Positions 1 to 64,000 of a stretch of 64,000 nucleotides of DNA are shown here, piece after piece. A program made the translations under genes and the position numbers. The notes beneath the pieces were generated by a model, which saw only the letters and a list, made by a program, of their open reading frames with translations, did no database searches and had not been told where the DNA came from. Within the stretch, counting starts at the first letter, position 1. Each line of letters begins with the position of its first letter. This stretch comes from Tabrizicola sp. (GTDB lineage Bacteria; Pseudomonadota; Alphaproteobacteria; Rhodobacterales; Rhodobacteraceae), in NCBI RefSeq assembly GCF_030373185.1, contig NZ_JAUCZH010000001.1, positions 62,001-126,000 of the forward strand, written 5' to 3'.

Positions 1-181
1 CGTTGGCCTGATAGATCACCCGGAACATGTCGGAATCGCCGTAGGCGCTTCGGGCGATGTAGCGCAGGTTGTCTCCGGCTGCGACGACATAGGTTGTGCA
101 GGCCTCTTGTGCTTGCGCACCGGTCCCTGCAAGCAAAGTGGCCGTGCAGCCAATGCAGAGTGCCCTCGCCGAAGTCATCAT
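1..181 (-). CDS. LysM-domain exported protein (partial, N-terminal 60 codons)
   Basis: Reading the minus strand from the ATG at 181 gives an open frame that runs off the left edge. The first ~25 residues form a signal peptide (hydrophobic stretch CIGCTATLLAGTGAQA, likely cleaved after AQA). A LysM-like segment follows (YVVAAGDNLRYIARSAYGD, then MFRVIYQAN), the usual peptidoglycan-binding fold of periplasmic proteins. A GGAG Shine-Dalgarno lies 7 bp upstream of 181; a second ATG at 178 is possible. It lies downstream of and co-oriented with the Ser/Thr kinase at 485-2602. The body of the protein lies outside the window, so any catalytic domain is unknown. Confidence 0.75.
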   Translation of the reverse strand, partial: MMTSARALCIGCTATLLAGTGAQAQEACTTYVVAAGDNLRYIARSAYGDSDMFRVIYQAN

Positions 182-281
182 AGCTATGCTCCTGTATGCC
201 GCAGTCATGCGCATCATGCCCGGCGCGCGACCGGTGCGCTGGCCTTGATGCCCTATCCTCGGTTTCGTTTTCATGCTGGTT

Positions 282-488
282 TCATTGTCTCGGCTGGGAC
301 GGACGCGCATCACGCCCCGTCTGCCGGGCAACAGCCTTGCCCAGCGCGTCGATCAGCGGGTCCAACCGGGCTGGAAGGACATGGGCCAAAGCGCCGGATG
401 CCGCTGGCTGCGGGGAGGCCGCAGCTGTGCTTGCGGCGCGCTCGGCCTTCGTCATCCCGTTGATTGCCTTATGCACGCTACGCCTCAC
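282..488 (-). CDS. Possible small hypothetical protein (68 aa) coupled to the kinase gene
   Basis: This open frame starts with a GTG that overlaps the kinase stop codon as GTGA, the coupling arrangement used repeatedly elsewhere in this window. The product would be 68 residues, rich in Ala, Arg and Pro, with no recognisable domain, signal peptide or membrane segment. An internal ATG at codon 12 could also be the start. The case for a gene is the coupling and the absence of anything else between kinase and LysM gene. The case against is the low-complexity composition that GC-rich frames produce by chance. Confidence 0.28.
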   Translation of the reverse strand: MRRSVHKAINGMTKAERAASTAAASPQPAASGALAHVLPARLDPLIDALGKAVARQTGRDARPSQPRQ

Positions 489-2602
489 TGTCCGGCTTCA
501 ACGGCCAGTTGCATTGCCGCCGTCGCCAACTTGTTGTCCCGGATGATCGAGAACTCGGTCACGGTCGTGCCGGTTTCGACAAGGGCCTTCATGATGGTCT
601 CAAGCGTTTCCGGACCGCTCAGCGCCAGACCGGTGGTCTTGTCGCGGAACAGGATATCGCCTTGCCGCAACTGGGTTGCATTTGGCGCAGTGACGCCCAT
701 CACGACGGCCTTCCATTCGCCTTCGATGGTGCTGATGCGAACGTTCACCCCGTTTGCCAGACTGACAAGGCGCGTCGCAGGGACGGTCATCAGGCCGGTC
801 TGGCGTTCCAGCGACGAGCCGGCATACTCGACGACGACCCTTGCCTTGCCGTCCGGGTCCACCCGCATGGCGTTCAACACGGCGGTTGTAAAGTTGCCGG
901 ACTGCTGCACGTCCACGCCATTGACGGTGTAGAGCAAAAGCCCCGGGGCAAGCCAGTTGCCGGCTTCGGCAAGGTTGCTGGTCGGCAGTATGCGCGAGAC
1001 GATGGCAACGCGCTGGCCGCCGATGATCCGGTTTTCTTCCATGAAAGGCATGGTCGCGTCCCAGGCGGCAAAGCCGATCTGGTTTGCACGCAGGTTGCCG
1101 GTCGGGGCTGGCAGGGCAGGGGCGACCGTCGCAGTTTCGGCTGTTACTGCCACCGTCTCGGCGACCGGCTCTGGTGCTGGCGTCGGAGTGACGATTGCTT
1201 CGGGTGTCGGCTCTGGTGCAGATGCCACTTCGGTTACCGGCTCTGGCGCTGGCTCTGCTGCTGCAGGTGCAGCCGCGGCACTGGCTGTGGCGGTTTCGGC
1301 AACAGCCGGTGCCGGTTCAACCGGCGTAGGCGCCGCAGCGGCTTCCGTGGCAGCCGATTGCACCGCCGATGCTGCCGGCGGAGGGGTATCCTTGCCCCCC
1401 ATCAGCACAAATCCGATACCGACAAGGGCCAGGGCTGCTGCAACGCCGCCAATCACCTGTACCGGGCCCGCCCCGCGTTTCGACTTTGCCGCGGGCTGTT
1501 GCTGCGAGATCTTTCTCGCAAGCTGTGGCGGAGCGCCGAAATCAGACTTCTCGACTGCGTTCGCACCGGGCGCGGATTGCACGATGGTCTCGACCTGCGA
1601 GTCCACCACCATCGCATGTACCGCTGCGTCGATCTGGTCCAATTTGGACCCGGACAGAACGATAGATGAGTTGAACAGCGCCAACCATTCCTGCGCTGAC
1701 TGGACACGCTGCCTCGGCAGCGTCTGCAAGGCATGGTCGATCGCTTCCAGAAAGCCCGGCGGATACCCTTCGAACCGGCCAGCCAGTGGGGTATAGGGAT
1801 CCTGCCGGTCTTCGGCCAGTGCCGAAAGTCTGGCCTGACCGTTCACCGGCGCCTCACCAGTGATCAGATGGTAAAGCGTGGCGCCAAGCGCATAAAGGTC
1901 GCTCCACGGCCCCTGTTCGGACCCGGCGATATAGAATTCCTGCGGTGAATAGCCATCCTTGACCACGCGCAGCGCCGACATGGCGCGGCTTTTTTGCGAT
2001 GCCTGTTCGCGGGCGGCACCGAAATCGATCAGGATCGGCTGGCCCTTCTGGTCGATCAGAATGTTGTCGGGCGATATGTCCCGGTGCAGCATGTCGTTTG
2101 AATGGATGAAGCCGACAGCCGCCAGCAGCTTTTCCGTAATCGCCACGATCTGCGCGGGTTTGGGGATGCTGGTCTGGCCTTCGATGATCTGTTGCAAATC
2201 GAGCCCGTCGATATAGTCGATCGCCATGTAGGCGGTGCCGTTGTCTTCAAAGACCTGATGCACGGCCACGATATTTGGATGGACGATCTTCGACAGGTGC
2301 CGCGCCTCGCGCACGAAAAGCTGCACCACGGACCGCAATTCGGCCGTATGGGCGCGAGATCGGGCTGCCACCATGGTCTTGCTGCGACGGCAGAAAGAGC
2401 TTGGAAAACATTCCTTGATCACGACATTGCGGTCGAGACTGTCTTTCGCAAGATAGGTGATCCCGAAGCCGCCGCTGTTGAGATAGCGCACGATGGTGTA
2501 CTGGCCCTTGAGCAGCTTCGTGCCGGGCTGAAGCTCATCGACCAGATCTTCAAGGGTCTCAATTTCCTCAACCGGAACCTCGACAGCCTTTTGCTGTGCC
2601 AT
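485..2602 (-). CDS. Membrane-anchored Ser/Thr protein kinase (Hanks type) with PDZ-like C-terminus
   Basis: A 705-aa eukaryotic-like kinase that would phosphorylate Ser/Thr on cytoplasmic targets in response to an envelope signal. The catalytic domain spans about residues 35-310: glycine loop LNSGGFGITY, VAIK-like VVIKE, catalytic HRDISPDN, DFG in LIDFGAAR, and YSPQEFY in place of APE. One membrane helix (about 20 residues from VIGGVAAALALVG) near residue 385 follows. Then comes a long Pro/Ala/Glu-rich linker and a C-terminal region resembling two PDZ-like modules (LLLYTVNGVDV, GDILFRDKTTGL), presumably periplasmic. The ATG at 2602 is preferred over a TTG at 2623 because GGAAGG sits 9 bp upstream. 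The next genes downstream are a small ORF and a LysM protein, suggesting a cell-wall link. Confidence 0.87.
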   Translation of the reverse strand: MAQQKAVEVPVEEIETLEDLVDELQPGTKLLKGQYTIVRYLNSGGFGITYLAKDSLDRNVVIKECFPSSFCRRSKTMVAARSRAHTAELRSVVQLFVREARHLSKIVHPNIVAVHQVFEDNGTAYMAIDYIDGLDLQQIIEGQTSIPKPAQIVAITEKLLAAVGFIHSNDMLHRDISPDNILIDQKGQPILIDFGAAREQASQKSRAMSALRVVKDGYSPQEFYIAGSEQGPWSDLYALGATLYHLITGEAPVNGQARLSALAEDRQDPYTPLAGRFEGYPPGFLEAIDHALQTLPRQRVQSAQEWLALFNSSIVLSGSKLDQIDAAVHAMVVDSQVETIVQSAPGANAVEKSDFGAPPQLARKISQQQPAAKSKRGAGPVQVIGGVAAALALVGIGFVLMGGKDTPPPAASAVQSAATEAAAAPTPVEPAPAVAETATASAAAAPAAAEPAPEPVTEVASAPEPTPEAIVTPTPAPEPVAETVAVTAETATVAPALPAPTGNLRANQIGFAAWDATMPFMEENRIIGGQRVAIVSRILPTSNLAEAGNWLAPGLLLYTVNGVDVQQSGNFTTAVLNAMRVDPDGKARVVVEYAGSSLERQTGLMTVPATRLVSLANGVNVRISTIEGEWKAVVMGVTAPNATQLRQGDILFRDKTTGLALSGPETLETIMKALVETGTTVTEFSIIRDNKLATAAMQLAVEAGQ

Positions 2603-2968
2603 CTCGCCCATCCTTCCCCGCAAGAACCATGCGCCGCACAGAGCCTGTGATCCCTGACCCTTTGATCCCGGACTGCGGGCGCTTTGCCAGCCGTATTGCC
2701 GTCATCAAACAGGCATCGTCCACGTGTACGCACCAATCAACTGTACGATGCATGGTTGTCGATGACGGCGAAAATGGGGCGCTTGGATGGAATATTGAAG
2801 GATAGGCCCTGCAATCCTAAGGCGATTTGCCTTTCAGTACGGCCAACCGAACCCCCCGGATCCGATGGTCCGACCGGCCTTCCCAGCCACGCCCCCCAGC
2901 ATGGCATTTGAGTCGCATTTCAGGGAACGCAGCCCGAAACCTGCTGCGCATTGTTTCGATCTGGCGCC
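2603..2968. other. Intergenic region, 366 bp, no gene seen
   Basis: This lies between the start of the kinase gene (2602) and the stop of the cytosine deaminase gene (2969), both on the minus strand. It is locally less GC-rich around 2720-2830 and should hold the kinase promoter, but I cannot name a convincing -35/-10 pair. Short frames here are out of register with each other and show no protein-like composition. No clear terminator hairpin with a T-run was found for the upstream operon. Confidence 0.5.
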
Positions 2969-4237
2969 TTATCCATGCCTGCGGCGCACGGTGACGGGCC
3001 GTCCCGCAAGTGACAGACGAGAGTTGTTGCGCGCCTTTTCAGCCACCACTTTCCCGCGCGACACGACGGCAAGGCGGTCCGGCCGCAGCCTCAGTGCCTC
3101 CACCGGGTGGCCGGCGTCCAGCACCACAAGGCTGGCCAGTGATCCAGGCGTCATCCCGTAGCCTTGCAGGTTCATGATCCGGGCATTGGTCTCGGTGACC
3201 ATGGTGAAACAGCGCGCCATTTCGGCCGGGTGGGTCATCTGGGCGACATGCAGCCCCATGAAGGCCACGTCCAGCATGTCGGCGGTGCCAAGCGAATACC
3301 ACGGATCCAGCACGCAATCCTGGCCCCAGCCGACGGGGATGCCCATCGCCTGCATCTCTTTCACCCGCGTCAGACCCCGGCGCTTGGGATATGTGTCATG
3401 GCGGCCTTGCAGGGTGATGTTGATCAGCGGGTTCGGGATGGCGGCCATGCAGCTTTCGGCGATCAGAGGCAGCAGCTTGGACACATAGTAGTTGTCCATC
3501 GAATGCATCGAGGTCAGGTGGCTGCCCGCCGCGCGCCCGCCGAGGCCGTGGCGTGTCACCTCGCGCGCCATGGTTTCCACATGGCGCGACATCGGGTCAT
3601 CGGTCTCGTCGCAATGGACATCCCACATCAGCCCGCGGTCGGCGGCGATCCGGCCAAGGTCGCGCAGGCTTTCCGCGCCTTCCTCCATCGTGCGTTCGAA
3701 ATGCGGGATGCCGCCGACCACGTCGACGCCCATGTCAAGCGCGCGCAGAAGGTTCTCGCGCCCGGTGGGGGTGCGGTAAAGCCCGTCCTGGGGGAAGGCC
3801 ACCAGTTGCAGGTCAAGATAGGGGGCCACGCGGCGCCTGACCTCCAGCATCGCCTCGACGCCGCGCAAATGGTCGGGGGTTGTGTCGACATGGGTGCGGA
3901 TGGCCAGAAGGCCCATGCTGACGGCCCAGTCGCAGTAGAGCAGGGCGCGCTCGACCATCTCATCGACCGTGGCGATGTCGCGCAGCTCTCCCCAAAGGCT
4001 GATGCCTTCCAGAAGCGTACCCGAGGCATTCACCCGTGGCAGGCCGTAGGACAGCGTGGCGTCCATGTGGAAATGCGGATCGACAAAGGGCGGGGAGACA
4101 AGATCGCCGGTTGCGTCGATCACCCGCCCGGCCTCGGCCTCCAGCCGGCCCACCGCCGCAATCCGGTCGCCCTTGATGCCGATATCGGCCACCGTGCCAT
4201 CGGGCAGCGTGCCGCCCTTGACCAGAAGATCGAACAT
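2969..4237 (-). CDS. codA: Cytosine deaminase / amidohydrolase
   Basis: A 422-aa amidohydrolase predicted to deaminate cytosine (or a related nucleobase) to uracil in the cytoplasm. The N-terminus has the usual beta-sandwich start and the metal-binding DPHFHMDA motif (HxH) near residue 54. Further metal/catalytic elements are HCDETDDP near 210, HLTSMHSMDN near 240, and GQDCVLDPWYSLG near 310, where the Asp is the usual last ligand. Length matches CodA. The ATG directly abuts the TAG of the upstream permease gene with no gap, so it is the last gene of a BMP-type ABC uptake operon. That context fits salvage of imported nucleobase or nucleoside. Other pyrimidine or aminohydrolase substrates remain possible. 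Confidence 0.88.
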   Translation of the reverse strand: MFDLLVKGGTLPDGTVADIGIKGDRIAAVGRLEAEAGRVIDATGDLVSPPFVDPHFHMDATLSYGLPRVNASGTLLEGISLWGELRDIATVDEMVERALLYCDWAVSMGLLAIRTHVDTTPDHLRGVEAMLEVRRRVAPYLDLQLVAFPQDGLYRTPTGRENLLRALDMGVDVVGGIPHFERTMEEGAESLRDLGRIAADRGLMWDVHCDETDDPMSRHVETMAREVTRHGLGGRAAGSHLTSMHSMDNYYVSKLLPLIAESCMAAIPNPLINITLQGRHDTYPKRRGLTRVKEMQAMGIPVGWGQDCVLDPWYSLGTADMLDVAFMGLHVAQMTHPAEMARCFTMVTETNARIMNLQGYGMTPGSLASLVVLDAGHPVEALRLRPDRLAVVSRGKVVAEKARNNSRLSLAGRPVTVRRRHG

Positions 4238-5185
4238 CTACCGTTCCCCCTTGTTGTAAGGCACCATCAACGCGGCTGGCACCTCGGCCCGGCGTGACAT
4301 CAGCACCAGCGCCAGGATCGACAGGATATAGGGCGCCGCCAGGAAAAGCTGATAGGGCAGGACCGCCCCGATCGGTGTCTGTTGCAGCCGGATCTGAAGG
4401 GCGTCAAAGGCGGCGAAAAGGATCGCGCCCAAGACTGCCTTGCCGGGTTTCCACGCCCCGAAGACCACCAGCGCGATGCAGACCCAGCCGCGCCCGTTCA
4501 CCATCTCGAAAAAGAACGACGAGAAGGCGGACAGGGTCAGGAACGCCCCACCGACCGCCATCAGGCCCGAGCCGACCATCACCGCCCCCATCCGCAGACC
4601 GGTGACGGAAAGCCCCTGCGCCTCGACCGCGGCCGGATTTTCCCCCGCCGCGCGGACGGCAAGCCCAAGGGGCGTGCGGTAAAGGACCAGCGCCACCGCT
4701 CCGGCCATCGCGAAGGCGGCCCAGGTCAGTGCGGTCTGGGAAAAGATCGCCTGCCCAAGGAAGGGCAGGTCGGACAGGACGGGAATGTCCAGCGGCTGGA
4801 AGGGCTCGATCTTGGGGGGGCTGGTGACCTCGGGCAGCATCAGCCGGTAGGCAAAGCTGGCCGAGGCGGTGGCAAGGAGCGTGATCCCAAGCCCCACGAC
4901 ATGCTGGGACAGGCCGAACGGGACGGTGAGTGTGGAATGGAGAAGCCCGAAGAGCATTCCCGCGCCCATCGCAACGGCCACCCCGCCCCAAAGCGGCAGG
5001 CCCTGATAGACCGCCATCCAGCCGGCAAAAGCGCCGATGACCATGATGCCTTCTATGCCAAGGTTCAGCACGCCGGCACGTTCGCAGATCAGCTCGCCCA
5101 TCGTGGCAAGGATCAGGGGCGTGGCGATGCGGATCACGGCGGCCCAGAAACTTGCCGAGATCAGGATGTCGATGACCTCGCTCAT
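4238..5185 (-). CDS. ABC transporter permease, BMP/nucleoside type (second permease)
   Basis: A 315-aa integral membrane permease of the branched-chain/ribose-like family used by BMP (PnrA/Med) nucleoside importers. It has about eight hydrophobic segments and the family landmarks GELICERAGVLNLGIEG near the N-terminus and AAGENPAAVEAQG in the cytoplasmic coupling loop. The start at 5185 is chosen because its ATG overlaps the upstream TGA as ATGA; a longer upstream frame exists but would run through the neighbouring gene. It pairs with the permease at 5182-6225 and is followed with no gap by codA. Confidence 0.87.
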   Translation of the reverse strand: MSEVIDILISASFWAAVIRIATPLILATMGELICERAGVLNLGIEGIMVIGAFAGWMAVYQGLPLWGGVAVAMGAGMLFGLLHSTLTVPFGLSQHVVGLGITLLATASASFAYRLMLPEVTSPPKIEPFQPLDIPVLSDLPFLGQAIFSQTALTWAAFAMAGAVALVLYRTPLGLAVRAAGENPAAVEAQGLSVTGLRMGAVMVGSGLMAVGGAFLTLSAFSSFFFEMVNGRGWVCIALVVFGAWKPGKAVLGAILFAAFDALQIRLQQTPIGAVLPYQLFLAAPYILSILALVLMSRRAEVPAALMVPYNKGER

Positions 5186-6225
5186 CCCCGCACCACCCGG
5201 ACCCTGGTCAGAAGGATCGCCAGAACCATGAACAGAAGGGCGGTGGCCAGAAGCATGTCGGCGATATAGGTCGGCACGCCTGCGGCCCGGCTCATCGCGT
5301 CCGACCCGACGAAGATCCCGGCAACGAACAGGGCCGACAGCACGACGCCAAGCGGGTGAAGCAGCGCCAGCATGGCCACGATGATGCCCGTGTAGCCAAA
5401 ACCGGGCGAGAGGTCTTGCGACAGGTGACCCTTGAGCCCCGCGACCTCGGACCAACCGGCCAGTGCGGCAAGCCCGCCCGACAGAAGTGCTGTCTTCACC
5501 AGCACCGCGTTGACCGGCATCCCGGCAAAGCGGGCGGCTTCGGGGCTTTGCCCCACGGCCCGGATCTCGAAGCCCAGCGTGGTGCGGATCTGGATCAGCC
5601 AGACGAGGACCGCGGCGATCAGGGCAAGCCCGAAGCCCCAGTGCAGGCGCAGACCATCGACGATCCGGGGCAGGCGCGCCTCGGGTGTCAGGGCGGCGGA
5701 TTTCGGCCAGCCCATGCCCATCGGATCCTTCATTGGGCCTTCCAGAAGGTAGCTTACGAACAGCAGCATGATGAAGTTGAGCAGTAGCGTCGTGACCACC
5801 TCATCCACCCCGAGCCTTGTCTTCAGCAGCACGGGGCCAAGCAGCAGCATCGCCCCCGCCAGCAACGCCGCCAGCGCCGAAACCGGCAGCACCAGCGGGC
5901 TGCCCAAAGCCCCGGTTCCCAGCACCACCGCCATGATTGCACCCGCGTAAAGCTGCGCCTCGGCCCCGATGTTCCACAGCTTTGCCCGGAAGGCGACGGC
6001 GACGGCAAGTCCGGTGAAGATCAGCGGTGTCGCGCGGTTCAGCGTCTCCAGGATGGCCAGTTTTGATCCGAGCGCGCCGGTGGCGATCTGGCCCAGCGCG
6101 GCGAGCGGATCGGCCCCCGCGATCCGGGCGAGAAGGGCTGCCACCGCAAGCGTGGCAAGGATGGCCAGTGCCGGATAGCCCAGCCGGCGGGCCGTTGTGG
6201 GATTTGCGATCGGCTCAAGCCGCAT
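5182..6225 (-). CDS. ABC transporter permease, BMP/nucleoside type (first permease)
   Basis: A 347-aa permease with about nine hydrophobic segments and the family signatures LWNIGAEAQLYAGAI and RAVGQSPEAARFAGM (coupling-helix region). It forms a heterodimeric channel with the product of the next gene. The ATG at 6225 (MRLEPIAN...) is preferred; it overlaps the end of the ATPase gene by 11 bp. An upstream in-frame start at 6291 would add Trp/Arg-rich residues that are simply the ATPase gene read in another frame. The stop overlaps the next ATG as ATGA. Confidence 0.86.
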   Translation of the reverse strand: MRLEPIANPTTARRLGYPALAILATLAVAALLARIAGADPLAALGQIATGALGSKLAILETLNRATPLIFTGLAVAVAFRAKLWNIGAEAQLYAGAIMAVVLGTGALGSPLVLPVSALAALLAGAMLLLGPVLLKTRLGVDEVVTTLLLNFIMLLFVSYLLEGPMKDPMGMGWPKSAALTPEARLPRIVDGLRLHWGFGLALIAAVLVWLIQIRTTLGFEIRAVGQSPEAARFAGMPVNAVLVKTALLSGGLAALAGWSEVAGLKGHLSQDLSPGFGYTGIIVAMLALLHPLGVVLSALFVAGIFVGSDAMSRAAGVPTYIADMLLATALLFMVLAILLTRVRVVRG

Positions 6226-7759
6226 GGCGCCCCCCTTCGAATCCCTGTCCGGCCATCCAGAGGCCGAGGTCCGCCACCGCCACGCTGCCACGCGGGAAGG
6301 CGGGGCTTAAACGGCCTTGAGACACGACATGAATTACGTCTGACAACCCCATGATTTCATCAAGGTCTTCCGAAATAAGCAGGATCGCCGCCCCCCGGTC
6401 GCGCGCCGAGATCAACTGGCTTTGGACATAGGCGATGGCACCCACGTCAAGGCCCCGCACCGGCTGGTTGGCGAGGAGGATTGCCGGGTCCGGGGCCATC
6501 GCGCGGCCAAGGATCAGCTTTTGCATGTTGCCGCCCGACAAAAGCCGGATGCGGGTGTCCGGGCCGGGACAGCGCACGTCATAGCCCTTGATCAGCTCTT
6601 CGGCAAAGCGGCGCGCGGCGCGCCAGTCCATCCAGCCGCGCCGGGAAAAGCGCGGGGTGCGGTAGGCTTCCAGAACGGCATTTTCGGTCAGGTCGAAATC
6701 GGCGATGCTGCCGGTATGGTGGCGGTCTTCGGGGATGCGCCCCACGCCCATGGCGAGAGCCACGCGCGGCGACCAACCGACCACGGCGGACCCGCGCAGC
6801 GCCAACTGCCCGGAGGCCGGTAGTGCGAGCCCGGCAATGAGGTCGGCCAGTGCCGCCTGCCCGTTGCCAGAGACGCCGGCCAGCCCGGTGATCTGCCCGG
6901 CACAAAGCGACAGGCTGACATCCTTCAGCCCCGGCACCGCGCCCCGGTCGGGGGTGCTGACCCGTTCAAGCGACAAGAGCGGCGCGCCCGGCGTGCGGGC
7001 CTCGGCGCGGGGCAGGGTCAGCTCGCCCCCGACCATCAGGGCGGCAAGCTGCGTCTTGTCGGTGGTGTGGGTGTCAACCTCGCCCACCACCCGGCCATGG
7101 CGCAAGACGACACAGCGGTCGGCTATCGACATCACCTCATGCAGCTTGTGGCTGATGAAGATCACCGAAAGCCCAAGGGCGGTGGCGCGGCGCAGCGTGG
7201 CGAACAGCGCCTCGGCCTCTTGCGGGGTCAGGACGGCGGTGGGTTCATCCAGGATCAGGATGCGGGCATCGCGGTAAAGCGCCTTCAGGATCTCGACCCG
7301 CTGGCGTTCGCCTACGCTCAGCCGTCCGACCTTGGCCCCGGGGTCCACCACCAGCCCGAAATCGCGCGACAGGGCCTTGACCTTCGCCCGTGCTGCGGAT
7401 TTGCCAGACCCGAGTGACCACAACCCCTTTGTGCCAAGGGTTATATTGTCCAGCACCGACAGGTTACCCGCCAGCGTGAAATGCTGATGCACCATGCCCA
7501 CACCGGCAGCCAGTGCCGCGCGCGGGTTGCCGGGGGGCAGGGGGTGGCCAAAGACCTCGACCCCGCCTGCGTCGGCCACATAATGGCCGAACAGGATGTT
7601 CATCAGCGTGGTCTTGCCCGCGCCGTTTTCGCCCAGAAGGGCGACCACCTCACCCTGACGCAGGGTGAGGTTGATTGTGTCATTCGCCGTCAGCGCGCCG
7701 AACCGCTTGGTGATCCCGTCAAGGCGCAGGACCACCTGCGCCTTTTCTTCGGCGGTCAT
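6215..7759 (-). CDS. ABC transporter ATP-binding protein, two fused ATPase domains (BMP/ribose type)
   Basis: A 514-aa protein with tandem ABC domains that energises nucleobase/nucleoside import at the inner membrane. Domain 1 (about 10-240) has Walker A GENGAGKTT, signature LSVGERQRV and Walker B LILDEPT. Domain 2 (about 260-500) has a degenerate Walker A (GVSGNGQAAL) and signature LSGGNMQKL. Its Walker B position reads ILLANQPVRGLDVGA, so the usual Asp-Glu is Asn-Gln, as is common in this subfamily's second domain. It directly follows the binding-protein gene (stop 7760, ATG 7759). Confidence 0.9.
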   Translation of the reverse strand: MTAEEKAQVVLRLDGITKRFGALTANDTINLTLRQGEVVALLGENGAGKTTLMNILFGHYVADAGGVEVFGHPLPPGNPRAALAAGVGMVHQHFTLAGNLSVLDNITLGTKGLWSLGSGKSAARAKVKALSRDFGLVVDPGAKVGRLSVGERQRVEILKALYRDARILILDEPTAVLTPQEAEALFATLRRATALGLSVIFISHKLHEVMSIADRCVVLRHGRVVGEVDTHTTDKTQLAALMVGGELTLPRAEARTPGAPLLSLERVSTPDRGAVPGLKDVSLSLCAGQITGLAGVSGNGQAALADLIAGLALPASGQLALRGSAVVGWSPRVALAMGVGRIPEDRHHTGSIADFDLTENAVLEAYRTPRFSRRGWMDWRAARRFAEELIKGYDVRCPGPDTRIRLLSGGNMQKLILGRAMAPDPAILLANQPVRGLDVGAIAYVQSQLISARDRGAAILLISEDLDEIMGLSDVIHVVSQGRLSPAFPRGSVAVADLGLWMAGQGFEGGRHAA

Positions 7760-8773
7760 TTACGAGGACGTCGGTTCATCGTCGTTGATCTCGACGACAA
7801 AGGCCCCGCCGATGATCTCGGTCTCGCGCTGGCGCACAAGGGCCATCACCTCTTCCGGAACCTTGCCCTCGAAGGTGCCAAGCGGGGCAAGCGTGCAGCC
7901 GCCGTGGATCATCTGGGAATAGACCCCGTAATCCTCGGCCAGGAAGGCGTCGTCACGCACGGCGGCAATGGCGCGGTCAAGCGTCGGTGCAAAGTTCCAC
8001 AGCGCCGAAGTGACCACGGTGTCGGGGTAATCGGCTTGCGTGTCGATCACGTTGCCGATCGCCAGCACGCCGCGTTCCTTGGCCGCGTCCGAAACCCCGA
8101 AGCGTTCCGCGTAAAGCAGGTCGGCGCCGCCGTCGATCATCGCAAAGGCGGTTTCCTTGGCTTTCGGCGGGTCGAACCACGAGCCGATGAAGCTGACCTG
8201 GAACTTGGCGTCTGGCTTCACCTCGCGCACGCCGGCCATGAAGGCATGCATCAGGCGGTTGACCTCGGGGATCGGGAAACCGCCGACCATGCCGATATTG
8301 CCCGCCGTCATGCCGCCCGCGACGATGCCGGAGAGATAGGCCGCGTCCTGGATGTAGTTGTCGAACACCGACAGGTTCGTGTTCGCCACCGGGTCGGGCT
8401 TGAAGGAAGAGCCCATCAGGAAGGCCACGTCGGGATATTCGGCGCAAACCTCGCGCGCTTCGGCCTCGGCCCCGAAGATCTCGCCCACGATCAGCTTGAT
8501 GCCCGCCTCGCAATATTCGCGCATGACGCGGGGATAATCGGTGTTGGCGACGTTTTCGGTGTAGGTGTAGTCCACCGCGCCGGCAGCCTTGGCGGCCTCG
8601 GCGGCGATGTGGATCCGGCTGACCCATTGCTGTTCGACCGGCACCGTATAGATGCCCGCCATGCGGATCGGTTCCTGAGCCAGCGCCGCGCGGGGCAGGT
8701 TCGCCGCCGCTACTGCCGCTGCCCCGCCCAGAAGCAGGCCGCGTCTGGAAACCGTGAATGTCATGTTGGCCAT
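7760..8773 (-). CDS. BMP family ABC transporter substrate-binding protein
   Basis: A 337-aa periplasmic binding protein of the BMP/PnrA family, whose known members bind purine or other nucleosides. The N-terminus carries a Tat-like export signal with a twin arginine (TVSRRGLLLGG), ending at about ALAQ. The body has family-typical segments such as IKLIVGEIFGAEAE, VGGFPIPEVNRLMHAF and IGSWFDPPKAKETA. It is the first gene of the operon with the double ATPase, two permeases and cytosine deaminase. That neighbourhood suggests cytosine, cytidine or a related compound as ligand, which is inference. Confidence 0.88.
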   Translation of the reverse strand: MANMTFTVSRRGLLLGGAAAVAAANLPRAALAQEPIRMAGIYTVPVEQQWVSRIHIAAEAAKAAGAVDYTYTENVANTDYPRVMREYCEAGIKLIVGEIFGAEAEAREVCAEYPDVAFLMGSSFKPDPVANTNLSVFDNYIQDAAYLSGIVAGGMTAGNIGMVGGFPIPEVNRLMHAFMAGVREVKPDAKFQVSFIGSWFDPPKAKETAFAMIDGGADLLYAERFGVSDAAKERGVLAIGNVIDTQADYPDTVVTSALWNFAPTLDRAIAAVRDDAFLAEDYGVYSQMIHGGCTLAPLGTFEGKVPEEVMALVRQRETEIIGGAFVVEINDDEPTSS

Positions 8774-8809
8774 TGTCTTCTATGTCCCTGTTGCTGGAGT
8801 GCGCCGTCT

Positions 8810-8827
8810 TTTTACCAACAGGTAAAA
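8810..8827. promoter_or_regulatory. Inverted repeat upstream of the BMP operon (possible operator)
   Basis: TTTTACC at 8810-8816 and GGTAAAA at 8821-8827 form a perfect 7-bp inverted repeat separated by AACA. It lies 36 bp upstream of the binding-protein start, where a repressor site would be expected. No regulator gene lies next to this operon. The AT-rich arms could also act as a weak hairpin in RNA. Confidence 0.4.
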
Positions 8828-8964
8828 GAATTTCGCGATTCGGCACAAGGGATGGTTCCTTGCCGGGGTCTGGCCGGGTGAAATGCCCGCAAAACTGGCA
8901 ACCCGCGCGACATCTGCTGCATATCGGGCAGGCGCTGGCAGGGACTTCCCCGGACGTGAGCATG

Positions 8965-8994
8965 AAAAAACCCCGGGCAGCGTCTGCCCGGGGT
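8965..8994 (-). terminator. Rho-independent terminator after the TRAP operon
   Basis: On the minus strand, a 9-bp GC-rich stem (8971-8979 with 8985-8993, loop of 5) is followed immediately by six T residues (A-run at 8965-8970 on the plus strand). It lies 20 bp past the stop of the TRAP binding-protein gene at 9014. It would separate the monooxygenase/TRAP operon from the BMP operon. Confidence 0.88.
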
Positions 8995-9013
8995 CGTGTT
9001 TTCGTGCCGAAGG

Positions 9014-10075
9014 TCAGTTCAGTTCGGACGCACGCTCGGCGCTGACGGCAGCCTCGGCCTCGGCCACGGCGGCGGTGAAGGCATCCAGCACTTCCGGCCC
9101 GCCGGTCACATTGGCGCGGAACCAGTCGAACACCGGGTCAACGGCTGCCTTGAAGGCGGCCTTTTCCTCGGCGGTCGGCACATAGATCTCACCGCCCGCT
9201 GCGCGGAAATCGGCATAGGCCTGGATTTCCTTGCGCTTGGGGCTGGCGAAGGTGGCCTGTTGCAGGGCGGCAAAGCCATCAACCACAACCTGCTGCTGTG
9301 CCGGGGTCATCGACTTGAAGCGGTCGTTGCCCATCCACCAGAAGGCGCCCATGTAGCTGTGGCCGTCCAGCGTCAGATACTTGATGCCGGCATCGGTGAA
9401 CTTCATCGACATGATGTCGGTGATGCCGTTCGCGGTGCCCTCAACCACGCCGGTTTGCAGCGAGGTGAAGAGTTCCGGCCACGGAATAGGCGTGGGTGCC
9501 GCACCAAGGGTGGTGGCCAGCGTCTGCGGCAGGTCAGCCGGGACGGTGCGCATCTTCAGACCGGCAAGGTCAGCCGGTGCGGCCACGCGCCGCTTGGTGT
9601 TGGCGTAGTTCCTCCAGCCGCCGGTGTTGCCGATGGTCATCAGGCGGATCTTGTCGTCGCTGTCAGCCAAGGCCTTGGCGCGCAGGGCGGCGGTGAAATC
9701 GGTGCCGGTCAGCACTTCTTCGGCCACGCGGTCATCCGACATCAGGTAAGGCAGGTCGAGAACCTGGATATAGGGGAACAGCCCCGCAGCCCCGCCCGAG
9801 GTGGAGATATAGATGTCGATGGTGCCATCGGCCACGCCGGCAAGGCATTCGTCACCCTTGCCGCAAAGCTGGGTTCCCATGAATATCTCAACCCCGATTG
9901 CGCCGTTCGAGGCGTTCTCGACATAGTTCTTGAAGACGACAAGACCGTCATAATCCTCGTCGTTTTCGTTGGAGTTGGCGGTGGCGCGCAGCATGATGTC
10001 CTGTGCCAGCGCCACGCTGGCAGTGCCAGCCAGCAGTGCCGCCAGTGTCAGCGACTTCAGGGTCTTCTTCAGCAT
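9014..10075 (-). CDS. dctP: TRAP transporter substrate-binding protein (DctP family)
   Basis: A 353-aa periplasmic solute receptor with a Sec signal peptide (LTLAALLAGTASVALA, cleavage before QD). It has the DctP-type core: GTIDIYISTSGGAAG, LDLPYLMSDDRVAEEV, LAGLKMRTVPADL and GVVEGTANGITDI. The Arg in KMRT is the residue that normally salt-bridges a substrate carboxylate (or other acid group) in this family. It lies last in its operon, after dctM (28-bp gap), and before a strong terminator. The ligand is probably an organic acid or sulfonate, given the linked SsuD-like monooxygenase. Confidence 0.9.
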   Translation of the reverse strand: MLKKTLKSLTLAALLAGTASVALAQDIMLRATANSNENDEDYDGLVVFKNYVENASNGAIGVEIFMGTQLCGKGDECLAGVADGTIDIYISTSGGAAGLFPYIQVLDLPYLMSDDRVAEEVLTGTDFTAALRAKALADSDDKIRLMTIGNTGGWRNYANTKRRVAAPADLAGLKMRTVPADLPQTLATTLGAAPTPIPWPELFTSLQTGVVEGTANGITDIMSMKFTDAGIKYLTLDGHSYMGAFWWMGNDRFKSMTPAQQQVVVDGFAALQQATFASPKRKEIQAYADFRAAGGEIYVPTAEEKAAFKAAVDPVFDWFRANVTGGPEVLDAFTAAVAEAEAAVSAERASELN

Positions 10076-10103
10076 GGTATCCTCCCGTTTGTTGTTCTGA
10101 AGA

Positions 10104-11393
10104 TCAGTTCACGAACCCGAAGAAGCGCGGGACCGTAAGGCTTATCGCGGGGATGTAGGTGATCAGGAAGATCACGAACACCTCCACCGCAAGGAAAGGC
10201 AGGGTGGCCTTGGCCACCGTCTCGACCCGCAGGCCGGAAACGGTTGAAGTGACGAACAGCACCAGTCCCATCGGTGGGGTCAGAAGGCCGACGGTCAGGT
10301 TCACCGCCATGATGATGGCGAAATGCACCGGGTCCACCCCAAGGGCGACGAAGATCGGCCCAAGGATCGGCCCAAGGATGATGATCGCGGGGCCTGCGTC
10401 CAGAAACATTCCGACGACGAACAAGAGGATGTTGATCAGGAACAGAAGGATCAACGGATTGTTCGACAAGGACAGGATGAAGTCGGCCATGATCTCGGGC
10501 GTATGGGCCAAAGAGGCGACGGTCTTGAACGCCATGGCCGCGCCGACCAGCAGCAGCACCACAGCCGAGGTCAGCCCGGCGCGGATCAGGATATCCGGCA
10601 GGTCGCGCGGCTTCAGCGTGCGCAGGACGAAAAAGCCGATGAAGAAGGAATAGCCCACTGCAACTGCCGCCGCTTCGGTTGGTGTGAAGATGCCGCCAAG
10701 GATGCCGCCAAGGATGATCACTGGGGTCAAGAGCGGCCAGACCGCGCGCAGGGACGCATTGCCGCGCTGCCCCCAGCTGGCGCGTTTGGTGGCGGCAGGC
10801 AGGTCGTAGTGGTCGGCCATGAAGTGGATGACCAGCATCAGCCCCAGACCGATCATCACCCCCGGAACGATGCCCGCAAGAAACAGCGCCGCAACGCTTT
10901 CGCCCATCACATAGGCGTAGATGATCATGATGCCCGACGGCGGGATGATCGGCCCGATGATCGAGGACGCAGCGGTGATCGCGGCGGCGAAACGGCGGGT
11001 GTAGCCCTGCTTTTCCATCGCCGGGATCATCATCGAACCCAAGGCCGACACATCCGCCACAGCCGACCCCGACAGCCCGGCAAAGAGCATCGACGACAGC
11101 ACGTTCACATGCGCAAGGCCGCCGCGCAGATGACCCATCATCGCCTGGCTGAATTCCACCAGCCGCAGGGTGATGTTGGAGCGGTTCATCACCTCACCAG
11201 CCATCATGAAGAAGGGGATGGCCATCAGCGGGAAGCTGTCCATCCCGTTGTAGACGTTGCGGTACAAGAGAACGATGTCGCGCTCTTGCCCATTCAGCCA
11301 CAACAGGATGGCGGGGGCCGCGATCAGGCCGAAGAACACCGGCAGACCTGCGAAGAGGAACAGAAGGAAAAGTGGAAGGAACAGGCTAAGCAT
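10104..11393 (-). CDS. dctM: TRAP transporter large permease (DctM family)
   Basis: A 429-aa inner-membrane protein with about 12 hydrophobic segments, the ion-coupled transport subunit of a TRAP system. Family hallmarks include NGMDSFPLMAIPFFMMAGEVMN, GLSGSAVADVSALGS, IGPIIPPSGIMII and the C-terminal GLLTPPMGLVLFV. The ATG at 11393 shares one base with the dctQ stop (TGATG). A GTG at 11396 is an alternative start. Confidence 0.9.
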   Translation of the reverse strand: MLSLFLPLFLLFLFAGLPVFFGLIAAPAILLWLNGQERDIVLLYRNVYNGMDSFPLMAIPFFMMAGEVMNRSNITLRLVEFSQAMMGHLRGGLAHVNVLSSMLFAGLSGSAVADVSALGSMMIPAMEKQGYTRRFAAAITAASSIIGPIIPPSGIMIIYAYVMGESVAALFLAGIVPGVMIGLGLMLVIHFMADHYDLPAATKRASWGQRGNASLRAVWPLLTPVIILGGILGGIFTPTEAAAVAVGYSFFIGFFVLRTLKPRDLPDILIRAGLTSAVVLLLVGAAMAFKTVASLAHTPEIMADFILSLSNNPLILLFLINILLFVVGMFLDAGPAIIILGPILGPIFVALGVDPVHFAIIMAVNLTVGLLTPPMGLVLFVTSTVSGLRVETVAKATLPFLAVEVFVIFLITYIPAISLTVPRFFGFVN

Positions 11394-11983
11394 CACTCTG
11401 CTCCCAGGCTGACGGTATCGGGAATGGGCTTCAGCCGGTCATCATGCCCGGAAAGTGCGATGATCTGGCGCAGCATGAGTTCGATGTTGACCGCGATCAT
11501 CAGGACCAGCCCGACCACCAGGGACAACATCATCGTCCATTTCGGCAGCTTCACCCAACGGTCGAATGCAAGGCTGGCGGGGACACGCAGGCTGTCGGTT
11601 TCAGCCCGGCCGGAAAATCCGGTGACTTCGTTCCAGCCGATCTGCGCGCCCTTGACCAGAAGGACCAGCGCCAGAAAGCCGAGAACCAGCGCCAGCACCG
11701 CGCCGACCACCCTTGGCAACAACCGTGAAAGAACCTCGATCGACACAAATCCGCTTCGGCGGTAAGCGGTGGGGATCATCAACCCGGTCGCCCAAAGCAT
11801 CAGGAACCGCGCCAGTTCCTCGGGCCAGGGCAGGGCGTTGTTCAGGACGTAGCGGAAAAACACCTGCACCAGGATCGCAATGACCATCAGCGCCATGCAG
11901 CCAGCCCCGATCCAGCGGCCAAGCGCCAGAAGCGCGCCGTTGATCCGGCCCAAGCCGTGACAGAATGCCAGAACTGCGGTCAA
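11393..11983 (-). CDS. dctQ: TRAP transporter small permease (DctQ family)
   Basis: A 196-aa protein with four hydrophobic helices and the DctQ signature region (RYVLNNALPWPEELARFLMLWATG). It associates with DctM in the membrane. The only well-placed start is a TTG at 11983, supported by a strong AGGAGG about 4 bp upstream. The next in-frame Met lies inside the first helix. A 44-bp gap separates it from the flavin reductase stop; on the minus strand that gap holds a small CCCCCT/AGGGGG hairpin next to the Shine-Dalgarno, which could modulate translation. Confidence 0.85.
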   Translation of the reverse strand: MTAVLAFCHGLGRINGALLALGRWIGAGCMALMVIAILVQVFFRYVLNNALPWPEELARFLMLWATGLMIPTAYRRSGFVSIEVLSRLLPRVVGAVLALVLGFLALVLLVKGAQIGWNEVTGFSGRAETDSLRVPASLAFDRWVKLPKWTMMLSLVVGLVLMIAVNIELMLRQIIALSGHDDRLKPIPDTVSLGAE

Positions 11984-12027
11984 ATGTCCTCCTCCCCCTT
12001 ATACCCCCCTCTCCCAAGGGGGTGATG

Positions 12028-12525
12028 TCAGCCGTTGAAGCCTCCGAACCTGCCTTGTGCGAAAACCAGCGGCGCGCCCTCCTCCAGGGTAAGCCGCAGG
12101 ACTTGTCCGACGATGATAAGATGATCGCCGCCGTCATGCGTGGCGTGGCGGCGGCAATCGAACCGCGCCAGGGCGCCGGGCAGAACCGGCACGCCTTCGG
12201 CGTTCAGCGCCGATTGAAGGCCGTCAAATCCCGCTCCGCCCCGGGAAAACCGGGCGGGCCAATCGGCCTGATCCTGACCAAGCACATGAATCGCATAGGT
12301 TTCCGCGGCCGCATAGGGCGCGTAACGCTGTGACGACCGGGCGAGCGACCACAACACCAGCGCCGGGTCCAGCGACAGGCTGGAAAAGCTGTTGGCGGTA
12401 AAGCCCATCGGGCCGTCCGGTCCCATGATCGTGATCACGGTCACCCCTGTCGCGTAGCGCCCCAGCGCATCACGAAACTGCCGCGCGTTGCTGGCGTCTG
12501 GAATGATCCCACCATCGGCCATCAT
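12028..12525 (-). CDS. Flavin reductase (FMN-binding split-barrel family)
   Basis: A 165-aa enzyme of the FMN reductase-like split-barrel family. It would use NAD(P)H to make reduced flavin for the linked flavin-dependent monooxygenase at 13412-14569. Family signatures are YATGVTVITI near the N-terminus, MGFTANSFSSLSLDP and the C-terminal FDCRRHATHDGGDHLIIVG. The start overlaps the aldo/keto reductase stop as ATGA, indicating translational coupling. The same family occurs again, with an extension, at 24945-25892. Confidence 0.87.
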   Translation of the reverse strand: MMADGGIIPDASNARQFRDALGRYATGVTVITIMGPDGPMGFTANSFSSLSLDPALVLWSLARSSQRYAPYAAAETYAIHVLGQDQADWPARFSRGGAGFDGLQSALNAEGVPVLPGALARFDCRRHATHDGGDHLIIVGQVLRLTLEEGAPLVFAQGRFGGFNG

Positions 12526-13412
12526 GGCACCTCATGGCCTTGGGCAAGCGTGTAAAGCTCATACCAGGTCTGACGGTCCATCGGCACGCGCAACGCGTCC
12601 GAGATGGTGGCAATCCGTGATACAGTGTTGGTTCCCAGAACCGGGATCACCCGCGCCGGGTGATGCAGAAGCCATGCGACGGCGACGGCGGTCCAGTCCG
12701 TGCCAGCCTCTCGTGCAAGCACATCCAACCGGGCGCCAAGACCGTCACCCCCTGCGGCCCGAAGGGTGCCTCCGGCAAGCGGACTCCAGGCCATAGGGAC
12801 GATGCCACGTTCCTGCAAAAAGGCGATGTCGCCGTTGGTGAAGGGCGCGCGGCAGTTCAGCGACAGTTCGATCTGGTTGGTAACCAGCGGAGTCGCCATC
12901 GCCGATTGCAGCAGCGTGAAATCCCACGGGCGGAAGTTCGACACGCCCACCGCCCGCACCTTGCCGGATGCCACCAGCGCATCCAGTGTGCGGCCGGTCT
13001 CGTTATGATCCATCAGCGGGTCGGGGCGGTGGATCAGCAGGAGGTCGATCCGGTCGGTGGCCATGTCACGCAACGACGCCTCGACCGAGGCGGTGATGTG
13101 GGCGGCAGAGGTGTCGTAATACTTCACCCGCGCCGCTGCATGCCGACCGACCGGGGCGACGATATCGCATTTCGTCACGATCTCGATCTGGTCGCGCAGG
13201 CCCGGTGCTGCCTTCAGTGCCGCCCCGAAAATCGCCTCGGCGACGTAGCCGCCGTAGATGTCGGCCTGATCCATCGTGGTGATGCCCTGGGCCAGGCAGG
13301 CCTCGACCTTGGCCTGCACATGGGCCGGCGATGTGTCGGGATCATCGCCAAGCCGCCACATGCCATAGACGATGCGCGACACCGAGACGGGGCCAAGGGT
13401 CAGACGGTCCAT
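12522..13412 (-). CDS. Aldo/keto reductase
   Basis: A 296-aa NADPH-dependent TIM-barrel oxidoreductase that would reduce an aldehyde or ketone, possibly the carbonyl product of the upstream monooxygenase. Visible motifs are MDQADIYGGY (catalytic Asp/Tyr), IVTKCDI (catalytic Lys), LLIHRPDPLMD (catalytic His), AVGVSNF and IPVLGTNTVSRI (NADP binding). Its size and the YdhF-like pattern fit a cytoplasmic AKR. The ATG shares a base with the monooxygenase stop (TGATG), and the stop overlaps the flavin reductase ATG. Confidence 0.88.
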   Translation of the reverse strand: MDRLTLGPVSVSRIVYGMWRLGDDPDTSPAHVQAKVEACLAQGITTMDQADIYGGYVAEAIFGAALKAAPGLRDQIEIVTKCDIVAPVGRHAAARVKYYDTSAAHITASVEASLRDMATDRIDLLLIHRPDPLMDHNETGRTLDALVASGKVRAVGVSNFRPWDFTLLQSAMATPLVTNQIELSLNCRAPFTNGDIAFLQERGIVPMAWSPLAGGTLRAAGGDGLGARLDVLAREAGTDWTAVAVAWLLHHPARVIPVLGTNTVSRIATISDALRVPMDRQTWYELYTLAQGHEVP

Positions 13413-14569
13413 CAACGGCGCACTCCATTGCCAAGAGGGGTTGCCGGGGTGCTGGCCGGAACCCGGCCATAGGCATGGGGCAGCGAACAGGTCTTCAGTT
13501 CCGGCAGGACGCGGGAGCCGAAATGATCACATTCGTCCAGATGCGGATAGCCCGAGAAGATGAAGGCGCGGATGCCCATTTTCCGATAGTCCTCGATTTT
13601 CGACAGCACCTGATCGGTGCTGCCCACGAGTGCGGCCCCACATCCCGACCGCGCCCTGCCGATCCCGGTCCAGAGGTTCGGCTCGATATAGCCGAACTGG
13701 TCGGCCAGTTCCCGCGCGCGGGCCTGATGCGCCACACCAAGGCTTATACTGTCATGCGCCCGGTCGCGGATCAGTTTGCCGTATTCGTCGTCCAGTTTGG
13801 ACACCAGATGATCGGCGTAGTCGCGGGCCTCGGCTTCGGTGTCGCGCACGATCATGTGGACGCGCAGGCCGTAGTCGAGGGTCCGGCCATGCGCCTCGGC
13901 CCGGGCATGCACGTCGCGCATCCGCTTGGCCAGCATGTCCATCGGTTCCGGCCACATCAGGTAGACGTCGCATTGCGCGCCGCACAGTTCCAGCGCGTCA
14001 GGGGAATAGCCGCCAAAATAAAGCAGCGGGCCGCCGTTCTGCTGATAGGGGCGGGCGGGGTCGGTGGTGACCTTGGAAATCTGGTAGACGTCGCCGGAAT
14101 ATTCGATGTGATCGCGCGTCCAGGCCTGACGCAGGATCTCCACCACCTCATGACTGCGCTTGTAGCGGTAGGCGCTGTCGGCCACCTCACCCGGGAAATC
14201 CGAGGAAATCACATTCAGTGTCAGCCGCCCTTGCAGCATGTGGTCCAGCGTGGCCACCGTGCGGGCCAGCATCACCGGCTGCATTTCGCCGCAGCGGATG
14301 GCGGCCAGAAAGTTGATCTTGTCGGTGATCGGCGCGCATCCGGCGACAAAGGACAGCGTGTCTTGCCCAACCTGATAGGAGGACGGGCAAAGGATGTTGC
14401 GAAAGCCCCGCGCTTCGGCCCGCTTGACGATGCCGGAACAATGCTCCCAACTGGATCGCAGGTCGCCTTCCGGCACGCCAAGGAAACGGTAATCGTCGGA
14501 ACAGAGCGCCGCGAACCAGCTGACCTCGCTGGCCTCAAGATCGGGCGAAGTGATCGGCACGACCGTCAT
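13412..14569 (-). CDS. SsuD-like FMNH2-dependent monooxygenase (LLM class)
   Basis: A 385-aa luciferase-like monooxygenase predicted to use FMNH2 and O2 to cleave C-S bonds of an alkanesulfonate-like compound. Compared with my memory of E. coli SsuD, it keeps the GLRVHMIVR segment (Arg226/His228 in SsuD), PNLWTGIGRARSGCGAALVG (Arg297 region) and SGYPHLDE (Tyr331 region). The segment that holds SsuD Cys54 reads SSYQVGQDTL, without Cys. It is the first gene of an operon with an AKR, a flavin reductase and a TRAP transporter, so the substrate is probably imported by that TRAP system. The exact substrate is unknown. Confidence 0.86.
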   Translation of the reverse strand: MTVVPITSPDLEASEVSWFAALCSDDYRFLGVPEGDLRSSWEHCSGIVKRAEARGFRNILCPSSYQVGQDTLSFVAGCAPITDKINFLAAIRCGEMQPVMLARTVATLDHMLQGRLTLNVISSDFPGEVADSAYRYKRSHEVVEILRQAWTRDHIEYSGDVYQISKVTTDPARPYQQNGGPLLYFGGYSPDALELCGAQCDVYLMWPEPMDMLAKRMRDVHARAEAHGRTLDYGLRVHMIVRDTEAEARDYADHLVSKLDDEYGKLIRDRAHDSISLGVAHQARARELADQFGYIEPNLWTGIGRARSGCGAALVGSTDQVLSKIEDYRKMGIRAFIFSGYPHLDECDHFGSRVLPELKTCSLPHAYGRVPASTPATPLGNGVRR

Positions 14570-14617
14570 GATTCTCTGTCCTCTCCGACGCGAATTCCCT
14601 CTTGCGTAGCATTCGCT

Positions 14618-14631
14618 TTGATGTAGATCAA
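14618..14631. promoter_or_regulatory. FNR/FnrL-type palindrome TTGAT-N4-ATCAA
   Basis: TTGATGTAGATCAA is an exact match to the CRP/FNR-family consensus TTGAT-N4-ATCAA used by FnrL in Rhodobacter. It is centred 55 bp upstream of the SsuD-like monooxygenase start and 37 bp upstream of the gntR start, inside the 91-bp divergent promoter region. A second GATCAAT follows at 14638-14644. It could control both operons by oxygen. A site for the local GntR/UTRA protein cannot be excluded. Confidence 0.6.
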
Positions 14632-14660
14632 TACTGGATCAATTTTATCGGAACACCCCG

Positions 14661-15362
14661 ATGAACGCCCCCGGCTCTTTGCCGCTTTACCAGCAGATCG
14701 CGGAACTTCTGATCCGCGACATTGCTGCTGGCCGCCTTATCGAAGGCGAACGGCTGCCGCCGGAACGTGACATGGCGGCTGACCTTGGCATCGCGGTCGG
14801 GACGCTGCGCCAGGCACTCAAGTCATTGACAGAAAAGGGGCTTCTGGACCGGGTGCAGGGGTCGGGCAACTATGTCCGCGCCAAGGCGGATGCGGCCTCG
14901 GTCTACGCCTTGTTCCGGCTGGAGCGGGTGGAGGGCGGCGGTCTGCCTACCGCGCGCATCCTGTCGGTGGACCGCTGTGTCAAAGACCCCAGCCTGCCTG
15001 CCTTTGGCACCCATCCCGAAGGCCACCGCATCCGCCGCCTGCGCTTTTTGTCTGGGCAGGTCGCGGCGGTCGAGGAGATCTGGCTGGACGGCGCACATGG
15101 CGAACGGCTGTCGGCGAGCGACCTGTCGGAATCGCTTTATCTATACTACCGCCAGCGCCTTGGACTGTGGATTTCCCGGGCTGAGGACAGCATCGGACAG
15201 GGGCCATTGCCCGACTGGACCCCACCCGAATTCCCCCATGCCCCCGGCACGCCCCTGCCTCTGATCACCCGGGTCAGCTGGGCGCAAGAGGGGCAGTCGG
15301 TCGAAGCCTCGTTCACCTGGTATGACCCCGAAACCACGCGCTATGTCGCGCGCCTGAAATAG
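14661..15362 (+). CDS. GntR family transcriptional regulator (HutC/UTRA type)
   Basis: A 233-aa DNA-binding regulator. Residues ~8-72 form the winged helix-turn-helix (LPLYQQIAELLIRDIAAG, then ERLPPERDMAADLGIAVGTL and VQGSGNYV). The remainder matches a UTRA effector-binding domain (AVEEIWLDG, LYLYYRQRLGLWI, SFTWYDPETTRYVA). It is divergent from the SsuD-like/TRAP operon and 10 bp upstream of a Gfo/Idh gene. It most likely represses one or both until a small metabolite binds. Confidence 0.89.
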   Translation: MNAPGSLPLYQQIAELLIRDIAAGRLIEGERLPPERDMAADLGIAVGTLRQALKSLTEKGLLDRVQGSGNYVRAKADAASVYALFRLERVEGGGLPTARILSVDRCVKDPSLPAFGTHPEGHRIRRLRFLSGQVAAVEEIWLDGAHGERLSASDLSESLYLYYRQRLGLWISRAEDSIGQGPLPDWTPPEFPHAPGTPLPLITRVSWAQEGQSVEASFTWYDPETTRYVARLK

Positions 15363-15372
15363 GATTACGTCG

Positions 15373-16497
15373 ATGCTGCATTACGGGATCATCGGTTGCG
15401 GGATGATGGGGCAGGAACACCTGCGCAACATCGCCCTTCTGGACGGCGCATCCGTCGCCGCGATATTCGAGCCTGATCCCGCGATGCGCGCGGCGGCTGC
15501 GGCATTGGTGCCGGGCGCGCGGATGGTCGGGTCGGTGGCCGAGGTGCTGGCGGTGGAGGCGGTCAACTGCCTCTTGATCGCCAGCCCGAATTTCCTGCAT
15601 CTCGAGCAGCTTGAAGAAATCGCGCTCATCCGCCCCCTGCCGGTCCTTTGCGAAAAGCCCTTGTTCACCGATCCCGCCGATGCCCCTCGCCTTGCCGCCT
15701 TGCGCGCCGCCTATCCGGCGCCGATCTGGGTGGCGATGGAATACCGCTACATGCCCCCAGTCTCCCATCTGGTCAGTGAGGCCGATGCCGCAACAGGTGG
15801 GATCAAGATGCTTACGATCCGCGAACATCGCTTTCCCTTCTTGCCCAAGGTCGGCGACTGGAACCGCTTCAACCGCAATTCCGGCGGCACGCTGGTCGAA
15901 AAATGCTGCCATTTCTTCGACCTGATGCGCCTGATTGCAGGCTGCAACCCGGTGCGGGTGATGGCCTCGGGCGGGCAGGCGGTGAACCATCTGAACGAGG
16001 TCTATGACGGCCAGACCCCGGATATCTGGGACAATGCCTATGTCATCGTCGACTTTGAGTCCGGCATGCGGGCGATGCTGGAACTGTGCATGTTTGCCGA
16101 AGGCAGCCGCTATCAAGAGGAAATCTCGGCTGTCGGGCCAAAGGGCAAGATCGAATGCCTTGTGCCGGGGCCGGGCCGGTTCTGGCCCGAACATCTGGGG
16201 CCAGCGCCATTGCCGAAGGTAATCGTAAGCCCGCGCCAACCGGCGGGGCCGGTGGAACTGGACATCCCGGTAGATCCAGCCCTGCTTGCCGCGGGGGACC
16301 ATAACGGGTCAACCTTTTTCCAGCATCAGGGTTTTGTTCGCGCGGCATCGGGTCAGCAATTGCCAGAAGTGACACTGGAAGATGGCTGGTGGGCGGTGGC
16401 AATGGGAATGGCCGCACAGGAAAGCGCGCGCACCGGGCTTGCCGTGCCGATGGCAGCCTGCCCCTATGCCCCGGCTCAATTCAGAACGGCTGTCTGA
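15373..16497 (+). CDS. Gfo/Idh/MocA family oxidoreductase
   Basis: A 374-aa NAD(P)-dependent dehydrogenase. The Rossmann start is IIGCGMMGQEHLRNI, the EKPL motif (VLCEKPLFTDP) gives the catalytic Lys near residue 96, and GGTLVEKCCHFFDLMR sits at the usual GGxxxDxxxH position but with Glu-Lys-Cys-Cys before the His. It is co-transcribed with the UTRA regulator, 10 bp downstream. Family members oxidise or reduce sugars, inositols or related polyols. How it connects to the divergent sulfonate-like operon is not evident from sequence. Confidence 0.88.
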   Translation: MLHYGIIGCGMMGQEHLRNIALLDGASVAAIFEPDPAMRAAAAALVPGARMVGSVAEVLAVEAVNCLLIASPNFLHLEQLEEIALIRPLPVLCEKPLFTDPADAPRLAALRAAYPAPIWVAMEYRYMPPVSHLVSEADAATGGIKMLTIREHRFPFLPKVGDWNRFNRNSGGTLVEKCCHFFDLMRLIAGCNPVRVMASGGQAVNHLNEVYDGQTPDIWDNAYVIVDFESGMRAMLELCMFAEGSRYQEEISAVGPKGKIECLVPGPGRFWPEHLGPAPLPKVIVSPRQPAGPVELDIPVDPALLAAGDHNGSTFFQHQGFVRAASGQQLPEVTLEDGWWAVAMGMAAQESARTGLAVPMAACPYAPAQFRTAV

Positions 16498-17129
16498 GGC
16501 GCTGCCGATTGACGCTGACGCAGGTCTTTGCTTCGCAGGGTGGGCGGCCCCGGCTGTTCAGCCAGGCGCAGGCCCGCAGGCGGCAACTGACGGTCTTGCC
16601 GGGCATCGGATCATTGGGCCAGTCTTGTTGCCGCCAAGCCCAAGTCTGCCCCGGCGTTAAGGATTTCCGGCCAGCAACAGGCACATGGCTTTGGCTCGGA
16701 ACCGCCTGACGTCCGGCCCTGTCCAATCTTGCCGGAAGCCCATTCTTGCAGAATCGATTCGCATTGCGGCGGCCCTGAATGCACGCCTTGGGCGCATTCT
16801 GAAGTCGCACAAAACTCTGGGTTGAGAGTTAATGCTGTTGCTTTTTCCGCAGGCCGCAAGATCAGTCGTTTTGAGGCGTGAATGTGGCAAATGGAAGTCC
16901 AATTGAGGTAAAATATTGACACTTATTGAGGGCGAGTTAATCGTCGTTCATGGGTGTGAAGCGTCTTGCAGCCTTTGGTACGCAGTTGCCTTCAAGTTTT
17001 GCTGCGGCCGCTTTCGCAATATAGTTTTTGTGAAAGCGTGGGTTACAGGGTGCGTCTGGCTCGGGTGATTGCTGACCATGGTTCGTTTGCATGGCAGGCC
17101 CGGCGCTGGACTAGATAGGTGGAGTGATC
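16498..17129. other. Intergenic region, 632 bp, upstream of the exopolysaccharide operon
   Basis: No convincing gene is present; short frames on both strands are Arg/Cys-rich and unlike proteins. The right half (about 16800-17045) is markedly AT-richer than the surroundings, as expected for a promoter region. It contains a TTGACA at 16916-16921 and two copies of ATTGAGG (16902-16908 and 16925-16931) on either side of it. Confidence 0.5.
16916..16942 (+). promoter_or_regulatory. Candidate promoter of the exopolysaccharide operon
   Basis: A perfect TTGACA (16916-16921) is followed after 15 bp by TTAATC (16937-16942), in the AT-rich stretch before the UDP-xylose synthase-like gene. Spacing is shorter than the ideal 17 bp and the -10 match is partial, so this is tentative. 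Two ATTGAGG repeats 23 bp apart flank the -35 and could bind a regulator. Confidence 0.3.
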
Positions 17130-18140
17130 ATGCGGGATCTTGTTGATGCCCCGGAGCCGATGGGTGCCGGACACAAAAAAGTCATAATTGTTGCCGGTGG
17201 TGCGGGGTTTCTTGGGTCTGCGCTTTGCGCGCGACTGCTCAATGCAGGCCATTCTATTGTTTGCGTCGACAACCTGCTGACCGGCGATTTCGCCAATGTC
17301 GCGCATCTGGCCACGAACCCGCAGTTCCGGTTCATCCGGCATGACATCATCGCACCGCTGCGCCTCGCCGGGCCGGTGGACGAGATCTACAACATGGCCT
17401 GCCCGGCTTCGCCGCCACGCTATCAGACCGATCCGATCCATACGTTCCGAACCTGCGTCGAAGGGTCGTTGAACCTTCTGAACCTTGCAGAGGAAAAGCA
17501 GGCCCGCATCCTTCAGTCGTCGACATCCGAGGTCTATGGCGACCCCGAAATCTCGCTTCAGGTCGAATCCTATCGCGGCAACGTCAACACGGTTGGCCCC
17601 CGCGCTTGCTATGACGAAGGCAAGCGCGCTTCGGAAACGCTGTTCTGGGAATACGGGGCGCATCGTGGGCTGGAAACGCGGATTGCGCGGATCTTCAATA
17701 CCTACGGGCCGCGGATGCACCCCGAGGACGGGCGCGTGGTGTCCAACTTCATTGTTCAGGCCCTGCGTGGCGAGGCTTTGACGGTCTACGGCGACGGCTC
17801 GCAAACCCGCAGCTTCTGTTTTGTCGATGATCTGGTCGAAGGCCTTGTCCGGCTGATGGCAAGTGATGAAAAAATGCCGGTCAATCTGGGCAATCCAGGT
17901 GAATTCACCATGCTGGAGCTTGCCGACAAGGTGCTTGCAAAAATCGGGTCGGACCTGCCGGTCTGCTTCCGCCCGCTGCCCAAGGACGACCCACGCCAAC
18001 GCTGTCCCGACATCTCGCGGGCCAAACGGATTCTGGGTTGGGAGCCTCGGGTGAGCCTTGATCGTGGGCTTGACCTGACGATCCCGTGGTTTGCCGAACG
18101 TCTTTCGGCCGAGCGGCGCAAAGGGGCCTTGGTTTCGTGA
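17130..18140 (+). CDS. UDP-glucuronate decarboxylase (UDP-xylose synthase)-like NAD-dependent SDR
   Basis: A 336-aa extended SDR. The family pattern is that of UXS, which converts UDP-glucuronate to UDP-xylose and CO2. Seen are the NAD-binding GGAGFLGSAL, the UXS-typical YNMACPASPPRYQ, SSTSEVYGDP, the catalytic YDEGKR (YxxxK), RIFNTYGPRM and RSFCFVDDLVEG. The ATG at 17130 is preferred over a GTG at 17124 because AGGTGGAG lies 5 bp upstream. It overlaps the next gene as GTGA and starts a glycan-synthesis operon, so it probably supplies a nucleotide sugar for the GT2 enzyme downstream. Confidence 0.88.
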   Translation: MRDLVDAPEPMGAGHKKVIIVAGGAGFLGSALCARLLNAGHSIVCVDNLLTGDFANVAHLATNPQFRFIRHDIIAPLRLAGPVDEIYNMACPASPPRYQTDPIHTFRTCVEGSLNLLNLAEEKQARILQSSTSEVYGDPEISLQVESYRGNVNTVGPRACYDEGKRASETLFWEYGAHRGLETRIARIFNTYGPRMHPEDGRVVSNFIVQALRGEALTVYGDGSQTRSFCFVDDLVEGLVRLMASDEKMPVNLGNPGEFTMLELADKVLAKIGSDLPVCFRPLPKDDPRQRCPDISRAKRILGWEPRVSLDRGLDLTIPWFAERLSAERRKGALVS

Positions 18141-19129
18141 ACGACGCCGGGGCAATTCTGGTCACGGGCGGGGCGGGATTCATCGGATCCCATACCTGCA
18201 AGGCCTTGCGCTTGGCGGGCTTTGTGCCGGTGACGTTTGACAATATGTCGACGGGTCGTGCAGATGCTGTCCGCTACGGACCTTTGGTGCGTGGCGATGT
18301 GCGTGATGCGGGCGCAGTGGCGGCAGCTCTGGCCAGCCACAAGGTGCAGGCGGTGATCCATTTTGCCGCCTCGGCCTATGTCGGGGAAAGCATGGCCGAC
18401 CCGGGCCGCTATTATGACAACAATCTTGCCGGGATGACCGGCCTGTTGAAAGGGTGCCGCAGGGCCGGGGTGGACCGGGTGGTCTTTTCGTCCAGTTGCG
18501 CCACCTATGGCGTTCCGGACGTTTTGCCGATCTCCGAAACCTCGCCGCAACGCCCGATCAACCCCTATGGCCGCACGAAGCTGGTCTGTGAATGGATGCT
18601 GGCCGACCACGCTGCCGCGCATGGGCTGCGCTATGCCGCGCTGCGCTACTTCAATGCAGCCGGCGCCGACCCTGAAGGTGAGATCGGCGAACGGCACAAT
18701 CCCGAGACGCATCTTCTGCCATTGGCGCTGCGGGCGGCCTCGGGGCAGGGTGACCCGCTTCAGGTCTTCGGAACGGATTATCCGACGCCAGACGGCACCT
18801 GCATCCGTGACTATATCCACGTCACCGATCTGGCGCAGGCGCATCTGCTTGCGCTTCAGCATCTTCTGGGCGGCGGCGACAGTCTGGCGGTCAATCTTGG
18901 CACCGGCCGCGGCCTGTCGATCCGCCAGATCCTTGCCGGGATCGAGGCGCTGACGGGCCGGCCGGTTCCGGTGGTCTGGGGGCCGCGTCGCCCCGGCGAC
19001 CCGCCCGCGCTGATCGCTGATCCGTCCGAGGCGCACGCCCGTCTTGGCTTCACCGCCGTGCGGTCCGATCTGAAAAGCCTGCTGGCCGATGCCGCTCCGT
19101 GGTTCGGCCTTGTCCCGGCCGAGGCATAG
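18137..19129 (+). CDS. galE: UDP-glucose 4-epimerase
   Basis: A 330-aa extended SDR interconverting UDP-glucose and UDP-galactose (or the 4-epimers of another UDP sugar). Motifs are GGAGFIGSH, HFAASAYVGES, SSSCATYG (catalytic Ser), NPYGRTK (catalytic YxxxK), RYFNAAGADPEGEIGE and CIRDYIHVTDLAQAH. The GTG start at 18137 overlaps the previous stop as GTGA; an earlier in-frame ATG at 18086 would lie inside the upstream gene. It is the second gene of the exopolysaccharide operon. Confidence 0.9.
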   Translation: MNDAGAILVTGGAGFIGSHTCKALRLAGFVPVTFDNMSTGRADAVRYGPLVRGDVRDAGAVAAALASHKVQAVIHFAASAYVGESMADPGRYYDNNLAGMTGLLKGCRRAGVDRVVFSSSCATYGVPDVLPISETSPQRPINPYGRTKLVCEWMLADHAAAHGLRYAALRYFNAAGADPEGEIGERHNPETHLLPLALRAASGQGDPLQVFGTDYPTPDGTCIRDYIHVTDLAQAHLLALQHLLGGGDSLAVNLGTGRGLSIRQILAGIEALTGRPVPVVWGPRRPGDPPALIADPSEAHARLGFTAVRSDLKSLLADAAPWFGLVPAEA

Positions 19130-19138
19130 GAGGCAACT

Positions 19139-21034
19139 GTGACCAGCCGCGGCCAGCCCAATACCAACGTTGCCAAGGCAGCGGCCACGCATCGGTGGCG
19201 CGAGGCCAAAGTGGAAGACAGCGGTCTGAAATCCGTGTTCACGCCACGCCAGCGCCGCATCTACTGGACGCTGTCGGCGATATGGGTGATCGCATCCATC
19301 TATTTCTGGGCCTGGTGGCTTGACCCGTCGCATTTCGTCGGCTGGACCGAGTTTCTGTTCGTCACCATCCCGTTTTCATGGATCACGGCGCTGCAACTGT
19401 TCTTCGTGGTGGTGCTGCTGAACGCATCCAGAAGTGCCGCGCCTGATCCGGCGCCGGGGCGCTGGCGGGTGGCGATGATCGTGACCAAGACGCCGTCCGA
19501 ACCCTTCGAGGTGGTGGAGAAGACGCTGTTGGCAATGCTGGCGCAGGACTATCCTCATGACACCTGGCTTGCCGACGAAAACCCTTCACGCGAAACCCGG
19601 GACTGGTGCGAAAGGCACTGGGTGCGGATATCGACCCGCAAGGGTGTGGACGAATACCATCGCCCGGAATGGCCCCGCCGGGCGCGCTGCAAGGAAGGCA
19701 ATCTGGCCTATTTCTACGATCATTATGGGTACCGGGACTATGATGTCGTCTGCCAGCTTGATGCCGACCATGTGCCGCAACCCGGCTACCTGCGCGAGAT
19801 GTTGCGTCCCTTTGCCGATCCGTCGGTAGGCTATGTCAGCGCCCCGTCGATCTGCGCGGCGAATGCCGAAGAAAGCTGGGCCGCGCGCACCCGTCTGCAT
19901 ACCGAGGCCGGGTTTCATGGCCTGTTCCAGACCGGCTACAGCGGGATCTTCACGCCGATGTGCATCGGCTCGCATTATGCCGTGCGCACGCAGGCCCTGC
20001 ATGCGGTGGGTGGGCTTGGGCCGGAACTGGCCGAAGACCACTCGACCTCCCTTTTGCTGAGCGCGGGGGGCTGGCGCGGCGTGCATGCGATTGACGCCAT
20101 CGCTGTCGGTGACGGTCCTGCCAGCGTGGCCGATATGGTGACGCAGGAATTCCAGTGGTCGCGCAGCCTTCTGACGCTTCTGCTTCAGCATACTGGCCGG
20201 TATCTGGCCACCTTGCCGCCCCGGCTGCGCTTCCTGTTCGTCTTTTGCCAGCTTTGGTATCCGTTGTTCGCCGCCACCTCGGCGATGCTGTATTTCGCGC
20301 CGATCATGGCCCTTGGGTTTGACCTGCGCTATGCGAATGTGACCTATCCCGCCTTCGTGCTGCACGCCGCGCCGTCGGTGATCGCCTTGACGCTGATCGC
20401 CATGAAGGTCCGCCGGGACGGCTTCTTCCGCCCGATCGATGCGCCGGTACTCAGCTGGGAAAAGGCGCTGTTTCTGGCCCTGCAATGGCCTTGGGTCATG
20501 TGGGGCTGCCTGATGGCCTTGCGCGACAAGCTGACCGGCACCTTTGTCGATTTCCGCATCACTCCCAAGGGCTCGGCGGCGGCGCAGGTTCTGCCGATGC
20601 GGGTTCTGGCCGTCTATACAGTGCTCGCGCTTGGGGCGACGCTGCCGGTGCTGTTTTCCACCGAGCTGGCCAATGCCCGCGGGTTCCTGTTGCTCGCCTT
20701 GCTGAACGCGGTCCTGTACACTGCCCTTGTGGTGATCATCGTCTGGCGTCACCTCGCCGACACCGGGGCGCTTCGTCACCAGCCGGCGTTTGCGTCGGCT
20801 GCGCAATTGGTGGCATCAGTGGCGGTGATCGCAACAGTCGCCACAGGGTTTTCCTGGCGCGGGGTCGAAAGCCTGCATGCCCTGGCACACGGGCTGGAGC
20901 CGCTGCGGCTGGTCCGTGCCGAATACAACGTCGCCGGCGCAGGCCGGTCTGCCGCAGACACTGTCAACTTCGTCTGGGATCCGGGCTGGAACAGCCGGCC
21001 TGCGTTCCTTGATCTCGATCCGCCTCTCAATTGA
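19139..21034 (+). CDS. Membrane GT2 glycosyltransferase, cellulose synthase-like
   Basis: A 631-aa processive beta-glycosyltransferase of the BcsA/NdvB-like type that would polymerise and export a beta-glycan through the inner membrane. Two N-terminal helices (about 40-105) precede a cytosolic GT2 domain with LDADH (DxD) near 205 and AEDHST at the TED position near 300. VTQEFQWSRS near 335 replaces the usual Q(Q/R)xRW. Four to six C-terminal helices follow. No PilZ domain is seen. The GTG start at 19139 has AGGAGG 5 bp upstream, overlapping the galE stop. No bcsB or bcsC gene is nearby. Confidence 0.86.
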   Translation: MTSRGQPNTNVAKAAATHRWREAKVEDSGLKSVFTPRQRRIYWTLSAIWVIASIYFWAWWLDPSHFVGWTEFLFVTIPFSWITALQLFFVVVLLNASRSAAPDPAPGRWRVAMIVTKTPSEPFEVVEKTLLAMLAQDYPHDTWLADENPSRETRDWCERHWVRISTRKGVDEYHRPEWPRRARCKEGNLAYFYDHYGYRDYDVVCQLDADHVPQPGYLREMLRPFADPSVGYVSAPSICAANAEESWAARTRLHTEAGFHGLFQTGYSGIFTPMCIGSHYAVRTQALHAVGGLGPELAEDHSTSLLLSAGGWRGVHAIDAIAVGDGPASVADMVTQEFQWSRSLLTLLLQHTGRYLATLPPRLRFLFVFCQLWYPLFAATSAMLYFAPIMALGFDLRYANVTYPAFVLHAAPSVIALTLIAMKVRRDGFFRPIDAPVLSWEKALFLALQWPWVMWGCLMALRDKLTGTFVDFRITPKGSAAAQVLPMRVLAVYTVLALGATLPVLFSTELANARGFLLLALLNAVLYTALVVIIVWRHLADTGALRHQPAFASAAQLVASVAVIATVATGFSWRGVESLHALAHGLEPLRLVRAEYNVAGAGRSAADTVNFVWDPGWNSRPAFLDLDPPLN

Positions 21035-21051
21035 AAGGAAGAAGGTGTACC

Positions 21052-21969
21052 ATGCTTCCCACTGTTCCAACGATCAAGACCGCCGCGCGACTGCGCCTTG
21101 CGCAGGTCGCCCTGCTTGCCCCGATCCTGGCCCTGATCCCGCCGCCCTTGACTGCCGCGCCTCCGGGGCCGCTGCCCTTTGGTGTCTATGATCCGCAAGG
21201 TGACTTCATTTCCGATCCCGAAGTCAGCATCGAACATGTCTTCATGCCTTGGGAGGACGTAAGCCTGTCCTCGCTGCTGGAGGCAGACCTCTATGCGCTG
21301 GAACGCAACCGCGCCCTGTTGATCACCGTCGAGCCCTGGACCTGGACCCGTGATGAACGCAACACGGCCAATTTCCTGCGCCGTGGCATTGATGCCGGCT
21401 ACTATGACGCCAACATGCGCAGCATCTGCAATGTCATTGCCACCCTGCAAAGCCCGGTGTCGGTGCGTTGGGGGCATGAGATGGAAACTGACGATGGCCA
21501 GTTCATCTGGTCGGCCTGGAACCCCGCAGACTACATCCGCGCCTATCGCAGGATGATTGACGTCTGCCGTGCCGCGGCGCCGGATATCAATGTGGTCTGG
21601 TCGCCCATCGGCCTGGAGAACGCGAACGACTATTACCCCGGCGACGATTATGTCGATCTGGTCGGCCTGTCGATTTTCGGGCTGGAGGCCTGGGAGATCG
21701 AGATCCTTGGCGGCGCGCTCAGTTTCGACGAGATCCTTGAAGAGCGCTACAACCGCGTCAAGGTCCATGGCAAGCCGGTTCTGGTGGCCGAACTTGGCTA
21801 CTCCGGCAAGGCCGATTACGTCGATCTCTGGGAAGGGCAGGTCCGCAAACAGCGTCCGGAAATGCCGCTTCTGGTGGGGGCGGCCTACTTCAACCAGCCT
21901 GAGGTCTATGAGTGGCCGGATGGATTTGGCCTGCCGGATTGGCGGATCGACCAGCGCGTGTTGCCTTAA
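21052..21969 (+). CDS. GH26-like secreted beta-glycanase
   Basis: A 305-aa glycoside hydrolase with an N-terminal signal/anchor (VALLAPILALIPPPLTAAP). The catalytic barrel resembles GH26 (beta-mannanases and lichenases). The acid/base Glu would be in SVRWGHEMETDDGQF near residue 145, the nucleophile in PVLVAELGYSG near 248, and VVWSPIGLENANDYYPGDDY is a typical connecting segment. The ATG at 21052 follows GAAGG by 6 bp; a TTG at 21031 is less likely. Lying directly after the GT2 gene, it probably trims or releases the polymer, as BcsZ does for cellulose. Confidence 0.78.
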   Translation: MLPTVPTIKTAARLRLAQVALLAPILALIPPPLTAAPPGPLPFGVYDPQGDFISDPEVSIEHVFMPWEDVSLSSLLEADLYALERNRALLITVEPWTWTRDERNTANFLRRGIDAGYYDANMRSICNVIATLQSPVSVRWGHEMETDDGQFIWSAWNPADYIRAYRRMIDVCRAAAPDINVVWSPIGLENANDYYPGDDYVDLVGLSIFGLEAWEIEILGGALSFDEILEERYNRVKVHGKPVLVAELGYSGKADYVDLWEGQVRKQRPEMPLLVGAAYFNQPEVYEWPDGFGLPDWRIDQRVLP

Positions 21970-22086
21970 GATTGTCACAACCCTTCGCTGAATCGCCTGC
22001 ACATCGACCCAATTACGCCTTAAATGGCTGGGCATCCTCGTTGCTGATCCGTGGCGCTCTTGCCGCGGCAGCGACGGGGGTTGCAA

Positions 22087-22395
22087 ATGCGCAAGCTGGC
22101 AAAGGGGCAGATGCTCCCGCTTGTTCTTGGGGCGGTTCTGGCAATGTCCGGCGTGCCTTCCTGGGCCGAAACGCAAGGCAAGTTTCCGACCCGCGTTGCA
22201 AAGTCGGTGCGAAGCCTGCCGCAGCCCGCATTTGACTGGTTTGCCAATGGCAAGGCAAAGGCCGGTGCGGTTGATGCCGAAGCAGTCGCGCGCACCAAGA
22301 CTGCGATCCGTCAGGCAAGGGCGCTTGGCGCCGGGGCAAGCTGGGTCTGCTCTCCCGCAGGGTCGGGCCGGACTTCGGTCTGCTACAAGGGCTGA
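22087..22395 (+). CDS. Small exported hypothetical protein (102 aa)
   Basis: It starts with a clear signal peptide (LPLVLGAVLAMSGVPSWA, cleavage before ET). The mature part of about 75 residues is basic, with two Cys near the C-terminus (SWVCSPAG and SVCYKG) that could form a disulfide. I do not recognise the family. It lies 117 bp after the GH26-like gene on the same strand, and convergent with the aldehyde dehydrogenase gene. The ATG at 22087 is favoured; an upstream GTG at 22051 would spoil the signal peptide. Confidence 0.66.
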   Translation: MRKLAKGQMLPLVLGAVLAMSGVPSWAETQGKFPTRVAKSVRSLPQPAFDWFANGKAKAGAVDAEAVARTKTAIRQARALGAGASWVCSPAGSGRTSVCYKG

Positions 22396-22436
22396 TCAAC
22401 GGCAGGGACAGCAGCCGATCTGGCCCGGCCTTCCAC

Positions 22437-23900
22437 CTATCGCATCACGAAGGGGTCAGGGATCGGCGCATCCGATGTGCGCAGCCAGACCGTCTTGACC
22501 GTGGTGTAATCCAGCGCTGCCGCCATTCCGCCTTCGCGCCCGTGACCGGAAAGCCCGTGGCCACCAAAGGGCGCGATGGGTGATACGGCCCGGTAAGTGT
22601 TCACCCAGACGATTCCCGCGCGTAGCCCACGGATCATCCGGTGCGCCCGCGTCAGACTGTTGGTGAACACCCCCGAGGCCAACCCGAACGCCGTGCCATT
22701 GGCCAGCGCCAGCGCCTGATCCTCGGTTTCAAACGACTGCACGGCAAGGACCGGGCCGAAGAATTCTTCCTGCAGGGCAGGGGCGTCCGGGGCATCGGTG
22801 CAGTCAAGGATCGTCGGCGGGAAGAAGAATCCCGCGCCCTGCGGCACCGCGCCGCCCGTCACCACCTTGGCCCCGGCCGTAACGGACCGGGCGATCAACG
22901 CCGCGATCCGTTCCCGCTGGCGGGAGGTGCAAAGCGGGCCAACCTCGGTTTCCATCCGGTCTGGCACGCCGATGGCAATAGCATCGGCCTTGGTTTTCAG
23001 ACGGGCAAGGAAGGCATCCTTGACGCTGGCTTGCACCAAAAGGCGTGACCCCGCGACGCAGCTTTGCCCGGTGGCGGCGAAGATGCCCGAGATCTGCGCA
23101 TTGGCCGCACTGTCAAGGTCGGCGTCGTCAAAGACGATGAAGGGGGACTTTCCCCCCAGCTCAAGCGAGGTGGAGGCAAGGTTCTCGGCGCTGGCCCGCA
23201 GGATATGCCGCGCGGTTTCCGGCCCGCCGGTAAAGGCGATATGGGCCACCATCGGGTGTGAGGTCAGCGCCTGGCCCGCCTCTGGTCCCCCGGTCAGGAT
23301 ATTGACCACGCCGGGGGGAAACCCCGCCTCATGCACCAGCCGCGCGAAATCCAGCAAGGGCGCGGGGCCGTCTTCGCTGGCCTTCAGCACCACCGTGCAA
23401 CCGGCGGCCAGCGCCGGGCCAAGTTTCACGGCGGTCAGGAACAGCTGGCTGTTCCACGGCACGATGGCGGCAACCACACCCACCGGTTCACGGCGCAGCC
23501 ACACCTCCATGTCGGGCTTGTCGATCGGCAGATGCGCGCCTTCGATCTTGTCGGCAAGCCCCGCGTAATAGCGGTAGTAGTCCGCCACATAGGCGATCTG
23601 GGCGCTGGTTTCGCGGATGATCTTGCCGGTATCGCGGGTTTCCAGCGCGGCAAGGCGCGGGGCCGACGCCTGCACCAGATCGGCCAGCCGATACAGCAGC
23701 CTCCCCCGCGCCGTCGCCGTCAGCCCGGCCCATGCCGGCGCGTGAAACGCAAGATGGGCCGCGCGCACCGCCCGGTCCACATCCGCCGCACTGGCCATCG
23801 GCATCCGCGCCCAAGGGCTGCCGGTTGCCGGGTCAAGGCTGTCAAACCCTGCGTCCCCGTCATGAAACCCGCCGTCGATATAGTGCTGGAAACGCTCCAT
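22437..23900 (-). CDS. Aldehyde dehydrogenase (NAD(P)+-dependent)
   Basis: A 487-aa ALDH oxidising an aldehyde to the acid. The segment IVPWNSQLFLTAVKLGPALA carries the conserved Asn, LELGGKSPFIVF the catalytic Glu, and GQSCVAGSRLLV the nucleophilic Cys near residue 285. The ATG at 23900 has GAGGGG 6 bp upstream; the longer frame from 23918 overlaps the neighbouring stop. It is the last gene of an operon with a luciferase-like monooxygenase, flavin reductase, hydrolase and AA_synth protein. Its aldehyde substrate may come from that monooxygenase or hydrolase. Confidence 0.9.
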   Translation of the reverse strand: MERFQHYIDGGFHDGDAGFDSLDPATGSPWARMPMASAADVDRAVRAAHLAFHAPAWAGLTATARGRLLYRLADLVQASAPRLAALETRDTGKIIRETSAQIAYVADYYRYYAGLADKIEGAHLPIDKPDMEVWLRREPVGVVAAIVPWNSQLFLTAVKLGPALAAGCTVVLKASEDGPAPLLDFARLVHEAGFPPGVVNILTGGPEAGQALTSHPMVAHIAFTGGPETARHILRASAENLASTSLELGGKSPFIVFDDADLDSAANAQISGIFAATGQSCVAGSRLLVQASVKDAFLARLKTKADAIAIGVPDRMETEVGPLCTSRQRERIAALIARSVTAGAKVVTGGAVPQGAGFFFPPTILDCTDAPDAPALQEEFFGPVLAVQSFETEDQALALANGTAFGLASGVFTNSLTRAHRMIRGLRAGIVWVNTYRAVSPIAPFGGHGLSGHGREGGMAAALDYTTVKTVWLRTSDAPIPDPFVMR

Positions 23901-23910
23901 CGCTGACCCC

Positions 23911-24948
23911 TCAGGCAAAGGCTGGCATCACATCATTGATCAGCCGTTCAAGCGAGGCTTTCTTGCGCTCGAAACTCATGCCTGAATCGATCCAGAGCGA
24001 GAATTCGTCATAGCCCAAAGCCTCGATCCGGCGCAGTTTTTCGATCACTTCGGGAACCTCGCCAATCAGCAGGTTGTCCCGAATGGCTTGCGGGGAATAG
24101 AACGGGTGCGCGGCCATCTCCTCGGCGGTCAGGGGCTCGATCAGGCCTTGGGTGATCGGCCGCTTGTTCAGGAACCACGCGCCGAAATAGCAGTAGAAAG
24201 CGTGAAGCTCCTCTGCCGCCAGATCGGCATCGGCTGCATCCGCCGCGACATAGCCATGTTGCAGGATCAGGATCTTCGGGCGCGGCACTTCGGGGTGCGC
24301 TTCGCAGGCGGTGTTGAAACGGGCCATCAGGCTGACCACTTCGTCATGCGGGTTGTGCAGGGGCGTCACCTGCACGTTGCACCCATTGGCCACGGCAAAG
24401 TCGTGGCTGTTCGGGTCACGCGCGGCAACCCAGATCGGCACGCCGGGGCTTTGCAGCGGTTTCGGGGCCGAAGTAGTCTTGGGAAACTGCCAGTATTCGC
24501 CGTCATGCGTGTAGTCGCCCGCCCAAAGCCCCTTCAGCGCCGGGATCAGCTCGCGCATCCGCCCGCCTGCATTCCAGGCATCAAGGCCCGGCATAAGGCG
24601 TTCGTATTCAAAGCTGTAGGCCCCGCGCGCAATGCCCAGATCAAGCCGCCCGTCCATGATGATATCGGCCATTGCCGCCTCACCCGCCAGCCGGATCGGG
24701 TGCCAGAAGGGCGCAATCACAGTGCCGGTGCCAAGCCGCACGGTCTTGGTCCGGCGCGCAAGGTCCACCAGATTGAGCAAGGGATTGGGCGCGATGGTAA
24801 AGCTCATCCCGTGGTGTTCGCCGGTCCAGATCGCATGCATCCCGCCTTCGTCGGCAATGCGGCAAAGTTCCAGCATTTCCTCGTAAAGCTGGCGCTCATC
24901 CTCGGCCGGGTTGACCCGTTCCATATGCACGAAAAGCGAAAATTTCAT
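23911..24948 (-). CDS. LLM class flavin-dependent monooxygenase (bacterial luciferase-like)
   Basis: A 345-aa TIM-barrel monooxygenase of the luciferase alpha-like group, using FMNH2 and O2. Typical segments are AIWTGEHHGMSFTIAPNPLL, VRLGTGTVIAPFWHPIRLA, RLDLGIARGAYSFEYERLM and the family-specific PKPLQSPGVPIWVAARDP. The reduced flavin would come from the overlapping flavin reductase gene (ATGA at 24945-24948). It differs clearly from the SsuD-like enzyme at 13412-14569, so the two operons act on different substrates. The substrate is unknown. Confidence 0.88.
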   Translation of the reverse strand: MKFSLFVHMERVNPAEDERQLYEEMLELCRIADEGGMHAIWTGEHHGMSFTIAPNPLLNLVDLARRTKTVRLGTGTVIAPFWHPIRLAGEAAMADIIMDGRLDLGIARGAYSFEYERLMPGLDAWNAGGRMRELIPALKGLWAGDYTHDGEYWQFPKTTSAPKPLQSPGVPIWVAARDPNSHDFAVANGCNVQVTPLHNPHDEVVSLMARFNTACEAHPEVPRPKILILQHGYVAADAADADLAAEELHAFYCYFGAWFLNKRPITQGLIEPLTAEEMAAHPFYSPQAIRDNLLIGEVPEVIEKLRRIEALGYDEFSLWIDSGMSFERKKASLERLINDVMPAFA

Positions 24949-25892
24949 GGGTTTGGTCCTTCGCTCAGCCGCTGCACGCGGCCAGAGTCCTGTGTGCCGA
25001 AATAGATGCCATAGGCCCCGACGCGCGCCTCTTCGGCCAGGCGTTCCAGCATGATGCGCAAGGCCGGATCGGTCACATCGGCCACGCCGTCGCGCGACAG
25101 GTCCACATAGGTGCCGCCGACGGGCTGCCCTGGTTCGGCCGGGCAGCGCAAGGCGATGTGCTGGGTGCCAAGCCGGGCGTCTTCATAGACCGCGTAGATC
25201 GACCCGGCCCCTGCCTTCAGCCCGTGTCTGGCGATCAACCCGGCCAGCGCCGCCTGCACGCCTTCACGGCCCACCCGCGCCATCGGCACCGAAAGACCGC
25301 CGCGCCCGTCATCGACGAGAAGCACTCGGCCCTCTGCTTCGATCACCGCCGAGACGATGACATCCGGCCCTGCGGGCATTGCCGCCGCCGTTGCCGCCGG
25401 GGTGACATAGGCCCCCCTGTAATAGCCAAGCCCGGGGGCGGAGCCAGCCTCGAACGCGCCGATCCTGCCGATCAGAAGGGTGTGGTCCCCGGCGGGAATG
25501 GCCTGTTCCAGCGCACAGTCGAACCATGCCGAAACCCCGGCCAAAAGCGGCGAACCCACCGGCCCCGCGCGCCAGTAAAGACCGGCAAACCGGTCTTCAA
25601 CCGGCTTTGCAAAACGGGCCGACATGTCCTTTTGCCCTTCGCTCAGGATATTGACGGCAAAGCCCCGGCCTTGGGTGAAGGCCGCCAGATTGCCCGATCG
25701 GTTGGCAATGGACACCAGCAACAGCGGCGGGTCGAGCGAGACCGAGGAAAAGGAGTTGGCGGTAAAGCCCAGTGGCCTGCCATCCGCAACGGTGGTGATC
25801 ACCGTCACACCGGTCATGAAGCAGCCAAAGGCATCGCGCAGGGCGCGCGGGTCGGGGGCGCTGTGGGTGGCGTTCCGGACGGTGTCGGTCAT
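24945..25892 (-). CDS. Flavin reductase with C-terminal degenerate Nudix-like domain
   Basis: A 315-aa protein, about 150 residues longer than an ordinary flavin reductase. Residues ~10-165 are the FMN split-barrel (MTGVTVITTV, LGFTANSFSSVSLDP, FDCALEQAIPAGDHTLLIG). Residues ~180-300 resemble a Nudix fold (VIVSAVIEAEGRVLLVDD), but the Nudix box region reads ARVGREGVQAALAGLIARHG and lacks the metal-binding Glu residues. The tail is therefore probably a ligand sensor or structural add-on rather than a hydrolase. The gene overlaps both neighbours by 4 bp and presumably serves the luciferase-like monooxygenase. Confidence 0.83.
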   Translation of the reverse strand: MTDTVRNATHSAPDPRALRDAFGCFMTGVTVITTVADGRPLGFTANSFSSVSLDPPLLLVSIANRSGNLAAFTQGRGFAVNILSEGQKDMSARFAKPVEDRFAGLYWRAGPVGSPLLAGVSAWFDCALEQAIPAGDHTLLIGRIGAFEAGSAPGLGYYRGAYVTPAATAAAMPAGPDVIVSAVIEAEGRVLLVDDGRGGLSVPMARVGREGVQAALAGLIARHGLKAGAGSIYAVYEDARLGTQHIALRCPAEPGQPVGGTYVDLSRDGVADVTDPALRIMLERLAEEARVGAYGIYFGTQDSGRVQRLSEGPNP

Positions 25893-26689
25893 TCTGCCGC
25901 CTCGCGCCGTGCATCGGCCAGCCAGTCCCGCAAGACGGCATTGACCGTATCAGGGGCGGTCAAAGGCACCATGTGGCGATGCCCGGGGATCACAACGGCC
26001 CGGCCTTGTGGTGCCAAGGCCGCCATCTCGCGCGCCATGGCGGCGCTTGAATTGGTGTCGCCGTCGGCCGTCAGCACCAAAAGTGGCCGGTTGATCGTCT
26101 TGACCCCGTCGGCATAGACCATGTCGCCCGTCGCAAAGGCGCGGTAGGCGGCGGCATAGCCCGCTTGCGGCACAGACCGCAGCCAACCCGCCACCTGCAC
26201 CCGAAGGCGGCCGGTCTCATCCCCGAACCAGCGCGACAGCGGGCCGTCGATCCCGCCCCGCCCGACCGAGATTTCCTCGGCCCGGGTCAGCACCGCCGTC
26301 CGAGCCTCGGGTGAGCGGCGGTAGACCGGGCAGATCAGCGCCGCGCGGGTGATCAGGTCAGGCCGCTCCACCGCCAGCCCAAGGGCAATCAACGCGCCCA
26401 TCGAGTGGCCCGCCACGGCGACAGGGCCAAGGTCCAGCGCCGTGATCAGCCGGGCCGCCCAGCCAACGTAATCGGGCAGGGCCGGGGTTCCGGGCAAGGG
26501 CGCGCTTGTGCCATGCCCCGGCAGATCGGCGGCAATCACCCGGTGGCTGGCGCCAAGGGCGGCGATCTGCGGCTCCCACACCTCGGCCCGCAGACCGACG
26601 CCGTGCAAAAGCAGGACCGGCGGCCCGGCACCTTCGTCAATCACATGGACGGCTTGCCCGTCAGACAGCCGCAGGGTTAGCGACATCAT
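25889..26689 (-). CDS. Alpha/beta hydrolase
   Basis: A 266-aa alpha/beta-fold hydrolase. The oxyanion-hole motif LLLHGVGLRAE is near residue 28, the nucleophile elbow is GHSMG near 94, an acid candidate is LTADGDTNS near 210, and the catalytic His is in IPGHRHMVPL near 238. It would cleave an ester, amide, lactone or C-C bond of an intermediate in the linked pathway. Its ATG lies inside the end of the AA_synth gene (29-bp overlap), and its stop overlaps the flavin reductase start. Confidence 0.87.
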   Translation of the reverse strand: MMSLTLRLSDGQAVHVIDEGAGPPVLLLHGVGLRAEVWEPQIAALGASHRVIAADLPGHGTSAPLPGTPALPDYVGWAARLITALDLGPVAVAGHSMGALIALGLAVERPDLITRAALICPVYRRSPEARTAVLTRAEEISVGRGGIDGPLSRWFGDETGRLRVQVAGWLRSVPQAGYAAAYRAFATGDMVYADGVKTINRPLLVLTADGDTNSSAAMAREMAALAPQGRAVVIPGHRHMVPLTAPDTVNAVLRDWLADARREAAE

Positions 26690-27263
26690 GGCCCAGATCC
26701 TTCAAGTCCTGATAGCGGTCGCCGATCCGGTGATGCGGACGCCCCCCGGTCGATGCGCCAAGCGCCACGACCAACTCATCGGCGGCCGGGGCGTCGGGGA
26801 TGGCAAAATGCACCGTCTGGTAATGTGACCGCCGACCTTCGTCATGCTTGTCCATCAAGGGGATCATTACCGGCGTATTCGCCCCGCCCCGGACGTTGGT
26901 GAAGGCAAGGTAGGTCTTGGCCCCCACCGCCTGCCGGTAATGGTTGCCAAAGCGCAGGGTGTGGATCAACGCGTTTGCATGTTCCAGTTCACCGTCCAGA
27001 CCCACGACGGCGGCCTTGCCATAGCCTTCTACCGCATCCGGTCCGCCAGCAGCCTCAAGCATCATCGCGGTCAGAAGCGCGCCAAGTTCGGGGGCCACAT
27101 CGTTTATCTCAGGCTTCAGATCCTGAACAAAGCCGCGCCCGGCCCATGGGTTCTTCAGCACCGCCGCCACCGCGATCAGCTTCAACGGGCGCGGGGCGGC
27201 GCGACCGCCTTCGATCAGGATCGTTTCGACATAGGTCAGGGTCTTGCGAATCTGAGCGGGCAT
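26661..27263 (-). CDS. AA_synth / DUF1185 family protein
   Basis: A 200-aa protein of the family annotated as amino acid synthesis (PF06684, DUF1185). It is recognised by IRKTLTYVETILIEGG at the start, LKLIAVAAVLKNPWAGR, GKAAVVGLDGELEHANALIH and the C-terminal GGRPHHRIGDRYQDLKDLG. To my knowledge its biochemical function is not established. The ATG at 27263 has GGAG upstream; a longer frame to 27392 crosses the operator and promoter region. It is the first gene of the luciferase-like monooxygenase operon, divergent from a GntR regulator. Confidence 0.85.
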   Translation of the reverse strand: MPAQIRKTLTYVETILIEGGRAAPRPLKLIAVAAVLKNPWAGRGFVQDLKPEINDVAPELGALLTAMMLEAAGGPDAVEGYGKAAVVGLDGELEHANALIHTLRFGNHYRQAVGAKTYLAFTNVRGGANTPVMIPLMDKHDEGRRSHYQTVHFAIPDAPAADELVVALGASTGGRPHHRIGDRYQDLKDLGHDVANPAAV

Positions 27264-27291
27264 GGGTGTCTCCGGGTTGTTGGGAAAATCT

Positions 27292-27301
27292 TGGTATACC
27301 A
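27292..27301. promoter_or_regulatory. Palindromic operator candidate TGGTATACCA
   Basis: A perfect 10-bp palindrome lies 29 bp upstream of the AA_synth start and 59 bp before the divergent gntR start. The form TGGTATACCA resembles FadR/FCD-class GntR operators (TGGT-N-ACCA). A GACATGTC palindrome (27308-27315) and a minus-strand TTGACA (27312-27317) lie close by. The neighbouring GntR/FCD protein is the obvious ligand. Confidence 0.5.
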
Positions 27302-27359
27302 TCATACGACATGTCAAGTTCTTCTTGCCTTGCCCCTTGGCCCAGCCTAACTTTGGCGC

Positions 27360-28037
27360 ATGGACCAGACCGACGACCTTCGCATCGACCACGCGCCCCT
27401 GACGCTTCGCGCGCTTGCGGTGGACCGGTTGCGCAGCGCCATCATCGCGGGCCGGTTTCAGGGCGGTGACCGTTTGGTCGAACGCACACTGTGCGATCAG
27501 CTTGGCGTGTCACGGTCTGTCGTGCGTGAGGCGATCCGCTACCTGGAGGCGGAAGGGCTGGTCGAAACCGCCCCCCGCGCCGGGCCGATCGTGGCGCGGC
27601 TTGACTGGGATCAGGCCCGGCAGGTCTATGCCATCCGCCGCCTGCTGGAAGCGGACGCTGCCGCCGCCTGCGCCCGTGTCGCAAGCCCGGCGGTCAAGGC
27701 TGATGTTGCCAGCGCGCTGGCCGGGATCGAGGCGGCTTTTGCAACCCCCGACAACCGCGACCTTTACGCCGCAACCACCGCCTTTTACCGCGTGATCTTT
27801 ACTTCGGCAGGCCATCACATCGCCTGGGAAATCGTCCAGCGCCTGAATGGCCGGATTTCGCGGCTGCGGGCGCTTACGCTTGGGACGACGGACCGCAAAC
27901 TGTCCGGCCCGGCCCATATGGCCCGCATTGCCGCCGCGATTGGTGCGAATGACCCCGAAGCCGCTGCCACGGCGGTCCGCGCCCATCTCGACGAAGCCGC
28001 CGAAATCGCCCGCCTGCTGCTTGAGGGGCAGGGATGA
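27360..28037 (+). CDS. GntR family transcriptional regulator (FCD domain)
   Basis: A 225-aa regulator. The N-terminal winged helix (LRALAVDRLRSAIIAGRF, GDRLVERTLCDQLGVSRS, VVREAIRYLEAEGLVE) is followed by an all-helical FCD effector domain (QVYAIRRLLEADAAAACA, FYRVIFTSAGHHIAWEIV, AHLDEAAEIARLLL). Conserved His residues in GHHIA and AHLDE match the metal/ligand site of FCD proteins. It is divergent from the AA_synth/monooxygenase operon and translationally coupled to a DUF1330 gene. It probably represses both until a pathway intermediate binds. Confidence 0.89.
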   Translation: MDQTDDLRIDHAPLTLRALAVDRLRSAIIAGRFQGGDRLVERTLCDQLGVSRSVVREAIRYLEAEGLVETAPRAGPIVARLDWDQARQVYAIRRLLEADAAAACARVASPAVKADVASALAGIEAAFATPDNRDLYAATTAFYRVIFTSAGHHIAWEIVQRLNGRISRLRALTLGTTDRKLSGPAHMARIAAAIGANDPEAAATAVRAHLDEAAEIARLLLEGQG

Positions 28038-28333
28038 CCGCCTACTGGATCGCCCATGTCACCGTGACCGACCCGGAGGCTTACAAAGGCTATCAGGCGC
28101 TGGCCCCTGCCGCCTTCGCCGCCCATGGCGCGCGGTTCCTTGCGCGGGGAGGAGAGGCGGAAACGCTGGAAGGCCCGCTTCTGGACCGCCATGTCGTGAT
28201 CGAGTTTCCGTCGATGCAGGCGGCCCGGGCCTGCTACCACTCCGACGCCTACGAGACCGCGCGGGCCTGCCGTGACGGCGCTTGCGTGGCGCATGTGGTG
28301 ATCGTGGAAGGCTTGCCCGGAACCCGGCCTTAA
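28034..28333 (+). CDS. DUF1330 domain-containing protein
   Basis: A 99-aa ferredoxin-like (dimeric alpha/beta barrel) protein of the DUF1330 family, recognised by YWIAHVTVTDPEAYKGYQ, ARFLARGGEAETLEG, RHVVIEFPSMQAA and YHSDAYETARACR. The function of this family is not settled; members often accompany catabolic genes. Its ATG overlaps the gntR stop as ATGA. Its own stop overlaps the convergent glycerate kinase stop by 4 bp, so no room is left for a separate terminator. Confidence 0.85.
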   Translation: MTAYWIAHVTVTDPEAYKGYQALAPAAFAAHGARFLARGGEAETLEGPLLDRHVVIEFPSMQAARACYHSDAYETARACRDGACVAHVVIVEGLPGTRP

Positions 28334-29592
28334 CCCGGCAGGATCAAGACCGCGCGGAAGTCGTTCACATTGGTCAGGGTCGGGCCAGTGACCACCTGCG
28401 CCCCGATCATGCCGAAAAAGCTGTGGGCATCGTTGCGCGCCAAGGCGTCGCCTGCATCTACGCCCGCCGCCCGGGCTTGCGCCAGCGTATCCGGCCCGAT
28501 CACCGCCCCCGCCACTTCGGCTGCGCCATCCACCCCGTCGGTATCGCAGGCGATGGCGTGGATGTTTGCGGCACCGTTCAGGGCCAGTGCCATGGCCAGA
28601 CAGAATTCCGCATTCGGCCCGCCGATCCCGCTACCGCGCCGGGTAACGGTCAGCTCACCACCCGACAAAAGCAGCACGGGCCGTGCGCCGGGTTGCATGG
28701 CCTTGGCGATGTCCAGCGCCATCGCGGCCTGTGCCGCCGCCACCTCGCGCGCTTCGCCTTCAAGGCTGTCACCCAGAAGCCGCACGTCAAGGCCCGCCGC
28801 CCGCGCCACTTCTGCCGCCGCCGCAAGGGATTGCGCGGGGGCGGCGTAGATCACGTTCTCCACCCGCGCCAGCCGCGCATCGCCCGGCGCAATCACGCCC
28901 GACCGTGCCAACGCCAAATGCACCGAAGCCGGCACCGGCACCGACCAGCGCGCCAGCACCTCGGCCGCGTCAGCCGGGGTTGTCGCGTCACCCACCGTGG
29001 GGCCAGAGCCGATGAAGGCCGGGTCATCCCCCGGCACATCCGAGATCAGCAAGGCCAGCATCCGTGCCGGGTAGGCCGCCGCCGCCAACTGCCCGCCCTT
29101 CACCCGGCTCAGGTGTTTTCTGACCGTGTTCATCGCCGAGATCGGCGCACCTGACGCCAGCAAGCTTGCGTTCACCAACTGTTTTTCGGCCAGAGTTACC
29201 CCATCCACCGGCGCGCATAGCAAGGCCGAGGCCCCGCCGGAAATGAGCGCCAGCACGAAATCCCCTTCACTAAGGCCCTGCAACAGCGCCAGCATCCGCG
29301 CGGTTGCATCCGCCCCTGCCGCATCCGGCACCGGGTGCGCCGCCTCGACAATCTCGATCCCCCGGCAGGGGCGCGCGTAGCCGTAGCGGGTGATGACCAG
29401 CCCGTCACACGGCCCCCAGACCGCCTCCACGGCTTCGGCCATCCGGGCGCTGGCCTTGCCGGCACCGATCACCACCACCCGGCCCGGTGGCTTTGCCGGC
29501 AGGAAGCGGGCCAGTGACCGCATCGGGTCTGCCACCTCGACCGCCCGGTCAAAAAGGCTGCGCAGAAAGGTCTTGGGGTTGGAGATGGTCAT
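28330..29592 (-). CDS. Glycerate 2-kinase (MOFRL family)
   Basis: A 420-aa kinase of the TtuD/GckA glycerate kinase family, converting D-glycerate to 2-phosphoglycerate for entry into lower glycolysis. Motifs are VVVIGAGKASARMAEAVE near 40, ISGGASALLCAP near 115, VRKHLSRVKGGQLA near 155, SDVPGDDPAFIGSGPT near 185, and the MOFRL portion GGPNAEFCLAMAL with HAIACDTDGVDGA. It is the last gene of the 16-gene operon, 5 bp after the LacI gene. It suggests that the pathway releases glycerate or hydroxypyruvate/tartronate-type C3 units. Confidence 0.9.
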   Translation of the reverse strand: MTISNPKTFLRSLFDRAVEVADPMRSLARFLPAKPPGRVVVIGAGKASARMAEAVEAVWGPCDGLVITRYGYARPCRGIEIVEAAHPVPDAAGADATARMLALLQGLSEGDFVLALISGGASALLCAPVDGVTLAEKQLVNASLLASGAPISAMNTVRKHLSRVKGGQLAAAAYPARMLALLISDVPGDDPAFIGSGPTVGDATTPADAAEVLARWSVPVPASVHLALARSGVIAPGDARLARVENVIYAAPAQSLAAAAEVARAAGLDVRLLGDSLEGEAREVAAAQAAMALDIAKAMQPGARPVLLLSGGELTVTRRGSGIGGPNAEFCLAMALALNGAANIHAIACDTDGVDGAAEVAGAVIGPDTLAQARAAGVDAGDALARNDAHSFFGMIGAQVVTGPTLTNVNDFRAVLILPG

Positions 29593-29597
29593 GCGTG

Positions 29598-30602
29598 TCA
29601 GCCCATGCTTGAGGCGCGAAGGATCAGATCAACCGGGGTTACGGTTTCCGGCCGGGGCTGCGTGCCGGTTTCCAGCCAGCCCAGCACGGTTTCGGCCACC
29701 CCGCGCCCGAACCCCGCGATATCGCAGCGGACCGAGGTCAGCCCCGGCCAAACTTGCGCACATTCCTCGATGTCGTCAAAGCCGACAACCTTCAGGTCGT
29801 GGCCCACCCGCCGCCCGATCTGGGCGCAACCGGACAGAATCCCCAATGCCACCAGATCGTTGAAGCACAGGACCGCATCCACTTCCGGGTGTTCGGAGGC
29901 CAGCCGCAAGGCCGCCTCGCGCCCGAAGGCGCGTCCCGGGCGGCCGGGCAGGTGCAAGGGGGCCATGCCCGCCGCGGACAAAGCCGCCAGATAGCCCGAC
30001 ATGCGCTGTTCGGTCACCTCGCGCCCTTCCAGCCCGCCAAGGAACGCAATCCGCCGCGCGCCGGTGGCCAGCAGATGATCCGTCGCCATCCGGCTGCCCG
30101 CCCGGTAATCCGGCACAGCAAACGGAAAGCGCGCCACATCCGGCACCGCCCGGCGCAAGACCTGCATTGTCGGCACATTGGCCCGGGCGATGGCGTCAAA
30201 TGTCGCTTCCACTTCACCATAGGCCGGCGACAGGATCAGTGCGGCCACGCCATGCTCCAGCATCGCCGCTACCACCTGCGCCTGCAAGGCGGGGTCTTCA
30301 TCGGTATTGGCCAGCACGCAGGCAAAGCCCTTGGCCGACAAGGCCATCTGCACCGACGTCGCAAATTCGGTGAAGAACGGATTCCTGAGGTCGTTGATCA
30401 CCAGCCCGATCAGCCCGGTATTCGACTGGCGCAATTGCGCCGCAGACCGGTTGTAGACATAGCCAAGGTCGGCCATCGCGCGGCGCACATCCTCGCGGGT
30501 CTCGGTCTTTACAAGGGGGCTGTTCTGCAAGACGAGGCTGACGGTCGATTTCGAGACGCCCGCCCGGCTTGCGACATCAATGATCGTTGGCCTGCGGTCC
30601 AT
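29598..30602 (-). CDS. LacI family transcriptional regulator
   Basis: A 334-aa repressor. The DNA-binding domain occupies residues ~5-60 (TIIDVASRAGVSKSTVSLVL, with hinge-helix SAAQLRQ). A periplasmic-binding-protein-like effector domain follows (IGLVINDLRNPFFTEFA, DAVLCFNDLVALGIL, VVGFDDIEECAQVWPGLTSV). It is embedded between the DUF993 and glycerate kinase genes. Two LacI-type operators found at the head of this operon (46705-46716 and 46727-46738) are its most likely targets, giving autoregulation of the whole cluster. Confidence 0.91.
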   Translation of the reverse strand: MDRRPTIIDVASRAGVSKSTVSLVLQNSPLVKTETREDVRRAMADLGYVYNRSAAQLRQSNTGLIGLVINDLRNPFFTEFATSVQMALSAKGFACVLANTDEDPALQAQVVAAMLEHGVAALILSPAYGEVEATFDAIARANVPTMQVLRRAVPDVARFPFAVPDYRAGSRMATDHLLATGARRIAFLGGLEGREVTEQRMSGYLAALSAAGMAPLHLPGRPGRAFGREAALRLASEHPEVDAVLCFNDLVALGILSGCAQIGRRVGHDLKVVGFDDIEECAQVWPGLTSVRCDIAGFGRGVAETVLGWLETGTQPRPETVTPVDLILRASSMG

Positions 30603-30608
30603 CGCGCC

Positions 30609-31778
30609 CTAACGTTGTTCTACCCCGTGCAGCGCCAGAAGCTGCGCCATGCGCGCTTCGGCCAGATCAGGCCGGGCCAGAAGGCCCGCCACATCCGCCA
30701 GCCGGAACACCGTTGCATAATGCGTGATGTCGCGGGACGATTGGAACCCTGCGGGCATGATGAAATGCCTCTGGTGGCCGTTCAGCCACGCAAGAAAGGC
30801 GATCCCGGCCTTGTAGAACCTTGTGGGCGCGCGGAAGATCTCGCGGGAAAGCGGCACGGTGGGGGCCAGAAGGCGGTGATAGGTAGCGCTGTCGCCCATG
30901 GCCAAAGCCTCCAGTGCTTGCGAGGCAGCTGGGGCGATGGCGGCGAAGATGCCCAGAAGCGCGTGGGAATGATGCGTGCTGTCGCCTTCGATCAGGGGCG
31001 CATAGTTGAAGTCATCGCCGGTATAAAGCCGCACCCCCGCAGGTAGCCGCGCGCGGAAGGATTCTTCATGTGCCTGATCCAGAAGGGAAATCTTGATCCC
31101 GTCCACCTTGCCAGGATTTTCCTCAATCAGCGACAGCACGAAGTCCGAGGCCTTGGCCACATCTGCCGATCCCCAGTAACCGGCAAGCATCGGGTCGAAC
31201 ATGTCGCCCAGCCAGTGCAGGATCACCGGTTCCGCCGCCCCGTCGATCAGGCGCCGATAAACGGTGCGGTAGACGTCCGGCCCCGCGCCAATTGCTGTGA
31301 AGGCGCGCGAGGCCATCAGGATCAACTGTCCGCCTGCCGCCTCGATTGCCTCGGCCTGCGTCTGATAGGCGGCGGCGATGGCGTCGGCGCCGGTCAGATC
31401 ACCCAATGCCACATGATCCGTCCCCGCCCCGCAAGCCACGCGCGGGCGCATCGGGTGGGTCTTGGCGGCAACCATGGTGCGCTGAATCAGTTCAAGCGCG
31501 GTGGCCCAATCCACCCCCATCCCGCGCTGGGCGGTGTCCATCGCTTCGGCAAGGTGGAGCCCTTGATCCCAGAGCTGGGTCCGGAAGGCCAGGGTCGCGT
31601 CCCAATCCACCGCCGGGCGGCCGTCCCATGGGCTGCGTTCGCGCAAGGGGTCACTGACCACATGGGCGGCGGCAAAGGCGGTGCGGGTTAGGGGGATGCG
31701 CGGTGCGCGGGGCTGAAGCGGCGTGCCGGTCAGGCGGTAGGGTTCAAGGCGGGCGTCTTCGGTGGGCAGGATCAGCAT
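30609..31778 (-). CDS. DUF993 family protein (dihydrodipicolinate synthase-like TIM barrel)
   Basis: A 389-aa protein of the DUF993 family, related to DapA/NAL-type class I aldolases. Family segments are DWATALELIQRTMVAAK, GAGTDHVALGDLTGADAIAA, PVILHWLGDMFDPMLAGYWG, KVDGIKISLLDQAHEESFR (with the Lys in GIKIS as Schiff-base candidate) and RLYTGDDFNYAPLIEGDS. The ATG at 31778 is chosen; the frame continues upstream to 32213 but that part is the Dabb gene in another register. It may perform a retro-aldol cleavage of a sugar-derived intermediate. The family's function is not established to my knowledge. Confidence 0.85.
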   Translation of the reverse strand: MLILPTEDARLEPYRLTGTPLQPRAPRIPLTRTAFAAAHVVSDPLRERSPWDGRPAVDWDATLAFRTQLWDQGLHLAEAMDTAQRGMGVDWATALELIQRTMVAAKTHPMRPRVACGAGTDHVALGDLTGADAIAAAYQTQAEAIEAAGGQLILMASRAFTAIGAGPDVYRTVYRRLIDGAAEPVILHWLGDMFDPMLAGYWGSADVAKASDFVLSLIEENPGKVDGIKISLLDQAHEESFRARLPAGVRLYTGDDFNYAPLIEGDSTHHSHALLGIFAAIAPAASQALEALAMGDSATYHRLLAPTVPLSREIFRAPTRFYKAGIAFLAWLNGHQRHFIMPAGFQSSRDITHYATVFRLADVAGLLARPDLAEARMAQLLALHGVEQR

Positions 31779-31878
31779 GGGCGATGTCCGGTTGTTGGCG
31801 CAGGTGTGGAATGGAGCGCTGGCGCGCAAGCCTTTTGTCTCGCCTCTGCGCGCGAAAGGCGCGCAATCGGCTCGGGTA

Positions 31879-31930
31879 ATGGGGGCGCTTCGCCCCCCAA
31901 ACCCCCAGAGAGTATTTGCGAAAAGAGCAA
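31879..31930 (+). repeat. Dispersed intergenic repeat, copy 1
   Basis: A GGGGGCG-ctt-CGCCCCC hairpin (31881-31897) is followed by the module AAACCCCCAGAGAGTATTT and an A/G-rich tail GCGAAAAGAGCAAG. A second copy with the same CCCCCAAACCCCCAGAG...TATTT core lies at 62781-62827 on the other strand. I recall similar elements scattered between genes in Rhodobacterales genomes, but cannot search here. It fills the 169-bp gap between the Dabb and DUF993 genes. Confidence 0.65.
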
Positions 31931-31947
31931 GGGACGGGAGGCGGCGA

Positions 31948-32268
31948 TCATCGGGGGGATCCGGTTGGCAGATCGAAGACCAGAAGGCCGTCAAGTCCGC
32001 CTTCGGCTGCCGCCACCAGTGCTGCGCCGACGCGTTTGTGGTCGGGGTGGTCCTGATAGGCGGCCAGTGATGCCCAATCGGCAAAGTCCACGGTGAAGCC
32101 GTGCATGTAGCCGCGCTCCATCTGTTCGGGGCTTTCGCTGCGGCCGGCGTGGATGGCGAGGATGCCGGGCAGTTTGGCCTTGATCGCCGCCAGATCGGCG
32201 AAGATCGCGGCAATCTCGGCCTCGGTCACGCCGGGGCGGGCTTTCATAAGGACGATATGGCGGATCAT
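31948..32268 (-). CDS. Dabb family (stress-responsive A/B barrel) protein
   Basis: A 106-aa dimeric alpha/beta barrel protein of the Dabb family, recognised by MIRHIVLMKARPGVTEAEI at the start, AIHAGRSESPEQMERGYMHG and WASLAAYQDHPDHKRVG. Family members include a few small enzymes (for example olivetolic acid cyclase) and many uncharacterised proteins next to sugar dehydrogenases. It overlaps the upstream GMC gene as ATGA. A 169-bp gap with a dispersed repeat separates it from the DUF993 gene. Confidence 0.85.
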   Translation of the reverse strand: MIRHIVLMKARPGVTEAEIAAIFADLAAIKAKLPGILAIHAGRSESPEQMERGYMHGFTVDFADWASLAAYQDHPDHKRVGAALVAAAEGGLDGLLVFDLPTGSPR

Positions 32269-33845
32269 GTGGCGGTTCCTTTGCGGATCATGTCAGCGGC
32301 TTTTTCGGCAATCATGATGGTGGCCGCGTTGGTGTTCGACGACACCACGCGCGGCATGATCGAGGCATCGGCCACCCGCAGACCAGCGATCCCGTTGAAG
32401 CGAAGCTGCGGGTCCACCACGGCGGCGGCGTCGCTGCCCATCCGGCAGGTGCCTGCCGGGTGGTGGTCGGTTTTCGAATGCTTGCAGGCGTAGTCGAAAT
32501 AGTCCTGATCCGTCCGCACATCCGGCCCCGGCAACCGTTCGGCGAGAACATAGGGTTTCAAGGCCGCTTGGCGCATCATTTCCCGTGCGAGTTTCAGCCC
32601 GCGGATCGACATGTCCCGGTCATGCGGGTCTGCCCAGTAGTTCGGGTCGATCAGGGGGGCGGCCTTCGGGTCGGCACTTGCCAGCCGCACCGTCCCCCGC
32701 GACCTTGGGCGGAGGTAGGCGGAGTTTAGCGTGACCCCGCCTTGCGGCATGGCGGCCACCCCAGCCTCGATCCCGGACCCGAGTCCAAGGTGGAACTGGA
32801 TATCCGGGCTGCGGGCATCAGGGTCGGCGTACCAGAAGCCACCGGTTTCAAAGAGCGAGGAGGCGACGGGGCCACGCCGCGTCAGCAGGTATTGCAGCCC
32901 GGCGAGGGCCGAGAGATGCGGCTTGGCGAAGCGGTCATAGGTATGCGGGCCGGTGCATTCGGCGATCACGAACAGGTCCAGATGGTCTTGCAGGTTTGAC
33001 CCCACGCCGGGCTGGTCCAGCACCACCGGGATGCCGAGGCTACGCAGATGATCCGCCGGGCCGATGCCGGAGAGTTGCAAGAGGCGGGGGGAGCCGATGG
33101 CGCCGGACGACAGGATCACCTCGCCCGCCCGGATCACGCCATCGGGCGTTTCGACCCCGACGGCGCGGCCCTGTTCCACCACGATCCGCAAGACCTGCGC
33201 CCCGGTCCGCACCGTGAGGTTCGCCCGCCCCCGCGCCTGCCCAAGGTAGGCGATCGAGGTGGAGGAGCGGCGGTAGTTCCGCTGGGTCAACTGGTAGTAG
33301 CCGACGCCGTCCTGCACCTCGCCCGTCATGTCCATGTTGCGGGGGATGCCCATTTCGGCGGCGGCGGCAAACCAGGCCTCGCAGATCGGCAGGGGCGCGC
33401 GGGGCTGGCTGACGCCCAAGGGGCCGCCCTTGCCGTGGTAGCGGTTGTCAAAGGTGTCGTTATCTTCAGCCTTGCGGAACCAGGGCAGGACATCCTCATA
33501 GGACCAGCCGGGACAGCCCAGTTGCCGCCATTCGTCATAGTCCTGCGCGTTGCCGCGCGTGTAGATCTGCGCGTTGATGGATGACCCGCCGCCGATGACC
33601 TTGGCTTGGGTATAACGGATCACCATCCCGTTCATGTGGCGCTGCGGCACGGTCTGCCAGCCCCAGCTGCCGATGCCCTTGGTCATCTTCGCGAAACCGG
33701 CGGGCAGGTGATAGAACGGGTGGCGGTCGCGCCCCCCGGCCTCCAGCAGCAGGACACGGGCGGTGGGGTCTTCCGACAGCCGCGCCGCCAGCACGCAACC
33801 CGCCGAGCCGCCGCCGATGATGATGAAATCATAACCCTCGGTCAT
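32265..33845 (-). CDS. GMC family oxidoreductase (choline dehydrogenase-like)
   Basis: A 526-aa FAD-dependent alcohol oxidoreductase. The dinucleotide-binding motif is IIIGGGSAGCVLAARL, followed by LLLEAGGRD, the GMC signature VIGGGSSINAQIYTRGN near residue 85, SSGAIGSPRLLQLSGIGP near 265, and the catalytic His region THHHPAGTCRMG (HPAGTCRMG near 465) with VSSNTNAATIMIAEKAAD at the end. The start at 33845 (MTEGYDF) is preferred over an upstream GTG/TTG. It has no signal peptide. It probably oxidises a hydroxyl group in the imported compound, delivering electrons to a quinone or other acceptor. Confidence 0.9.
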   Translation of the reverse strand: MTEGYDFIIIGGGSAGCVLAARLSEDPTARVLLLEAGGRDRHPFYHLPAGFAKMTKGIGSWGWQTVPQRHMNGMVIRYTQAKVIGGGSSINAQIYTRGNAQDYDEWRQLGCPGWSYEDVLPWFRKAEDNDTFDNRYHGKGGPLGVSQPRAPLPICEAWFAAAAEMGIPRNMDMTGEVQDGVGYYQLTQRNYRRSSTSIAYLGQARGRANLTVRTGAQVLRIVVEQGRAVGVETPDGVIRAGEVILSSGAIGSPRLLQLSGIGPADHLRSLGIPVVLDQPGVGSNLQDHLDLFVIAECTGPHTYDRFAKPHLSALAGLQYLLTRRGPVASSLFETGGFWYADPDARSPDIQFHLGLGSGIEAGVAAMPQGGVTLNSAYLRPRSRGTVRLASADPKAAPLIDPNYWADPHDRDMSIRGLKLAREMMRQAALKPYVLAERLPGPDVRTDQDYFDYACKHSKTDHHPAGTCRMGSDAAAVVDPQLRFNGIAGLRVADASIMPRVVSSNTNAATIMIAEKAADMIRKGTAT

Positions 33846-33849
33846 TTCG

Positions 33850-34626
33850 TCAAAGCCTTTCAATCGACAGCCCGCCATCGACGGGGATCACCGCCCCGGT
33901 GGCAAAGCTCATCTGCCCCGTGACCAGTGGCAGGACTGCACGACCGATATCTTCGGGTTGTCCCCAGCGCCCGGCAGGCACCAGCCCGCCCTCGATCCGG
34001 GCGGTGTATTTGTCCTTCACGCCCGCCGTCATGCCGGTCTCGATGATGCCGGGGCGCAGTTCGAACACGCCGATCCCGTGCGGTGCCAGCCGCAAGGCCA
34101 GCGTCTGCGCAGCCATTGCGGCGGCGGCCTTCGATATGCAGTAGTCCGCCCGTTCCGGGCTGGCCATCTGCGCCGAAACCGAGGTGATGAAGGTGATCGA
34201 CCGGTAGTGATCAGCGGGGGCGTCAAGCATGGCCTTGGCCACCGCCTGCGCCAGAAAGAACGCACCGCGCAGGTTGATGCCCATGATCCAGTCGAAATTC
34301 TCAGGACTGATCTCCAGCATGTCGCCGCGCACCCGGGCCGCGACGCCCGCGTTCTGCACCAGGGCGGTAATCGGCCCCATCGCCTTTTCGACGGTATCGA
34401 GCAGTATGGGAATCCGCCCGACATCCGCCAGATCGTGCCGGAAATAGCGCGCGCCCGGTCCAAGCTCGGCCAATGCCGCCGCGACGCTGCCATCCTCAGG
34501 CGCCGATCGTGACACCAGTGCCAGCCGCCAGCCAGCCGCCGCAAGCGTTCGGGCGATGCCAAGGCCGATGCCCTGCTGGCCTCCGGTGATCAGGGCAAGT
34601 GGGGTGGTGGCAAGGGGGGCAGTCAT
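33850..34626 (-). CDS. SDR family oxidoreductase (3-ketoacyl-ACP reductase-like)
   Basis: A 258-aa classical short-chain dehydrogenase. The cofactor motif is TGGQQGIGLGIA (TGxxxGxG), followed by VQNAGV (NAG), the catalytic Ser in FITSVSAQMAS, YCISKAA (YxxxK) near residue 163, and the C-terminal GAVIPVDGG. Length and motifs match sugar-alcohol or ketoacyl reductases. It sits between two GMC genes: its start overlaps the upstream GMC stop by 4 bp, and a 4-bp gap follows before the next gene. Confidence 0.89.
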   Translation of the reverse strand: MTAPLATTPLALITGGQQGIGLGIARTLAAAGWRLALVSRSAPEDGSVAAALAELGPGARYFRHDLADVGRIPILLDTVEKAMGPITALVQNAGVAARVRGDMLEISPENFDWIMGINLRGAFFLAQAVAKAMLDAPADHYRSITFITSVSAQMASPERADYCISKAAAAMAAQTLALRLAPHGIGVFELRPGIIETGMTAGVKDKYTARIEGGLVPAGRWGQPEDIGRAVLPLVTGQMSFATGAVIPVDGGLSIERL

Positions 34627-36110
34627 GGCATGGCCTTTGCGATATGGTCGCCCGCCCGCAGCGCAAGGGCGGCAATGGTCAGCGAGGGGTTCACGGCGGC
34701 AGAGGTCGGCAGGACGGAGGCATCGATGATGTAGAGGTTATCCAGATCATGCGCGCGCAGGTTTGCATCCACCACCGAGACCGCGGGGTCCGCGCCCATC
34801 CGGTTGGTGCCGCATTGGTGGCTGGGCTTTGACTTCGGAAACCCCCGCGACATTACGATCGGCCAGCCTGCCTTGCGCATTGCGCGGGTCAGCCGTTTGA
34901 CCAGCAACTCATGCGCCTTGACGTTGGTCTTGCGCCAGTCCAGCACCACCCCGCCGTTTTTCCACATCACCCGACTATCCGGGTCGGGCAGGTCTTCCGA
35001 CATGGCCATGATGTGTATCGAGTGGTCCGCCACATGCCGCGCCAGCCACAGGGGCAGCCCGGCCTCTCCGGCCAGGATCGGCCCGGTGATCCGGCCCAGC
35101 ATCTGGATATTGCCCAAGGGTTCGCCTTGCGGCCCGCCGGTCAGGTAGAAATCATTGACCTGTATGGTCTTTTCGTAAACCGTCCGGTTCCGGCGCAAGG
35201 GGTTCCATGCCACCATCCCCGTCAGGTTGTGGTTCATGAAGTTCCGCCCCACCTGATCGGACCGGTTGGCCAGCCCCCCTGGATGGTCGCCATTGGCCGA
35301 CGCCAGCAAAAGCGCCGCCGACATCACCGCCCCGGCACAAAGGCAGACCACGGGCGCGGTCATCACCTCGCGCTGGCCGGCTCGTTCAACCTCCACCCCC
35401 GTGACCCGGCGGCCTTCGGACAAAAGGCGCACGACCCTGGTTCCGGTCAGCAGCGTGACATTGGGATGGCGCAAGGCTTCGGCCAGCCCACAGCTTTCGG
35501 CGTCGGACTTGGCACCGGTCGTATCGGGAAAGGCGTCCCATGTGGTGGGCGCGCGGGCCAGCCATGCGTCAAGGTCCACGCCCAGGGGCAGGGCGCTGGC
35601 ATGAAGCCCTTGCGCCGCGAAGGCCCGGCGCAGGGCGCCGATATCGGGCTCATCCGGCACAGGCGGGAACGGGTAGGGGGCAGAGTGGGGCGGCTCTGAC
35701 GGGTCGCCCGCCACATCACCCCGCACGCGGTAAAGCTGTTCGGCGCGGCTATACCACGGCTCCAGCGTGTCATATCCGATGGGCCAGCCCGGAGTGACCC
35801 CGCCAATGTGGCGCAAGGGCGCGAAATCCTCGGCCCGGTAGCGCAAAAGGACCGCACCGTAGAACTTGGTATTGCCGCCGACAAAAGCATAGTTGCCGGG
35901 GTTGAACGGGCGGCCTTCACCGTCATGCCACATCTCGGGCGGCCTGAAATGCCCGCGCCGGAAGATGGCATCGGGGTCGCGCGCCTCGGCGGTGTCCGGC
36001 AAATGCTCACCCCGTTCAAGGATCACGATCCGCCGACCCGAGGGCGCAAGGGCCGCAGCGAGGGTGGCCCCGCCCATGCCCGACCCGATAATGAGAACAT
36101 CAGGCTGCAT
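34623..36110 (-). CDS. GMC family oxidoreductase (sugar/glucoside dehydrogenase-like)
   Basis: A 495-aa FAD-dependent oxidoreductase only distantly related to the second GMC protein of this operon. The FAD motif is VLIIGSGMGGATLAAAL, followed by FVGGNTKFYGAVLLRYR, LCAGAVMSAALLLASAN, SHQCGTNRMGADP (catalytic His region near 430) and LPTSAAVNPSLTIAALALRA. It resembles glucoside-3-dehydrogenase/fructose dehydrogenase large subunits, which act on sugars, but no small subunit or cytochrome gene lies beside it. The ATG shares one base with the ABC ATPase stop (TGATG). Confidence 0.87.
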   Translation of the reverse strand: MQPDVLIIGSGMGGATLAAALAPSGRRIVILERGEHLPDTAEARDPDAIFRRGHFRPPEMWHDGEGRPFNPGNYAFVGGNTKFYGAVLLRYRAEDFAPLRHIGGVTPGWPIGYDTLEPWYSRAEQLYRVRGDVAGDPSEPPHSAPYPFPPVPDEPDIGALRRAFAAQGLHASALPLGVDLDAWLARAPTTWDAFPDTTGAKSDAESCGLAEALRHPNVTLLTGTRVVRLLSEGRRVTGVEVERAGQREVMTAPVVCLCAGAVMSAALLLASANGDHPGGLANRSDQVGRNFMNHNLTGMVAWNPLRRNRTVYEKTIQVNDFYLTGGPQGEPLGNIQMLGRITGPILAGEAGLPLWLARHVADHSIHIMAMSEDLPDPDSRVMWKNGGVVLDWRKTNVKAHELLVKRLTRAMRKAGWPIVMSRGFPKSKPSHQCGTNRMGADPAVSVVDANLRAHDLDNLYIIDASVLPTSAAVNPSLTIAALALRAGDHIAKAMP

Positions 36111-37222
36111 CAGGGCGCGATCCGTTCCTCGGTAGCGGGGTCGAAGGCGACAGCCTTTTCCATGTTCACCGCGAAGTCAAAGACCTGCCCGGGGGCGACC
36201 TCTGCATCCGCCCGCATCCGCGCGACAATATCCTTGCCGCAAAGCTGCATTGTCACGAAGGTATCCGATCCCGCAGGCTCGGTCACGCCGACCCGGTTTG
36301 GAAAGGCGACGATGTTGCCCGACTTGCGGTCCGCGCCTTCGGGGTCTGTCATCGCTTCGGGCCGGATACCCAGCAGGATCGGCATGCCCGCCCAAGCGCC
36401 AAGGTTTGCCTGACTGAACCGCAGATGCCGCACCGCGCCATCGGCATCGGCTACGGCGGCATGGGGGACACCGCCTGCCATCACCACCGTTGCCGGCACG
36501 ATGTTCATCGCCGGGCTGCCCATGAAGGTCGCCACGAAGACATTGGCCGGGGTGTCGTAGATTTCCTTCGGAGTGCCAAGCTGCTGGACATGGCCCTTGT
36601 TCATCACCGCGATCCGGGTGGACAGGGTCATCGCCTCGATCTGGTCATGGGTCACATAGACGATGGTGGTCTTCAGCGTCTGGTGCAGCTTCTTGATTTC
36701 CGTGCGCATGTCGACGCGCAGCTTGGCGTCAAGGTTCGACAGGGGCTCGTCAAACAGGAACACATCGGGGTTCCTGACCAAGGCCCGCCCCATCGCCACC
36801 CGCTGCCGCTGGCCGCCCGAAAGCTGCCCGGGCTTGCGGTCGAGAAGGTGGTCGATCTGCAAAAGCTTGGCCACCCGCGCCAGCGCCACATCGCGTTCCG
36901 GCTTTGGCACGCCGTGCATTTCAAGGCCAAAGGTCATGTTCTGGCCAACGGTCATGTTGGGATACAAGGCGTAAGACTGGAACACCATCGCGATATTGCG
37001 CTTTGACGGATGCACCCCGTTGATCACCCGGCCCTTGATGGCGATCTCTCCACCCGTTATCACCTCCAGCCCGGCGATCATGTTGAGAAGCGTGGATTTC
37101 CCGCAGCCGGACGGGCCGACAAGAACAAGGAACTCGCCTTCCTCCACCGCCACATCGACGCGGTGCAAGACCTGCACGGACCCGTAGGATTTGGTGACGT
37201 TGCGGATATCGAGAAAGCCCAT
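36110..37222 (-). CDS. Sugar ABC transporter ATP-binding protein (UgpC/MalK type)
   Basis: A 370-aa ATPase with Walker [10 protein letters not shown] near residue 37, Q-loop [11 protein letters not shown], signature [15 protein letters not shown], Walker [13 protein letters not shown] and switch [10 protein letters not shown]-terminal TOBE/OB regulatory region follows ([25 protein letters not shown]). It energises uptake with the two permeases at 38644-40409. A 74-bp gap containing an 11-bp-stem hairpin separates it from the second binding-protein gene upstream. Confidence 0.92.
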
Positions 37223-37255
37223 CGGTCAGCTCCGGTCTTTTGGTTTGGTCAATGT

Positions 37256-37290
37256 GGCCCCGCGCGGCGGGAGGTGTGTCGCGCGGGGCC
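37256..37290 (-). other. Intercistronic hairpin between binding-protein gene and ATPase gene
   Basis: GGCCCCGCGCG (37256-37266) and CGCGCGGGGCC (37280-37290) form a perfect 11-bp stem with a 13-base loop, directly after the stop of the second binding-protein gene. No T-run follows on the minus strand, so it looks like an RNA-stabilising or processing element rather than a full terminator. Confidence 0.6.
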
Positions 37291-37296
37291 GGTGCA

Positions 37297-38547
37297 TCAC
37301 TTGGCCGCCGCGATGGCGTCAGCCAAGGCCGTCGCACCATCCGAGGCGCTCATGTCCGAGTTGAAGAAGGTGGTGACCGCGTCGGTGGCCGCCCCCACTA
37401 CCGAGGCATTTGCGGCGTGGGTGCCGGCAAAAGTCGGCACCGCCGTCCCGCCCGCATCGTTGGTGGCAAGCGCTGCACTGGTGGCCTGAGCGCAGGCATC
37501 CATCGCCGCAAGGTCTATGTCCGTCCGCGCCGGGATCGCGCCCTTGGCAAGGTTGAACGCCACTTGAACTTCAGGGTCCATGATCGCACTGGCCAGTACC
37601 TCCTGGCCCTTGATCATGTCGGGGTCTTCCTGCGTGAAGAGCGACAGCGAGTTGACGAGATAGACGAAGCCATCCCCCGCCGACTTTGGCACCGGGATGC
37701 AGGCGTAATCGTCGCCGGGGCTCTTTCCGGCATTGGTGAATTCGCCCTTCGCCCAGTCGCCCATGATCTGCATCGCGGCCTCGCCGTTGATCACCATGGC
37801 GCTGGCAAGGTTCCAGTCACGACCGGAGAAGTTGTCATCCACCATGCCGCGCAGGGCGGCCATCTGGTCGAAGACCTTGACCATGTCCGGCCCGCGCAGG
37901 GTGGCATCGTCCAGCTCGATCAAGGCCTTGCGGTAGAGCTCGGCCCCGCCGACCCCCAGCGCCACGGCCTCGAACATGTAGGCCTCTTGCCAGGCCTGCC
38001 CGCCATGGGCCAGCGGGATGATCCCGGCCTCAAGGAACCTTGGCGCCAGCGCGTTCAGGTCTTCCCACGTTGTCGGATAGGGGGCGCCGATCTTGTCAAA
38101 GGCGGCTTTGGACGCCCAGATCATGTCGGTCCGGTGAACGTTGGTCGGCACGCTGACATAGTGGCCATCGACTTTGGTGAAGTCCTGCACCGCCTGCGGC
38201 AGAGCCGCGTCCCAACCCTCCCGGGCTGCCAGCGCATCGACATTGCCCAGCATCCCCTCGGCCGCCCAATCAAGGATGTTCTGCCCCAGCATCAGCATCG
38301 CCGCCGGCGGGTTGCCGCTGGCGATCCGGGCCTGCAAGGCGGTCTTGGCGGCGTCGCCTCCCCCGCCCGCAATGGGTGCATCTGCCCAGGCCACGCCGCC
38401 CGCGACCACCTTGTCGCGCACCGCGCCAAGGGCCGCAGCCTCGCCTCCCGAGGTCCAGAAGTGCATCACCTCAACCGAGGGTTCGGCCAGAACCGCCCCG
38501 GTTGAAAGCATCAGTGCCATCGTTGTCGATATGGACAATCGCCTCAT
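37297..38547 (-). CDS. Sugar ABC transporter substrate-binding protein (paralogue 1, downstream)
   Basis: A 416-aa family 1 solute-binding protein with a Sec signal peptide (STTMALMLSTGAVLA). Sugar-binding-protein landmarks are [55 protein letters not shown]-like [11 protein letters not shown] and [25 protein letters not shown] (quoted in parts). It is clearly paralogous to the protein at 40524-41777; about half of aligned positions look identical by eye. A second binding protein after the permeases, rather than only before them, is unusual and suggests a broadened or switched ligand range. Confidence 0.9.
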   Translation of the reverse strand: MRRLSISTTMALMLSTGAVLAEPSVEVMHFWTSGGEAAALGAVRDKVVAGGVAWADAPIAGGGGDAAKTALQARIASGNPPAAMLMLGQNILDWAAEGMLGNVDALAAREGWDAALPQAVQDFTKVDGHYVSVPTNVHRTDMIWASKAAFDKIGAPYPTTWEDLNALAPRFLEAGIIPLAHGGQAWQEAYMFEAVALGVGGAELYRKALIELDDATLRGPDMVKVFDQMAALRGMVDDNFSGRDWNLASAMVINGEAAMQIMGDWAKGEFTNAGKSPGDDYACIPVPKSAGDGFVYLVNSLSLFTQEDPDMIKGQEVLASAIMDPEVQVAFNLAKGAIPARTDIDLAAMDACAQATSAALATNDAGGTAVPTFAGTHAANASVVGAATDAVTTFFNSDMSASDGATALADAIAAAK

Positions 38548-38608
38548 TTCGTCGTTCCTTCCAGTCGTTCGCCCTTTGTCGTGCTTTGCTGGGCTTTGGG
38601 TTGAACAA

Positions 38609-38640
38609 GACTGTCGGGCGGTGCCAGCCGCCCGGCAGTC
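38609..38640 (-). other. Intercistronic hairpin between permease gene and second binding-protein... region 38548-38643
   Basis: Bases 38609-38621 and 38628-38640 form a 13-bp stem (one G-U wobble in RNA) with a 6-base loop, in the 96-bp gap between the second binding-protein gene and the MalG-type permease gene. In transcription order it lies just after the permease stop. It is followed by CTTGTTC rather than a clean T-run, so partial termination or 3-prime-end protection is likelier than full termination. Confidence 0.6.
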
Positions 38641-38643
38641 GGC

Positions 38644-39522
38644 TTAGCCCTTCACGCTGCCCGCCATCAGCCCGCGCACGAAGTAGCGGCCTGCGACGAT
38701 GTAGACGATCAGGGTGGGAAGGGCGGCAAGGATCGCGCCCGCGAAGTGGACGTTGTACTCCTTCACGCCGGTCGAGGACTGGACGAGGTTGTTCAAGGCC
38801 ACGGTCATCGGCTGCGAGGTGCCGCCGAACGAGACTCCGAACAGGAAGTCGTTCCAGATATTGGTGAACTGCCAGATCACGCTGACGACAGCGATCGGGC
38901 CGGAAACGGGCAACAGGATGCGCCAGAAGATGCGGAAGAACCCCGCCCCGTCGATCATTGCGGCCCGCACCAGTTCTGTCGGAAAGCTGGCATAGTAGTT
39001 GCGGAAATAAAGCGTGGTGAACCCGATCCCGTAGACCACATGCACCAGCACCAGCCCCGAGACCGACCCCGCCAACCCCAGCTTGCCCAGGACCACCGCC
39101 ATCGGGATCAGCACGATCTGGAACGGGATGAAGCAGGAAAACAGCATCAGCCCGAAGACCCAGGTATCGCCCCGGAACCGCCATTTCGTCAGCACATAGC
39201 CGTTCAGCGCCCCGACAATGGTCGAGATCACAACAGCAGGCACCACCATGAGTATGGAGTTGAGGAAGTAGGGCTTCAGCCCCGTAGGCTCGACCCCGAT
39301 CTGCGCGGTGGACCAGGCAGAGCGCCATGGGTCCAGCGTCCATGTGGAGGGCAGGGCCATCATGTTGCCGCCGGTGATCTCGGCCAGGGGCTTCACCGAA
39401 TTGATGCCCATGACGTAAAGCGGCAACAGATAGAACAGGGCGAACAGCAGCAGCACGAGGTAAAGGAACGCCCTTGTCACGCGGCCCGTGCTGACAGCGG
39501 TGTCTTGCGAAGCGGCGCTCAT
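38644..39522 (-). CDS. Sugar ABC transporter permease (MalG type)
   Basis: A 292-aa inner-membrane permease with six predicted helices. The EAA motif region reads YYASFPTELVRAAMIDGAGFF near residue 200 (quoted approximately in parts: ELVRAAMIDGAG). The N-terminal part includes LYLVLLLFALFYLLPLYVMG, and the C-terminus ends YFVRGLMAGSVKG, typical of MalG-like proteins. The start overlaps the MalF-type permease stop by 4 bp. Confidence 0.9.
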   Translation of the reverse strand: MSAASQDTAVSTGRVTRAFLYLVLLLFALFYLLPLYVMGINSVKPLAEITGGNMMALPSTWTLDPWRSAWSTAQIGVEPTGLKPYFLNSILMVVPAVVISTIVGALNGYVLTKWRFRGDTWVFGLMLFSCFIPFQIVLIPMAVVLGKLGLAGSVSGLVLVHVVYGIGFTTLYFRNYYASFPTELVRAAMIDGAGFFRIFWRILLPVSGPIAVVSVIWQFTNIWNDFLFGVSFGGTSQPMTVALNNLVQSSTGVKEYNVHFAGAILAALPTLIVYIVAGRYFVRGLMAGSVKG

Positions 39523-40409
39523 GCCTTCTTCTCCTTCAGCTCGGCATAAAGGTAGGGGACCATGATGGCGGCGATGGTCATCAGCATGATCACGGCGCTA
39601 GAGGCGCCGATGCCCATCTGGTTTCGCGTGAACGTGTAGGAATACATGAAGGTCGCGGGCATTTCCGTCGCGCGTCCCGGCCCGCCCCCGGTCAGGGCAA
39701 CCACAAGGTCATAGGACTTGATGGCAAGGTGGCTCAGGATGACGAAGGCCGACAGGAACGCGGGGCGCAGAAGCGGGATCACGATCCGCCGGTAAAGCTG
39801 CCAGTTCGACGCGCCGTCGATCTGGGCCGCCTTCAGGATTTCGTTGTCGATCCCGCGCAGGCCCGCCAGAAACATCGCCATCACGAAACCGGATGTCTGC
39901 CAGACAGCCGCCAGCACGATCGTATAGATCGCCATGTCGCTGTCCTTGATCCAGGTGAAGCTGAAACTTTCCCACCCCCATTGCCGCATGATGTTCTGCA
40001 AGCCGATGCCGGGGTCAAGGAACCACTTCCACGCCGTCCCGGTGACAATGAACGACAGCGCCATCGGGTAAAGGTAGATCGGCCGCAGCATCCCCTCGCC
40101 CCGGATCTTCTGGTCAAGGAAGATCGCCAGCATCAGGCCGATCACGGTGCATATGACGATGTAAAGGCTGGCAAAGATCGCGATATTGGTGATCGCGGTG
40201 TTCCAGGCGGGCAGGGCAAAGAGCTTTTCGTAGTTCTCGAACCCCACCCAGGTGAAGCGGGGCAGCATCTTTGACCCGGTGAAGGACAGCACGATGGTGA
40301 ACAGGATGAAGCCGTAGACAAAAAGCAACGTCACCGCGAAGGACGGTGCAAGCACAAGGCGCGGCAGCCAGTCTTGCAGGCGCGTGCGGAAATCGGCGTC
40401 AGTGGCCAT
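39519..40409 (-). CDS. Sugar ABC transporter permease (MalF type)
   Basis: A 296-aa permease with six predicted helices and the EAA coupling region LRGIDNEILKAAQIDGASNW near residue 195. It pairs with the MalG-type permease encoded next. The ATG at 40409 (MATDADFR) is chosen; the frame is open upstream to 40439, but that would include the promoter-proximal hairpin spacer. A 114-bp gap with two tandem hairpins separates it from the first binding-protein gene. Confidence 0.9.
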   Translation of the reverse strand: MATDADFRTRLQDWLPRLVLAPSFAVTLLFVYGFILFTIVLSFTGSKMLPRFTWVGFENYEKLFALPAWNTAITNIAIFASLYIVICTVIGLMLAIFLDQKIRGEGMLRPIYLYPMALSFIVTGTAWKWFLDPGIGLQNIMRQWGWESFSFTWIKDSDMAIYTIVLAAVWQTSGFVMAMFLAGLRGIDNEILKAAQIDGASNWQLYRRIVIPLLRPAFLSAFVILSHLAIKSYDLVVALTGGGPGRATEMPATFMYSYTFTRNQMGIGASSAVIMLMTIAAIMVPYLYAELKEKKA

Positions 40410-40436
40410 GTTTGTTCTCCCGTGGGTCCAGGCGGC

Positions 40437-40485
40437 CAAAATCCTTGAGCAAGGATTTTGACAAATTCCTTACTCAAGGAATTTG
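40437..40485 (-). repeat. Tandem palindromic hairpins between binding-protein and permease genes
   Basis: Two perfect inverted repeats stand 1 bp apart: CAAAATCCTT-GAGC-AAGGATTTTG (40437-40460) and CAAATTCCTT-ACTC-AAGGAATTTG (40462-40485). They are near-copies of one 24-bp element with 10-bp stems and 4-base loops. They sit in the intercistronic gap after the first binding-protein gene, where other ABC operons carry stabilising or attenuating hairpins. Their AT-rich sequence contrasts with the GC-rich surroundings. Confidence 0.75.
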
Positions 40486-40523
40486 GTGCGAGGGGCGACC
40501 GTGGCCGCCCCCCCAGTTGACGG

Positions 40524-41777
40524 TTACTGCGCAGCTGCAACCGCGTCGGCCAAAGCCGCTGCTGCTGCCGTCCCATCGGCATATTCGCCGTTGAAGGCCG
40601 CCGTGATCACGTCATAGGTCGCGTTCTTGACCGAGGCCGGGGCGGCATGGCCATGCGCCATCGACCCGAAGAGCGTGCCGCTGTCGTTGGCCGCCGCAAG
40701 GTCGGCCATGGCCTTCTTGCCGCAATCGTCAAAGGCATCGTTCGGCACGTCCGTCCGCGCCGGGGCCGAGCCCTTGACCACGTTGAACGCCGACTGGAAC
40801 ACCGGGTTCATGATCGCCGAGGCCATCGCCCCCTGCGCCGCAACCGCGCCTTCACCCGACACACCGAACATCGCGAACTGGTCGGAGTTGAAGGTGACCG
40901 CACCCTGCGTGCCGGGGAAGCGGATGCAGACGAAATCCGCGCCCGGAACCTTGCCGGCATTCACGAACTCACCCTTGGCCCAGTCGCCCATCATCTGCAT
41001 GCCCGCCTCGCCATTGATCACCATGGACGAGGCCAGGTTCCAGTCGCGGCCCGAGAAGTTCTCGTCGACATAAGAGCTGAGCTTGATCAGCCGGTCGAAG
41101 GCCTCGGCCATCTGCGCGCCGCCAAGCGCCTCAGGGTCGAGGTCGATGAAGGCGGCCTTGTAGAAGTCGGTGCCAAGGCCGAGGACAACCGCATCAAACA
41201 CCGTCGCGTCCTGCCAGGCCTGCCCGCCATGCGCCAAGGGGGTGATCCCGGCGGCCTGCATTGCATCGAGGATGGCGACCAGTTCTTCCCAGGTCGTCGG
41301 CTCGCCAAGGCCGGTTGCATCCAGCGCGGCCTTGTTGATCCAGACCCAGTTGGTGGAGTGGACATTCACCGGCGCCGCAATCCACTTGCCGTCGTATTTC
41401 GAGAAGCCCTGCAATGCCACCGGCACCACGGCATCCCAGCCTTCGGCGGCCGCCACGTCGGTCAGGTCGCCCAAGGCACCTTCGCCGGCCCAGTCAAGGA
41501 TGTCGAAACCCAGCATCTGCACGGCCGTCGGCGGGTTGCCAGCGGTGACCCGGGCGCGCAGAGCGGTCATTGCCGCCTCACCGCCGCCACCGGCCACCGG
41601 CATGTCGACCCAGCCGATCGACTTGGTGCCAAGGTCGTCCTTCAGCACGTTCAGGGCAGCAGCCTCGCCGCCCGAGGTCCACCAGTGCAGCACTTCCACG
41701 TCTTCAGCGGCGGCCATTCCGGTCGTGGCCATCAGCGCCGCGACCATCGTCATCTTCCGTCCTACAATACCACGCAT
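40524..41777 (-). CDS. Sugar ABC transporter substrate-binding protein (paralogue 2, upstream)
   Basis: A 417-aa family 1 solute-binding protein with a Sec signal peptide ending near TTGMAAA. It shows [69 protein letters not shown] and [20 protein letters not shown] (each a separate segment). The ATG at 41777 has GGAGG 5 bp upstream; an earlier in-frame start at 41810 has no such site. Being first, before both permease genes, it is likely the main receptor. The paralogue at 37297-38547 follows the permeases. Confidence 0.9.
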
Positions 41778-41828
41778 GAGATCCTCCCTAAGGTTTGCGT
41801 CGTCATTCATTCCCGCCCCGGTCAGGGG

Positions 41829-43358
41829 TCAGGCCGTCTTCACCCACATCGCCCGCGTGCGGCCGATCCGCATCACCAGCGATTTGGTTTCCAGAAACTC
41901 CTCCAGCCCCTGCCGCCCGATTTCGCGGCCAAGGCCCGATTGCTTGACGCCCCCGAAGGTCACCTCGGGGAAGCCGTCCATCCAGGTATTCGTCCAGACC
42001 GTCCCGGCCTGCGCCCCGCGCGCAAAGGCAAGGCAGGTATGGACATTCTCGCTCCACACCCCTGCGCTCAGGCCATAGTCGGCGTCATTGACCAGCCCCA
42101 GAGCCTCCTCCAGCGTGCGGAAGGTCAGCACCGTCAGGACCGGGCCAAACACCTCGTCCCGCGCAATTGCCATGTCGGGGGTCACCCCCGTCACCACGGT
42201 CGGTTGATAGAACTGCGCCCCAAGGCCGGGGACGCTTAGCGCAGCACCGCCCAGCACGACCTTTGCGCCTGCGGCCTTTGCCGCAGTAACATAACCGTCA
42301 ATCTTCGCCCCATGCTCGGGCGTAACAATCGCGCCCACCTGTGTTTCCGGGTCCAAGGGATCGCCAAAACCCACCTTGCGCGACAGCGCGACCACCTTGG
42401 CGGTAAATGCCTCGGCAATGTCCGCATGCACGATGATCCGGCTGCTGGAGTTGCAGCACTGGCCGACGTTGAAATAGACGCCGAACACCACCGCATCCGC
42501 CGCACTCTCCAGATCGGCATCGGGGAAAATGACCTGAGGGTTCTTGCCCCCCAGTTCCAGCGCTACCTTCTTCAGCGTGCCGCTTGCCGCCGCCGCAATC
42601 GCCCGACCTACGCCGGTTGACCCGGTGAAGGTCACCATATCCACCCTTGGGTCAGCCGCCAGAACCGCACCGACCGGCTGGCCATAGCCGAGAACGATGT
42701 TGACCACGCCATCCGGCATCCCGGCCTTGGCCAGCAACTCGCCCAGAATGACGGTGGTCGAGGGTGTCAGCTCCGACGGCTTCACAACGCAACAGCACCC
42801 CGCCGCAAGGGCAAAGGGCAGCTTCTGGCTCAGGATCCAGAACGGAAAATTCCACGGCGTGATGATCGAGACCACGCCAATCGGTTCTTTGAGAGTGACC
42901 GCCAGAATATCGCCCCCAAGCGCGTTGTGGCTTTCCCCCGTCACCCCCCGCGCAAGGCTGGCCGCATAGCGCCAAAGGTCCGCCGCCCCGCCAACCTCAC
43001 CGCGCGATTGGCTGATCGGCTTGCCACTTTCCAGAGTTTCCAGCAGCGCCATCCGCTCCACATTGGCCTCGATCAGATCGGCCACACGAAGCAGCACCGC
43101 CGCCCGCGCCTTGCCCGGCAGTCCGCTCCAACGCCCGTCGTCAAAGGCCGCCCGCGCCGCCGCAATCGCGGCCTCGGCCTCGGGCGCGCCACCCTTCGCC
43201 GCGCGGCTGACCACCACGCCGTGCGAGGGCGAAATCCGCTCGCTGACCGCTCCATCGGCGCTGTCCATCCAGACGCCGCCGATCAGGTGGCGGGCGTGGA
43301 ACGGCGCCGCAGGAAGCGCCGCACCGATAGAGGGGATTACCGTCATGTCAGTCATCAT
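41829..43358 (-). CDS. Aldehyde dehydrogenase (NAD(P)+-dependent)
   Basis: A 509-aa ALDH of the betaine-aldehyde/aminoaldehyde-like group. Motifs are ITPWNFPFWILSQKLPFALA (substrate channel Asn), FTGSTGVGRAIA, LELGGKNPQVIFPDAD (catalytic Glu), NVGQCCNSSSRIIV (nucleophilic Cys) and DEVFGPVLTVLTF. The ATG at 43358 overlaps the enoyl-CoA hydratase stop (TGATG). The reading frame extends much further upstream to 43886, but that part is only an off-frame reading of the hydratase gene. It would oxidise an aldehyde intermediate of the catabolic operon. Confidence 0.9.
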   Translation of the reverse strand: MMTDMTVIPSIGAALPAAPFHARHLIGGVWMDSADGAVSERISPSHGVVVSRAAKGGAPEAEAAIAAARAAFDDGRWSGLPGKARAAVLLRVADLIEANVERMALLETLESGKPISQSRGEVGGAADLWRYAASLARGVTGESHNALGGDILAVTLKEPIGVVSIITPWNFPFWILSQKLPFALAAGCCCVVKPSELTPSTTVILGELLAKAGMPDGVVNIVLGYGQPVGAVLAADPRVDMVTFTGSTGVGRAIAAAASGTLKKVALELGGKNPQVIFPDADLESAADAVVFGVYFNVGQCCNSSSRIIVHADIAEAFTAKVVALSRKVGFGDPLDPETQVGAIVTPEHGAKIDGYVTAAKAAGAKVVLGGAALSVPGLGAQFYQPTVVTGVTPDMAIARDEVFGPVLTVLTFRTLEEALGLVNDADYGLSAGVWSENVHTCLAFARGAQAGTVWTNTWMDGFPEVTFGGVKQSGLGREIGRQGLEEFLETKSLVMRIGRTRAMWVKTA

Positions 43359-44125
43359 CAGTTTCCCGGAAATTCTGGTTTGCGCTTGGCGCGGAAGGCG
43401 GCGACACCCTCGGCCTTGTCCGGGCTTGCGGCAATCGCCGCCGACCCCAGCGCCTCGATCATCGCGGCACTGTCCTCGTCCAGCCCGGCATGGATCATTG
43501 CCTTGGTGACCTCCACAGCCCGAGGCGAAAGCACTGCCACGCCGCCCGCAATCGCATGGGCCGCCGTGCGGGCATCCACCGCCACCTCGGCCACAAAGCC
43601 GCAGGCCAGCGCCCGGTCGGCCCCGATCCGCCGCCCGAAAAGGGCCATCTCCTTGACCACCCCTTCGGGCAGCAACCGCGCCAGCCGCTGCGTTCCCGAC
43701 CAGCCCGGCACGATGCCCACGCCAGCCTCGGGCAGGGCAAGCGTCGCCCCCGGCGCCATCACCCGGATGTCGCAGGCCGCTGCCAGTTCCAGCCCGCCCC
43801 CGAAGGCATGGCCATTCAACGCCGCAATCGTCGGCTTGCCCAACCGCGCCAGCCGGTCGAACAGCCGATGCCCGCCCCGCACCCAATTGCGGGCGAACTC
43901 CACCGGGGGCAGATCGCCCCAGGCGTTGATATCGGCACCCGAACAGAAGGCACGGTCGCCTTCGCCCGTCACCACCACCGCCCGCACCTCTGTGCGCCCC
44001 TCGACAAGGTCCAGATGCCCGGCCATCTGCGCCAGCATCTCCACCGTGAAGCAGTTCAGCTTGGCCGGATTGTCGAGCCTGATTTCGGCCACGCCCCCAG
44101 CAATATGCAGACGAACCCCGCTCAT
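43358..44125 (-). CDS. Enoyl-CoA hydratase/isomerase family protein
   Basis: A 255-aa crotonase-fold enzyme. Seen are EIRLDNPAKLNCFTVEM, AFCSGADINAWG (first oxyanion-hole segment), AALNGHAFGGGLELAAACD (second oxyanion region) and LALPEAGVGIVPGWSGTQRL with the catalytic-Glu position in LPEAGVG. It would hydrate, isomerise or cleave a CoA thioester made by the CoA-transferase encoded upstream. The ATG at 44125 overlaps the transferase stop as ATGA, and its own stop shares a base with the ALDH start. Confidence 0.89.
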   Translation of the reverse strand: MSGVRLHIAGGVAEIRLDNPAKLNCFTVEMLAQMAGHLDLVEGRTEVRAVVVTGEGDRAFCSGADINAWGDLPPVEFARNWVRGGHRLFDRLARLGKPTIAALNGHAFGGGLELAAACDIRVMAPGATLALPEAGVGIVPGWSGTQRLARLLPEGVVKEMALFGRRIGADRALACGFVAEVAVDARTAAHAIAGGVAVLSPRAVEVTKAMIHAGLDEDSAAMIEALGSAAIAASPDKAEGVAAFRAKRKPEFPGN

Positions 44126-45693
44126 GGCTGCCACCCCATCGGGCCTTCCGACAGCAAGGATAGCGGCATGACTACAGCGTTTTCCGCCACCGACACCCGC
44201 CCGCCCGAGGCCGCCACGATATCACGACCCGGATCAATCCCCGGCATGATTTCGGTCGCCACAAGGCCCTTTTCCGTCAGCCGGATCACGCAGCGCTCCG
44301 TCACATAAAGCACCTCTTGCCCCTGTTCGCGCGCGCGGGCGCCGGAAAAGGTGACATGCTCCACCGCCTCAACCATCTTGGCGAACTTGCCGGGGCTTGC
44401 CACCCGCAAGCCGCCTGCGGTCAATTCGACCGCTGCCCCCGCCTCGAACCAGCCAGAAAACACGATCTTGCGCGCATGGGCGGTGATATCGACAAACCCG
44501 CCGCAACCCGCTGTCAGATAAGGCTTCTTTCCCAGCTTGGAGACATTGACGTTGCCTTCAACATCGACCTCCATGAAGGACAGGAAAGCCATGTCAAAGC
44601 CTGCGCCCTGAAAATAGATAAACTGCTGCGGGCTTGGCACGAAGGCATCGGCATTGGACGCACAGCCAAAGGCAAAGCCGGTCAGCGGCATGCCGCCCAC
44701 GGCCCCCTGTTCGATGGCCCATGTCACGGCCTCGGGGTGGCCTTCTTCCAGCAGGATGCGAGGCACCATTGCCGAAATCCCGAAGCCAAGGTTCGCCGTC
44801 ATCCCGGCCCGCAGCTCCATCGCGGCGCGGCGTGCGATGACCTTTTCGACCCCATGTTCAGCCAGATGAAAGCTTGACCAAGGCCGCATGATCTGGCCCG
44901 AGATTGCCGGATCATAAACCGTCTCGCAGGTCTGCTTCTGGTCGGGGTCCAGAACGATCAGGTCAACCAGATGCCCCGGCACCCGCACATCATGCGGGCG
45001 CAAAGACCCCTTGGCCGTCACGCGCGATACCTGCGCAATCACCACCCCGCCGTTATTGCGCGTGGCAATCGCCTGCTCGAGGCCACCCAGATAGGCGCCC
45101 TCATGCTCATAGGTCAGGTTGCCGCGTTCATCGGCCGTGGTGGCGCGCAGGATGCAGACATCGGGGCAGATGTTGGGAAAATGCAGCCATGTCTCGCCGC
45201 CAAATTCCACCCGTGATACGATGGGGTCAGCGGCGGCCCGATCGTTCATCGCGCAACCCTCGCGGACCGGATCGACAAAGGTCTGGAGGCCGATCCTGGT
45301 CAAGACCCCCGGCCGCCGCGCCGCCGCCTCGCGGTGCATGTCGAACATGATGCCCGATGGCACGTTATAGGCGGCCACCCGGTCCTCGACCACCATCTTC
45401 CAGATTTCCGGCATCGGCAGGTTGGAACTGCCCGACGGATAAGACCCCGCCAGCACCCGCGCCAGAAGACCGTCCTGAGCAATCCAGTCGATGCCCTTGA
45501 CCCCGTACATGTCGCCCGCCGCAATCGGGTGCAGCGTGGTCAGCCCGCGCGGATGGCCAGTGTCCCGGAAGCGTTCCCCCAGCGCCTTCAGCACCAGATC
45601 CGGGCAGCCAAGCGCCGAGGATGAGGACACTGTGACCACCGCCCCATCCGTGATGCGCGCCACAGCCTCGGCAGGGGAAACCAGCTTGGTCAT
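44122..45693 (-). CDS. Acyl-CoA:carboxylate CoA-transferase (fused alpha/beta, YdiF type)
   Basis: A 523-aa family I CoA-transferase with the alpha- and beta-type halves fused. It activates a carboxylic acid by transferring CoA from a donor such as acetyl- or succinyl-CoA. The beta-half has the catalytic-Glu motif in AIEQGAVGGMP near residue 335 (family E-N/Q-G) and a Gly-rich segment LGFGISAMVPRIL. The C-terminus includes ERCVIRLTEKGLVATEIMPG, typical of this group. Start and stop overlap both neighbours by 4 bp. With the hydratase it forms a CoA-ester module inside a sugar-type operon. Confidence 0.9.
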   Translation of the reverse strand: MTKLVSPAEAVARITDGAVVTVSSSSALGCPDLVLKALGERFRDTGHPRGLTTLHPIAAGDMYGVKGIDWIAQDGLLARVLAGSYPSGSSNLPMPEIWKMVVEDRVAAYNVPSGIMFDMHREAAARRPGVLTRIGLQTFVDPVREGCAMNDRAAADPIVSRVEFGGETWLHFPNICPDVCILRATTADERGNLTYEHEGAYLGGLEQAIATRNNGGVVIAQVSRVTAKGSLRPHDVRVPGHLVDLIVLDPDQKQTCETVYDPAISGQIMRPWSSFHLAEHGVEKVIARRAAMELRAGMTANLGFGISAMVPRILLEEGHPEAVTWAIEQGAVGGMPLTGFAFGCASNADAFVPSPQQFIYFQGAGFDMAFLSFMEVDVEGNVNVSKLGKKPYLTAGCGGFVDITAHARKIVFSGWFEAGAAVELTAGGLRVASPGKFAKMVEAVEHVTFSGARAREQGQEVLYVTERCVIRLTEKGLVATEIMPGIDPGRDIVAASGGRVSVAENAVVMPLSLLSEGPMGWQP

Positions 45694-46691
45694 GCCGCCA
45701 CCCCGTAATCCACCGCTTGCCGAACGCCTGTCCGCGCCGCCGTCCGCACGGCCAAGGCCACGGCCAGAGAGGCCACCCCATCGCGCCCATCCGCCGCCGG
45801 TCGGCCCTTGCCCGCGACCGCTGACAGGAAATCCGTCACCGCCTGGGCGTAAAGATTGTGGGTGGGGTAGGGGACAACCTCACGCCCCTTGTCTCCCATC
45901 AAGACAATCTCGCCCACCGGCCGCTGCGTCATCACACCTGTCGCGAAGATCGAGCCTTCGGTGCCATGCACCTCCAGCCCCGACCCGGCGAAAGGATGCG
46001 TGAAACTTTCATGCGCCATCACCATCGCGCCTGACGGCATGGTCCAGACCGACATCACGCTGTCTTCCACCCCCTGACCCATGCCGGAAGATACCATCTC
46101 GGCCACCACCGACACCGGGTCTTCGCCCAGCAGGAACCGTGCCACGTCGGCGTCGTGCACGGTGATGTCGGGGATCACCCCGCCCCCCGCGCCCGGATTG
46201 TCGATCCGCCAGCCCTGCAAATGGCCCGGCAGATGCACCGCGTGGAAAAGTCGCAGCGACAAGACCCGCCCGATCTGCCCGCTGGCGATCAGCCCTCGCA
46301 CGGCACGGTGGCTGCCCGAACAGCGCAGGTGGTGGTTGGTGGCAAAGACCAGGCCCCTTGCCTTGGCCGCAGCGACCATTTCGCTGGCTTCGGCGACCGT
46401 CATCGCCAAGGGTTTTTCGCACAAGACGTGCTTGCCTGCCGCGATCGCTGCCAAAGCCTGGGCGTGGTGCTTTTCATTGGTAGACGAGATGTAGACCGCG
46501 CCGATCCCTTCATCGGAAAGGATGGCGCCAAGGTCGGTGGCATATCCCGCAATCCCCTGTGCCTTGGCAAACTCGCTTGCGCGGGCGACCGTAGAGCTTT
46601 GCACAAGGGCCACATCTTCGCCCGCAGCCCGAAGCGCGCCAATCACATGTTCCGCCGCGATCGTGCTTGCCCCTACCAATGCCCAGCGCAT
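45690..46691 (-). CDS. Gfo/Idh/MocA family oxidoreductase
   Basis: A 333-aa NAD(P)-dependent dehydrogenase. The Rossmann motif is WALVGASTIAAEHVIGAL, the EKPLA motif is in HVLCEKPLAMT near residue 95, and GGGVIPDITVHDADVARFL near 175 matches the catalytic GGxxxDxxxHxxD pattern fully. It likely oxidises a sugar, inositol or related polyol. It is the first gene of the 16-gene operon, immediately downstream of the LacI-operator promoter. The GGGGG stretch before the ATG serves as Shine-Dalgarno. Confidence 0.9.
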   Translation of the reverse strand: MRWALVGASTIAAEHVIGALRAAGEDVALVQSSTVARASEFAKAQGIAGYATDLGAILSDEGIGAVYISSTNEKHHAQALAAIAAGKHVLCEKPLAMTVAEASEMVAAAKARGLVFATNHHLRCSGSHRAVRGLIASGQIGRVLSLRLFHAVHLPGHLQGWRIDNPGAGGGVIPDITVHDADVARFLLGEDPVSVVAEMVSSGMGQGVEDSVMSVWTMPSGAMVMAHESFTHPFAGSGLEVHGTEGSIFATGVMTQRPVGEIVLMGDKGREVVPYPTHNLYAQAVTDFLSAVAGKGRPAADGRDGVASLAVALAVRTAARTGVRQAVDYGVAA

Positions 46692-46704
46692 GATTCCCCC
46701 GATT

Positions 46705-46716
46705 TAGATCGTTCCA
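46705..46716. promoter_or_regulatory. LacI-type operator O2 (TAGATCGTTCCA)
   Basis: This 12-bp imperfect palindrome has the central CG typical of LacI-family operators. It is the near mirror image of O1 at 46727-46738; centres are 22 bp apart, about two helical turns. Together they form a larger perfect inverted repeat GATCGTTCCA-N10-TGGAACGATC (46707-46736). O2 covers the predicted transcription start of the 16-gene operon. Confidence 0.6.
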
Positions 46717-46720
46717 AATA

Positions 46721-46749
46721 CTGTTATGGAACGATCCAAATCATGTCAA
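46721..46749 (-). promoter_or_regulatory. Promoter of the 16-gene operon
   Basis: On the minus strand, TTGACA (46749-46744) is followed after exactly 17 bp by TAACAG (46726-46721), giving a start near 46714 and a leader of about 20-25 nt to the ATG at 46691. Operator O1 lies entirely in the spacer and O2 over the start, so repression by a LacI-type protein is easily envisaged. Confidence 0.6.
46727..46738. promoter_or_regulatory. LacI-type operator O1 (TGGAACGATCCA)
   Basis: A CG-centred 12-bp near-palindrome (half-sites TGGAAC and TGGATC) sits between the -35 and -10 hexamers of the operon promoter. The LacI-family gene at 29598-30602, near the far end of the same operon, is the obvious candidate regulator. 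This is inferred from motif form only. Confidence 0.6.
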
Positions 46750-46897
46750 TCCCTGGAGGGCAAGCGAATGGTGTATCAGGGGGCAAGGGGAAGCTGCCCC
46801 CCCAGAACTGTCAGAAGCGACGCTTTCGCAAGGCCGGTGCCGCTGGCGGAGCCGCAAGACCAAGGCGGGACACCATTGGCTTCAAGTAACAAATGCA

Positions 46898-46925
46898 TTG
46901 CAGCTTTACATGTCCTGCATATAGC
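46898..46925 (+). promoter_or_regulatory. Weak candidate promoter for the acid-sugar kinase gene
   Basis: TTGCAG (46898-46903), 16 bp, then TATAGC (46920-46925) precede the strong AAGGAGGA ribosome-binding site at 46933-46940. The predicted leader would be very short. The rest of the 46750-46943 gap contains no gene that I can support. Confidence 0.28.
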
Positions 46926-46943
46926 TTGGCCCAAGGAGGAATC

Positions 46944-48011
46944 ATGCCTCGTCTGGCGACCTTTATCATCGCGGACGACCTGACCGGAGCCCTGGATTCT
47001 GTGGCGCCGTTTGCGGGTCTTGGCATGGATTGCCTGGTCGCAACCTCGGCTGGCAGCCTGTCACAAGCCCTTGCGCAGCAACCTCAGGTCTTGTCAGTCA
47101 ACATTGGTACCCGGGAGCTTGACCCGGAGACCGCGCACAACCGTGCTGAGGCCGCAACCCGCGCTCTGGAGCCGCACGCTGGCCCGAACACGGTCTGGAT
47201 GAAAAAGATCGACTCCCGCATGAAAGGGCAGATCTCGGCCGAGGTTCTGGGCGTGATCGGGGTAACGGGCGCGACCCGGGTTCTGGTCTGCCCTGCCATC
47301 CCCGATCTTGGCCGGATCGTGATTGATGGTTGCCTTCAGGGCGAGGGTGTCGGCGCGCCCATTCCGGTTGATCTGGATCTGCCGGGCGACATAAGTGTCA
47401 TCCGGCCGGATGCCCGCACCGGGGCCGATCTGGATGCCATGGTTCAGGCCGCAGTGCCGGGTACGCTTCTTGTCGGGGCGCGTGGCCTTGCGGGGGCCTT
47501 GGCCCGCCAGTCTTTCCCCGGGCGAGGGGGGGGCGTGGCTGCGATGCCTGCGGGACCGGTCGGCTACTGTATCGGCTCGCGCGACCCGATCACGCTTGCC
47601 CAGGTGGACTTGCTGGCAAGAAAGGGCGACCTTTTGTGCCTTTCGGCCCCCGATGGTGTCGTTCCTGACCGACTTGGGTTTTCCGACTTGCTTGTCGTTG
47701 CGACACAGGGGCAGGGCGCTGCGTCCTCGCAGGTGTCGTCCCGACTTGCCGAGGGTGTCCTTGACCTTGTCGGGGGCCTGACGACGCTGGTTGCATGCGG
47801 CGGCGAGACTGCGGCCGCGCTGCTTCGGGCGGCTGGCGTCGGAGTGCTGCGCGTCCGTGGTGAGGTGCTGCCCGGACTGCCGCTGTGCGAGGCGCTCGAC
47901 TGCCCCGGGTTTCCTGCGCTTATTACGAAATCGGGTGGCTTCGGGCCGCCAGACACGCTTCTGGCGTTGTGGCAAGCAGCGCACCGCAAGGAAGGACAAC
48001 CATGCCTCTGA
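46944..48011 (+). CDS. Four-carbon acid sugar kinase family protein (DUF1537)
   Basis: A 355-aa kinase of the DUF1537 (OtnK/DtnK) family, whose characterised members phosphorylate D-threonate, L-threonate/erythronate-type acid sugars. The N-terminal signature is FIIADDLTGALDSVAPFA, and MKKIDSRMKGQ follows near residue 85. The C-terminal nucleotide-binding motifs are LVACGGETAAALL and FPALITKSGGFG. The ATG at 46944 follows AAGGAGGA; an earlier frame start at 46893 precedes the RBS. It overlaps the GntR gene by 10 bp. The PdxA2-like enzyme at 50790-51743 is the expected next step (4-phosphate to dihydroxyacetone phosphate). Confidence 0.89.
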   Translation: MPRLATFIIADDLTGALDSVAPFAGLGMDCLVATSAGSLSQALAQQPQVLSVNIGTRELDPETAHNRAEAATRALEPHAGPNTVWMKKIDSRMKGQISAEVLGVIGVTGATRVLVCPAIPDLGRIVIDGCLQGEGVGAPIPVDLDLPGDISVIRPDARTGADLDAMVQAAVPGTLLVGARGLAGALARQSFPGRGGGVAAMPAGPVGYCIGSRDPITLAQVDLLARKGDLLCLSAPDGVVPDRLGFSDLLVVATQGQGAASSQVSSRLAEGVLDLVGGLTTLVACGGETAAALLRAAGVGVLRVRGEVLPGLPLCEALDCPGFPALITKSGGFGPPDTLLALWQAAHRKEGQPCL

Positions 48012-48760
48012 CAGGTTCCTCATCGCTTGACCCCAGCGACCCGCCCCTTGTATCGGCCCCGCGCTCGATGTTGCTGGCCGATGTCGTGCATGACCGCGTG
48101 CGCCGGGCCATCATCGACGGCCAGTATCCGGACGGCGCGCGCCTTCCGGGAGAAAACGACCTTGCCCGGCAGTTCGACGTCTCGCGCCCGGTGATCCGCG
48201 CCGCGCTCAAGCGCCTGCGTGGCGAGGGGCTGGTGATCTCGCGTCAGGGGTCGGGCAGCTATGTCGCCGCTCCGGGCGAGCCGAAGTCCCTGGCTTTTCA
48301 GCCTGTTGAAACCATTGCCGACCTGCAACGCTGCTATGAATTCCGCCTGACCATCGAGCCTGCCGCCGCTGCCCTGGCCGCCACCCGCCACAGCGAGGGG
48401 CAACTGGCCGAGATCGCCAAGTTTCTGGGCTTCTTGCGGGATGCCACCCAACGTCGCAGCCACCGCGAGGATGCGGATTTCGGATTTCACCTTGCCATCA
48501 CCTCGGCGTCGAACAATCAGTATTTTGAAACGTCGATGCGGGCGCTGAAGGACCACATCGCTGTCGGGATGAAGTTCCATGGCCTGTCGCTGCAATCGGT
48601 GCGCGGCGGTCTGGATCATGTGCTGGACGAACATAACGCCATCTTCGACGCGATCCGCACCGGGCAGGCCGAAGCCGCGCGCGAGACGATGCTGAGCCAT
48701 GTCACAGGCTCACGCGATCGCCTGTTCGAGGGTCGGCTTCTCGATCTTTCGGCGCGCTGA
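48002..48760 (+). CDS. GntR family transcriptional regulator (FadR/FCD type)
   Basis: A 252-aa regulator with a winged helix-turn-helix at ~25-90 (VVHDRVRRAIIDGQYPDG, LPGENDLARQFDVSRPVIRA, ISRQGSGSYVA) and an FCD domain after it (ADLQRCYEFRLTIEPAAAAL, ADFGFHLAITSASNNQYF, EHNAIFDAIRTGQAEAAR). The metal/ligand residues Asp in ADFGFHLAI and His in EHNAIFDAI match FCD proteins. It is co-transcribed with the acid-sugar kinase gene (10-bp overlap). It is the likely controller of the divergent dpp/sialidase promoters at 57312-57577. Confidence 0.89.
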   Translation: MPLTGSSSLDPSDPPLVSAPRSMLLADVVHDRVRRAIIDGQYPDGARLPGENDLARQFDVSRPVIRAALKRLRGEGLVISRQGSGSYVAAPGEPKSLAFQPVETIADLQRCYEFRLTIEPAAAALAATRHSEGQLAEIAKFLGFLRDATQRRSHREDADFGFHLAITSASNNQYFETSMRALKDHIAVGMKFHGLSLQSVRGGLDHVLDEHNAIFDAIRTGQAEAARETMLSHVTGSRDRLFEGRLLDLSAR

Positions 48761-48769
48761 TCCGGGGCG

Positions 48770-49882
48770 CTAGAAAGCCGCGCGATAGATCGCCTCGACC
48801 TCTGTGACCGACATGTCGCGCGGGTTGTTGTCCATCAGGCGGCGGATGGCATGGGCCTCGACCGCCCACCCTGCAAGCTGCGCTTCGGTGGCGCCATTGT
48901 CGCGCAGCCGCATCGTCACGCCAAGCCGCGCACACCAGGCGCTTGCGGCCGTCAGCAGGTCACCCTGCAAACCCAGCATCCCTGCGATCCGGGCGGTCTT
49001 TTCCGGCACAACCGGGGCGTTGAAGGCCAGCACATGCGGAAAGATGATCGCATTTGCCAGCCCATGCGGCAGCTTCAGCCGCGTGCCAAGGGGATAGGCC
49101 AGCGCATGCCCTGCGGCGGTATTGACCGGCCCAAGGCAGATGCCGCCGTAATAGGCCGCCAGCAACAGCCCGGCCCGTGCCTCGGCATCCGCGCCATCGG
49201 CGACGGCCCGGGGAAGATGGCGGGCGACAAGCTCGATCCCCATCACGGCATAGCTGTCGATCAGGGGGTGCGACTTGCGGTTTGTGAAAGCCTCCACGCA
49301 ATGCGCCATCGCGTCGATGCCGGTGGCGGCGGTCACGGCGGGCGGCAGGGTCTTGGTCAGCCCGGGGTCCATCGCCACCATGTCGGCCAGAAGGTGCGGG
49401 CTTTCGACCGCCACCTTCATGCCGGTCGCGGCGTCTGTCACCAGCGCCCGAATACCCGCCTCGGACCCGGTTCCGGCGGTTGTCGGCACCAGCGCCAGTG
49501 CGTTCTGCCGCCTGGCCACCCTGTTCGGGCCGATGATCTCGGCCAGCACCTGCGGACCGCGCAAGACCGTCACCAGCTTTGCCAGATCCATCACCGACCC
49601 GCCACCGAAGCCGACCACAAGATCGGGCGCGGCGGCTTTCGCAGCCTCCAGCGCCAGCGCCAGATTGTCGGTATCGGGTTCCGGCTGCACTCCGTCGAAC
49701 ACCGACACCGCCCCTGGCAGGTCAAGCGCTGCCACGCGCCCGGCCATCGAGCGCTGCGTCAGCACAAGGACGCGCTGGAAGCCTTCGGCCCTGGCCCAGG
49801 CCCCGACTTCGGCCGCCGTGCCGGTGCCGAACTCCACCCGGCGGGGCTGATGGATACGCAAGGGGCGAAAGAGGTCGGTCAT
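48770..49882 (-). CDS. Iron-containing alcohol dehydrogenase
   Basis: A 370-aa group III metal-dependent alcohol dehydrogenase. The NAD motif is VGFGGGSVMDLAKLV near residue 92, with VPTTAGTGSEAG after it. The metal-binding region has the Asp in ATGIDAMAHCVEAF near 190, with His residues there, in HGLANAIIFPHVLAF and in the C-terminal part. It would oxidise or reduce a hydroxy acid or aldehyde in the acid-sugar pathway. It is the last gene of the minus-strand operon, overlapping the DapA-like gene by 4 bp, and is convergent with gntR 9 bp away. Confidence 0.9.
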   Translation of the reverse strand: MTDLFRPLRIHQPRRVEFGTGTAAEVGAWARAEGFQRVLVLTQRSMAGRVAALDLPGAVSVFDGVQPEPDTDNLALALEAAKAAAPDLVVGFGGGSVMDLAKLVTVLRGPQVLAEIIGPNRVARRQNALALVPTTAGTGSEAGIRALVTDAATGMKVAVESPHLLADMVAMDPGLTKTLPPAVTAATGIDAMAHCVEAFTNRKSHPLIDSYAVMGIELVARHLPRAVADGADAEARAGLLLAAYYGGICLGPVNTAAGHALAYPLGTRLKLPHGLANAIIFPHVLAFNAPVVPEKTARIAGMLGLQGDLLTAASAWCARLGVTMRLRDNGATEAQLAGWAVEAHAIRRLMDNNPRDMSVTEVEAIYRAAF

Positions 49883-50793
49883 GCGGCAAAGTCCTTCACG
49901 CTGGCACCGATGGCGGTCAACCGGTGTTTCAGATCGTCCAGTTCGGCGGGGGTCAGGCCCACCAGCGGCGGGCGCGTCCGGGTCCAGAGTGCTGCGCCGT
50001 GGCGGTAGGCGACCATCGCCTTGATCGCCGGGATCTGGGTGTAGGAGTTGGAGAGGTCGCGGAACGCATTGATCCGCGCCTGCGCCGCCTCTACCTCGGC
50101 CTTGCGGCTGGGGTCGGCGTGGTGGCGAAAGACCGTGGCAAGGCTGTCGGCCACAAGGTTGGAGGTTGCGGTAATGCAGCCCGCACCGCCCATGCCCAGC
50201 AGCGGCAGAAGCAGAGGGTCCGCCCCTGCCAGAACGGCAAAGCCCGGGAAACGGGCGATCATCGCGGACATGTTCTCGATCTTGCCGGCCGAGTCCTTGA
50301 TGCCCACCACCGTTTGCGGAAAGGCCGTCACCAGCCGCTCGATCAACTCATGGCTGATCGGTACGCTGGACACTTGCGGGATGTGATAGAGAACCAGCTG
50401 AAGACGGCTATCGCCAATGGTTTCAATAACATGCGCATAGGCGCGAAACAGGCCCTCGTCACTGACGCCCTTGTAGTAGCTGGGCGGCAGCATCACTACC
50501 CGGGTGACCCCCAGCGACAGGGCATGGCGGGTCAGTTCGACGGTTTCCGGCAAGGCGTTGACCCCGGTGCCGGGCATCAGCCGCCCGGCCCCCACGGCCC
50601 CCACGCCAGCCTCAAGGATCGACCGCCGCTCTGCCAGTGAAAACGAGTTCGCCTCGCCTGTCGTGCCAAGCAGCGCGATCCCGTCGCAGCCATCGGCGAT
50701 CAGCGCCTTGGCATGGGCGGTGAAGGCCCCAAGGTCGGGCGACAGGTCCGCGTTCAGCGGCGTCGTCGAGGCACAAAAGACACCGCTGATCAT
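49879..50793 (-). CDS. DapA/NanA-family aldolase (dihydrodipicolinate synthase family protein)
   Basis: A 304-aa class I TIM-barrel enzyme. The carboxylate-binding GTTGEANSF is near residue 44, the catalytic Tyr is in [10 protein letters not shown] near 135, and the Schiff-base Lys is in VVGIKDSAG near 163. Members act on pyruvate adducts or 2-keto-3-deoxy sugar acids. In this operon a sugar-acid aldolase or dehydratase role is likelier than lysine synthesis. It overlaps the Fe-ADH and PdxA genes by 4 bp each. Specific substrate not inferable. Confidence 0.89.
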
Positions 50794-51743
50794 GTCGGTC
50801 TCCGGGTTGCGGCCATGCGGCGGGCATAGCCAAGCGCATGGTCCAGGTTGACGTTCTTCGCGATGCCCTTGCCCGCGATGTCGAAGGCGGTGCCGTGATC
50901 GACCGAACAGCGGTCGATCGGCAGGCCAAGGCTGACGTTCACCGCCGTGTCGAAGGCCACCAGCTTGATCGGGATATGCCCCTGGTCGTGATACTGCGCG
51001 ACGATCAGGTCAAAGCCGCCTTCATAGGCGCGGTGAAACACGGTATCCGCAGGCACCGGGCCGTGCGCGTCGATCCCCTCGGCCCGGGCGGCGGCAACCG
51101 CCGGGGCGATCTGGGTGTCATCCTCATCGCCGAAAAGGCCGCCCTCGCCGCAATGCGGGTTCAACCCCGCCACCGCGATACGCGGGGTCATCCCAAGCCG
51201 CAGGAATTGCTGATGCCCGGCTCGGATCGCCGCCAGAATCCGCTCGGTTCGCGCCCGGTCGATGGCACCTTTCAAGGAAACATGGGTCGAGACATGGATC
51301 ACGTTCAGCCGTTCCGAGGTCAGCAACATGAAGCTGGACTTCGCCCCGGTCAGGGCCGCCAGCATGCCGGTATGCCCGTCGTAGTGATGCCCCGCCGCGT
51401 TCAGCGCCGCCTTGTTGATCGGGGCGGTGACGATCCCGGCGATCTTGCCCGCCTCGGCCTGCCGCACGGCAGCCTCGATAAAGCGAAAACAGGCCTCGCC
51501 CCCGCGTTCGTCAAGCCTGCCGAAGGGGATGACGCCGCCCGGAATATGGGTCTGGTGCAGGTCAAGTGCGGCCAGATCCAGTCCCGTCCCCAGCACCTTT
51601 TCCGCGGCTGCAAGACTGTCCGCATTGCCGAAGATGCGATAACCCCGCCGCGCCTCGGGCGACATTGCCGCCAGAGACTTGACGATGATTTCAGGTCCGA
51701 CCCCTGCCGGGTCGCCCATGGTGATGCCGATAGGCAGGGTCAT
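50790..51743 (-). CDS. pdxA2: PdxA2-type 4-phospho-acid-sugar dehydrogenase (PdxA family)
   Basis: A 317-aa metal-dependent dehydrogenase/decarboxylase. Family landmarks are [14 protein letters not shown] at the N-terminus, the metal-binding His in [39 protein letters not shown] and [12 protein letters not shown]. In catabolic loci PdxA2 oxidatively decarboxylates 4-phospho-D-threonate or -erythronate to dihydroxyacetone phosphate. The acid-sugar kinase gene 4 kb away favours that role over vitamin B6 synthesis. The ATG at 51743 overlaps the ATPase stop as ATGA; a frame extension to 51884 lies inside that ATPase gene. Confidence 0.88.
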
Positions 51744-52738
51744 GCCGGTCCTTCCCAGTTTGTCCGTCCCGGTCCCGTGACCGCGTGGCAGGCGACGTGG
51801 TGGCTTGGCCCCACCTCGCGCCAGTCGGGAACCGAGGTCTTGCAGATGTCGCGCGCCAGTGGACAGCGCGGGTGAAAGCGGCACCCGGTCGGCGGGTTCA
51901 GGGGCGAGGGAACCTCGCCCACCAGCCGCTGCCGGTTCCGTGGCGCGCGTGGGTTCGGTTCTGGCACCGCTGACAAAAGCGCGCGGGTGTAGGGGTGCAG
52001 CGGCTCGGCGAACAGGGCCGAAGACGGCGCCAGTTCCGCCAGCCGCCCCAGATACATCACGCCGACCCGGTCGCTGATATGCCGCACCACCGCCAGATCA
52101 TGCGCGATGAAAAGATAGGTCAGCCCGTATTTCTGTTGCAGGTCCAGAAGCAGGTTCAGGATCTGCGCCTGCACTGACACATCAAGCGCCGAGATCGCCT
52201 CGTCGCAGACGATGAACCGGGGCTGACAGGCCAGCGCGCGGGCAATCGCCACCCGCTGCCTTTGCCCGCCGGAAAGTTCATGCGGGTAGCGGTTGGCAAA
52301 GCGGGGTGTCATGCCCACGTCTTCCAGAAGCCGCGTGACGCGTGCCGGGATTTCCGCTTTCGGGGCAAGGCCATGGAAGCGGATCGGTTCCGCCAAAGCC
52401 TCGCCGATCGTCATCCTTGGGTTCAACGTCGAATAGGGGTCTTGGAACACGATCTGCAAGTCACGCCGCAAAGGGCGCATCGCGTCTTCGTCAAGGCCTG
52501 CGATGTCCTGCCCCTTGTAGCGCACCGACCCGGCCGAGGGGCGTTGCAGGTTCAGGATGGCGAACCCCGTGGTCGACTTGCCGCAGCCGGATTCGCCGAC
52601 AAGGCTCAGCGTCTCGCCTTCGATGATATCGGCGGTGAAATCGTCCAGCGCGCGAACGACGGCCTGCTTTTCGCCAAACGCGCCCAGACGGATGTCATAG
52701 CGTTTCGCCAGCCCGCGGATTTCCAGAAGTGCCGTCAT
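51740..52738 (-). CDS. Dipeptide/oligopeptide-type ABC transporter ATP-binding protein (DppF/OppF)
   Basis: A 332-aa ATPase with Walker [14 protein letters not shown] near residue 50, [13 protein letters not shown], signature [15 protein letters not shown], Walker [13 protein letters not shown] and the C-terminal Fe-S-like/oligopeptide motif region ([18 protein letters not shown]). It works with DppD, DppB and DppC. The ATG at 52738 overlaps the dppD stop as ATGA; the frame is open upstream but overlaps dppD. The substrate is probably not a peptide, given the sugar-acid neighbours. Confidence 0.91.
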
Positions 52739-53715
52739 GCCACGCCCTCCAGCACCACAGGACAGGCGACCTTGTGCCGCCTGTCGCCCGGCATCGCCTG
52801 CAACTTCGGCACCGACTGGCTGCACGACGGCTGCACGAAACCGCAGCGCGGCGCAAAGGGGCAGCCGGGCGGGCGCCGTCCCGGTTCGGGTGGGGTGCCG
52901 GGGATCGAAGGCAACCGCTCCATCGCAGCGCCTGCCAGCGTGGGCAATGACCCAAGAAGTGCGCGGGTATAGGGATGCGTGGGCCGGTCAAAGATCGCCT
53001 CAACCGGGGCATCCTCGACCACGGTTCCCGCGTAAAGGACGGCGATCCGGTCGGCGAGACCGGCGATCAGCGCAAGGTCATGGGTGATCCAGACGACCGA
53101 CATTTTCAGCCGGTCCTTCAACTCACGCACAAGGTCCACGATCTGCGCCTGGATGGTCACGTCCAAGGCCGTTGTCGGCTCATCCGCGATCAGCATCTTC
53201 GGGTTGCCCGCCAGCCCCATCGCGATCATCACCCGCTGGCGCATGCCGCCAGAAAGCTCATGCGGCCAGGCATTTGCCCGCTCCTCCGGTGCCGGGATGC
53301 CGACGAGCGCCAGCAGTTCCACCGCCTGCGCCTTCGCCGCTGCCTTGGTCATACCCTTTTGGTAGACCAGCGCCTCGGCGATCTGGTCGCCGACGCGGAT
53401 CACCGGGTTGAGGCTGGTCATCGGATCCTGGAAGATGAAGCCGATTTCCGACCCCCGCACCTTCCGCAGTTCTTTTGCCGACAGTTTCAGCAGGTCGCGC
53501 CCGCCAAACAGCGCCTTACCCCCCGTCGCGCGAATACGGTTCGGCAACAGGCCGACCAGTGACATCATGGTCAGGGACTTGCCGCAGCCTGATTCTCCGA
53601 CGATGCCAAGGCTTTCGCCTTCCGTCACGCTCAGGTCGATGCCGTCCACCACCCGCGCCGGACCGCTGTCGCGGGCAATGTCGATGGTCAGGCCCTTGAT
53701 CTCCAGCAAGGTCAT
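52735..53715 (-). CDS. Dipeptide/oligopeptide-type ABC transporter ATP-binding protein (DppD/OppD)
   Basis: A 326-aa ATPase with Walker [14 protein letters not shown] near residue 38, [17 protein letters not shown], signature [15 protein letters not shown], Walker [13 protein letters not shown] and the C-terminal oligopeptide motif ([17 protein letters not shown]). It forms a heterodimer with the next gene's product. Its start overlaps the dppC-like stop by 4 bp. Part of the uptake system for the acid-sugar/sialidase locus. Confidence 0.91.
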
Positions 53716-54653
53716 TTCTGCCCCTTCGGGTTCAGTGCGTCGTTCAGCCCGTCGCCAAGGAAGTTGAACGCCACGGTCACCACCGCCAGCACCGCCGCAG
53801 GGGCGGCCAGAAGGTGCGGATAATTGGTCCAGACGCGCAAGCCGTCGGAAATCATGTTGCCCCAGCTTGGGGTTGGCGGGGTGACCCCCACGCCAAGGAA
53901 GGAAAACGCCGATTCCAGAACCATCGCCGTCCCCAACCCCGCAGATACAGCCACGATCAGCGGCCCCATCGCGTTCGGCAGGACATAGCGCGTCAGGATC
54001 AGCCGGTTGGTCAGCCCCATCGCCCGCGCCGCAGTGACATAGGGTCGCCGCCGCACCGACAGCACCTGCGCGCGCACCAGCCGCGCATAGGGCGGCCAGG
54101 TGATCAGTGCCATCGCCCCGAAAACCAAAACGAAATCAATGATCTGCGAGTTGCGCCAGATCGGGTTCAGCGTCTCCATGTAGCGCGCTTCCATCCACAG
54201 GCTGATCGGCTGCTTCAGGCTTGCGTTGATCACCACGACCAGCAGAAGCTGCGGCACGGACATGGTGATGTCGGTGAACCACATCACGAAGCGGTCAAAC
54301 CAGCCGCCGTAAAACCCCGCGATGGACCCCAGCACCACACCGATCAGCACGGCAACCACCGTCACACCCACCGCCACCATGAACGCCGTCCGCGCGCCAT
54401 AGATCAGGCGGGACATCACGTCGCGGCCAAGGTCATCAGTTCCCAGCCAGTGCTGCGCGGAAGGTGGCTGGTTCCGCAGATCCAGGTTCTGCGACAGGAA
54501 ATCATAGGGCGACAACCACGGGCCAAAGACCGCCACCACCACCAGCGCCGCGATGATCACCAGCCCCGCCACCGCCAGACGGTTGCGCCGCAAACGCCGC
54601 CAGGCATCGCGCCAAAGGCTTGAAGGCCGGTCCTCGATGTCGATCATCGCCAT
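53712..54653 (-). CDS. Dipeptide-type ABC transporter permease (DppC)
   Basis: A 313-aa inner-membrane permease with an N-terminal cytoplasmic OppC segment and six helices ([20 protein letters not shown] first). The DppC signature [21 protein letters not shown] is near residue 70, the coupling region [20 protein letters not shown] near 200, and the end is [15 protein letters not shown]. It pairs with the DppB-type permease, whose stop lies 1 bp upstream. Confidence 0.91.
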
Positions 54654-54654
54654 T

Positions 54655-55608
54655 TCAGGATCCCTTCACATCAGCTGCGCGGGGGTCGAGCAGCGGATAG
54701 AGAAGATCGACCAGCAGGTTCGACGCCATGACCAGGAACGACCCGATCAGCGTGACCGCAAGGATCACCGGGTAATCGTTGTTGATCAGCGCCTGCACGG
54801 TCAGACGGCCAAGCCCGGGCAGGCCGAACACCAGTTCGACGAAGATCGCGCCGTTGACGATGGTGATCATGATCAGCCCCAGTTGCGTGACCACCGGCGT
54901 CAGCACGGGGCGCAGGATGTGGCGCAGGGCCACGACGATTTCCGGCACGCCCTTGGCGCGGGCGGTCCTGACGTAATCCTCGCTCATCACCTCGATCACC
55001 GCCGCCCTCGTCTGGCGCAGGATCAGCGCGATGGGCTGGAACGACAGCACGATGAGAGGCAGGATCAGCTTGACGCTGAAGATGCCGCCCCAGCCATAAG
55101 GCACCGCGCCATCGGGCAGCACCATCAGCAGAAGCACCATAAGAAGCGGCCCCGCCACATAGGCCGGGATCGCCCACAGGGCCACCGCCGTCCCGAGGAT
55201 GAAGTAATCCAGCCGCGAGTTCTGCCGCAGCCCCGCCACCATCCCCAGCGGCACCGCGACCAGCGCGGTCACCAAGATCGTCATCAGCCCCAGCGCCCCC
55301 GACACTGGCGCCGCCGCCGAGACCATCGCCCAGACCGACCGGCCCGAGGTCAGCGAGTTGCCGAAATTGCCTTGCAGCAGGTTTCCGATGTAGCTGAAGA
55401 ACTGCACCAGAAAAGGCCGGTCCAGCCCGGCTTCGACCCGGATCGCCTCGATCTTCACCGGATCATAGGCGACGTCGCCGGGCGCACGCAGGAAGATCAG
55501 CTTGATCGGATCGCCGGCGCCATAAAAGGCCAGCGCATAGACCCCCAACATCACCAGAAGCACCGAAGGCACCCAGACAATCAGACGGCGAAGGACATGG
55601 GCAAGCAT
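54655..55608 (-). CDS. Dipeptide-type ABC transporter permease (DppB)
   Basis: A 317-aa inner-membrane permease with six helices. It starts MLAHVLRRLIVWVPSVLLV, typical for DppB. GNLLQGNFGNSLTSGRSVW is near residue 95, the coupling region DYVRTARAKGVPEIVVALRH near 210, and VELVFGLPGLGRL near 260. It follows the binding-protein gene after a 65-bp gap containing a terminator-like hairpin, which may lower permease expression relative to the binding protein. Confidence 0.91.
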   Translation of the reverse strand: MLAHVLRRLIVWVPSVLLVMLGVYALAFYGAGDPIKLIFLRAPGDVAYDPVKIEAIRVEAGLDRPFLVQFFSYIGNLLQGNFGNSLTSGRSVWAMVSAAAPVSGALGLMTILVTALVAVPLGMVAGLRQNSRLDYFILGTAVALWAIPAYVAGPLLMVLLLMVLPDGAVPYGWGGIFSVKLILPLIVLSFQPIALILRQTRAAVIEVMSEDYVRTARAKGVPEIVVALRHILRPVLTPVVTQLGLIMITIVNGAIFVELVFGLPGLGRLTVQALINNDYPVILAVTLIGSFLVMASNLLVDLLYPLLDPRAADVKGS

Positions 55609-55626
55609 GAGACGCTTTCAAAGGTG

Positions 55627-55657
55627 AAAACGGGGCAGGGGACCAGCCCCCGCCCCG
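55627..55657 (-). terminator. Attenuator-like hairpin after the dppA-type gene
   Basis: On the minus strand, a GC-rich stem of about 10 bp with one bulge (55631-55641 with 55648-55657) is followed by TTTTCACC. It lies between the binding-protein stop (55674) and the DppB start (55608). The short T-run suggests partial termination. Confidence 0.5.
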
Positions 55658-55673
55658 CCATTGTGTTGTCAGG

Positions 55674-57311
55674 TCAGACGATGGAGACGGCCCAGGGCGC
55701 AACCACTTGCCAGTCCAGGTTCTTTTCCATCCCTGTCACATTCGCGGTCGCCCAGCGGCTCATCGTCTGCTTGTACCAGGGGATGAACATGAAGTCGTCG
55801 CGGAAGATCCGCTGCGCTTCCTGCGCCTTGGCGACGCGGGCCGGGTCGTCGGCGGGCAGGGCCAGCGCCTCGGCGATCAGGGCGTCAACGGCATCGTTCT
55901 TGTAGCCGCCCATCTTGCCCTGGGCATTGCCCGACCCTGAAGCAATCGACCCTGCCAGATAGCTGGGCGCATCCGGAACCCGGGTTCCCACATCGTCGCG
56001 GAAGATCTGGATCGCGTTCTGGTCGGGGCCGGAATACTGGTCCTGCTGCGGTTTCATGTCCACAGCCGAAATCCCAAGGTTCTGCCGCCACTGTTCCGCA
56101 ATATACTGCGCCGCCGCCTCGTTCGCCGGGCTGGAGATGCCGACAAACATGATCTTCGGCAGCTTCTCCGGCCCGCCGTAGCTGGAGGCCGCCAGCGCTG
56201 CCTTTGCCGCTTCGGGATCGAACGGATAGGGCGTGAATGCCGCGTCATCCTCACCGGGAACCGAGTTCATCACCGTGTCGGTCTTCTGGTGCGGACCATC
56301 CGGGAAGCTGGCCTTGATCAACCCGTCACGGTCCACCGCAAGGATCAGCGCCTCGCGGACCTTGGGGTCGTCCATCGGTGCGCGGGTGGCGTTGAACCAG
56401 AAGTGCTGGCTTGTGGGGATCGTCGGCCCGCCGGCAAAATCGGCCCCCAGGTCCAGCACCATGGTTGAGGTGACAAGTTCCGTATGCGCCTGAAATTCGC
56501 CGGATTTCAGCATCTGCGTTGCGGTCACGTTGTCTTCGACCGCCGTCAGCTCGATCCGCGCCAGCTTTGGTGCCGGTCCGAAGAAATTCGGGTTCGGCAC
56601 CCAGACAACGCTGCCTGCATCCAGATCGACGCTTTCCATCATGAATGGCCCCGAGGTCGCGCCATTTGCACCCAGGAACCAGTCCGCAACCTCGTTGCCA
56701 TCCGCGCCGCGCGCGACCGAGACCTTGACGATCGGCGCGATGTGGTTGGCAAGCCGCTGGAAGAAGATCGGATCCGGCCCGGCCAGCGTCACGACAAGTT
56801 CCCCCTCGCCCGCCACGATGCCCGAGATGTCGGTCGCCGTACCGTCCTTGACCGCGCCGTAGCCCGCAACGCCAGACAGCACCTGATCGACCCGCTGGTT
56901 CTTGGTCGAGGGCATCGCCGACAGCTCCCAGCTGCCCTTGACGTCCGCCGCCGTGATCGCCGAACCATCGGCGAATTTCGCGTCCGGGCTGACCTTCAAG
57001 GTCCACACCGTGAAATCGGCGTTTGGCGCCCATTCAGTCAGGACATAGGGCTGAATCTCGCCCTTGTCGTTGAAATACATCGCGCTGCCGTTCCAGAACG
57101 AGTTCCAGCGGAACGGCACGCCACCACCGCGCAGGGGCGACCAGTCCTGATTGAAGGCGGGGTTGATCGCCTTCAAGACCTGGCCCTCTTGTGCCATCAC
57201 GATTCGCGCGCCGGGGCCAAAGGCCGCAACCGCCACGGCTGAACCGATCCCGAATTGCATCAGGCTGCGGCGGCTGATGCCTGTCCGCGCCTTGTTCGCT
57301 GAGTATTCCAT
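55674..57311 (-). CDS. Dipeptide/oligosaccharide-type ABC transporter substrate-binding protein (family 5)
   Basis: A 545-aa periplasmic receptor of the DppA/OppA family. It has a twin-arginine export signal (GISRRSLMQFGIGSAVAVAA, cleaved near VMAQ). The body has family-5 features (YVLTEWAPNADFTVWTLKV, DAKFADGSAITAADVK, YPFDPEAAKAALAAS, IPWYKQTMSRW). The ATG at 57311 has GGAGG upstream; the reading frame is open further upstream, but that part would lie in the palindrome-rich promoter region. Family 5 members bind peptides, opines or oligosaccharides. The divergent sialidase-like gene suggests a glycoside ligand. Confidence 0.9.
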   Translation of the reverse strand: MEYSANKARTGISRRSLMQFGIGSAVAVAAFGPGARIVMAQEGQVLKAINPAFNQDWSPLRGGGVPFRWNSFWNGSAMYFNDKGEIQPYVLTEWAPNADFTVWTLKVSPDAKFADGSAITAADVKGSWELSAMPSTKNQRVDQVLSGVAGYGAVKDGTATDISGIVAGEGELVVTLAGPDPIFFQRLANHIAPIVKVSVARGADGNEVADWFLGANGATSGPFMMESVDLDAGSVVWVPNPNFFGPAPKLARIELTAVEDNVTATQMLKSGEFQAHTELVTSTMVLDLGADFAGGPTIPTSQHFWFNATRAPMDDPKVREALILAVDRDGLIKASFPDGPHQKTDTVMNSVPGEDDAAFTPYPFDPEAAKAALAASSYGGPEKLPKIMFVGISSPANEAAAQYIAEQWRQNLGISAVDMKPQQDQYSGPDQNAIQIFRDDVGTRVPDAPSYLAGSIASGSGNAQGKMGGYKNDAVDALIAEALALPADDPARVAKAQEAQRIFRDDFMFIPWYKQTMSRWATANVTGMEKNLDWQVVAPWAVSIV

Positions 57312-57380
57312 GTCTTCCTCCCGAAAAGCTTTCGCAGCCGTTGCCCGGCCCTCGCCACTCTGTCTAAACAGACTGCCGTG

Positions 57381-57394
57381 TGACAGGCCTGTCA
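57381..57394. promoter_or_regulatory. Perfect 14-bp palindrome TGACAGGCCTGTCA (operator candidate)
   Basis: This palindrome lies 70 bp upstream of the binding-protein start, in the divergent promoter region shared with the sialidase-like gene. It borders the inverted repeat at 57393-57421. The GntR/FCD protein of this locus is the likely ligand. Confidence 0.5.
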
Positions 57395-57421
57395 ACTTGT
57401 TATTTCTGACCTGACAAGTTG
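57393..57421. promoter_or_regulatory. Inverted repeat CAACTTGT-N13-ACAAGTTG
   Basis: Perfect 8-bp arms (57393-57400 and 57414-57421) are separated by 13 bp. The half-site CAACTTG occurs once more at 57530-57536, next to the sialidase promoter. The repetition suggests one regulator acting on both divergent promoters. Confidence 0.45.
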
Positions 57422-57521
57422 GACTGACCCCTGGCGGATAGCCATGACCCCGCAGGAAAAATATTGCCAATAAAAACAGAGTATTTTGAGCTTCATCCTT
57501 GTTTCCGCCGCTGATCCTCTC

Positions 57522-57548
57522 TTGACAAGCAACTTGACAACTTATGAT
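57522..57548 (+). promoter_or_regulatory. Candidate promoter of the sialidase-like gene
   Basis: TTGACA (57522-57527), 15 bp, then TATGAT (57543-57548) lie 29 bp before the ATG at 57578. A second TTGACA at 57534-57539 overlaps the spacer. The spacing is short, so a neighbouring hexamer may be used instead. Confidence 0.4.
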
Positions 57549-57577
57549 CTTCTCCTACCCAAACGCACAGGTTTGCA

Positions 57578-58744
57578 ATGTCCGCCTTCCCCGAAAGAGA
57601 GTTGTCGACAGCCGAGGTTGAGGCCGCGATGGATGGTCGGTTGCATCATGCGCCCTCAGGCCGGGCCGATGCCTTCCTCCCCTCGCCCATGGTGCAGAAT
57701 CATGCCGCGAACCTGCATTTTCTGCCCGACGGTCGCCTTGCCTGTGTCTGGTTCGGCGGCACGATGGAGGGGATGGGGGATATTTCCGTCTTTATGTCCA
57801 CCCTTGGCCCGGACGGCTGGACCGCCGCCCGCCGCCTGTCGGATGATCCGGCAAGGTCCGAACAGAACCCGGTTCTGTTCACGGCCCCGGGTGGCGCGGT
57901 CTGGCTTTTTCACACCAGTCAGCCGGGCGGCCGTCAGGACGAATGCGAGATCGTCGCCCGCGTGTCGCGCGACGGGGGCGACAGTTTCGGCCCCGCCCGC
58001 CGCATTGGAGACTTTCGCGGTGTCTTTGTCCGCCAGCCCGTCCAGCTTGGTCCGGCGGGGGAATGGCTTTTGCCCGGCTTTCGTTGCATCACCCCCAGCG
58101 CCGGGCGCTGGACCGGCGATATCGACAGCGCGGTCATGCTGGTCTCTCGGGACCATGGCCAGACATGGCAAGCGGTCGAGGTTCCGGACAGCCTTGGGGC
58201 GGTCCACATGAACCCGGTCGCGCCCAAGGAAGGCGTGATGCCCGCCTTCTACCGCGACCGCTACGCCCGGTGGGTCAGGCGCAGCCTTTCCACCGACGGT
58301 GGTCTGACCTGGAGCGCGCCGCAGCCAACCGACCTGCCCAACAACAACTCCTCGGTTCAGGCGATCCGCCTTGCCGATGGCCGTATTGCCATGGTCCTGA
58401 ACCCGATCAGTGCTGCCCAATCCGACGCCCGCCGCGCCTCGCTTTACGATGAGATCGAGGGCGAGGCCGAGGTGCGGGCGGTGACCGAGGGACCGAAGGC
58501 GATCTGGGGCGTTCCCCGCGCCCCGATGGTGCTGGCGCTGTCCGAAGACAATGGCGCGACTTTTCCGATCCTGGTCAAGATCGACGATGGATCGGGCCAT
58601 GCCCTGTCCAACAACTCGGCCGCCGGAGTGAACCGCGAGCTGTCCTATCCGTCGATCCTGCCGGGCGCGGACGGGGTGCTGCACATTGCCTATACCTATC
58701 ACCGCCGCGCTATCCGCTATGTGCGGTTTGGCGCGCCGCTTTAG
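57578..58744 (+). CDS. Sialidase/BNR-repeat family protein, cytoplasmic
   Basis: A 388-aa six-bladed beta-propeller. Asp-box (BNR) motifs are visible four times: SRDGGDSFG, SRDHGQTWQ, STDGGLTWS and SEDNGATFP. It has an N-terminal FLPSPMVQNHAANLHFLPDG and ends with SYPSILPGADGVLHIAYTYHRR, features of the exo-alpha-sialidase-like family used on various uronic or nonulosonic glycosides. There is no signal peptide, so it should act on an imported glycoside in the cytoplasm. It is divergent from the Dpp-type receptor gene and likely shares its control. True sialic-acid specificity is doubtful. Confidence 0.85.
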   Translation: MSAFPERELSTAEVEAAMDGRLHHAPSGRADAFLPSPMVQNHAANLHFLPDGRLACVWFGGTMEGMGDISVFMSTLGPDGWTAARRLSDDPARSEQNPVLFTAPGGAVWLFHTSQPGGRQDECEIVARVSRDGGDSFGPARRIGDFRGVFVRQPVQLGPAGEWLLPGFRCITPSAGRWTGDIDSAVMLVSRDHGQTWQAVEVPDSLGAVHMNPVAPKEGVMPAFYRDRYARWVRRSLSTDGGLTWSAPQPTDLPNNNSSVQAIRLADGRIAMVLNPISAAQSDARRASLYDEIEGEAEVRAVTEGPKAIWGVPRAPMVLALSEDNGATFPILVKIDDGSGHALSNNSAAGVNRELSYPSILPGADGVLHIAYTYHRRAIRYVRFGAPL

Positions 58745-58873
58745 GACATCAGCCCGGGGCGCCTGGACGGAAGGCTGTCGATATACGGGGCAGGGTGGCA
58801 CGCCCGGGATCGTTTGCGTATGATGGGCCTGAGGGATCTTTCCCATCGCGGGCGCCCCCGAGGAGAAAACTGA

Positions 58874-59869
58874 ATGCCCAAGAACGCAGCCACCACGGCC
58901 GCGCGGCTCTCTGTCGCCCCCATGATGGACTGGACCGACCGGCACTGCCGGTTCTTCCACCGCCAGATGACCCGCCGCGCGATGCTTTACACCGAGATGG
59001 TCACAGCCCCCGCCATCCTTCACGGGCCGAAGCCGCGTCTCTTGGATTATTCGGCGCAGGAACACCCCGTCGCGCTGCAACTTGGCGGGTCGGATCCGGG
59101 CGAACTGGCGCAGGCGGTACGGCTTTCGCGGCCCTGGGGCTATGATGAGATCAATCTCAACTGCGGCTGCCCGTCAGACCGGGTGCAATCGGGCTGTTTC
59201 GGCGCAGTCTTGATGGAACGCCCGGCACTTGTCGCCGAATGCGTGGCGGCGATGATCGCGGAAACCGATGTGCCGGTGACGGTGAAATGCCGGATCGGGG
59301 TGGATGAACAGGATCCCGAAGCCATCCTCCCCAAGTTCATCGAAACGATCGCCGGGGCCGGGGTCCGCCACATCATCATCCACGCCCGCAAGGCTTGGCT
59401 GCAAGGCCTGTCGCCCAAGGAAAACCGTGAGATTCCGCCTCTGGATCATGACCTTGTGCTGCGGATGAAAGAGCTGTTCCCCGACCTGATCATCTGCATC
59501 AATGGTGGCATCACCACGCTGGATCAGGCCAAGGCCTTGCTGGATGCGGGCCTCGACGGGGTGATGATCGGCCGCGCCGCTTATCATGATCCGGCCACCA
59601 CCCTGATCGGGGCCGATGCCCTGTGGGGCGACAGCTTTGCCCCCGATGCCTTTGGCGTCGTCCACGCCATGCGCCCCTATATCGCTGACCATCTCGCCAG
59701 CGGCGGACGGCTGCATCAGATCACCCGGCACATGCTCGGCCTGTTCACCGCGCGTCCCGGCGCGCGCGGCTGGCGGCGGGTGCTGTCGGAAGGCGCCTCG
59801 CGCCCCGGCGCGGGGCTTGAAGTGCTGGACGCCGCCCTGGCCGAGGTTCAGACCAGCGCCGCCGCCTGA
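58874..59869 (+). CDS. dusA: tRNA-dihydrouridine(20/20a) synthase DusA
   Basis: A 331-aa FMN-dependent TIM-barrel enzyme reducing U20/U20a in the tRNA D-loop. Signatures are LSVAPMMDWTDRHCRFFHR at the N-terminus, EINLNCGCPSDRVQSGCFGA with the catalytic Cys near residue 101, HARKAWLQGLSPKENR and ICINGGITTLDQA. Length and motifs are those of DusA rather than DusB/C. Its 3-prime end overlaps the convergent MFS gene by 22 bp. Confidence 0.94.
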   Translation: MPKNAATTAARLSVAPMMDWTDRHCRFFHRQMTRRAMLYTEMVTAPAILHGPKPRLLDYSAQEHPVALQLGGSDPGELAQAVRLSRPWGYDEINLNCGCPSDRVQSGCFGAVLMERPALVAECVAAMIAETDVPVTVKCRIGVDEQDPEAILPKFIETIAGAGVRHIIIHARKAWLQGLSPKENREIPPLDHDLVLRMKELFPDLIICINGGITTLDQAKALLDAGLDGVMIGRAAYHDPATTLIGADALWGDSFAPDAFGVVHAMRPYIADHLASGGRLHQITRHMLGLFTARPGARGWRRVLSEGASRPGAGLEVLDAALAEVQTSAAA

Positions 59870-61041
59870 CGCGCCGACACCAGCCGCGACAGCGCCAGCA
59901 CCAGCCCGCCGCACAGCGCAATCGCCCCCAGCATCGGCGTGACCGTGCCGTCAAAGAACGGCCCGGCGGCGGCAATCATCACGCCCCCCGCCAGCATCTG
60001 CAATGTCCCGCCAAGAGATGAGGCCAGTCCGGCAATGTCGCCATGCGCGTCAAGCGCCATCACCATGGTCGTGGGAATGATCAGCCCCAGACAGGCATTG
60101 GCCAGAAACAGCCCGACAACACAGACCGGCAGGCTTACTCCTCCCGCCAGTGCCAGCGCAAAAAGGGCGATTGTGAACCCGGCAAACCCGACCGAGGCCA
60201 CCGCCATCACCCGCGCGGCCCCATAGCGCAAACCCAGCGGCCCCGCCGCTTGAGATGCGCCAAAGAACCCGATCGCATTGATTGCAAAAGCCAGCGAAAA
60301 CCCGGTGGGCGACAGGCCGAAATCGCCGGTATAGACAAAGCTGGCCGAGGCGATGAACACAAAGAAGCTCGCCATTCCAAAGCCGCCCAGAAAGGTCAGC
60401 CCCATGAACAAGGGGTCGGTGAACAGCTTCGCCGCCCCGCGCCGCATCACACCAAGGTTCAGCGGCTGGCGGTCTGCCGGGGCAAGGGTCTCGGGCTGGA
60501 AAAGCGCAAGGATCGTCAGGCTGGCAAAGGCCGCCACGACCAGCACCCCGAAGATCGCGCGCCAGTCAAGCACCGCCATCACGCCCGACCCCGCCAAGGG
60601 GGCCAGCATGGGCGATACGGAAATCACCATCATCACCGCCGCCATCAGCCGCGTTGCGGCATGGCCGGTATACATGTCCCGGATGATCGCGCGCGGCACG
60701 ACCATCAACGCAGCCCCGCCCAGCCCCTGCACGAAACGCCCCGCCAGAAGCCATTCCACGGTGGGCGCAAAGGTGCAGACCAGAGATCCCAGAATGAACA
60801 CCGCGATCCCGGCATAAAGCGGGGGCTTGCGCCCTGACCGGTCGGCCCATGGCCCGTAGATCAGCTGCGCCAGACCAAAGGCGATGAAATAGGCGGTGAT
60901 CGTGCTTTGCATCGCCTGAACCGACCCGCCCAGATCCGCGCCGATCATGGGCATGGCCGGCAGATACATGTCGATCGCAAACGGCCCGATTGAAGAGAGC
61001 AACCCCAACACAAGCGCGGGACGCAGAATTCGGTCTGTCAT
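59848..61041 (-). CDS. Bcr/CflA family multidrug efflux MFS transporter
   Basis: A 397-aa major facilitator with 12 predicted helices. Bcr/CflA landmarks are FAIDMYLPAMPMIGADLGG at the start, LIYGPWADRSGRKPPLYAG (motif A loop) near residue 65, GRFVQGLGGAALMVVPRAII near 105 and YTGHAATRLMAAVMM. The ATG at 61041 (MTDRILRPALVLGL) is chosen over an upstream GTG. It would export drugs or metabolites such as sulfonamides or cysteine-related compounds, depending on member. The 3-prime end is convergent with dusA. Confidence 0.89.
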   Translation of the reverse strand: MTDRILRPALVLGLLSSIGPFAIDMYLPAMPMIGADLGGSVQAMQSTITAYFIAFGLAQLIYGPWADRSGRKPPLYAGIAVFILGSLVCTFAPTVEWLLAGRFVQGLGGAALMVVPRAIIRDMYTGHAATRLMAAVMMVISVSPMLAPLAGSGVMAVLDWRAIFGVLVVAAFASLTILALFQPETLAPADRQPLNLGVMRRGAAKLFTDPLFMGLTFLGGFGMASFFVFIASASFVYTGDFGLSPTGFSLAFAINAIGFFGASQAAGPLGLRYGAARVMAVASVGFAGFTIALFALALAGGVSLPVCVVGLFLANACLGLIIPTTMVMALDAHGDIAGLASSLGGTLQMLAGGVMIAAAGPFFDGTVTPMLGAIALCGGLVLALSRLVSARQAAALV

Positions 61042-61212
61042 CGGGATACCTTCAGGAACGTAAAACGGCGCAGCAGCCGGCACACAAGGCCGCAGGCCCG
61101 GGCGCGAAACCCCGGAATTACAGTTTGGCGCCCGCCTTGACCAGCCCCCTTGACCTCTGGCGCAGGTCCGTCCGTCGAGCTATGTCGGCACGAACAGGAC
61201 GCAGGTGACCCG

Positions 61213-62031
61213 ATGCCCGAACTTTCCACGCTTCTGCCCATGGTCGCAGCACTTCTGGTGATCGGCGGGTTTGCCGGGGTGATCGGCGGGCTTTTGGGTG
61301 TGGGCGGCGGGATCGTGCTGGTCCCCGCTTTCTTCTACGCCTTCGCGCATCTGGGCTATGGCGGGGCGCAGCTGATGCAGGTCTGCGTCGCGACCTCGCT
61401 TGCCACCATCGTGATCACCTCGCTCCGGTCGGTTTCCTCGCACAACCGCAAGGGCGCGGTTGACTGGCAGGTGCTGAAGGACTGGGGGCCAATGCTGGTG
61501 ATCTCGGCCGCAATCGGCACCTATGTCGCCGCGCGGGTGTCGTCGCTGACCCTTCAGGCGGTCTTCGGGGCTTTGGCTGGGCTGGCTGGCCTGTGGATGG
61601 CCTTTGGCCGCGACAGCTGGCGTCTTGGATCCACGATGCCGGGCCAGCCTGTGCGCGGCGCCCTTGCCGGCGGGGTCGGGTTCTTTTCCGCGATGATGGG
61701 CATCGGCGGCGGCACTTTCGGAGTGCCGCTGATGACGCTTTACGCCATGCCGATCCACCGTGCGGTGGCCACGGCCTCGGGCTTTGGCGTTCTGATCGCG
61801 GTGCCTGCCGTGCTGGGGTTCCTGCTTCTGCCCGTGGCCGAGGCACCGCCCTACAGCATCGGCGCGGTGAACCTGCCTGCCTTCCTTGTCGTCATCGGCA
61901 CCACACTTCTGACCACGCCGCTTGGCGTTCGCCTCGCGCATGCGATGAACCCCAAACCCCTGAAACGCGCCTTTGCGATCTTTCTGACGCTGGTGGCGCT
62001 CAACATGCTGCGCAAGGTTCTGGGGTGGTAG
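61213..62031 (+). CDS. TauE/SafE family permease (sulfite/anion exporter-like)
   Basis: A 272-aa membrane protein with about eight helices. TauE/SafE signatures are GVIGGLLGVGGGIVLVPAFF near residue 25 and FFSAMMGIGGGTFGVPLMTL near 160, the two inverted GGG repeats of this family. Some members export sulfite, sulfoacetate or other organosulfur anions. The start at 61213 has only a weak ribosome-binding site. It is divergent from the MFS gene and is followed 8 bp later by a PhyH-like gene. Confidence 0.9.
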   Translation: MPELSTLLPMVAALLVIGGFAGVIGGLLGVGGGIVLVPAFFYAFAHLGYGGAQLMQVCVATSLATIVITSLRSVSSHNRKGAVDWQVLKDWGPMLVISAAIGTYVAARVSSLTLQAVFGALAGLAGLWMAFGRDSWRLGSTMPGQPVRGALAGGVGFFSAMMGIGGGTFGVPLMTLYAMPIHRAVATASGFGVLIAVPAVLGFLLLPVAEAPPYSIGAVNLPAFLVVIGTTLLTTPLGVRLAHAMNPKPLKRAFAIFLTLVALNMLRKVLGW

Positions 62032-62039
62032 GGGCCGCT

Positions 62040-62780
62040 TTGGCAAAGACCGGCTGGCAACGCATCCCCTCCCACCCGGCGATCCGCGACTGGGCCGATG
62101 CCGCCCGCACCGCGGCCTGTGCAACGCTCGCCTCCAGCACCGACCCATGGCGCTGCGGTGGCACATGGTTTGTCGGCGTCGATGCCCTGCCCAATGGCCC
62201 TGATGGCAGCATCGGGGCCACGCCCTTCCCCTGGTCCGCGCTGCCCCTGCACCCCGAACCCCTGCATCCGGCCCAGCTTTCGGTCATCCGCCCCGGCTAT
62301 CCGCAACCCTCGCCGGACGAATCCGCCGCCGCCTTCGCCTTCCGCCGCGACCGCGACGCTGCCCATCTTGACGGCCTTCTGCCCATCGGCCCCGAAAAGG
62401 CCCGCATGGTAAAGGAGCCCCACGCCTGGATCCTTGGCCTGCCGCTGAACGACACCACCGCCTCCCCCCTCACGGTGTGGGAGGGCAGCCACCACAGCCT
62501 GCGCGCCGCCCTGACCGAGGCCCTCGCCCCGCATCCGCCGCACCGCTGGGGCGACATCGACCTGAGCGCCGCCTACCAGACCGCCCGCCGCCAGATCTTC
62601 GCCACCTGCCCACGGATCGAACTTGCCGCCCGCCCCGGCGAGGCGACACTTCTGCACCGTCTCACCCTGCACGGCGTCGCCGCATGGAAACCCGGTGACA
62701 GCGCCCCAGCCGAAGGCCGGATGATCGCCTACCTGCGCCCGCTTCTGCCGGACGTGGAGACCTGGCTCACCGCGCCCTGA
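62040..62780 (+). CDS. Phytanoyl-CoA dioxygenase-like protein (Fe(II)/2-oxoglutarate type, tentative)
   Basis: A protein of about 246 aa. The HxD of the iron site is visible as AAHLDGLLP near residue 112. SPLTVWEGSHHSLR follows near 140, and a distal His in LLHRLTLHGVAAW near 205 with a C-terminal Arg fits the PhyH-like double-stranded beta-helix fold. No signal peptide is seen. The start is uncertain: TTG at 62040 has AGGGG upstream and reads LAKTGWQ, while GTG at 62025 would overlap the TauE gene. Its substrate is unknown; an uncharacterised oxygenase beside a TauE permease is the safest reading. Confidence 0.7.
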   Translation: MAKTGWQRIPSHPAIRDWADAARTAACATLASSTDPWRCGGTWFVGVDALPNGPDGSIGATPFPWSALPLHPEPLHPAQLSVIRPGYPQPSPDESAAAFAFRRDRDAAHLDGLLPIGPEKARMVKEPHAWILGLPLNDTTASPLTVWEGSHHSLRAALTEALAPHPPHRWGDIDLSAAYQTARRQIFATCPRIELAARPGEATLLHRLTLHGVAAWKPGDSAPAEGRMIAYLRPLLPDVETWLTAP

Positions 62781-62827
62781 TCTGCTCTTTCTGGAAATAC
62801 TCTGGGGGTTTGGGGGTGAACCCCCCA
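62781..62827 (-). repeat. Dispersed intergenic repeat, copy 2
   Basis: On the minus strand this reads GGGGGTTCACCCCCAAACC then CCCAGAGTATTTCCAG and AAAGAGCAGA, matching copy 1 (31879-31930) in the CCCCCAAACCCCCAGAG...TATTT core and the AAAGAGCA tail. It forms an imperfect G/C hairpin. It starts directly after the PhyH-like stop and fills part of the 158-bp gap before the DUF1289 gene. Confidence 0.65.
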
Positions 62828-62938
62828 TCGCGGAAGACAAGCGGCACCCCGCCAGTTGTCACCCAACCGCGCAGGCGACCTTCAAGGCCTGCGCCTGCAA
62901 AGGCGCTCAATTTGAAAAGGTTGGCAGGAAATCCGCGC

Positions 62939-63169
62939 TCAGCGCTCCAGCCGGGCCATCCGGCCACCGCGCCGCTTGGCAAGCGTTGGCGCGCGTCCGG
63001 GCAACTCGGCCATCACCGCCGCGCGTTCGGCATGGCCAAGCCGGGACCACTGGCTGATCTCGTCGATGGTGCGAAAGCAGCCGACACAGATCCGCGCCTC
63101 GGGATGGACGACGCACAGCTTCACGCAAGGGCTTGCGATCTCGTCGCGCTTCCAGACGTCGTCTTTCAA
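62939..63169 (-). CDS. DUF1289 domain-containing protein
   Basis: A 76-aa protein with the DUF1289 cysteine pattern: [22 protein letters not shown], four Cys in about 20 residues (quoted in two parts: [10 protein letters not shown] and RICVGCFRT). [20 protein letters not shown] follows, also typical. It may bind an Fe-S cluster or zinc; the family has no fixed function known to me. It starts with a TTG that overlaps the ruvX stop as TTGA, so it is probably translationally coupled to it. Confidence 0.87.
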
Positions 63170-63648
63170 TCGTCGATCTCCCGCCCGATATGCGCCAACC
63201 GGTCCAGCGCGCCTTGCAGGATATAGCCTGCCGCCACCTGATCGATCACCTCTTTCCGACGCTTGCGTGACGTATCCGCCTCCAGAAGTGCTCTTTCTGC
63301 CGCAACTGTCGACAAACGCTCATCCCAAAAGCTGATCGGCATGGCGGTCAGCTTTTCCAGATTGCGCGCAAAGGCCTGGGTCGCCTGCACCCTTGGGCCG
63401 GTCGATCCGTCCATGTTCAGGGGCAAGCCCAGTACAATCCCCACCGCCCCCCGCGCCTCCAGCAGCGCCAGCAGTCTTGCGGCATCAAGCGTGAACTTCT
63501 CGCGCCGGATCACCTCGACCGGGGTCGCCACGATGCGCCGCAGGTCCGAGACCGCAACCCCGATGGTCTTGTCCCCAAGGTCAAGTCCGGCAATCGCCCG
63601 GTTTGGGGGCAGGGCGGCGGCAAATTCGGTGATGTCGGGCAGGATCAC
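63166..63648 (-). CDS. ruvX: Putative pre-16S rRNA nuclease / Holliday junction resolvase YqgF (RuvX)
   Basis: A 160-aa RNase H-fold nuclease, implicated in 16S rRNA 5-prime processing and once proposed as a Holliday junction resolvase. Motifs are [18 protein letters not shown] (first catalytic Asp), [17 protein letters not shown] and [16 protein letters not shown] with the conserved DER. C-terminal [16 protein letters not shown] has the last Asp. It uses a GTG start overlapping the ccmI stop as GTGA. The ccmI-ruvX-DUF1289 order is a familiar one in alphaproteobacteria. Confidence 0.92.
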
Positions 63649-64000
63649 GGCTTCAGCCCGCTTTCCACGGCGGCAAGCCGCAGAAAGCTCAACTCGGCGG
63701 GGCGCCCGGCAAAGCGCTCTTTCGCCTCGTCGTAGATCGTTTGCGCCTCGTCCAGCCGTTCCAGCACCGCCAGAGACCGGATCAGCCGGTTCCAGTCTTC
63801 GACATCGCCACCCTCGGTCGCCAGCCGGTCGGACAGTTGTGCCACCATGCCCTCGATCATCGCCTGCCGGTCTTCCGGTGCCATCTCGGCGGCGGCAGCC
63901 ACATCCCCGGCCCCAGGCCCTGCACCGGGACTGGGGCGGGGTGTCAGGCCAAGCCCTTCGGGCAGCCGGTAGGAAACGCCTGCCAGCCCCGCCACGGCCT
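63645..64000 (-). CDS. ccmI: Cytochrome c-type biogenesis protein CcmI (partial, C-terminal part)
   Basis: The last ~118 residues of a protein that continues past the right edge of the window. It has a Pro/Gly-rich linker, then a TPR-like region typical of the CcmI/CycH C-terminus: [40 protein letters not shown] and [16 protein letters not shown]. CcmI escorts apocytochrome c to the haem ligation complex in the inner membrane. The family assignment rests on this short segment plus position beside ruvX, so it is good but not certain. Confidence 0.83.

Follow-up and report, generated by a model that had tools for sequence, protein, structure and literature searches.

1,5-Anhydrosugars such as 1,5-anhydroglucitol are inert glucose look-alikes; in 1,5-anhydrohexoses, the free anomeric carbon on which ordinary sugar pathways act is missing. 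In agar degraders, catabolism of 3,6-anhydro-L-galactose proceeds by acid formation and ring opening to a 2-keto-3-deoxy acid, followed by Entner-Doudoroff-type reactions, and employs an enolase-superfamily cycloisomerase. In the diketo-hydrolase pathway for 2-keto-3-deoxy-L-fuconate and L-rhamnonate, SDR oxidation is followed by hydrolytic C-C cleavage to pyruvate and a hydroxy acid, and the enzyme is a fumarylacetoacetase-type hydrolase. According to passages of a 2025 review (PMC12441222), Kuhn 2006 proposed that Sinorhizobium morelense catabolizes 1,5-anhydro-D-fructose through a hypothetical P450 to mannose, and Ma et al. described an anaerobic gut pathway for 1,5-anhydroglucitol that uses PTS phosphorylation and glycyl-radical enzymes. 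In the same passages, the enzyme after 1,5-anhydro-D-fructose reductase (AFR) is termed unidentified, and an oxidative 1,5-anhydroglucitol pathway is not described.

The operon analyzed here has an orthologous AFR as a leading enzyme, as in S. morelense, and an AFR operon of S. meliloti shares its gene set. However, whereas a P450 route to mannose was published for S. morelense, the genes here point to a CoA route to 2-keto-3-deoxy-D-gluconate (KDG). The substrate class is like that of the anaerobic gut pathway; none of the 16 operon genes encodes a glycyl-radical enzyme or PTS phosphorylation. The predicted course from anhydrosugar to acid to 2-keto-3-deoxy acid is like that for 3,6-anhydro-L-galactose, except that a CoA-transferase and a crotonase would act instead of a cycloisomerase. 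The proposed SDR oxidation followed by cleavage matches the logic of the 2-keto-3-deoxy-L-fuconate/L-rhamnonate pathway, with a DUF993 protein possibly replacing the fumarylacetoacetase-type hydrolase.

In the window, which is the whole 64,000-nucleotide stretch of Tabrizicola sp. DNA that was analyzed, all 16 genes were found on the minus strand at positions 28330 to 46691 (Table 1), confirming the preliminary description of a co-oriented unit. Its family calls were upheld throughout: Gfo/Idh, fused CoA-transferase, enoyl-CoA hydratase, aldehyde dehydrogenase (ALDH), two binding proteins, two permeases, an ATPase, two GMC enzymes, SDR, Dabb, DUF993, LacI, and glycerate 2-kinase (GlyK). That most of the genes overlap by 1 to 4 bp was an overstatement; such overlaps occur at 6 of the 15 junctions, the others being 2 overlaps of 13 and 29 bp and 7 gaps of 5 to 169 bp, the widest of which lies directly before DUF993. 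A search for the same arrangement elsewhere, which had been proposed as a check, found that gene content and, for the most part, gene order are common to operons of Rhodobacterales and Hyphomicrobiales. Because the gene set is also present in other genera, and in different order, the grouping of these 16 genes is not chance. The corresponding S. meliloti operon encodes a protein 99.7% identical to 4koa. The earlier reading of a single catabolic operon for an oxidized sugar-like compound, with DUF993 and the glycerate kinase in its lower part, is supported, and among the matches listed we found no described pathway with this combination in the open-access literature.

Table 1. Genes and putative operator cores of the operon, with positions in the window
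Feature	Position	Strand	Evidence
Gfo/Idh, AFR	45690..46691	-	Identity to 4koa and 2glx; conserved K93, H179
Fused acyl-CoA:acetate/3-oxoacid CoA-transferase (CoAT), YdiF type	44122..45693	-	2ahu E 2e-95; E328 conserved
Crotonase, enoyl-CoA hydratase (ECH); proposed ring-opening dehydratase	43358..44134	-	Pfam ECH_1; E116, E136
ALDH; proposed C6 aldehyde to acid	41829..43358	-	Pfam Aldedh (on longer frame)
SBP1, substrate-binding protein, glucose-binding type	40524..41810	-	70% identity, TMq 0.87 to 4r2b
ABC permease 1	39519..40409	-	Pfam BPD_transp_1
ABC permease 2	38644..39522	-	Pfam BPD_transp_1
SBP2, SBP1 paralogue; few relatives have one	37297..38547	-	Pfam SBP_bac_1
UgpC/MalK-type ABC ATPase	36110..37222	-	NCBIfam UgpC subfamily, above cutoff
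GMC1, FAD-glucose-dehydrogenase-like; proposed ring-carbon oxidase, e.g., 1,5-AG to 1,5-AF	34623..36110	-	6a2u E 1e-35
SDR (PRK12745 family); proposed KDG 4-dehydrogenase	33850..34626	-	NF009386 above cutoff
GMC2, choline-dehydrogenase-like; proposed C6 alcohol oxidation	32265..33878	-	NF002550 560 bits, below cutoff 605
Dabb protein, role unassigned	31948..32268	-	Pfam Dabb
DUF993, aldolase-type TIM barrel; proposed C-C cleavage to pyruvate and glycerate	30609..31778	-	AF2 model, Foldseek, K229
LacI regulator	29598..30602	-	Pfam LacI; operator conserved along with LacI
GlyK (MOFRL)	28330..29592	-	Pfam DUF4147/MOFRL; 2b8n E 7e-75
Putative LacI operator core 1 (TGGAACGATCCA)	46727..46738	.	Sole exact TGGAWCGWTCCA in 3.6 Mb; binding by the operon's LacI inferred
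Putative LacI operator core 2 (2 mismatches)	46705..46716	.	Begins 22 bp from core 1; relatives also have paired palindromes

By family, the leading Gfo/Idh gene encodes an AFR, with NADPH-dependent reduction of 1,5-anhydro-D-fructose to 1,5-anhydro-D-mannitol as its predicted reaction. Its product is a full-length ortholog, with 55.7% identity to 4koa (323 positions) and 52.7% to 2glx (330 positions), and a search of PDB sequences gave 360 and 348 bits for these two AFR structures, with the next PDB sequence at 91. K93, D175, and H179, which we take to be the EKP Lys and the Asp/His of the AFR catalytic motif, are kept in 45/45 aligned sequences, 2glx and 4koa among them. AFR is the sole operon enzyme with relatives of known reaction on 1,5-anhydrosugars, and for the operon-type genes beyond it we found no measured reaction. 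The AFR identity, with relatives already characterized, is a key that the preliminary description overlooked.

For 24 named DUF993 loci, 23 genomes were searched, and AFR is present at 62 to 75% identity in 20 of them; of the remaining 3, one (L102) has merely a 46% relative on another contig and two are without AFR. AFR is present in 26 of 295 family genomes, every one of which has CoAT at ≥76% identity, and CoAT lies ≤2.2 kb away at 25 of 27 AFR places. These two samples overlap, because G308 and G310 of the first share coordinates with, and are apparently, G107 and G047 of the second. A Bradyrhizobium plasmid stretch carries AFR and GMC1 without CoAT.

The structure that SBP1 matches at 70% identity, 4r2b, is titled "with bound glucose." In S. 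meliloti strain 1021, the binding protein of the corresponding operon is presumably smc04396. Dextrin is reported to induce smc04396 (PMC4960864). The identification of the first gene as AFR leads to the substrate class: based on AFR orthology, the S. meliloti operon that holds the 4koa protein, and the glucose-type SBP1, we conclude that the operon very probably serves 1,5-anhydrohexoses.

With moderate confidence, we favor a LacI-controlled aerobic operon that degrades 1,5-anhydrohexoses by a CoA route via KDG to pyruvate and glycerate. The glucose-type ABC importer would take up 1,5-anhydro-D-fructose, 1,5-anhydro-D-mannitol, and possibly 1,5-anhydro-D-glucitol, and GMC1 and AFR would interconvert C2 oxidation states, converging on 1,5-anhydro-D-mannitol. 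GMC2 and ALDH would oxidize C6 to an acid, which CoAT would convert to a CoA thioester; ECH would then remove the C4 hydroxyl, and hydration of the enol ether would open the ring to give KDG or its thioester. The ring would open only if water added to the CoA ester's alpha carbon, which is atypical of a crotonase. The SDR would oxidize KDG (or the thioester) to a diketo acid, DUF993 would cleave this to pyruvate and D-glycerate, and GlyK would form 2-phosphoglycerate. In place of the lower steps, sister operons would use a KDG-type kinase. KDG is probably the node of the pathway. In stereochemistry worked out by hand, the reversed anhydromannitol chain is D-erythro-KDG, from which D-glycerate is therefore expected, and anhydroglucitol leads to the L series.

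AFR's own reaction is predicted by orthology, and we infer all of the others. At the level of sequence, support comes from AFR family membership, operon conservation, the operator, intact catalytic residues, and the exchange of DUF993 for a FAD protein. ALDH C302 and E268 are kept in 56/56 aligned sequences, GMC1 H431 in 55/55 and N474 in 54/55, GMC2 H473 and N517 in 54/54, and SDR Y162 and K166 in 43/43. GlyK scores 203 and 161 bits against the NCBIfam glycerate 2-kinase models, both under the cutoffs. C-glycoside 3-oxidation (CarA-like) was rejected, GMC1's nearest solved relatives by sequence being glucose and fructose dehydrogenases.

The AF2 model of DUF993 (pLDDT 91.8) has the superfamily TIM-barrel fold, and Foldseek placed 4dnh first, followed by DHDPS, YagE, NAL, and KD(P)GA. 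K229, inside strand 225-231, is invariant in 44 sequences, as is expected of a Schiff-base Lys, and its assignment to beta-6 follows motif and strand order. At the presumed beta-5 Tyr position (strand 185-190), H188 is found instead in 44/44. Ordinary aldolase chemistry is not assured without the DHDPS-type Tyr, and because H188 replaces it we file DUF993 as a divergent branch rather than as a KDG aldolase. We tentatively suggest that it may be a diketo-acid hydrolase. No paper on DUF993 was found in the open-access literature.

Among 110 DUF993 loci (a recount; the first version also contained L180), 34 have an enolase-superfamily gene, 21 have CoAT, none has both, and 55 have neither, the last including short-flank loci and loci with CoAT past the 10-kb flank. 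One alternative, although somewhat unlikely, is that DUF993 is a plain KDG aldolase forming glyceraldehyde, which ALDH would oxidize, while the SDR acts upstream. The DHDPS/NAL/KDGA fold, the probable beta-6 Lys, and the glycerate 2-kinase are consistent with this, as is the distance of ~12 kb between the SDR and DUF993 in S. meliloti. However, plain aldolase chemistry is at odds with H188, and the presence of Gfo/Idh at 33 of the 34 enolase-type loci and of an SDR immediately before DUF993 in Sagittula, Caballeronia, and Paracoccus suggests oxidation before cleavage. The SDR-DUF993 pairing is not general, since an SDR is inside the examined flank in only 7 of the 21 CoAT-type loci. A mevalonate or HMG link, seen beside the Sagittula cluster only, was set aside.

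Sister operons differ in their lower part. Among 38 CoAT loci, DUF993 is present in 14 and a FAD protein in 13, with both in none (Fisher p 8.5e-4; CoAT matches at 40 to 61% identity and a second AFR fragment in G118 were excluded from this tally), and the FAD protein appears to substitute for DUF993, in many cases accompanied by a KDG-type kinase. The 13 FAD-protein loci keep CoAT-ECH and have no DUF993 within 20 kb; AFR is present in 4. Since the other 9 are without AFR, the CoA core may serve another substrate too. The kinase is present in 7 of the 13, with none seen in the other 6, whose examined flanks differ, and also in a Rhizobium AFR operon. Three sister-operon kinases that were scanned score 230 to 263 bits against NCBIfam KdgK, under its cutoff of 400, with the next family at 104 to 113; a kinase with 53% identity is part of a glucuronate cluster that also contains uxaC and uxuA.

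CoAT E328, the EQG motif Glu and presumably the catalytic Glu of family I CoA-transferases, is kept in 58/58 aligned sequences. ECH E116 and E136, which we take by rat crotonase to be the catalytic Glu pair that crotonase hydratases require, are kept in 60/60. Fatty-acid degradation by FadX was rejected because CoAT scores 314 bits against the NCBIfam equivalog cutoff of 750. IpdAB-like ring cleavage of the steroid type was also set aside, since CoAT resembles YdiF and retains its presumed catalytic Glu. The CoAT locus on pSymA of S. meliloti 1021 is without annotation.

The preliminary description had placed the CoA ester at the end of the pathway. In four operons (G010, G025, G082, and G262), however, CoAT-ECH adjoins AFR while SDR, DUF993, and GlyK are absent from the examined stretch, so CoAT-ECH seems to belong to the upper pathway, and CoA activation probably precedes ring opening. 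The earlier order, in which the CoA module processes a short acid freed by DUF993, is unlikely: it agrees with the best solved relative of the crotonase by sequence, 3-hydroxypropionyl-CoA dehydratase, but not with the retention of CoAT-ECH in the 13 FAD loci, nor with a 20-kb stretch (G007) that shows the FAD protein, CoAT, ECH, and LacI only.

We also consider it improbable that the substrate is a different glucose-like sugar or glycoside and that AFR reduces another 2-ketose. SBP relatives are titled as glucose or galactose binders, and several CoAT operons without AFR have a levoglucosan-dehydrogenase-like Gfo/Idh (one scanned, 305 bits, cutoff 650), but the AFR orthology is strong, the active-site positions are kept, and the operon type includes a solved AFR. 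A route in which C1 hydroxylation turns anhydromannitol into mannose, the one put forward for S. morelense (section 5.1 of PMC12441222, citing Kuhn 2006), with another use for the CoA module, is very unlikely, for although P450 genes occur elsewhere in the window's genome, the cited section itself terms the P450 unidentified, the families of the 16 genes include neither a P450 or other monooxygenase nor a mannose kinase or mannose isomerase, and CoAT is close to AFR at nearly all AFR places.

The probable 1,5-anhydrohexose operon is predicted to be controlled by its own LacI. The exact core TGGAWCGWTCCA has one copy genome-wide (3.6 Mb), upstream of the first gene, and a reversed-pattern control has 0 occurrences in the genome; for the operator, 20 selected upstream regions were compared. 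The putative LacI operator sequence is TGGAACGTTCCA. Operator copies with ≤1 mismatch occur at the FAD/Gfo genes themselves in 8 of the 13 FAD loci, and none is present at the FAD genes in the other 5.

Taken jointly, the favored steps suggest a reading that we hold only tentatively, in which crotonase beta-elimination opens a CoA-activated ether-ring sugar acid to KDG, DUF993 founds a class I-aldolase-fold family of C-C hydrolases that convert an oxidized 2-keto-3-deoxy acid to pyruvate and a hydroxy acid, and the operon is an aerobic set for 1,5-anhydroglucitol-type compounds. According to passages of PMC12441222, 1,5-anhydroglucitol occurs in practically every food analyzed and is harmful in two inherited neutropenias, and a probiotic that lowers it would need an aerobic 1,5-anhydroglucitol enzyme. 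Apart from Dabb and the hydration step, the operon offers candidate enzymes for most steps, together with an initial proposal for what DUF993 does, a possible CoA-dependent opening of a sugar ether ring, and, in the D-KDG series, a stereochemical rationale for the manno product of AFR.

The 16 genes of the operon fill the stretch given in the preliminary description, and all lie on the minus strand. The statement there that most junctions overlap by 1 to 4 bp is too strong: of 15 junctions, 6 do so, another 2 have longer overlaps, and the remaining 7 have a spacer of 5 to 169 bp. The features and their positions are listed in the table. When the window proteins were compared by tblastn with 111 loci, and with annotated records, the suggested search for the same gene order elsewhere was successful, and the 16-gene unit is conserved. 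Peteryoungia desertarenae has a gene order identical to that of the window, with the second binding protein alone missing. In Sinorhizobium meliloti Ak57, the order is LacI-AFR-CoAT-ECH-ALDH-ABC-GMC-SDR-GMC-GlyK (AFR, 1,5-anhydro-D-fructose reductase; CoAT, fused CoA-transferase; ECH, crotonase; GlyK, glycerate 2-kinase), with DUF993 divergent and, in the annotated record, with Dabb absent from the operon. Microvirga and Rhizobium carry variants of the same operon plan. The second binding protein of the window is a paralogue of the first (SBP1), and few relatives have one (G015, G032, G077, G118, and G231).

Features of the window and of one sister locus
Positions	Sequence	Feature	Remarks
28330-46691	window	16-gene operon	
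27360-28333	window	GntR/FCD regulator and DUF1330 protein	convergent toward operon end; 4-bp overlap with GlyK
31779-31947	window	Dabb-DUF993 gap, 169 bp	contains GGGGGCGAAGCGCCCCC hairpin; operator absent
37297-38547	window	second binding protein	
46705-46716	window	operator core	upstream of AFR; palindrome match
46727-46738	window	operator core	upstream of AFR; palindrome match
7988	window	single further operator match	2 or fewer mismatches
46893-49882	window	DUF1537-type four-carbon acid sugar kinase ORF, FadR/GntR regulator, iron alcohol dehydrogenase	divergent; probably a separate small-acid cluster
6952-9021	L122	689-aa succinate-dehydrogenase-like flavoprotein	also in relatives; replaces DUF993 in sister operons

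The first gene encodes a Gfo/Idh-type protein whose matches to the two AFRs of solved structure score 360 and 348 bits, compared with 91 for the next PDB sequence; its identity is 55.7% to 4koa and 52.7% to 2glx. K93, D175, and H179 are present in 45 of 45 aligned proteins. The S. meliloti structure 4koa shares 99.7% identity with the Ak57 operon's AFR, and thus a solved AFR belongs to an operon of this type. PMC5969746 identifies 2glx as the enzyme of S. morelense. SBP1 shares 70% identity with 4r2b, a structure titled "with bound glucose." The 1,5-anhydrohexoses correspond to 1-deoxy forms of glucose or mannose. We consider the operon and its 1,5-anhydrohexose substrate class to be well supported.

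Among 295 genomes of the family, AFR is found in 26, all of which have CoAT at 76% identity or more, and CoAT is within 2.2 kb at 25 of 27 AFR places. For 24 named loci, 23 genomes were searched (L043 is outside the count), and 20 have AFR at 62 to 75% identity; in the genome of L102 the best relative is 46% identical and lies away from its cluster, and AFR was not found in those of L050 and L039. Against a tie between AFR and CoAT, 13 of 38 CoAT places (at least 76% identity) have no AFR within 2.2 kb, one of them (G285) lying at a contig end, and a 29-kb Bradyrhizobium plasmid stretch has AFR and GMC1, the first of two GMC oxidoreductases, without CoAT. In Roseibium isolate L190, the AFR operon is carried on a 49-kb plasmid, and the record gives the red alga Porphyridium cruentum as the source. 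Red algae produce 1,5-anhydrofructose.

The operon's 16 genes include no P450 gene, and P450 genes are present elsewhere in the genome. The available part of PMC12441222 reports an anaerobic glycyl-radical route and, in Rhizobiaceae, a route from 1,5-anhydro-D-fructose through 1,5-anhydro-D-mannitol to mannose via an unidentified P450-like enzyme, and states that an analogous oxidative pathway for 1,5-anhydro-D-glucitol has not been described. The available parts of PMC4960864 and PMC13259140 hold nothing on pathway steps, and no paper on the operon was found among the matches listed in the open-access literature.

The route that we propose would begin with C6 oxidation and CoA activation of 1,5-anhydro-D-mannitol, by which C5 would become the alpha carbon. 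Elimination of the C4 hydroxyl would give an enol ether, and its hydration would open the ring to leave a carboxyl at C6, a ketone at C5, and a CH2 at C4, which is a 2-keto-3-deoxyhexonate. With the Fischer projection reversed, the hydroxyls from anhydromannitol would stand right/right, the D-erythro form, which is D-2-keto-3-deoxygluconate (D-KDG); an anhydroglucitol start would give the L-threo form and an L three-carbon product. By yielding the manno product, AFR would fix the configuration that leads to D-KDG and D-glycerate. Glycerate from DUF993 cleavage would be phosphorylated by GlyK. In aligned orthologues, both crotonase Glu residues are kept in 60 of 60 and the CoA-transferase Glu in 58 of 58; ALDH, GMC, and SDR motif residues are also conserved (GMC1 N474 in 54 of 55). 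We offer the CoA-dependent ring opening, and likewise the reaction assigned to DUF993, as proposals that can be tested.

The AlphaFold model of DUF993 (pLDDT 91.8) matches 4dnh (SMc04132) and then DHDPS, YagE, NAL, and KD(P)GA. Residue K229, part of the GIK motif on strand 6, is the same in all 44 sequences compared, and the position taken to correspond to the strand-5 Tyr is His in every one of them. Among the loci with DUF993, 110 in all, 34 include a gene of the enolase superfamily and 21 include CoAT; none combines the two, and 55 show neither. DUF993 thus seems to act after a dehydrating step, for which some loci would have an enolase-type dehydratase and others CoAT together with crotonase. 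Gfo/Idh is also present in 33 of the 34 enolase-type loci and SDR in the examined flank of 7 of the 21 CoAT-type loci, which mildly favours oxidation before cleavage, with DUF993 splitting an oxidised 2-keto-3-deoxy acid into pyruvate plus a hydroxy acid, which here would be glycerate. A close rival is that DUF993 is a plain aldolase. L116, L120, and 34 loci among L002 to L111 have DUF993 with an enolase-superfamily protein, mostly plus Gfo/Idh and a xylose-isomerase-like protein, and lack the CoA module. SMc04132 and its neighbours are listed in one expression table in the available part of PMC12542648.

Within 20 kb of 38 CoAT places, DUF993 is present at 14, a 689-aa FAD_binding_2 flavoprotein at 13, both at none, and neither at 11, several of which lie at contig ends (Fisher P = 8.5e-4 for the exclusion, relatives not being independent). 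The flavoprotein is found in 16 of 295 genomes, 15 of which have CoAT. Within the stretches examined, GlyK is absent from all 13 flavoprotein loci and SDR from 12, G077 retaining one. A second Gfo/Idh is present in 11 of the 13; the one scanned scores 305 bits with the levoglucosan dehydrogenase model, under its cutoff of 650. PfkB kinases are present in 7 of the 13, and the best NCBIfam model for the 3 scanned is KDG kinase (230 to 263 bits, under the cutoff of 400; next family, 104 to 113); absence of the kinase from DUF993 operons is less firmly based, because the flanks examined there are short except in G231, G121, G291, and G034. Rhizobium CCGE532 shows the exchange in a second gene order, LacI-AFR-CoAT-ECH-ALDH-ABC-GMC1-GMC2-Gfo/Idh-FAD protein-kinase. 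In Sulfitobacter, a kinase with 53% identity has as cluster partners a glucuronate isomerase and a mannonate dehydratase, both of which act on the way to KDG. We take KDG to be the node where the DUF993 and flavoprotein lower branches meet.

Palindromes of the form TTTGGAACGTTCCAAA occur upstream of AFR in 20 of 20 chosen upstream regions, the window included, and are mostly paired at a spacing of about 20 to 30 bp. The exact TGGAWCGWTCCA pattern occurs once in the 3.6-Mb genome, and in S. meliloti the DUF993 and LacI genes diverge from a region that contains the same palindrome. With 1 or fewer mismatches allowed, there are 75 sites in the operon loci and their flanks (1.016 Mb) versus 5 in the comparison loci L064 to L085 (426 kb), and four of these comparison loci (L065, L066, L068, and L072) themselves carry the operon. 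Such copies are found at the flavoprotein/Gfo genes in 8 of 13 loci (G007, G025, G055, G077, G082, G086, G104, and G262) and not at those of G001, G010, G015, G032, and G249. We infer that the operon's LacI binds these palindromes.

A sister set in Sagittula and Paracoccus versutus (L115 and L121), with ALDH-GMC-CoAT-ECH-SDR-DUF993 plus an acyl-CoA dehydrogenase, suggests that the CoA logic serves other sugars too. These clusters also hold aldo/keto reductases and a sugar isomerase. In S. meliloti strain 1021, smc04396 may be the operon's binding protein gene. The available part of PMC4960864 describes smc04396 as dextrin induced. If smc04396 does encode that protein, 1,5-anhydrofructose derived from starch would fit the induction by dextrin.
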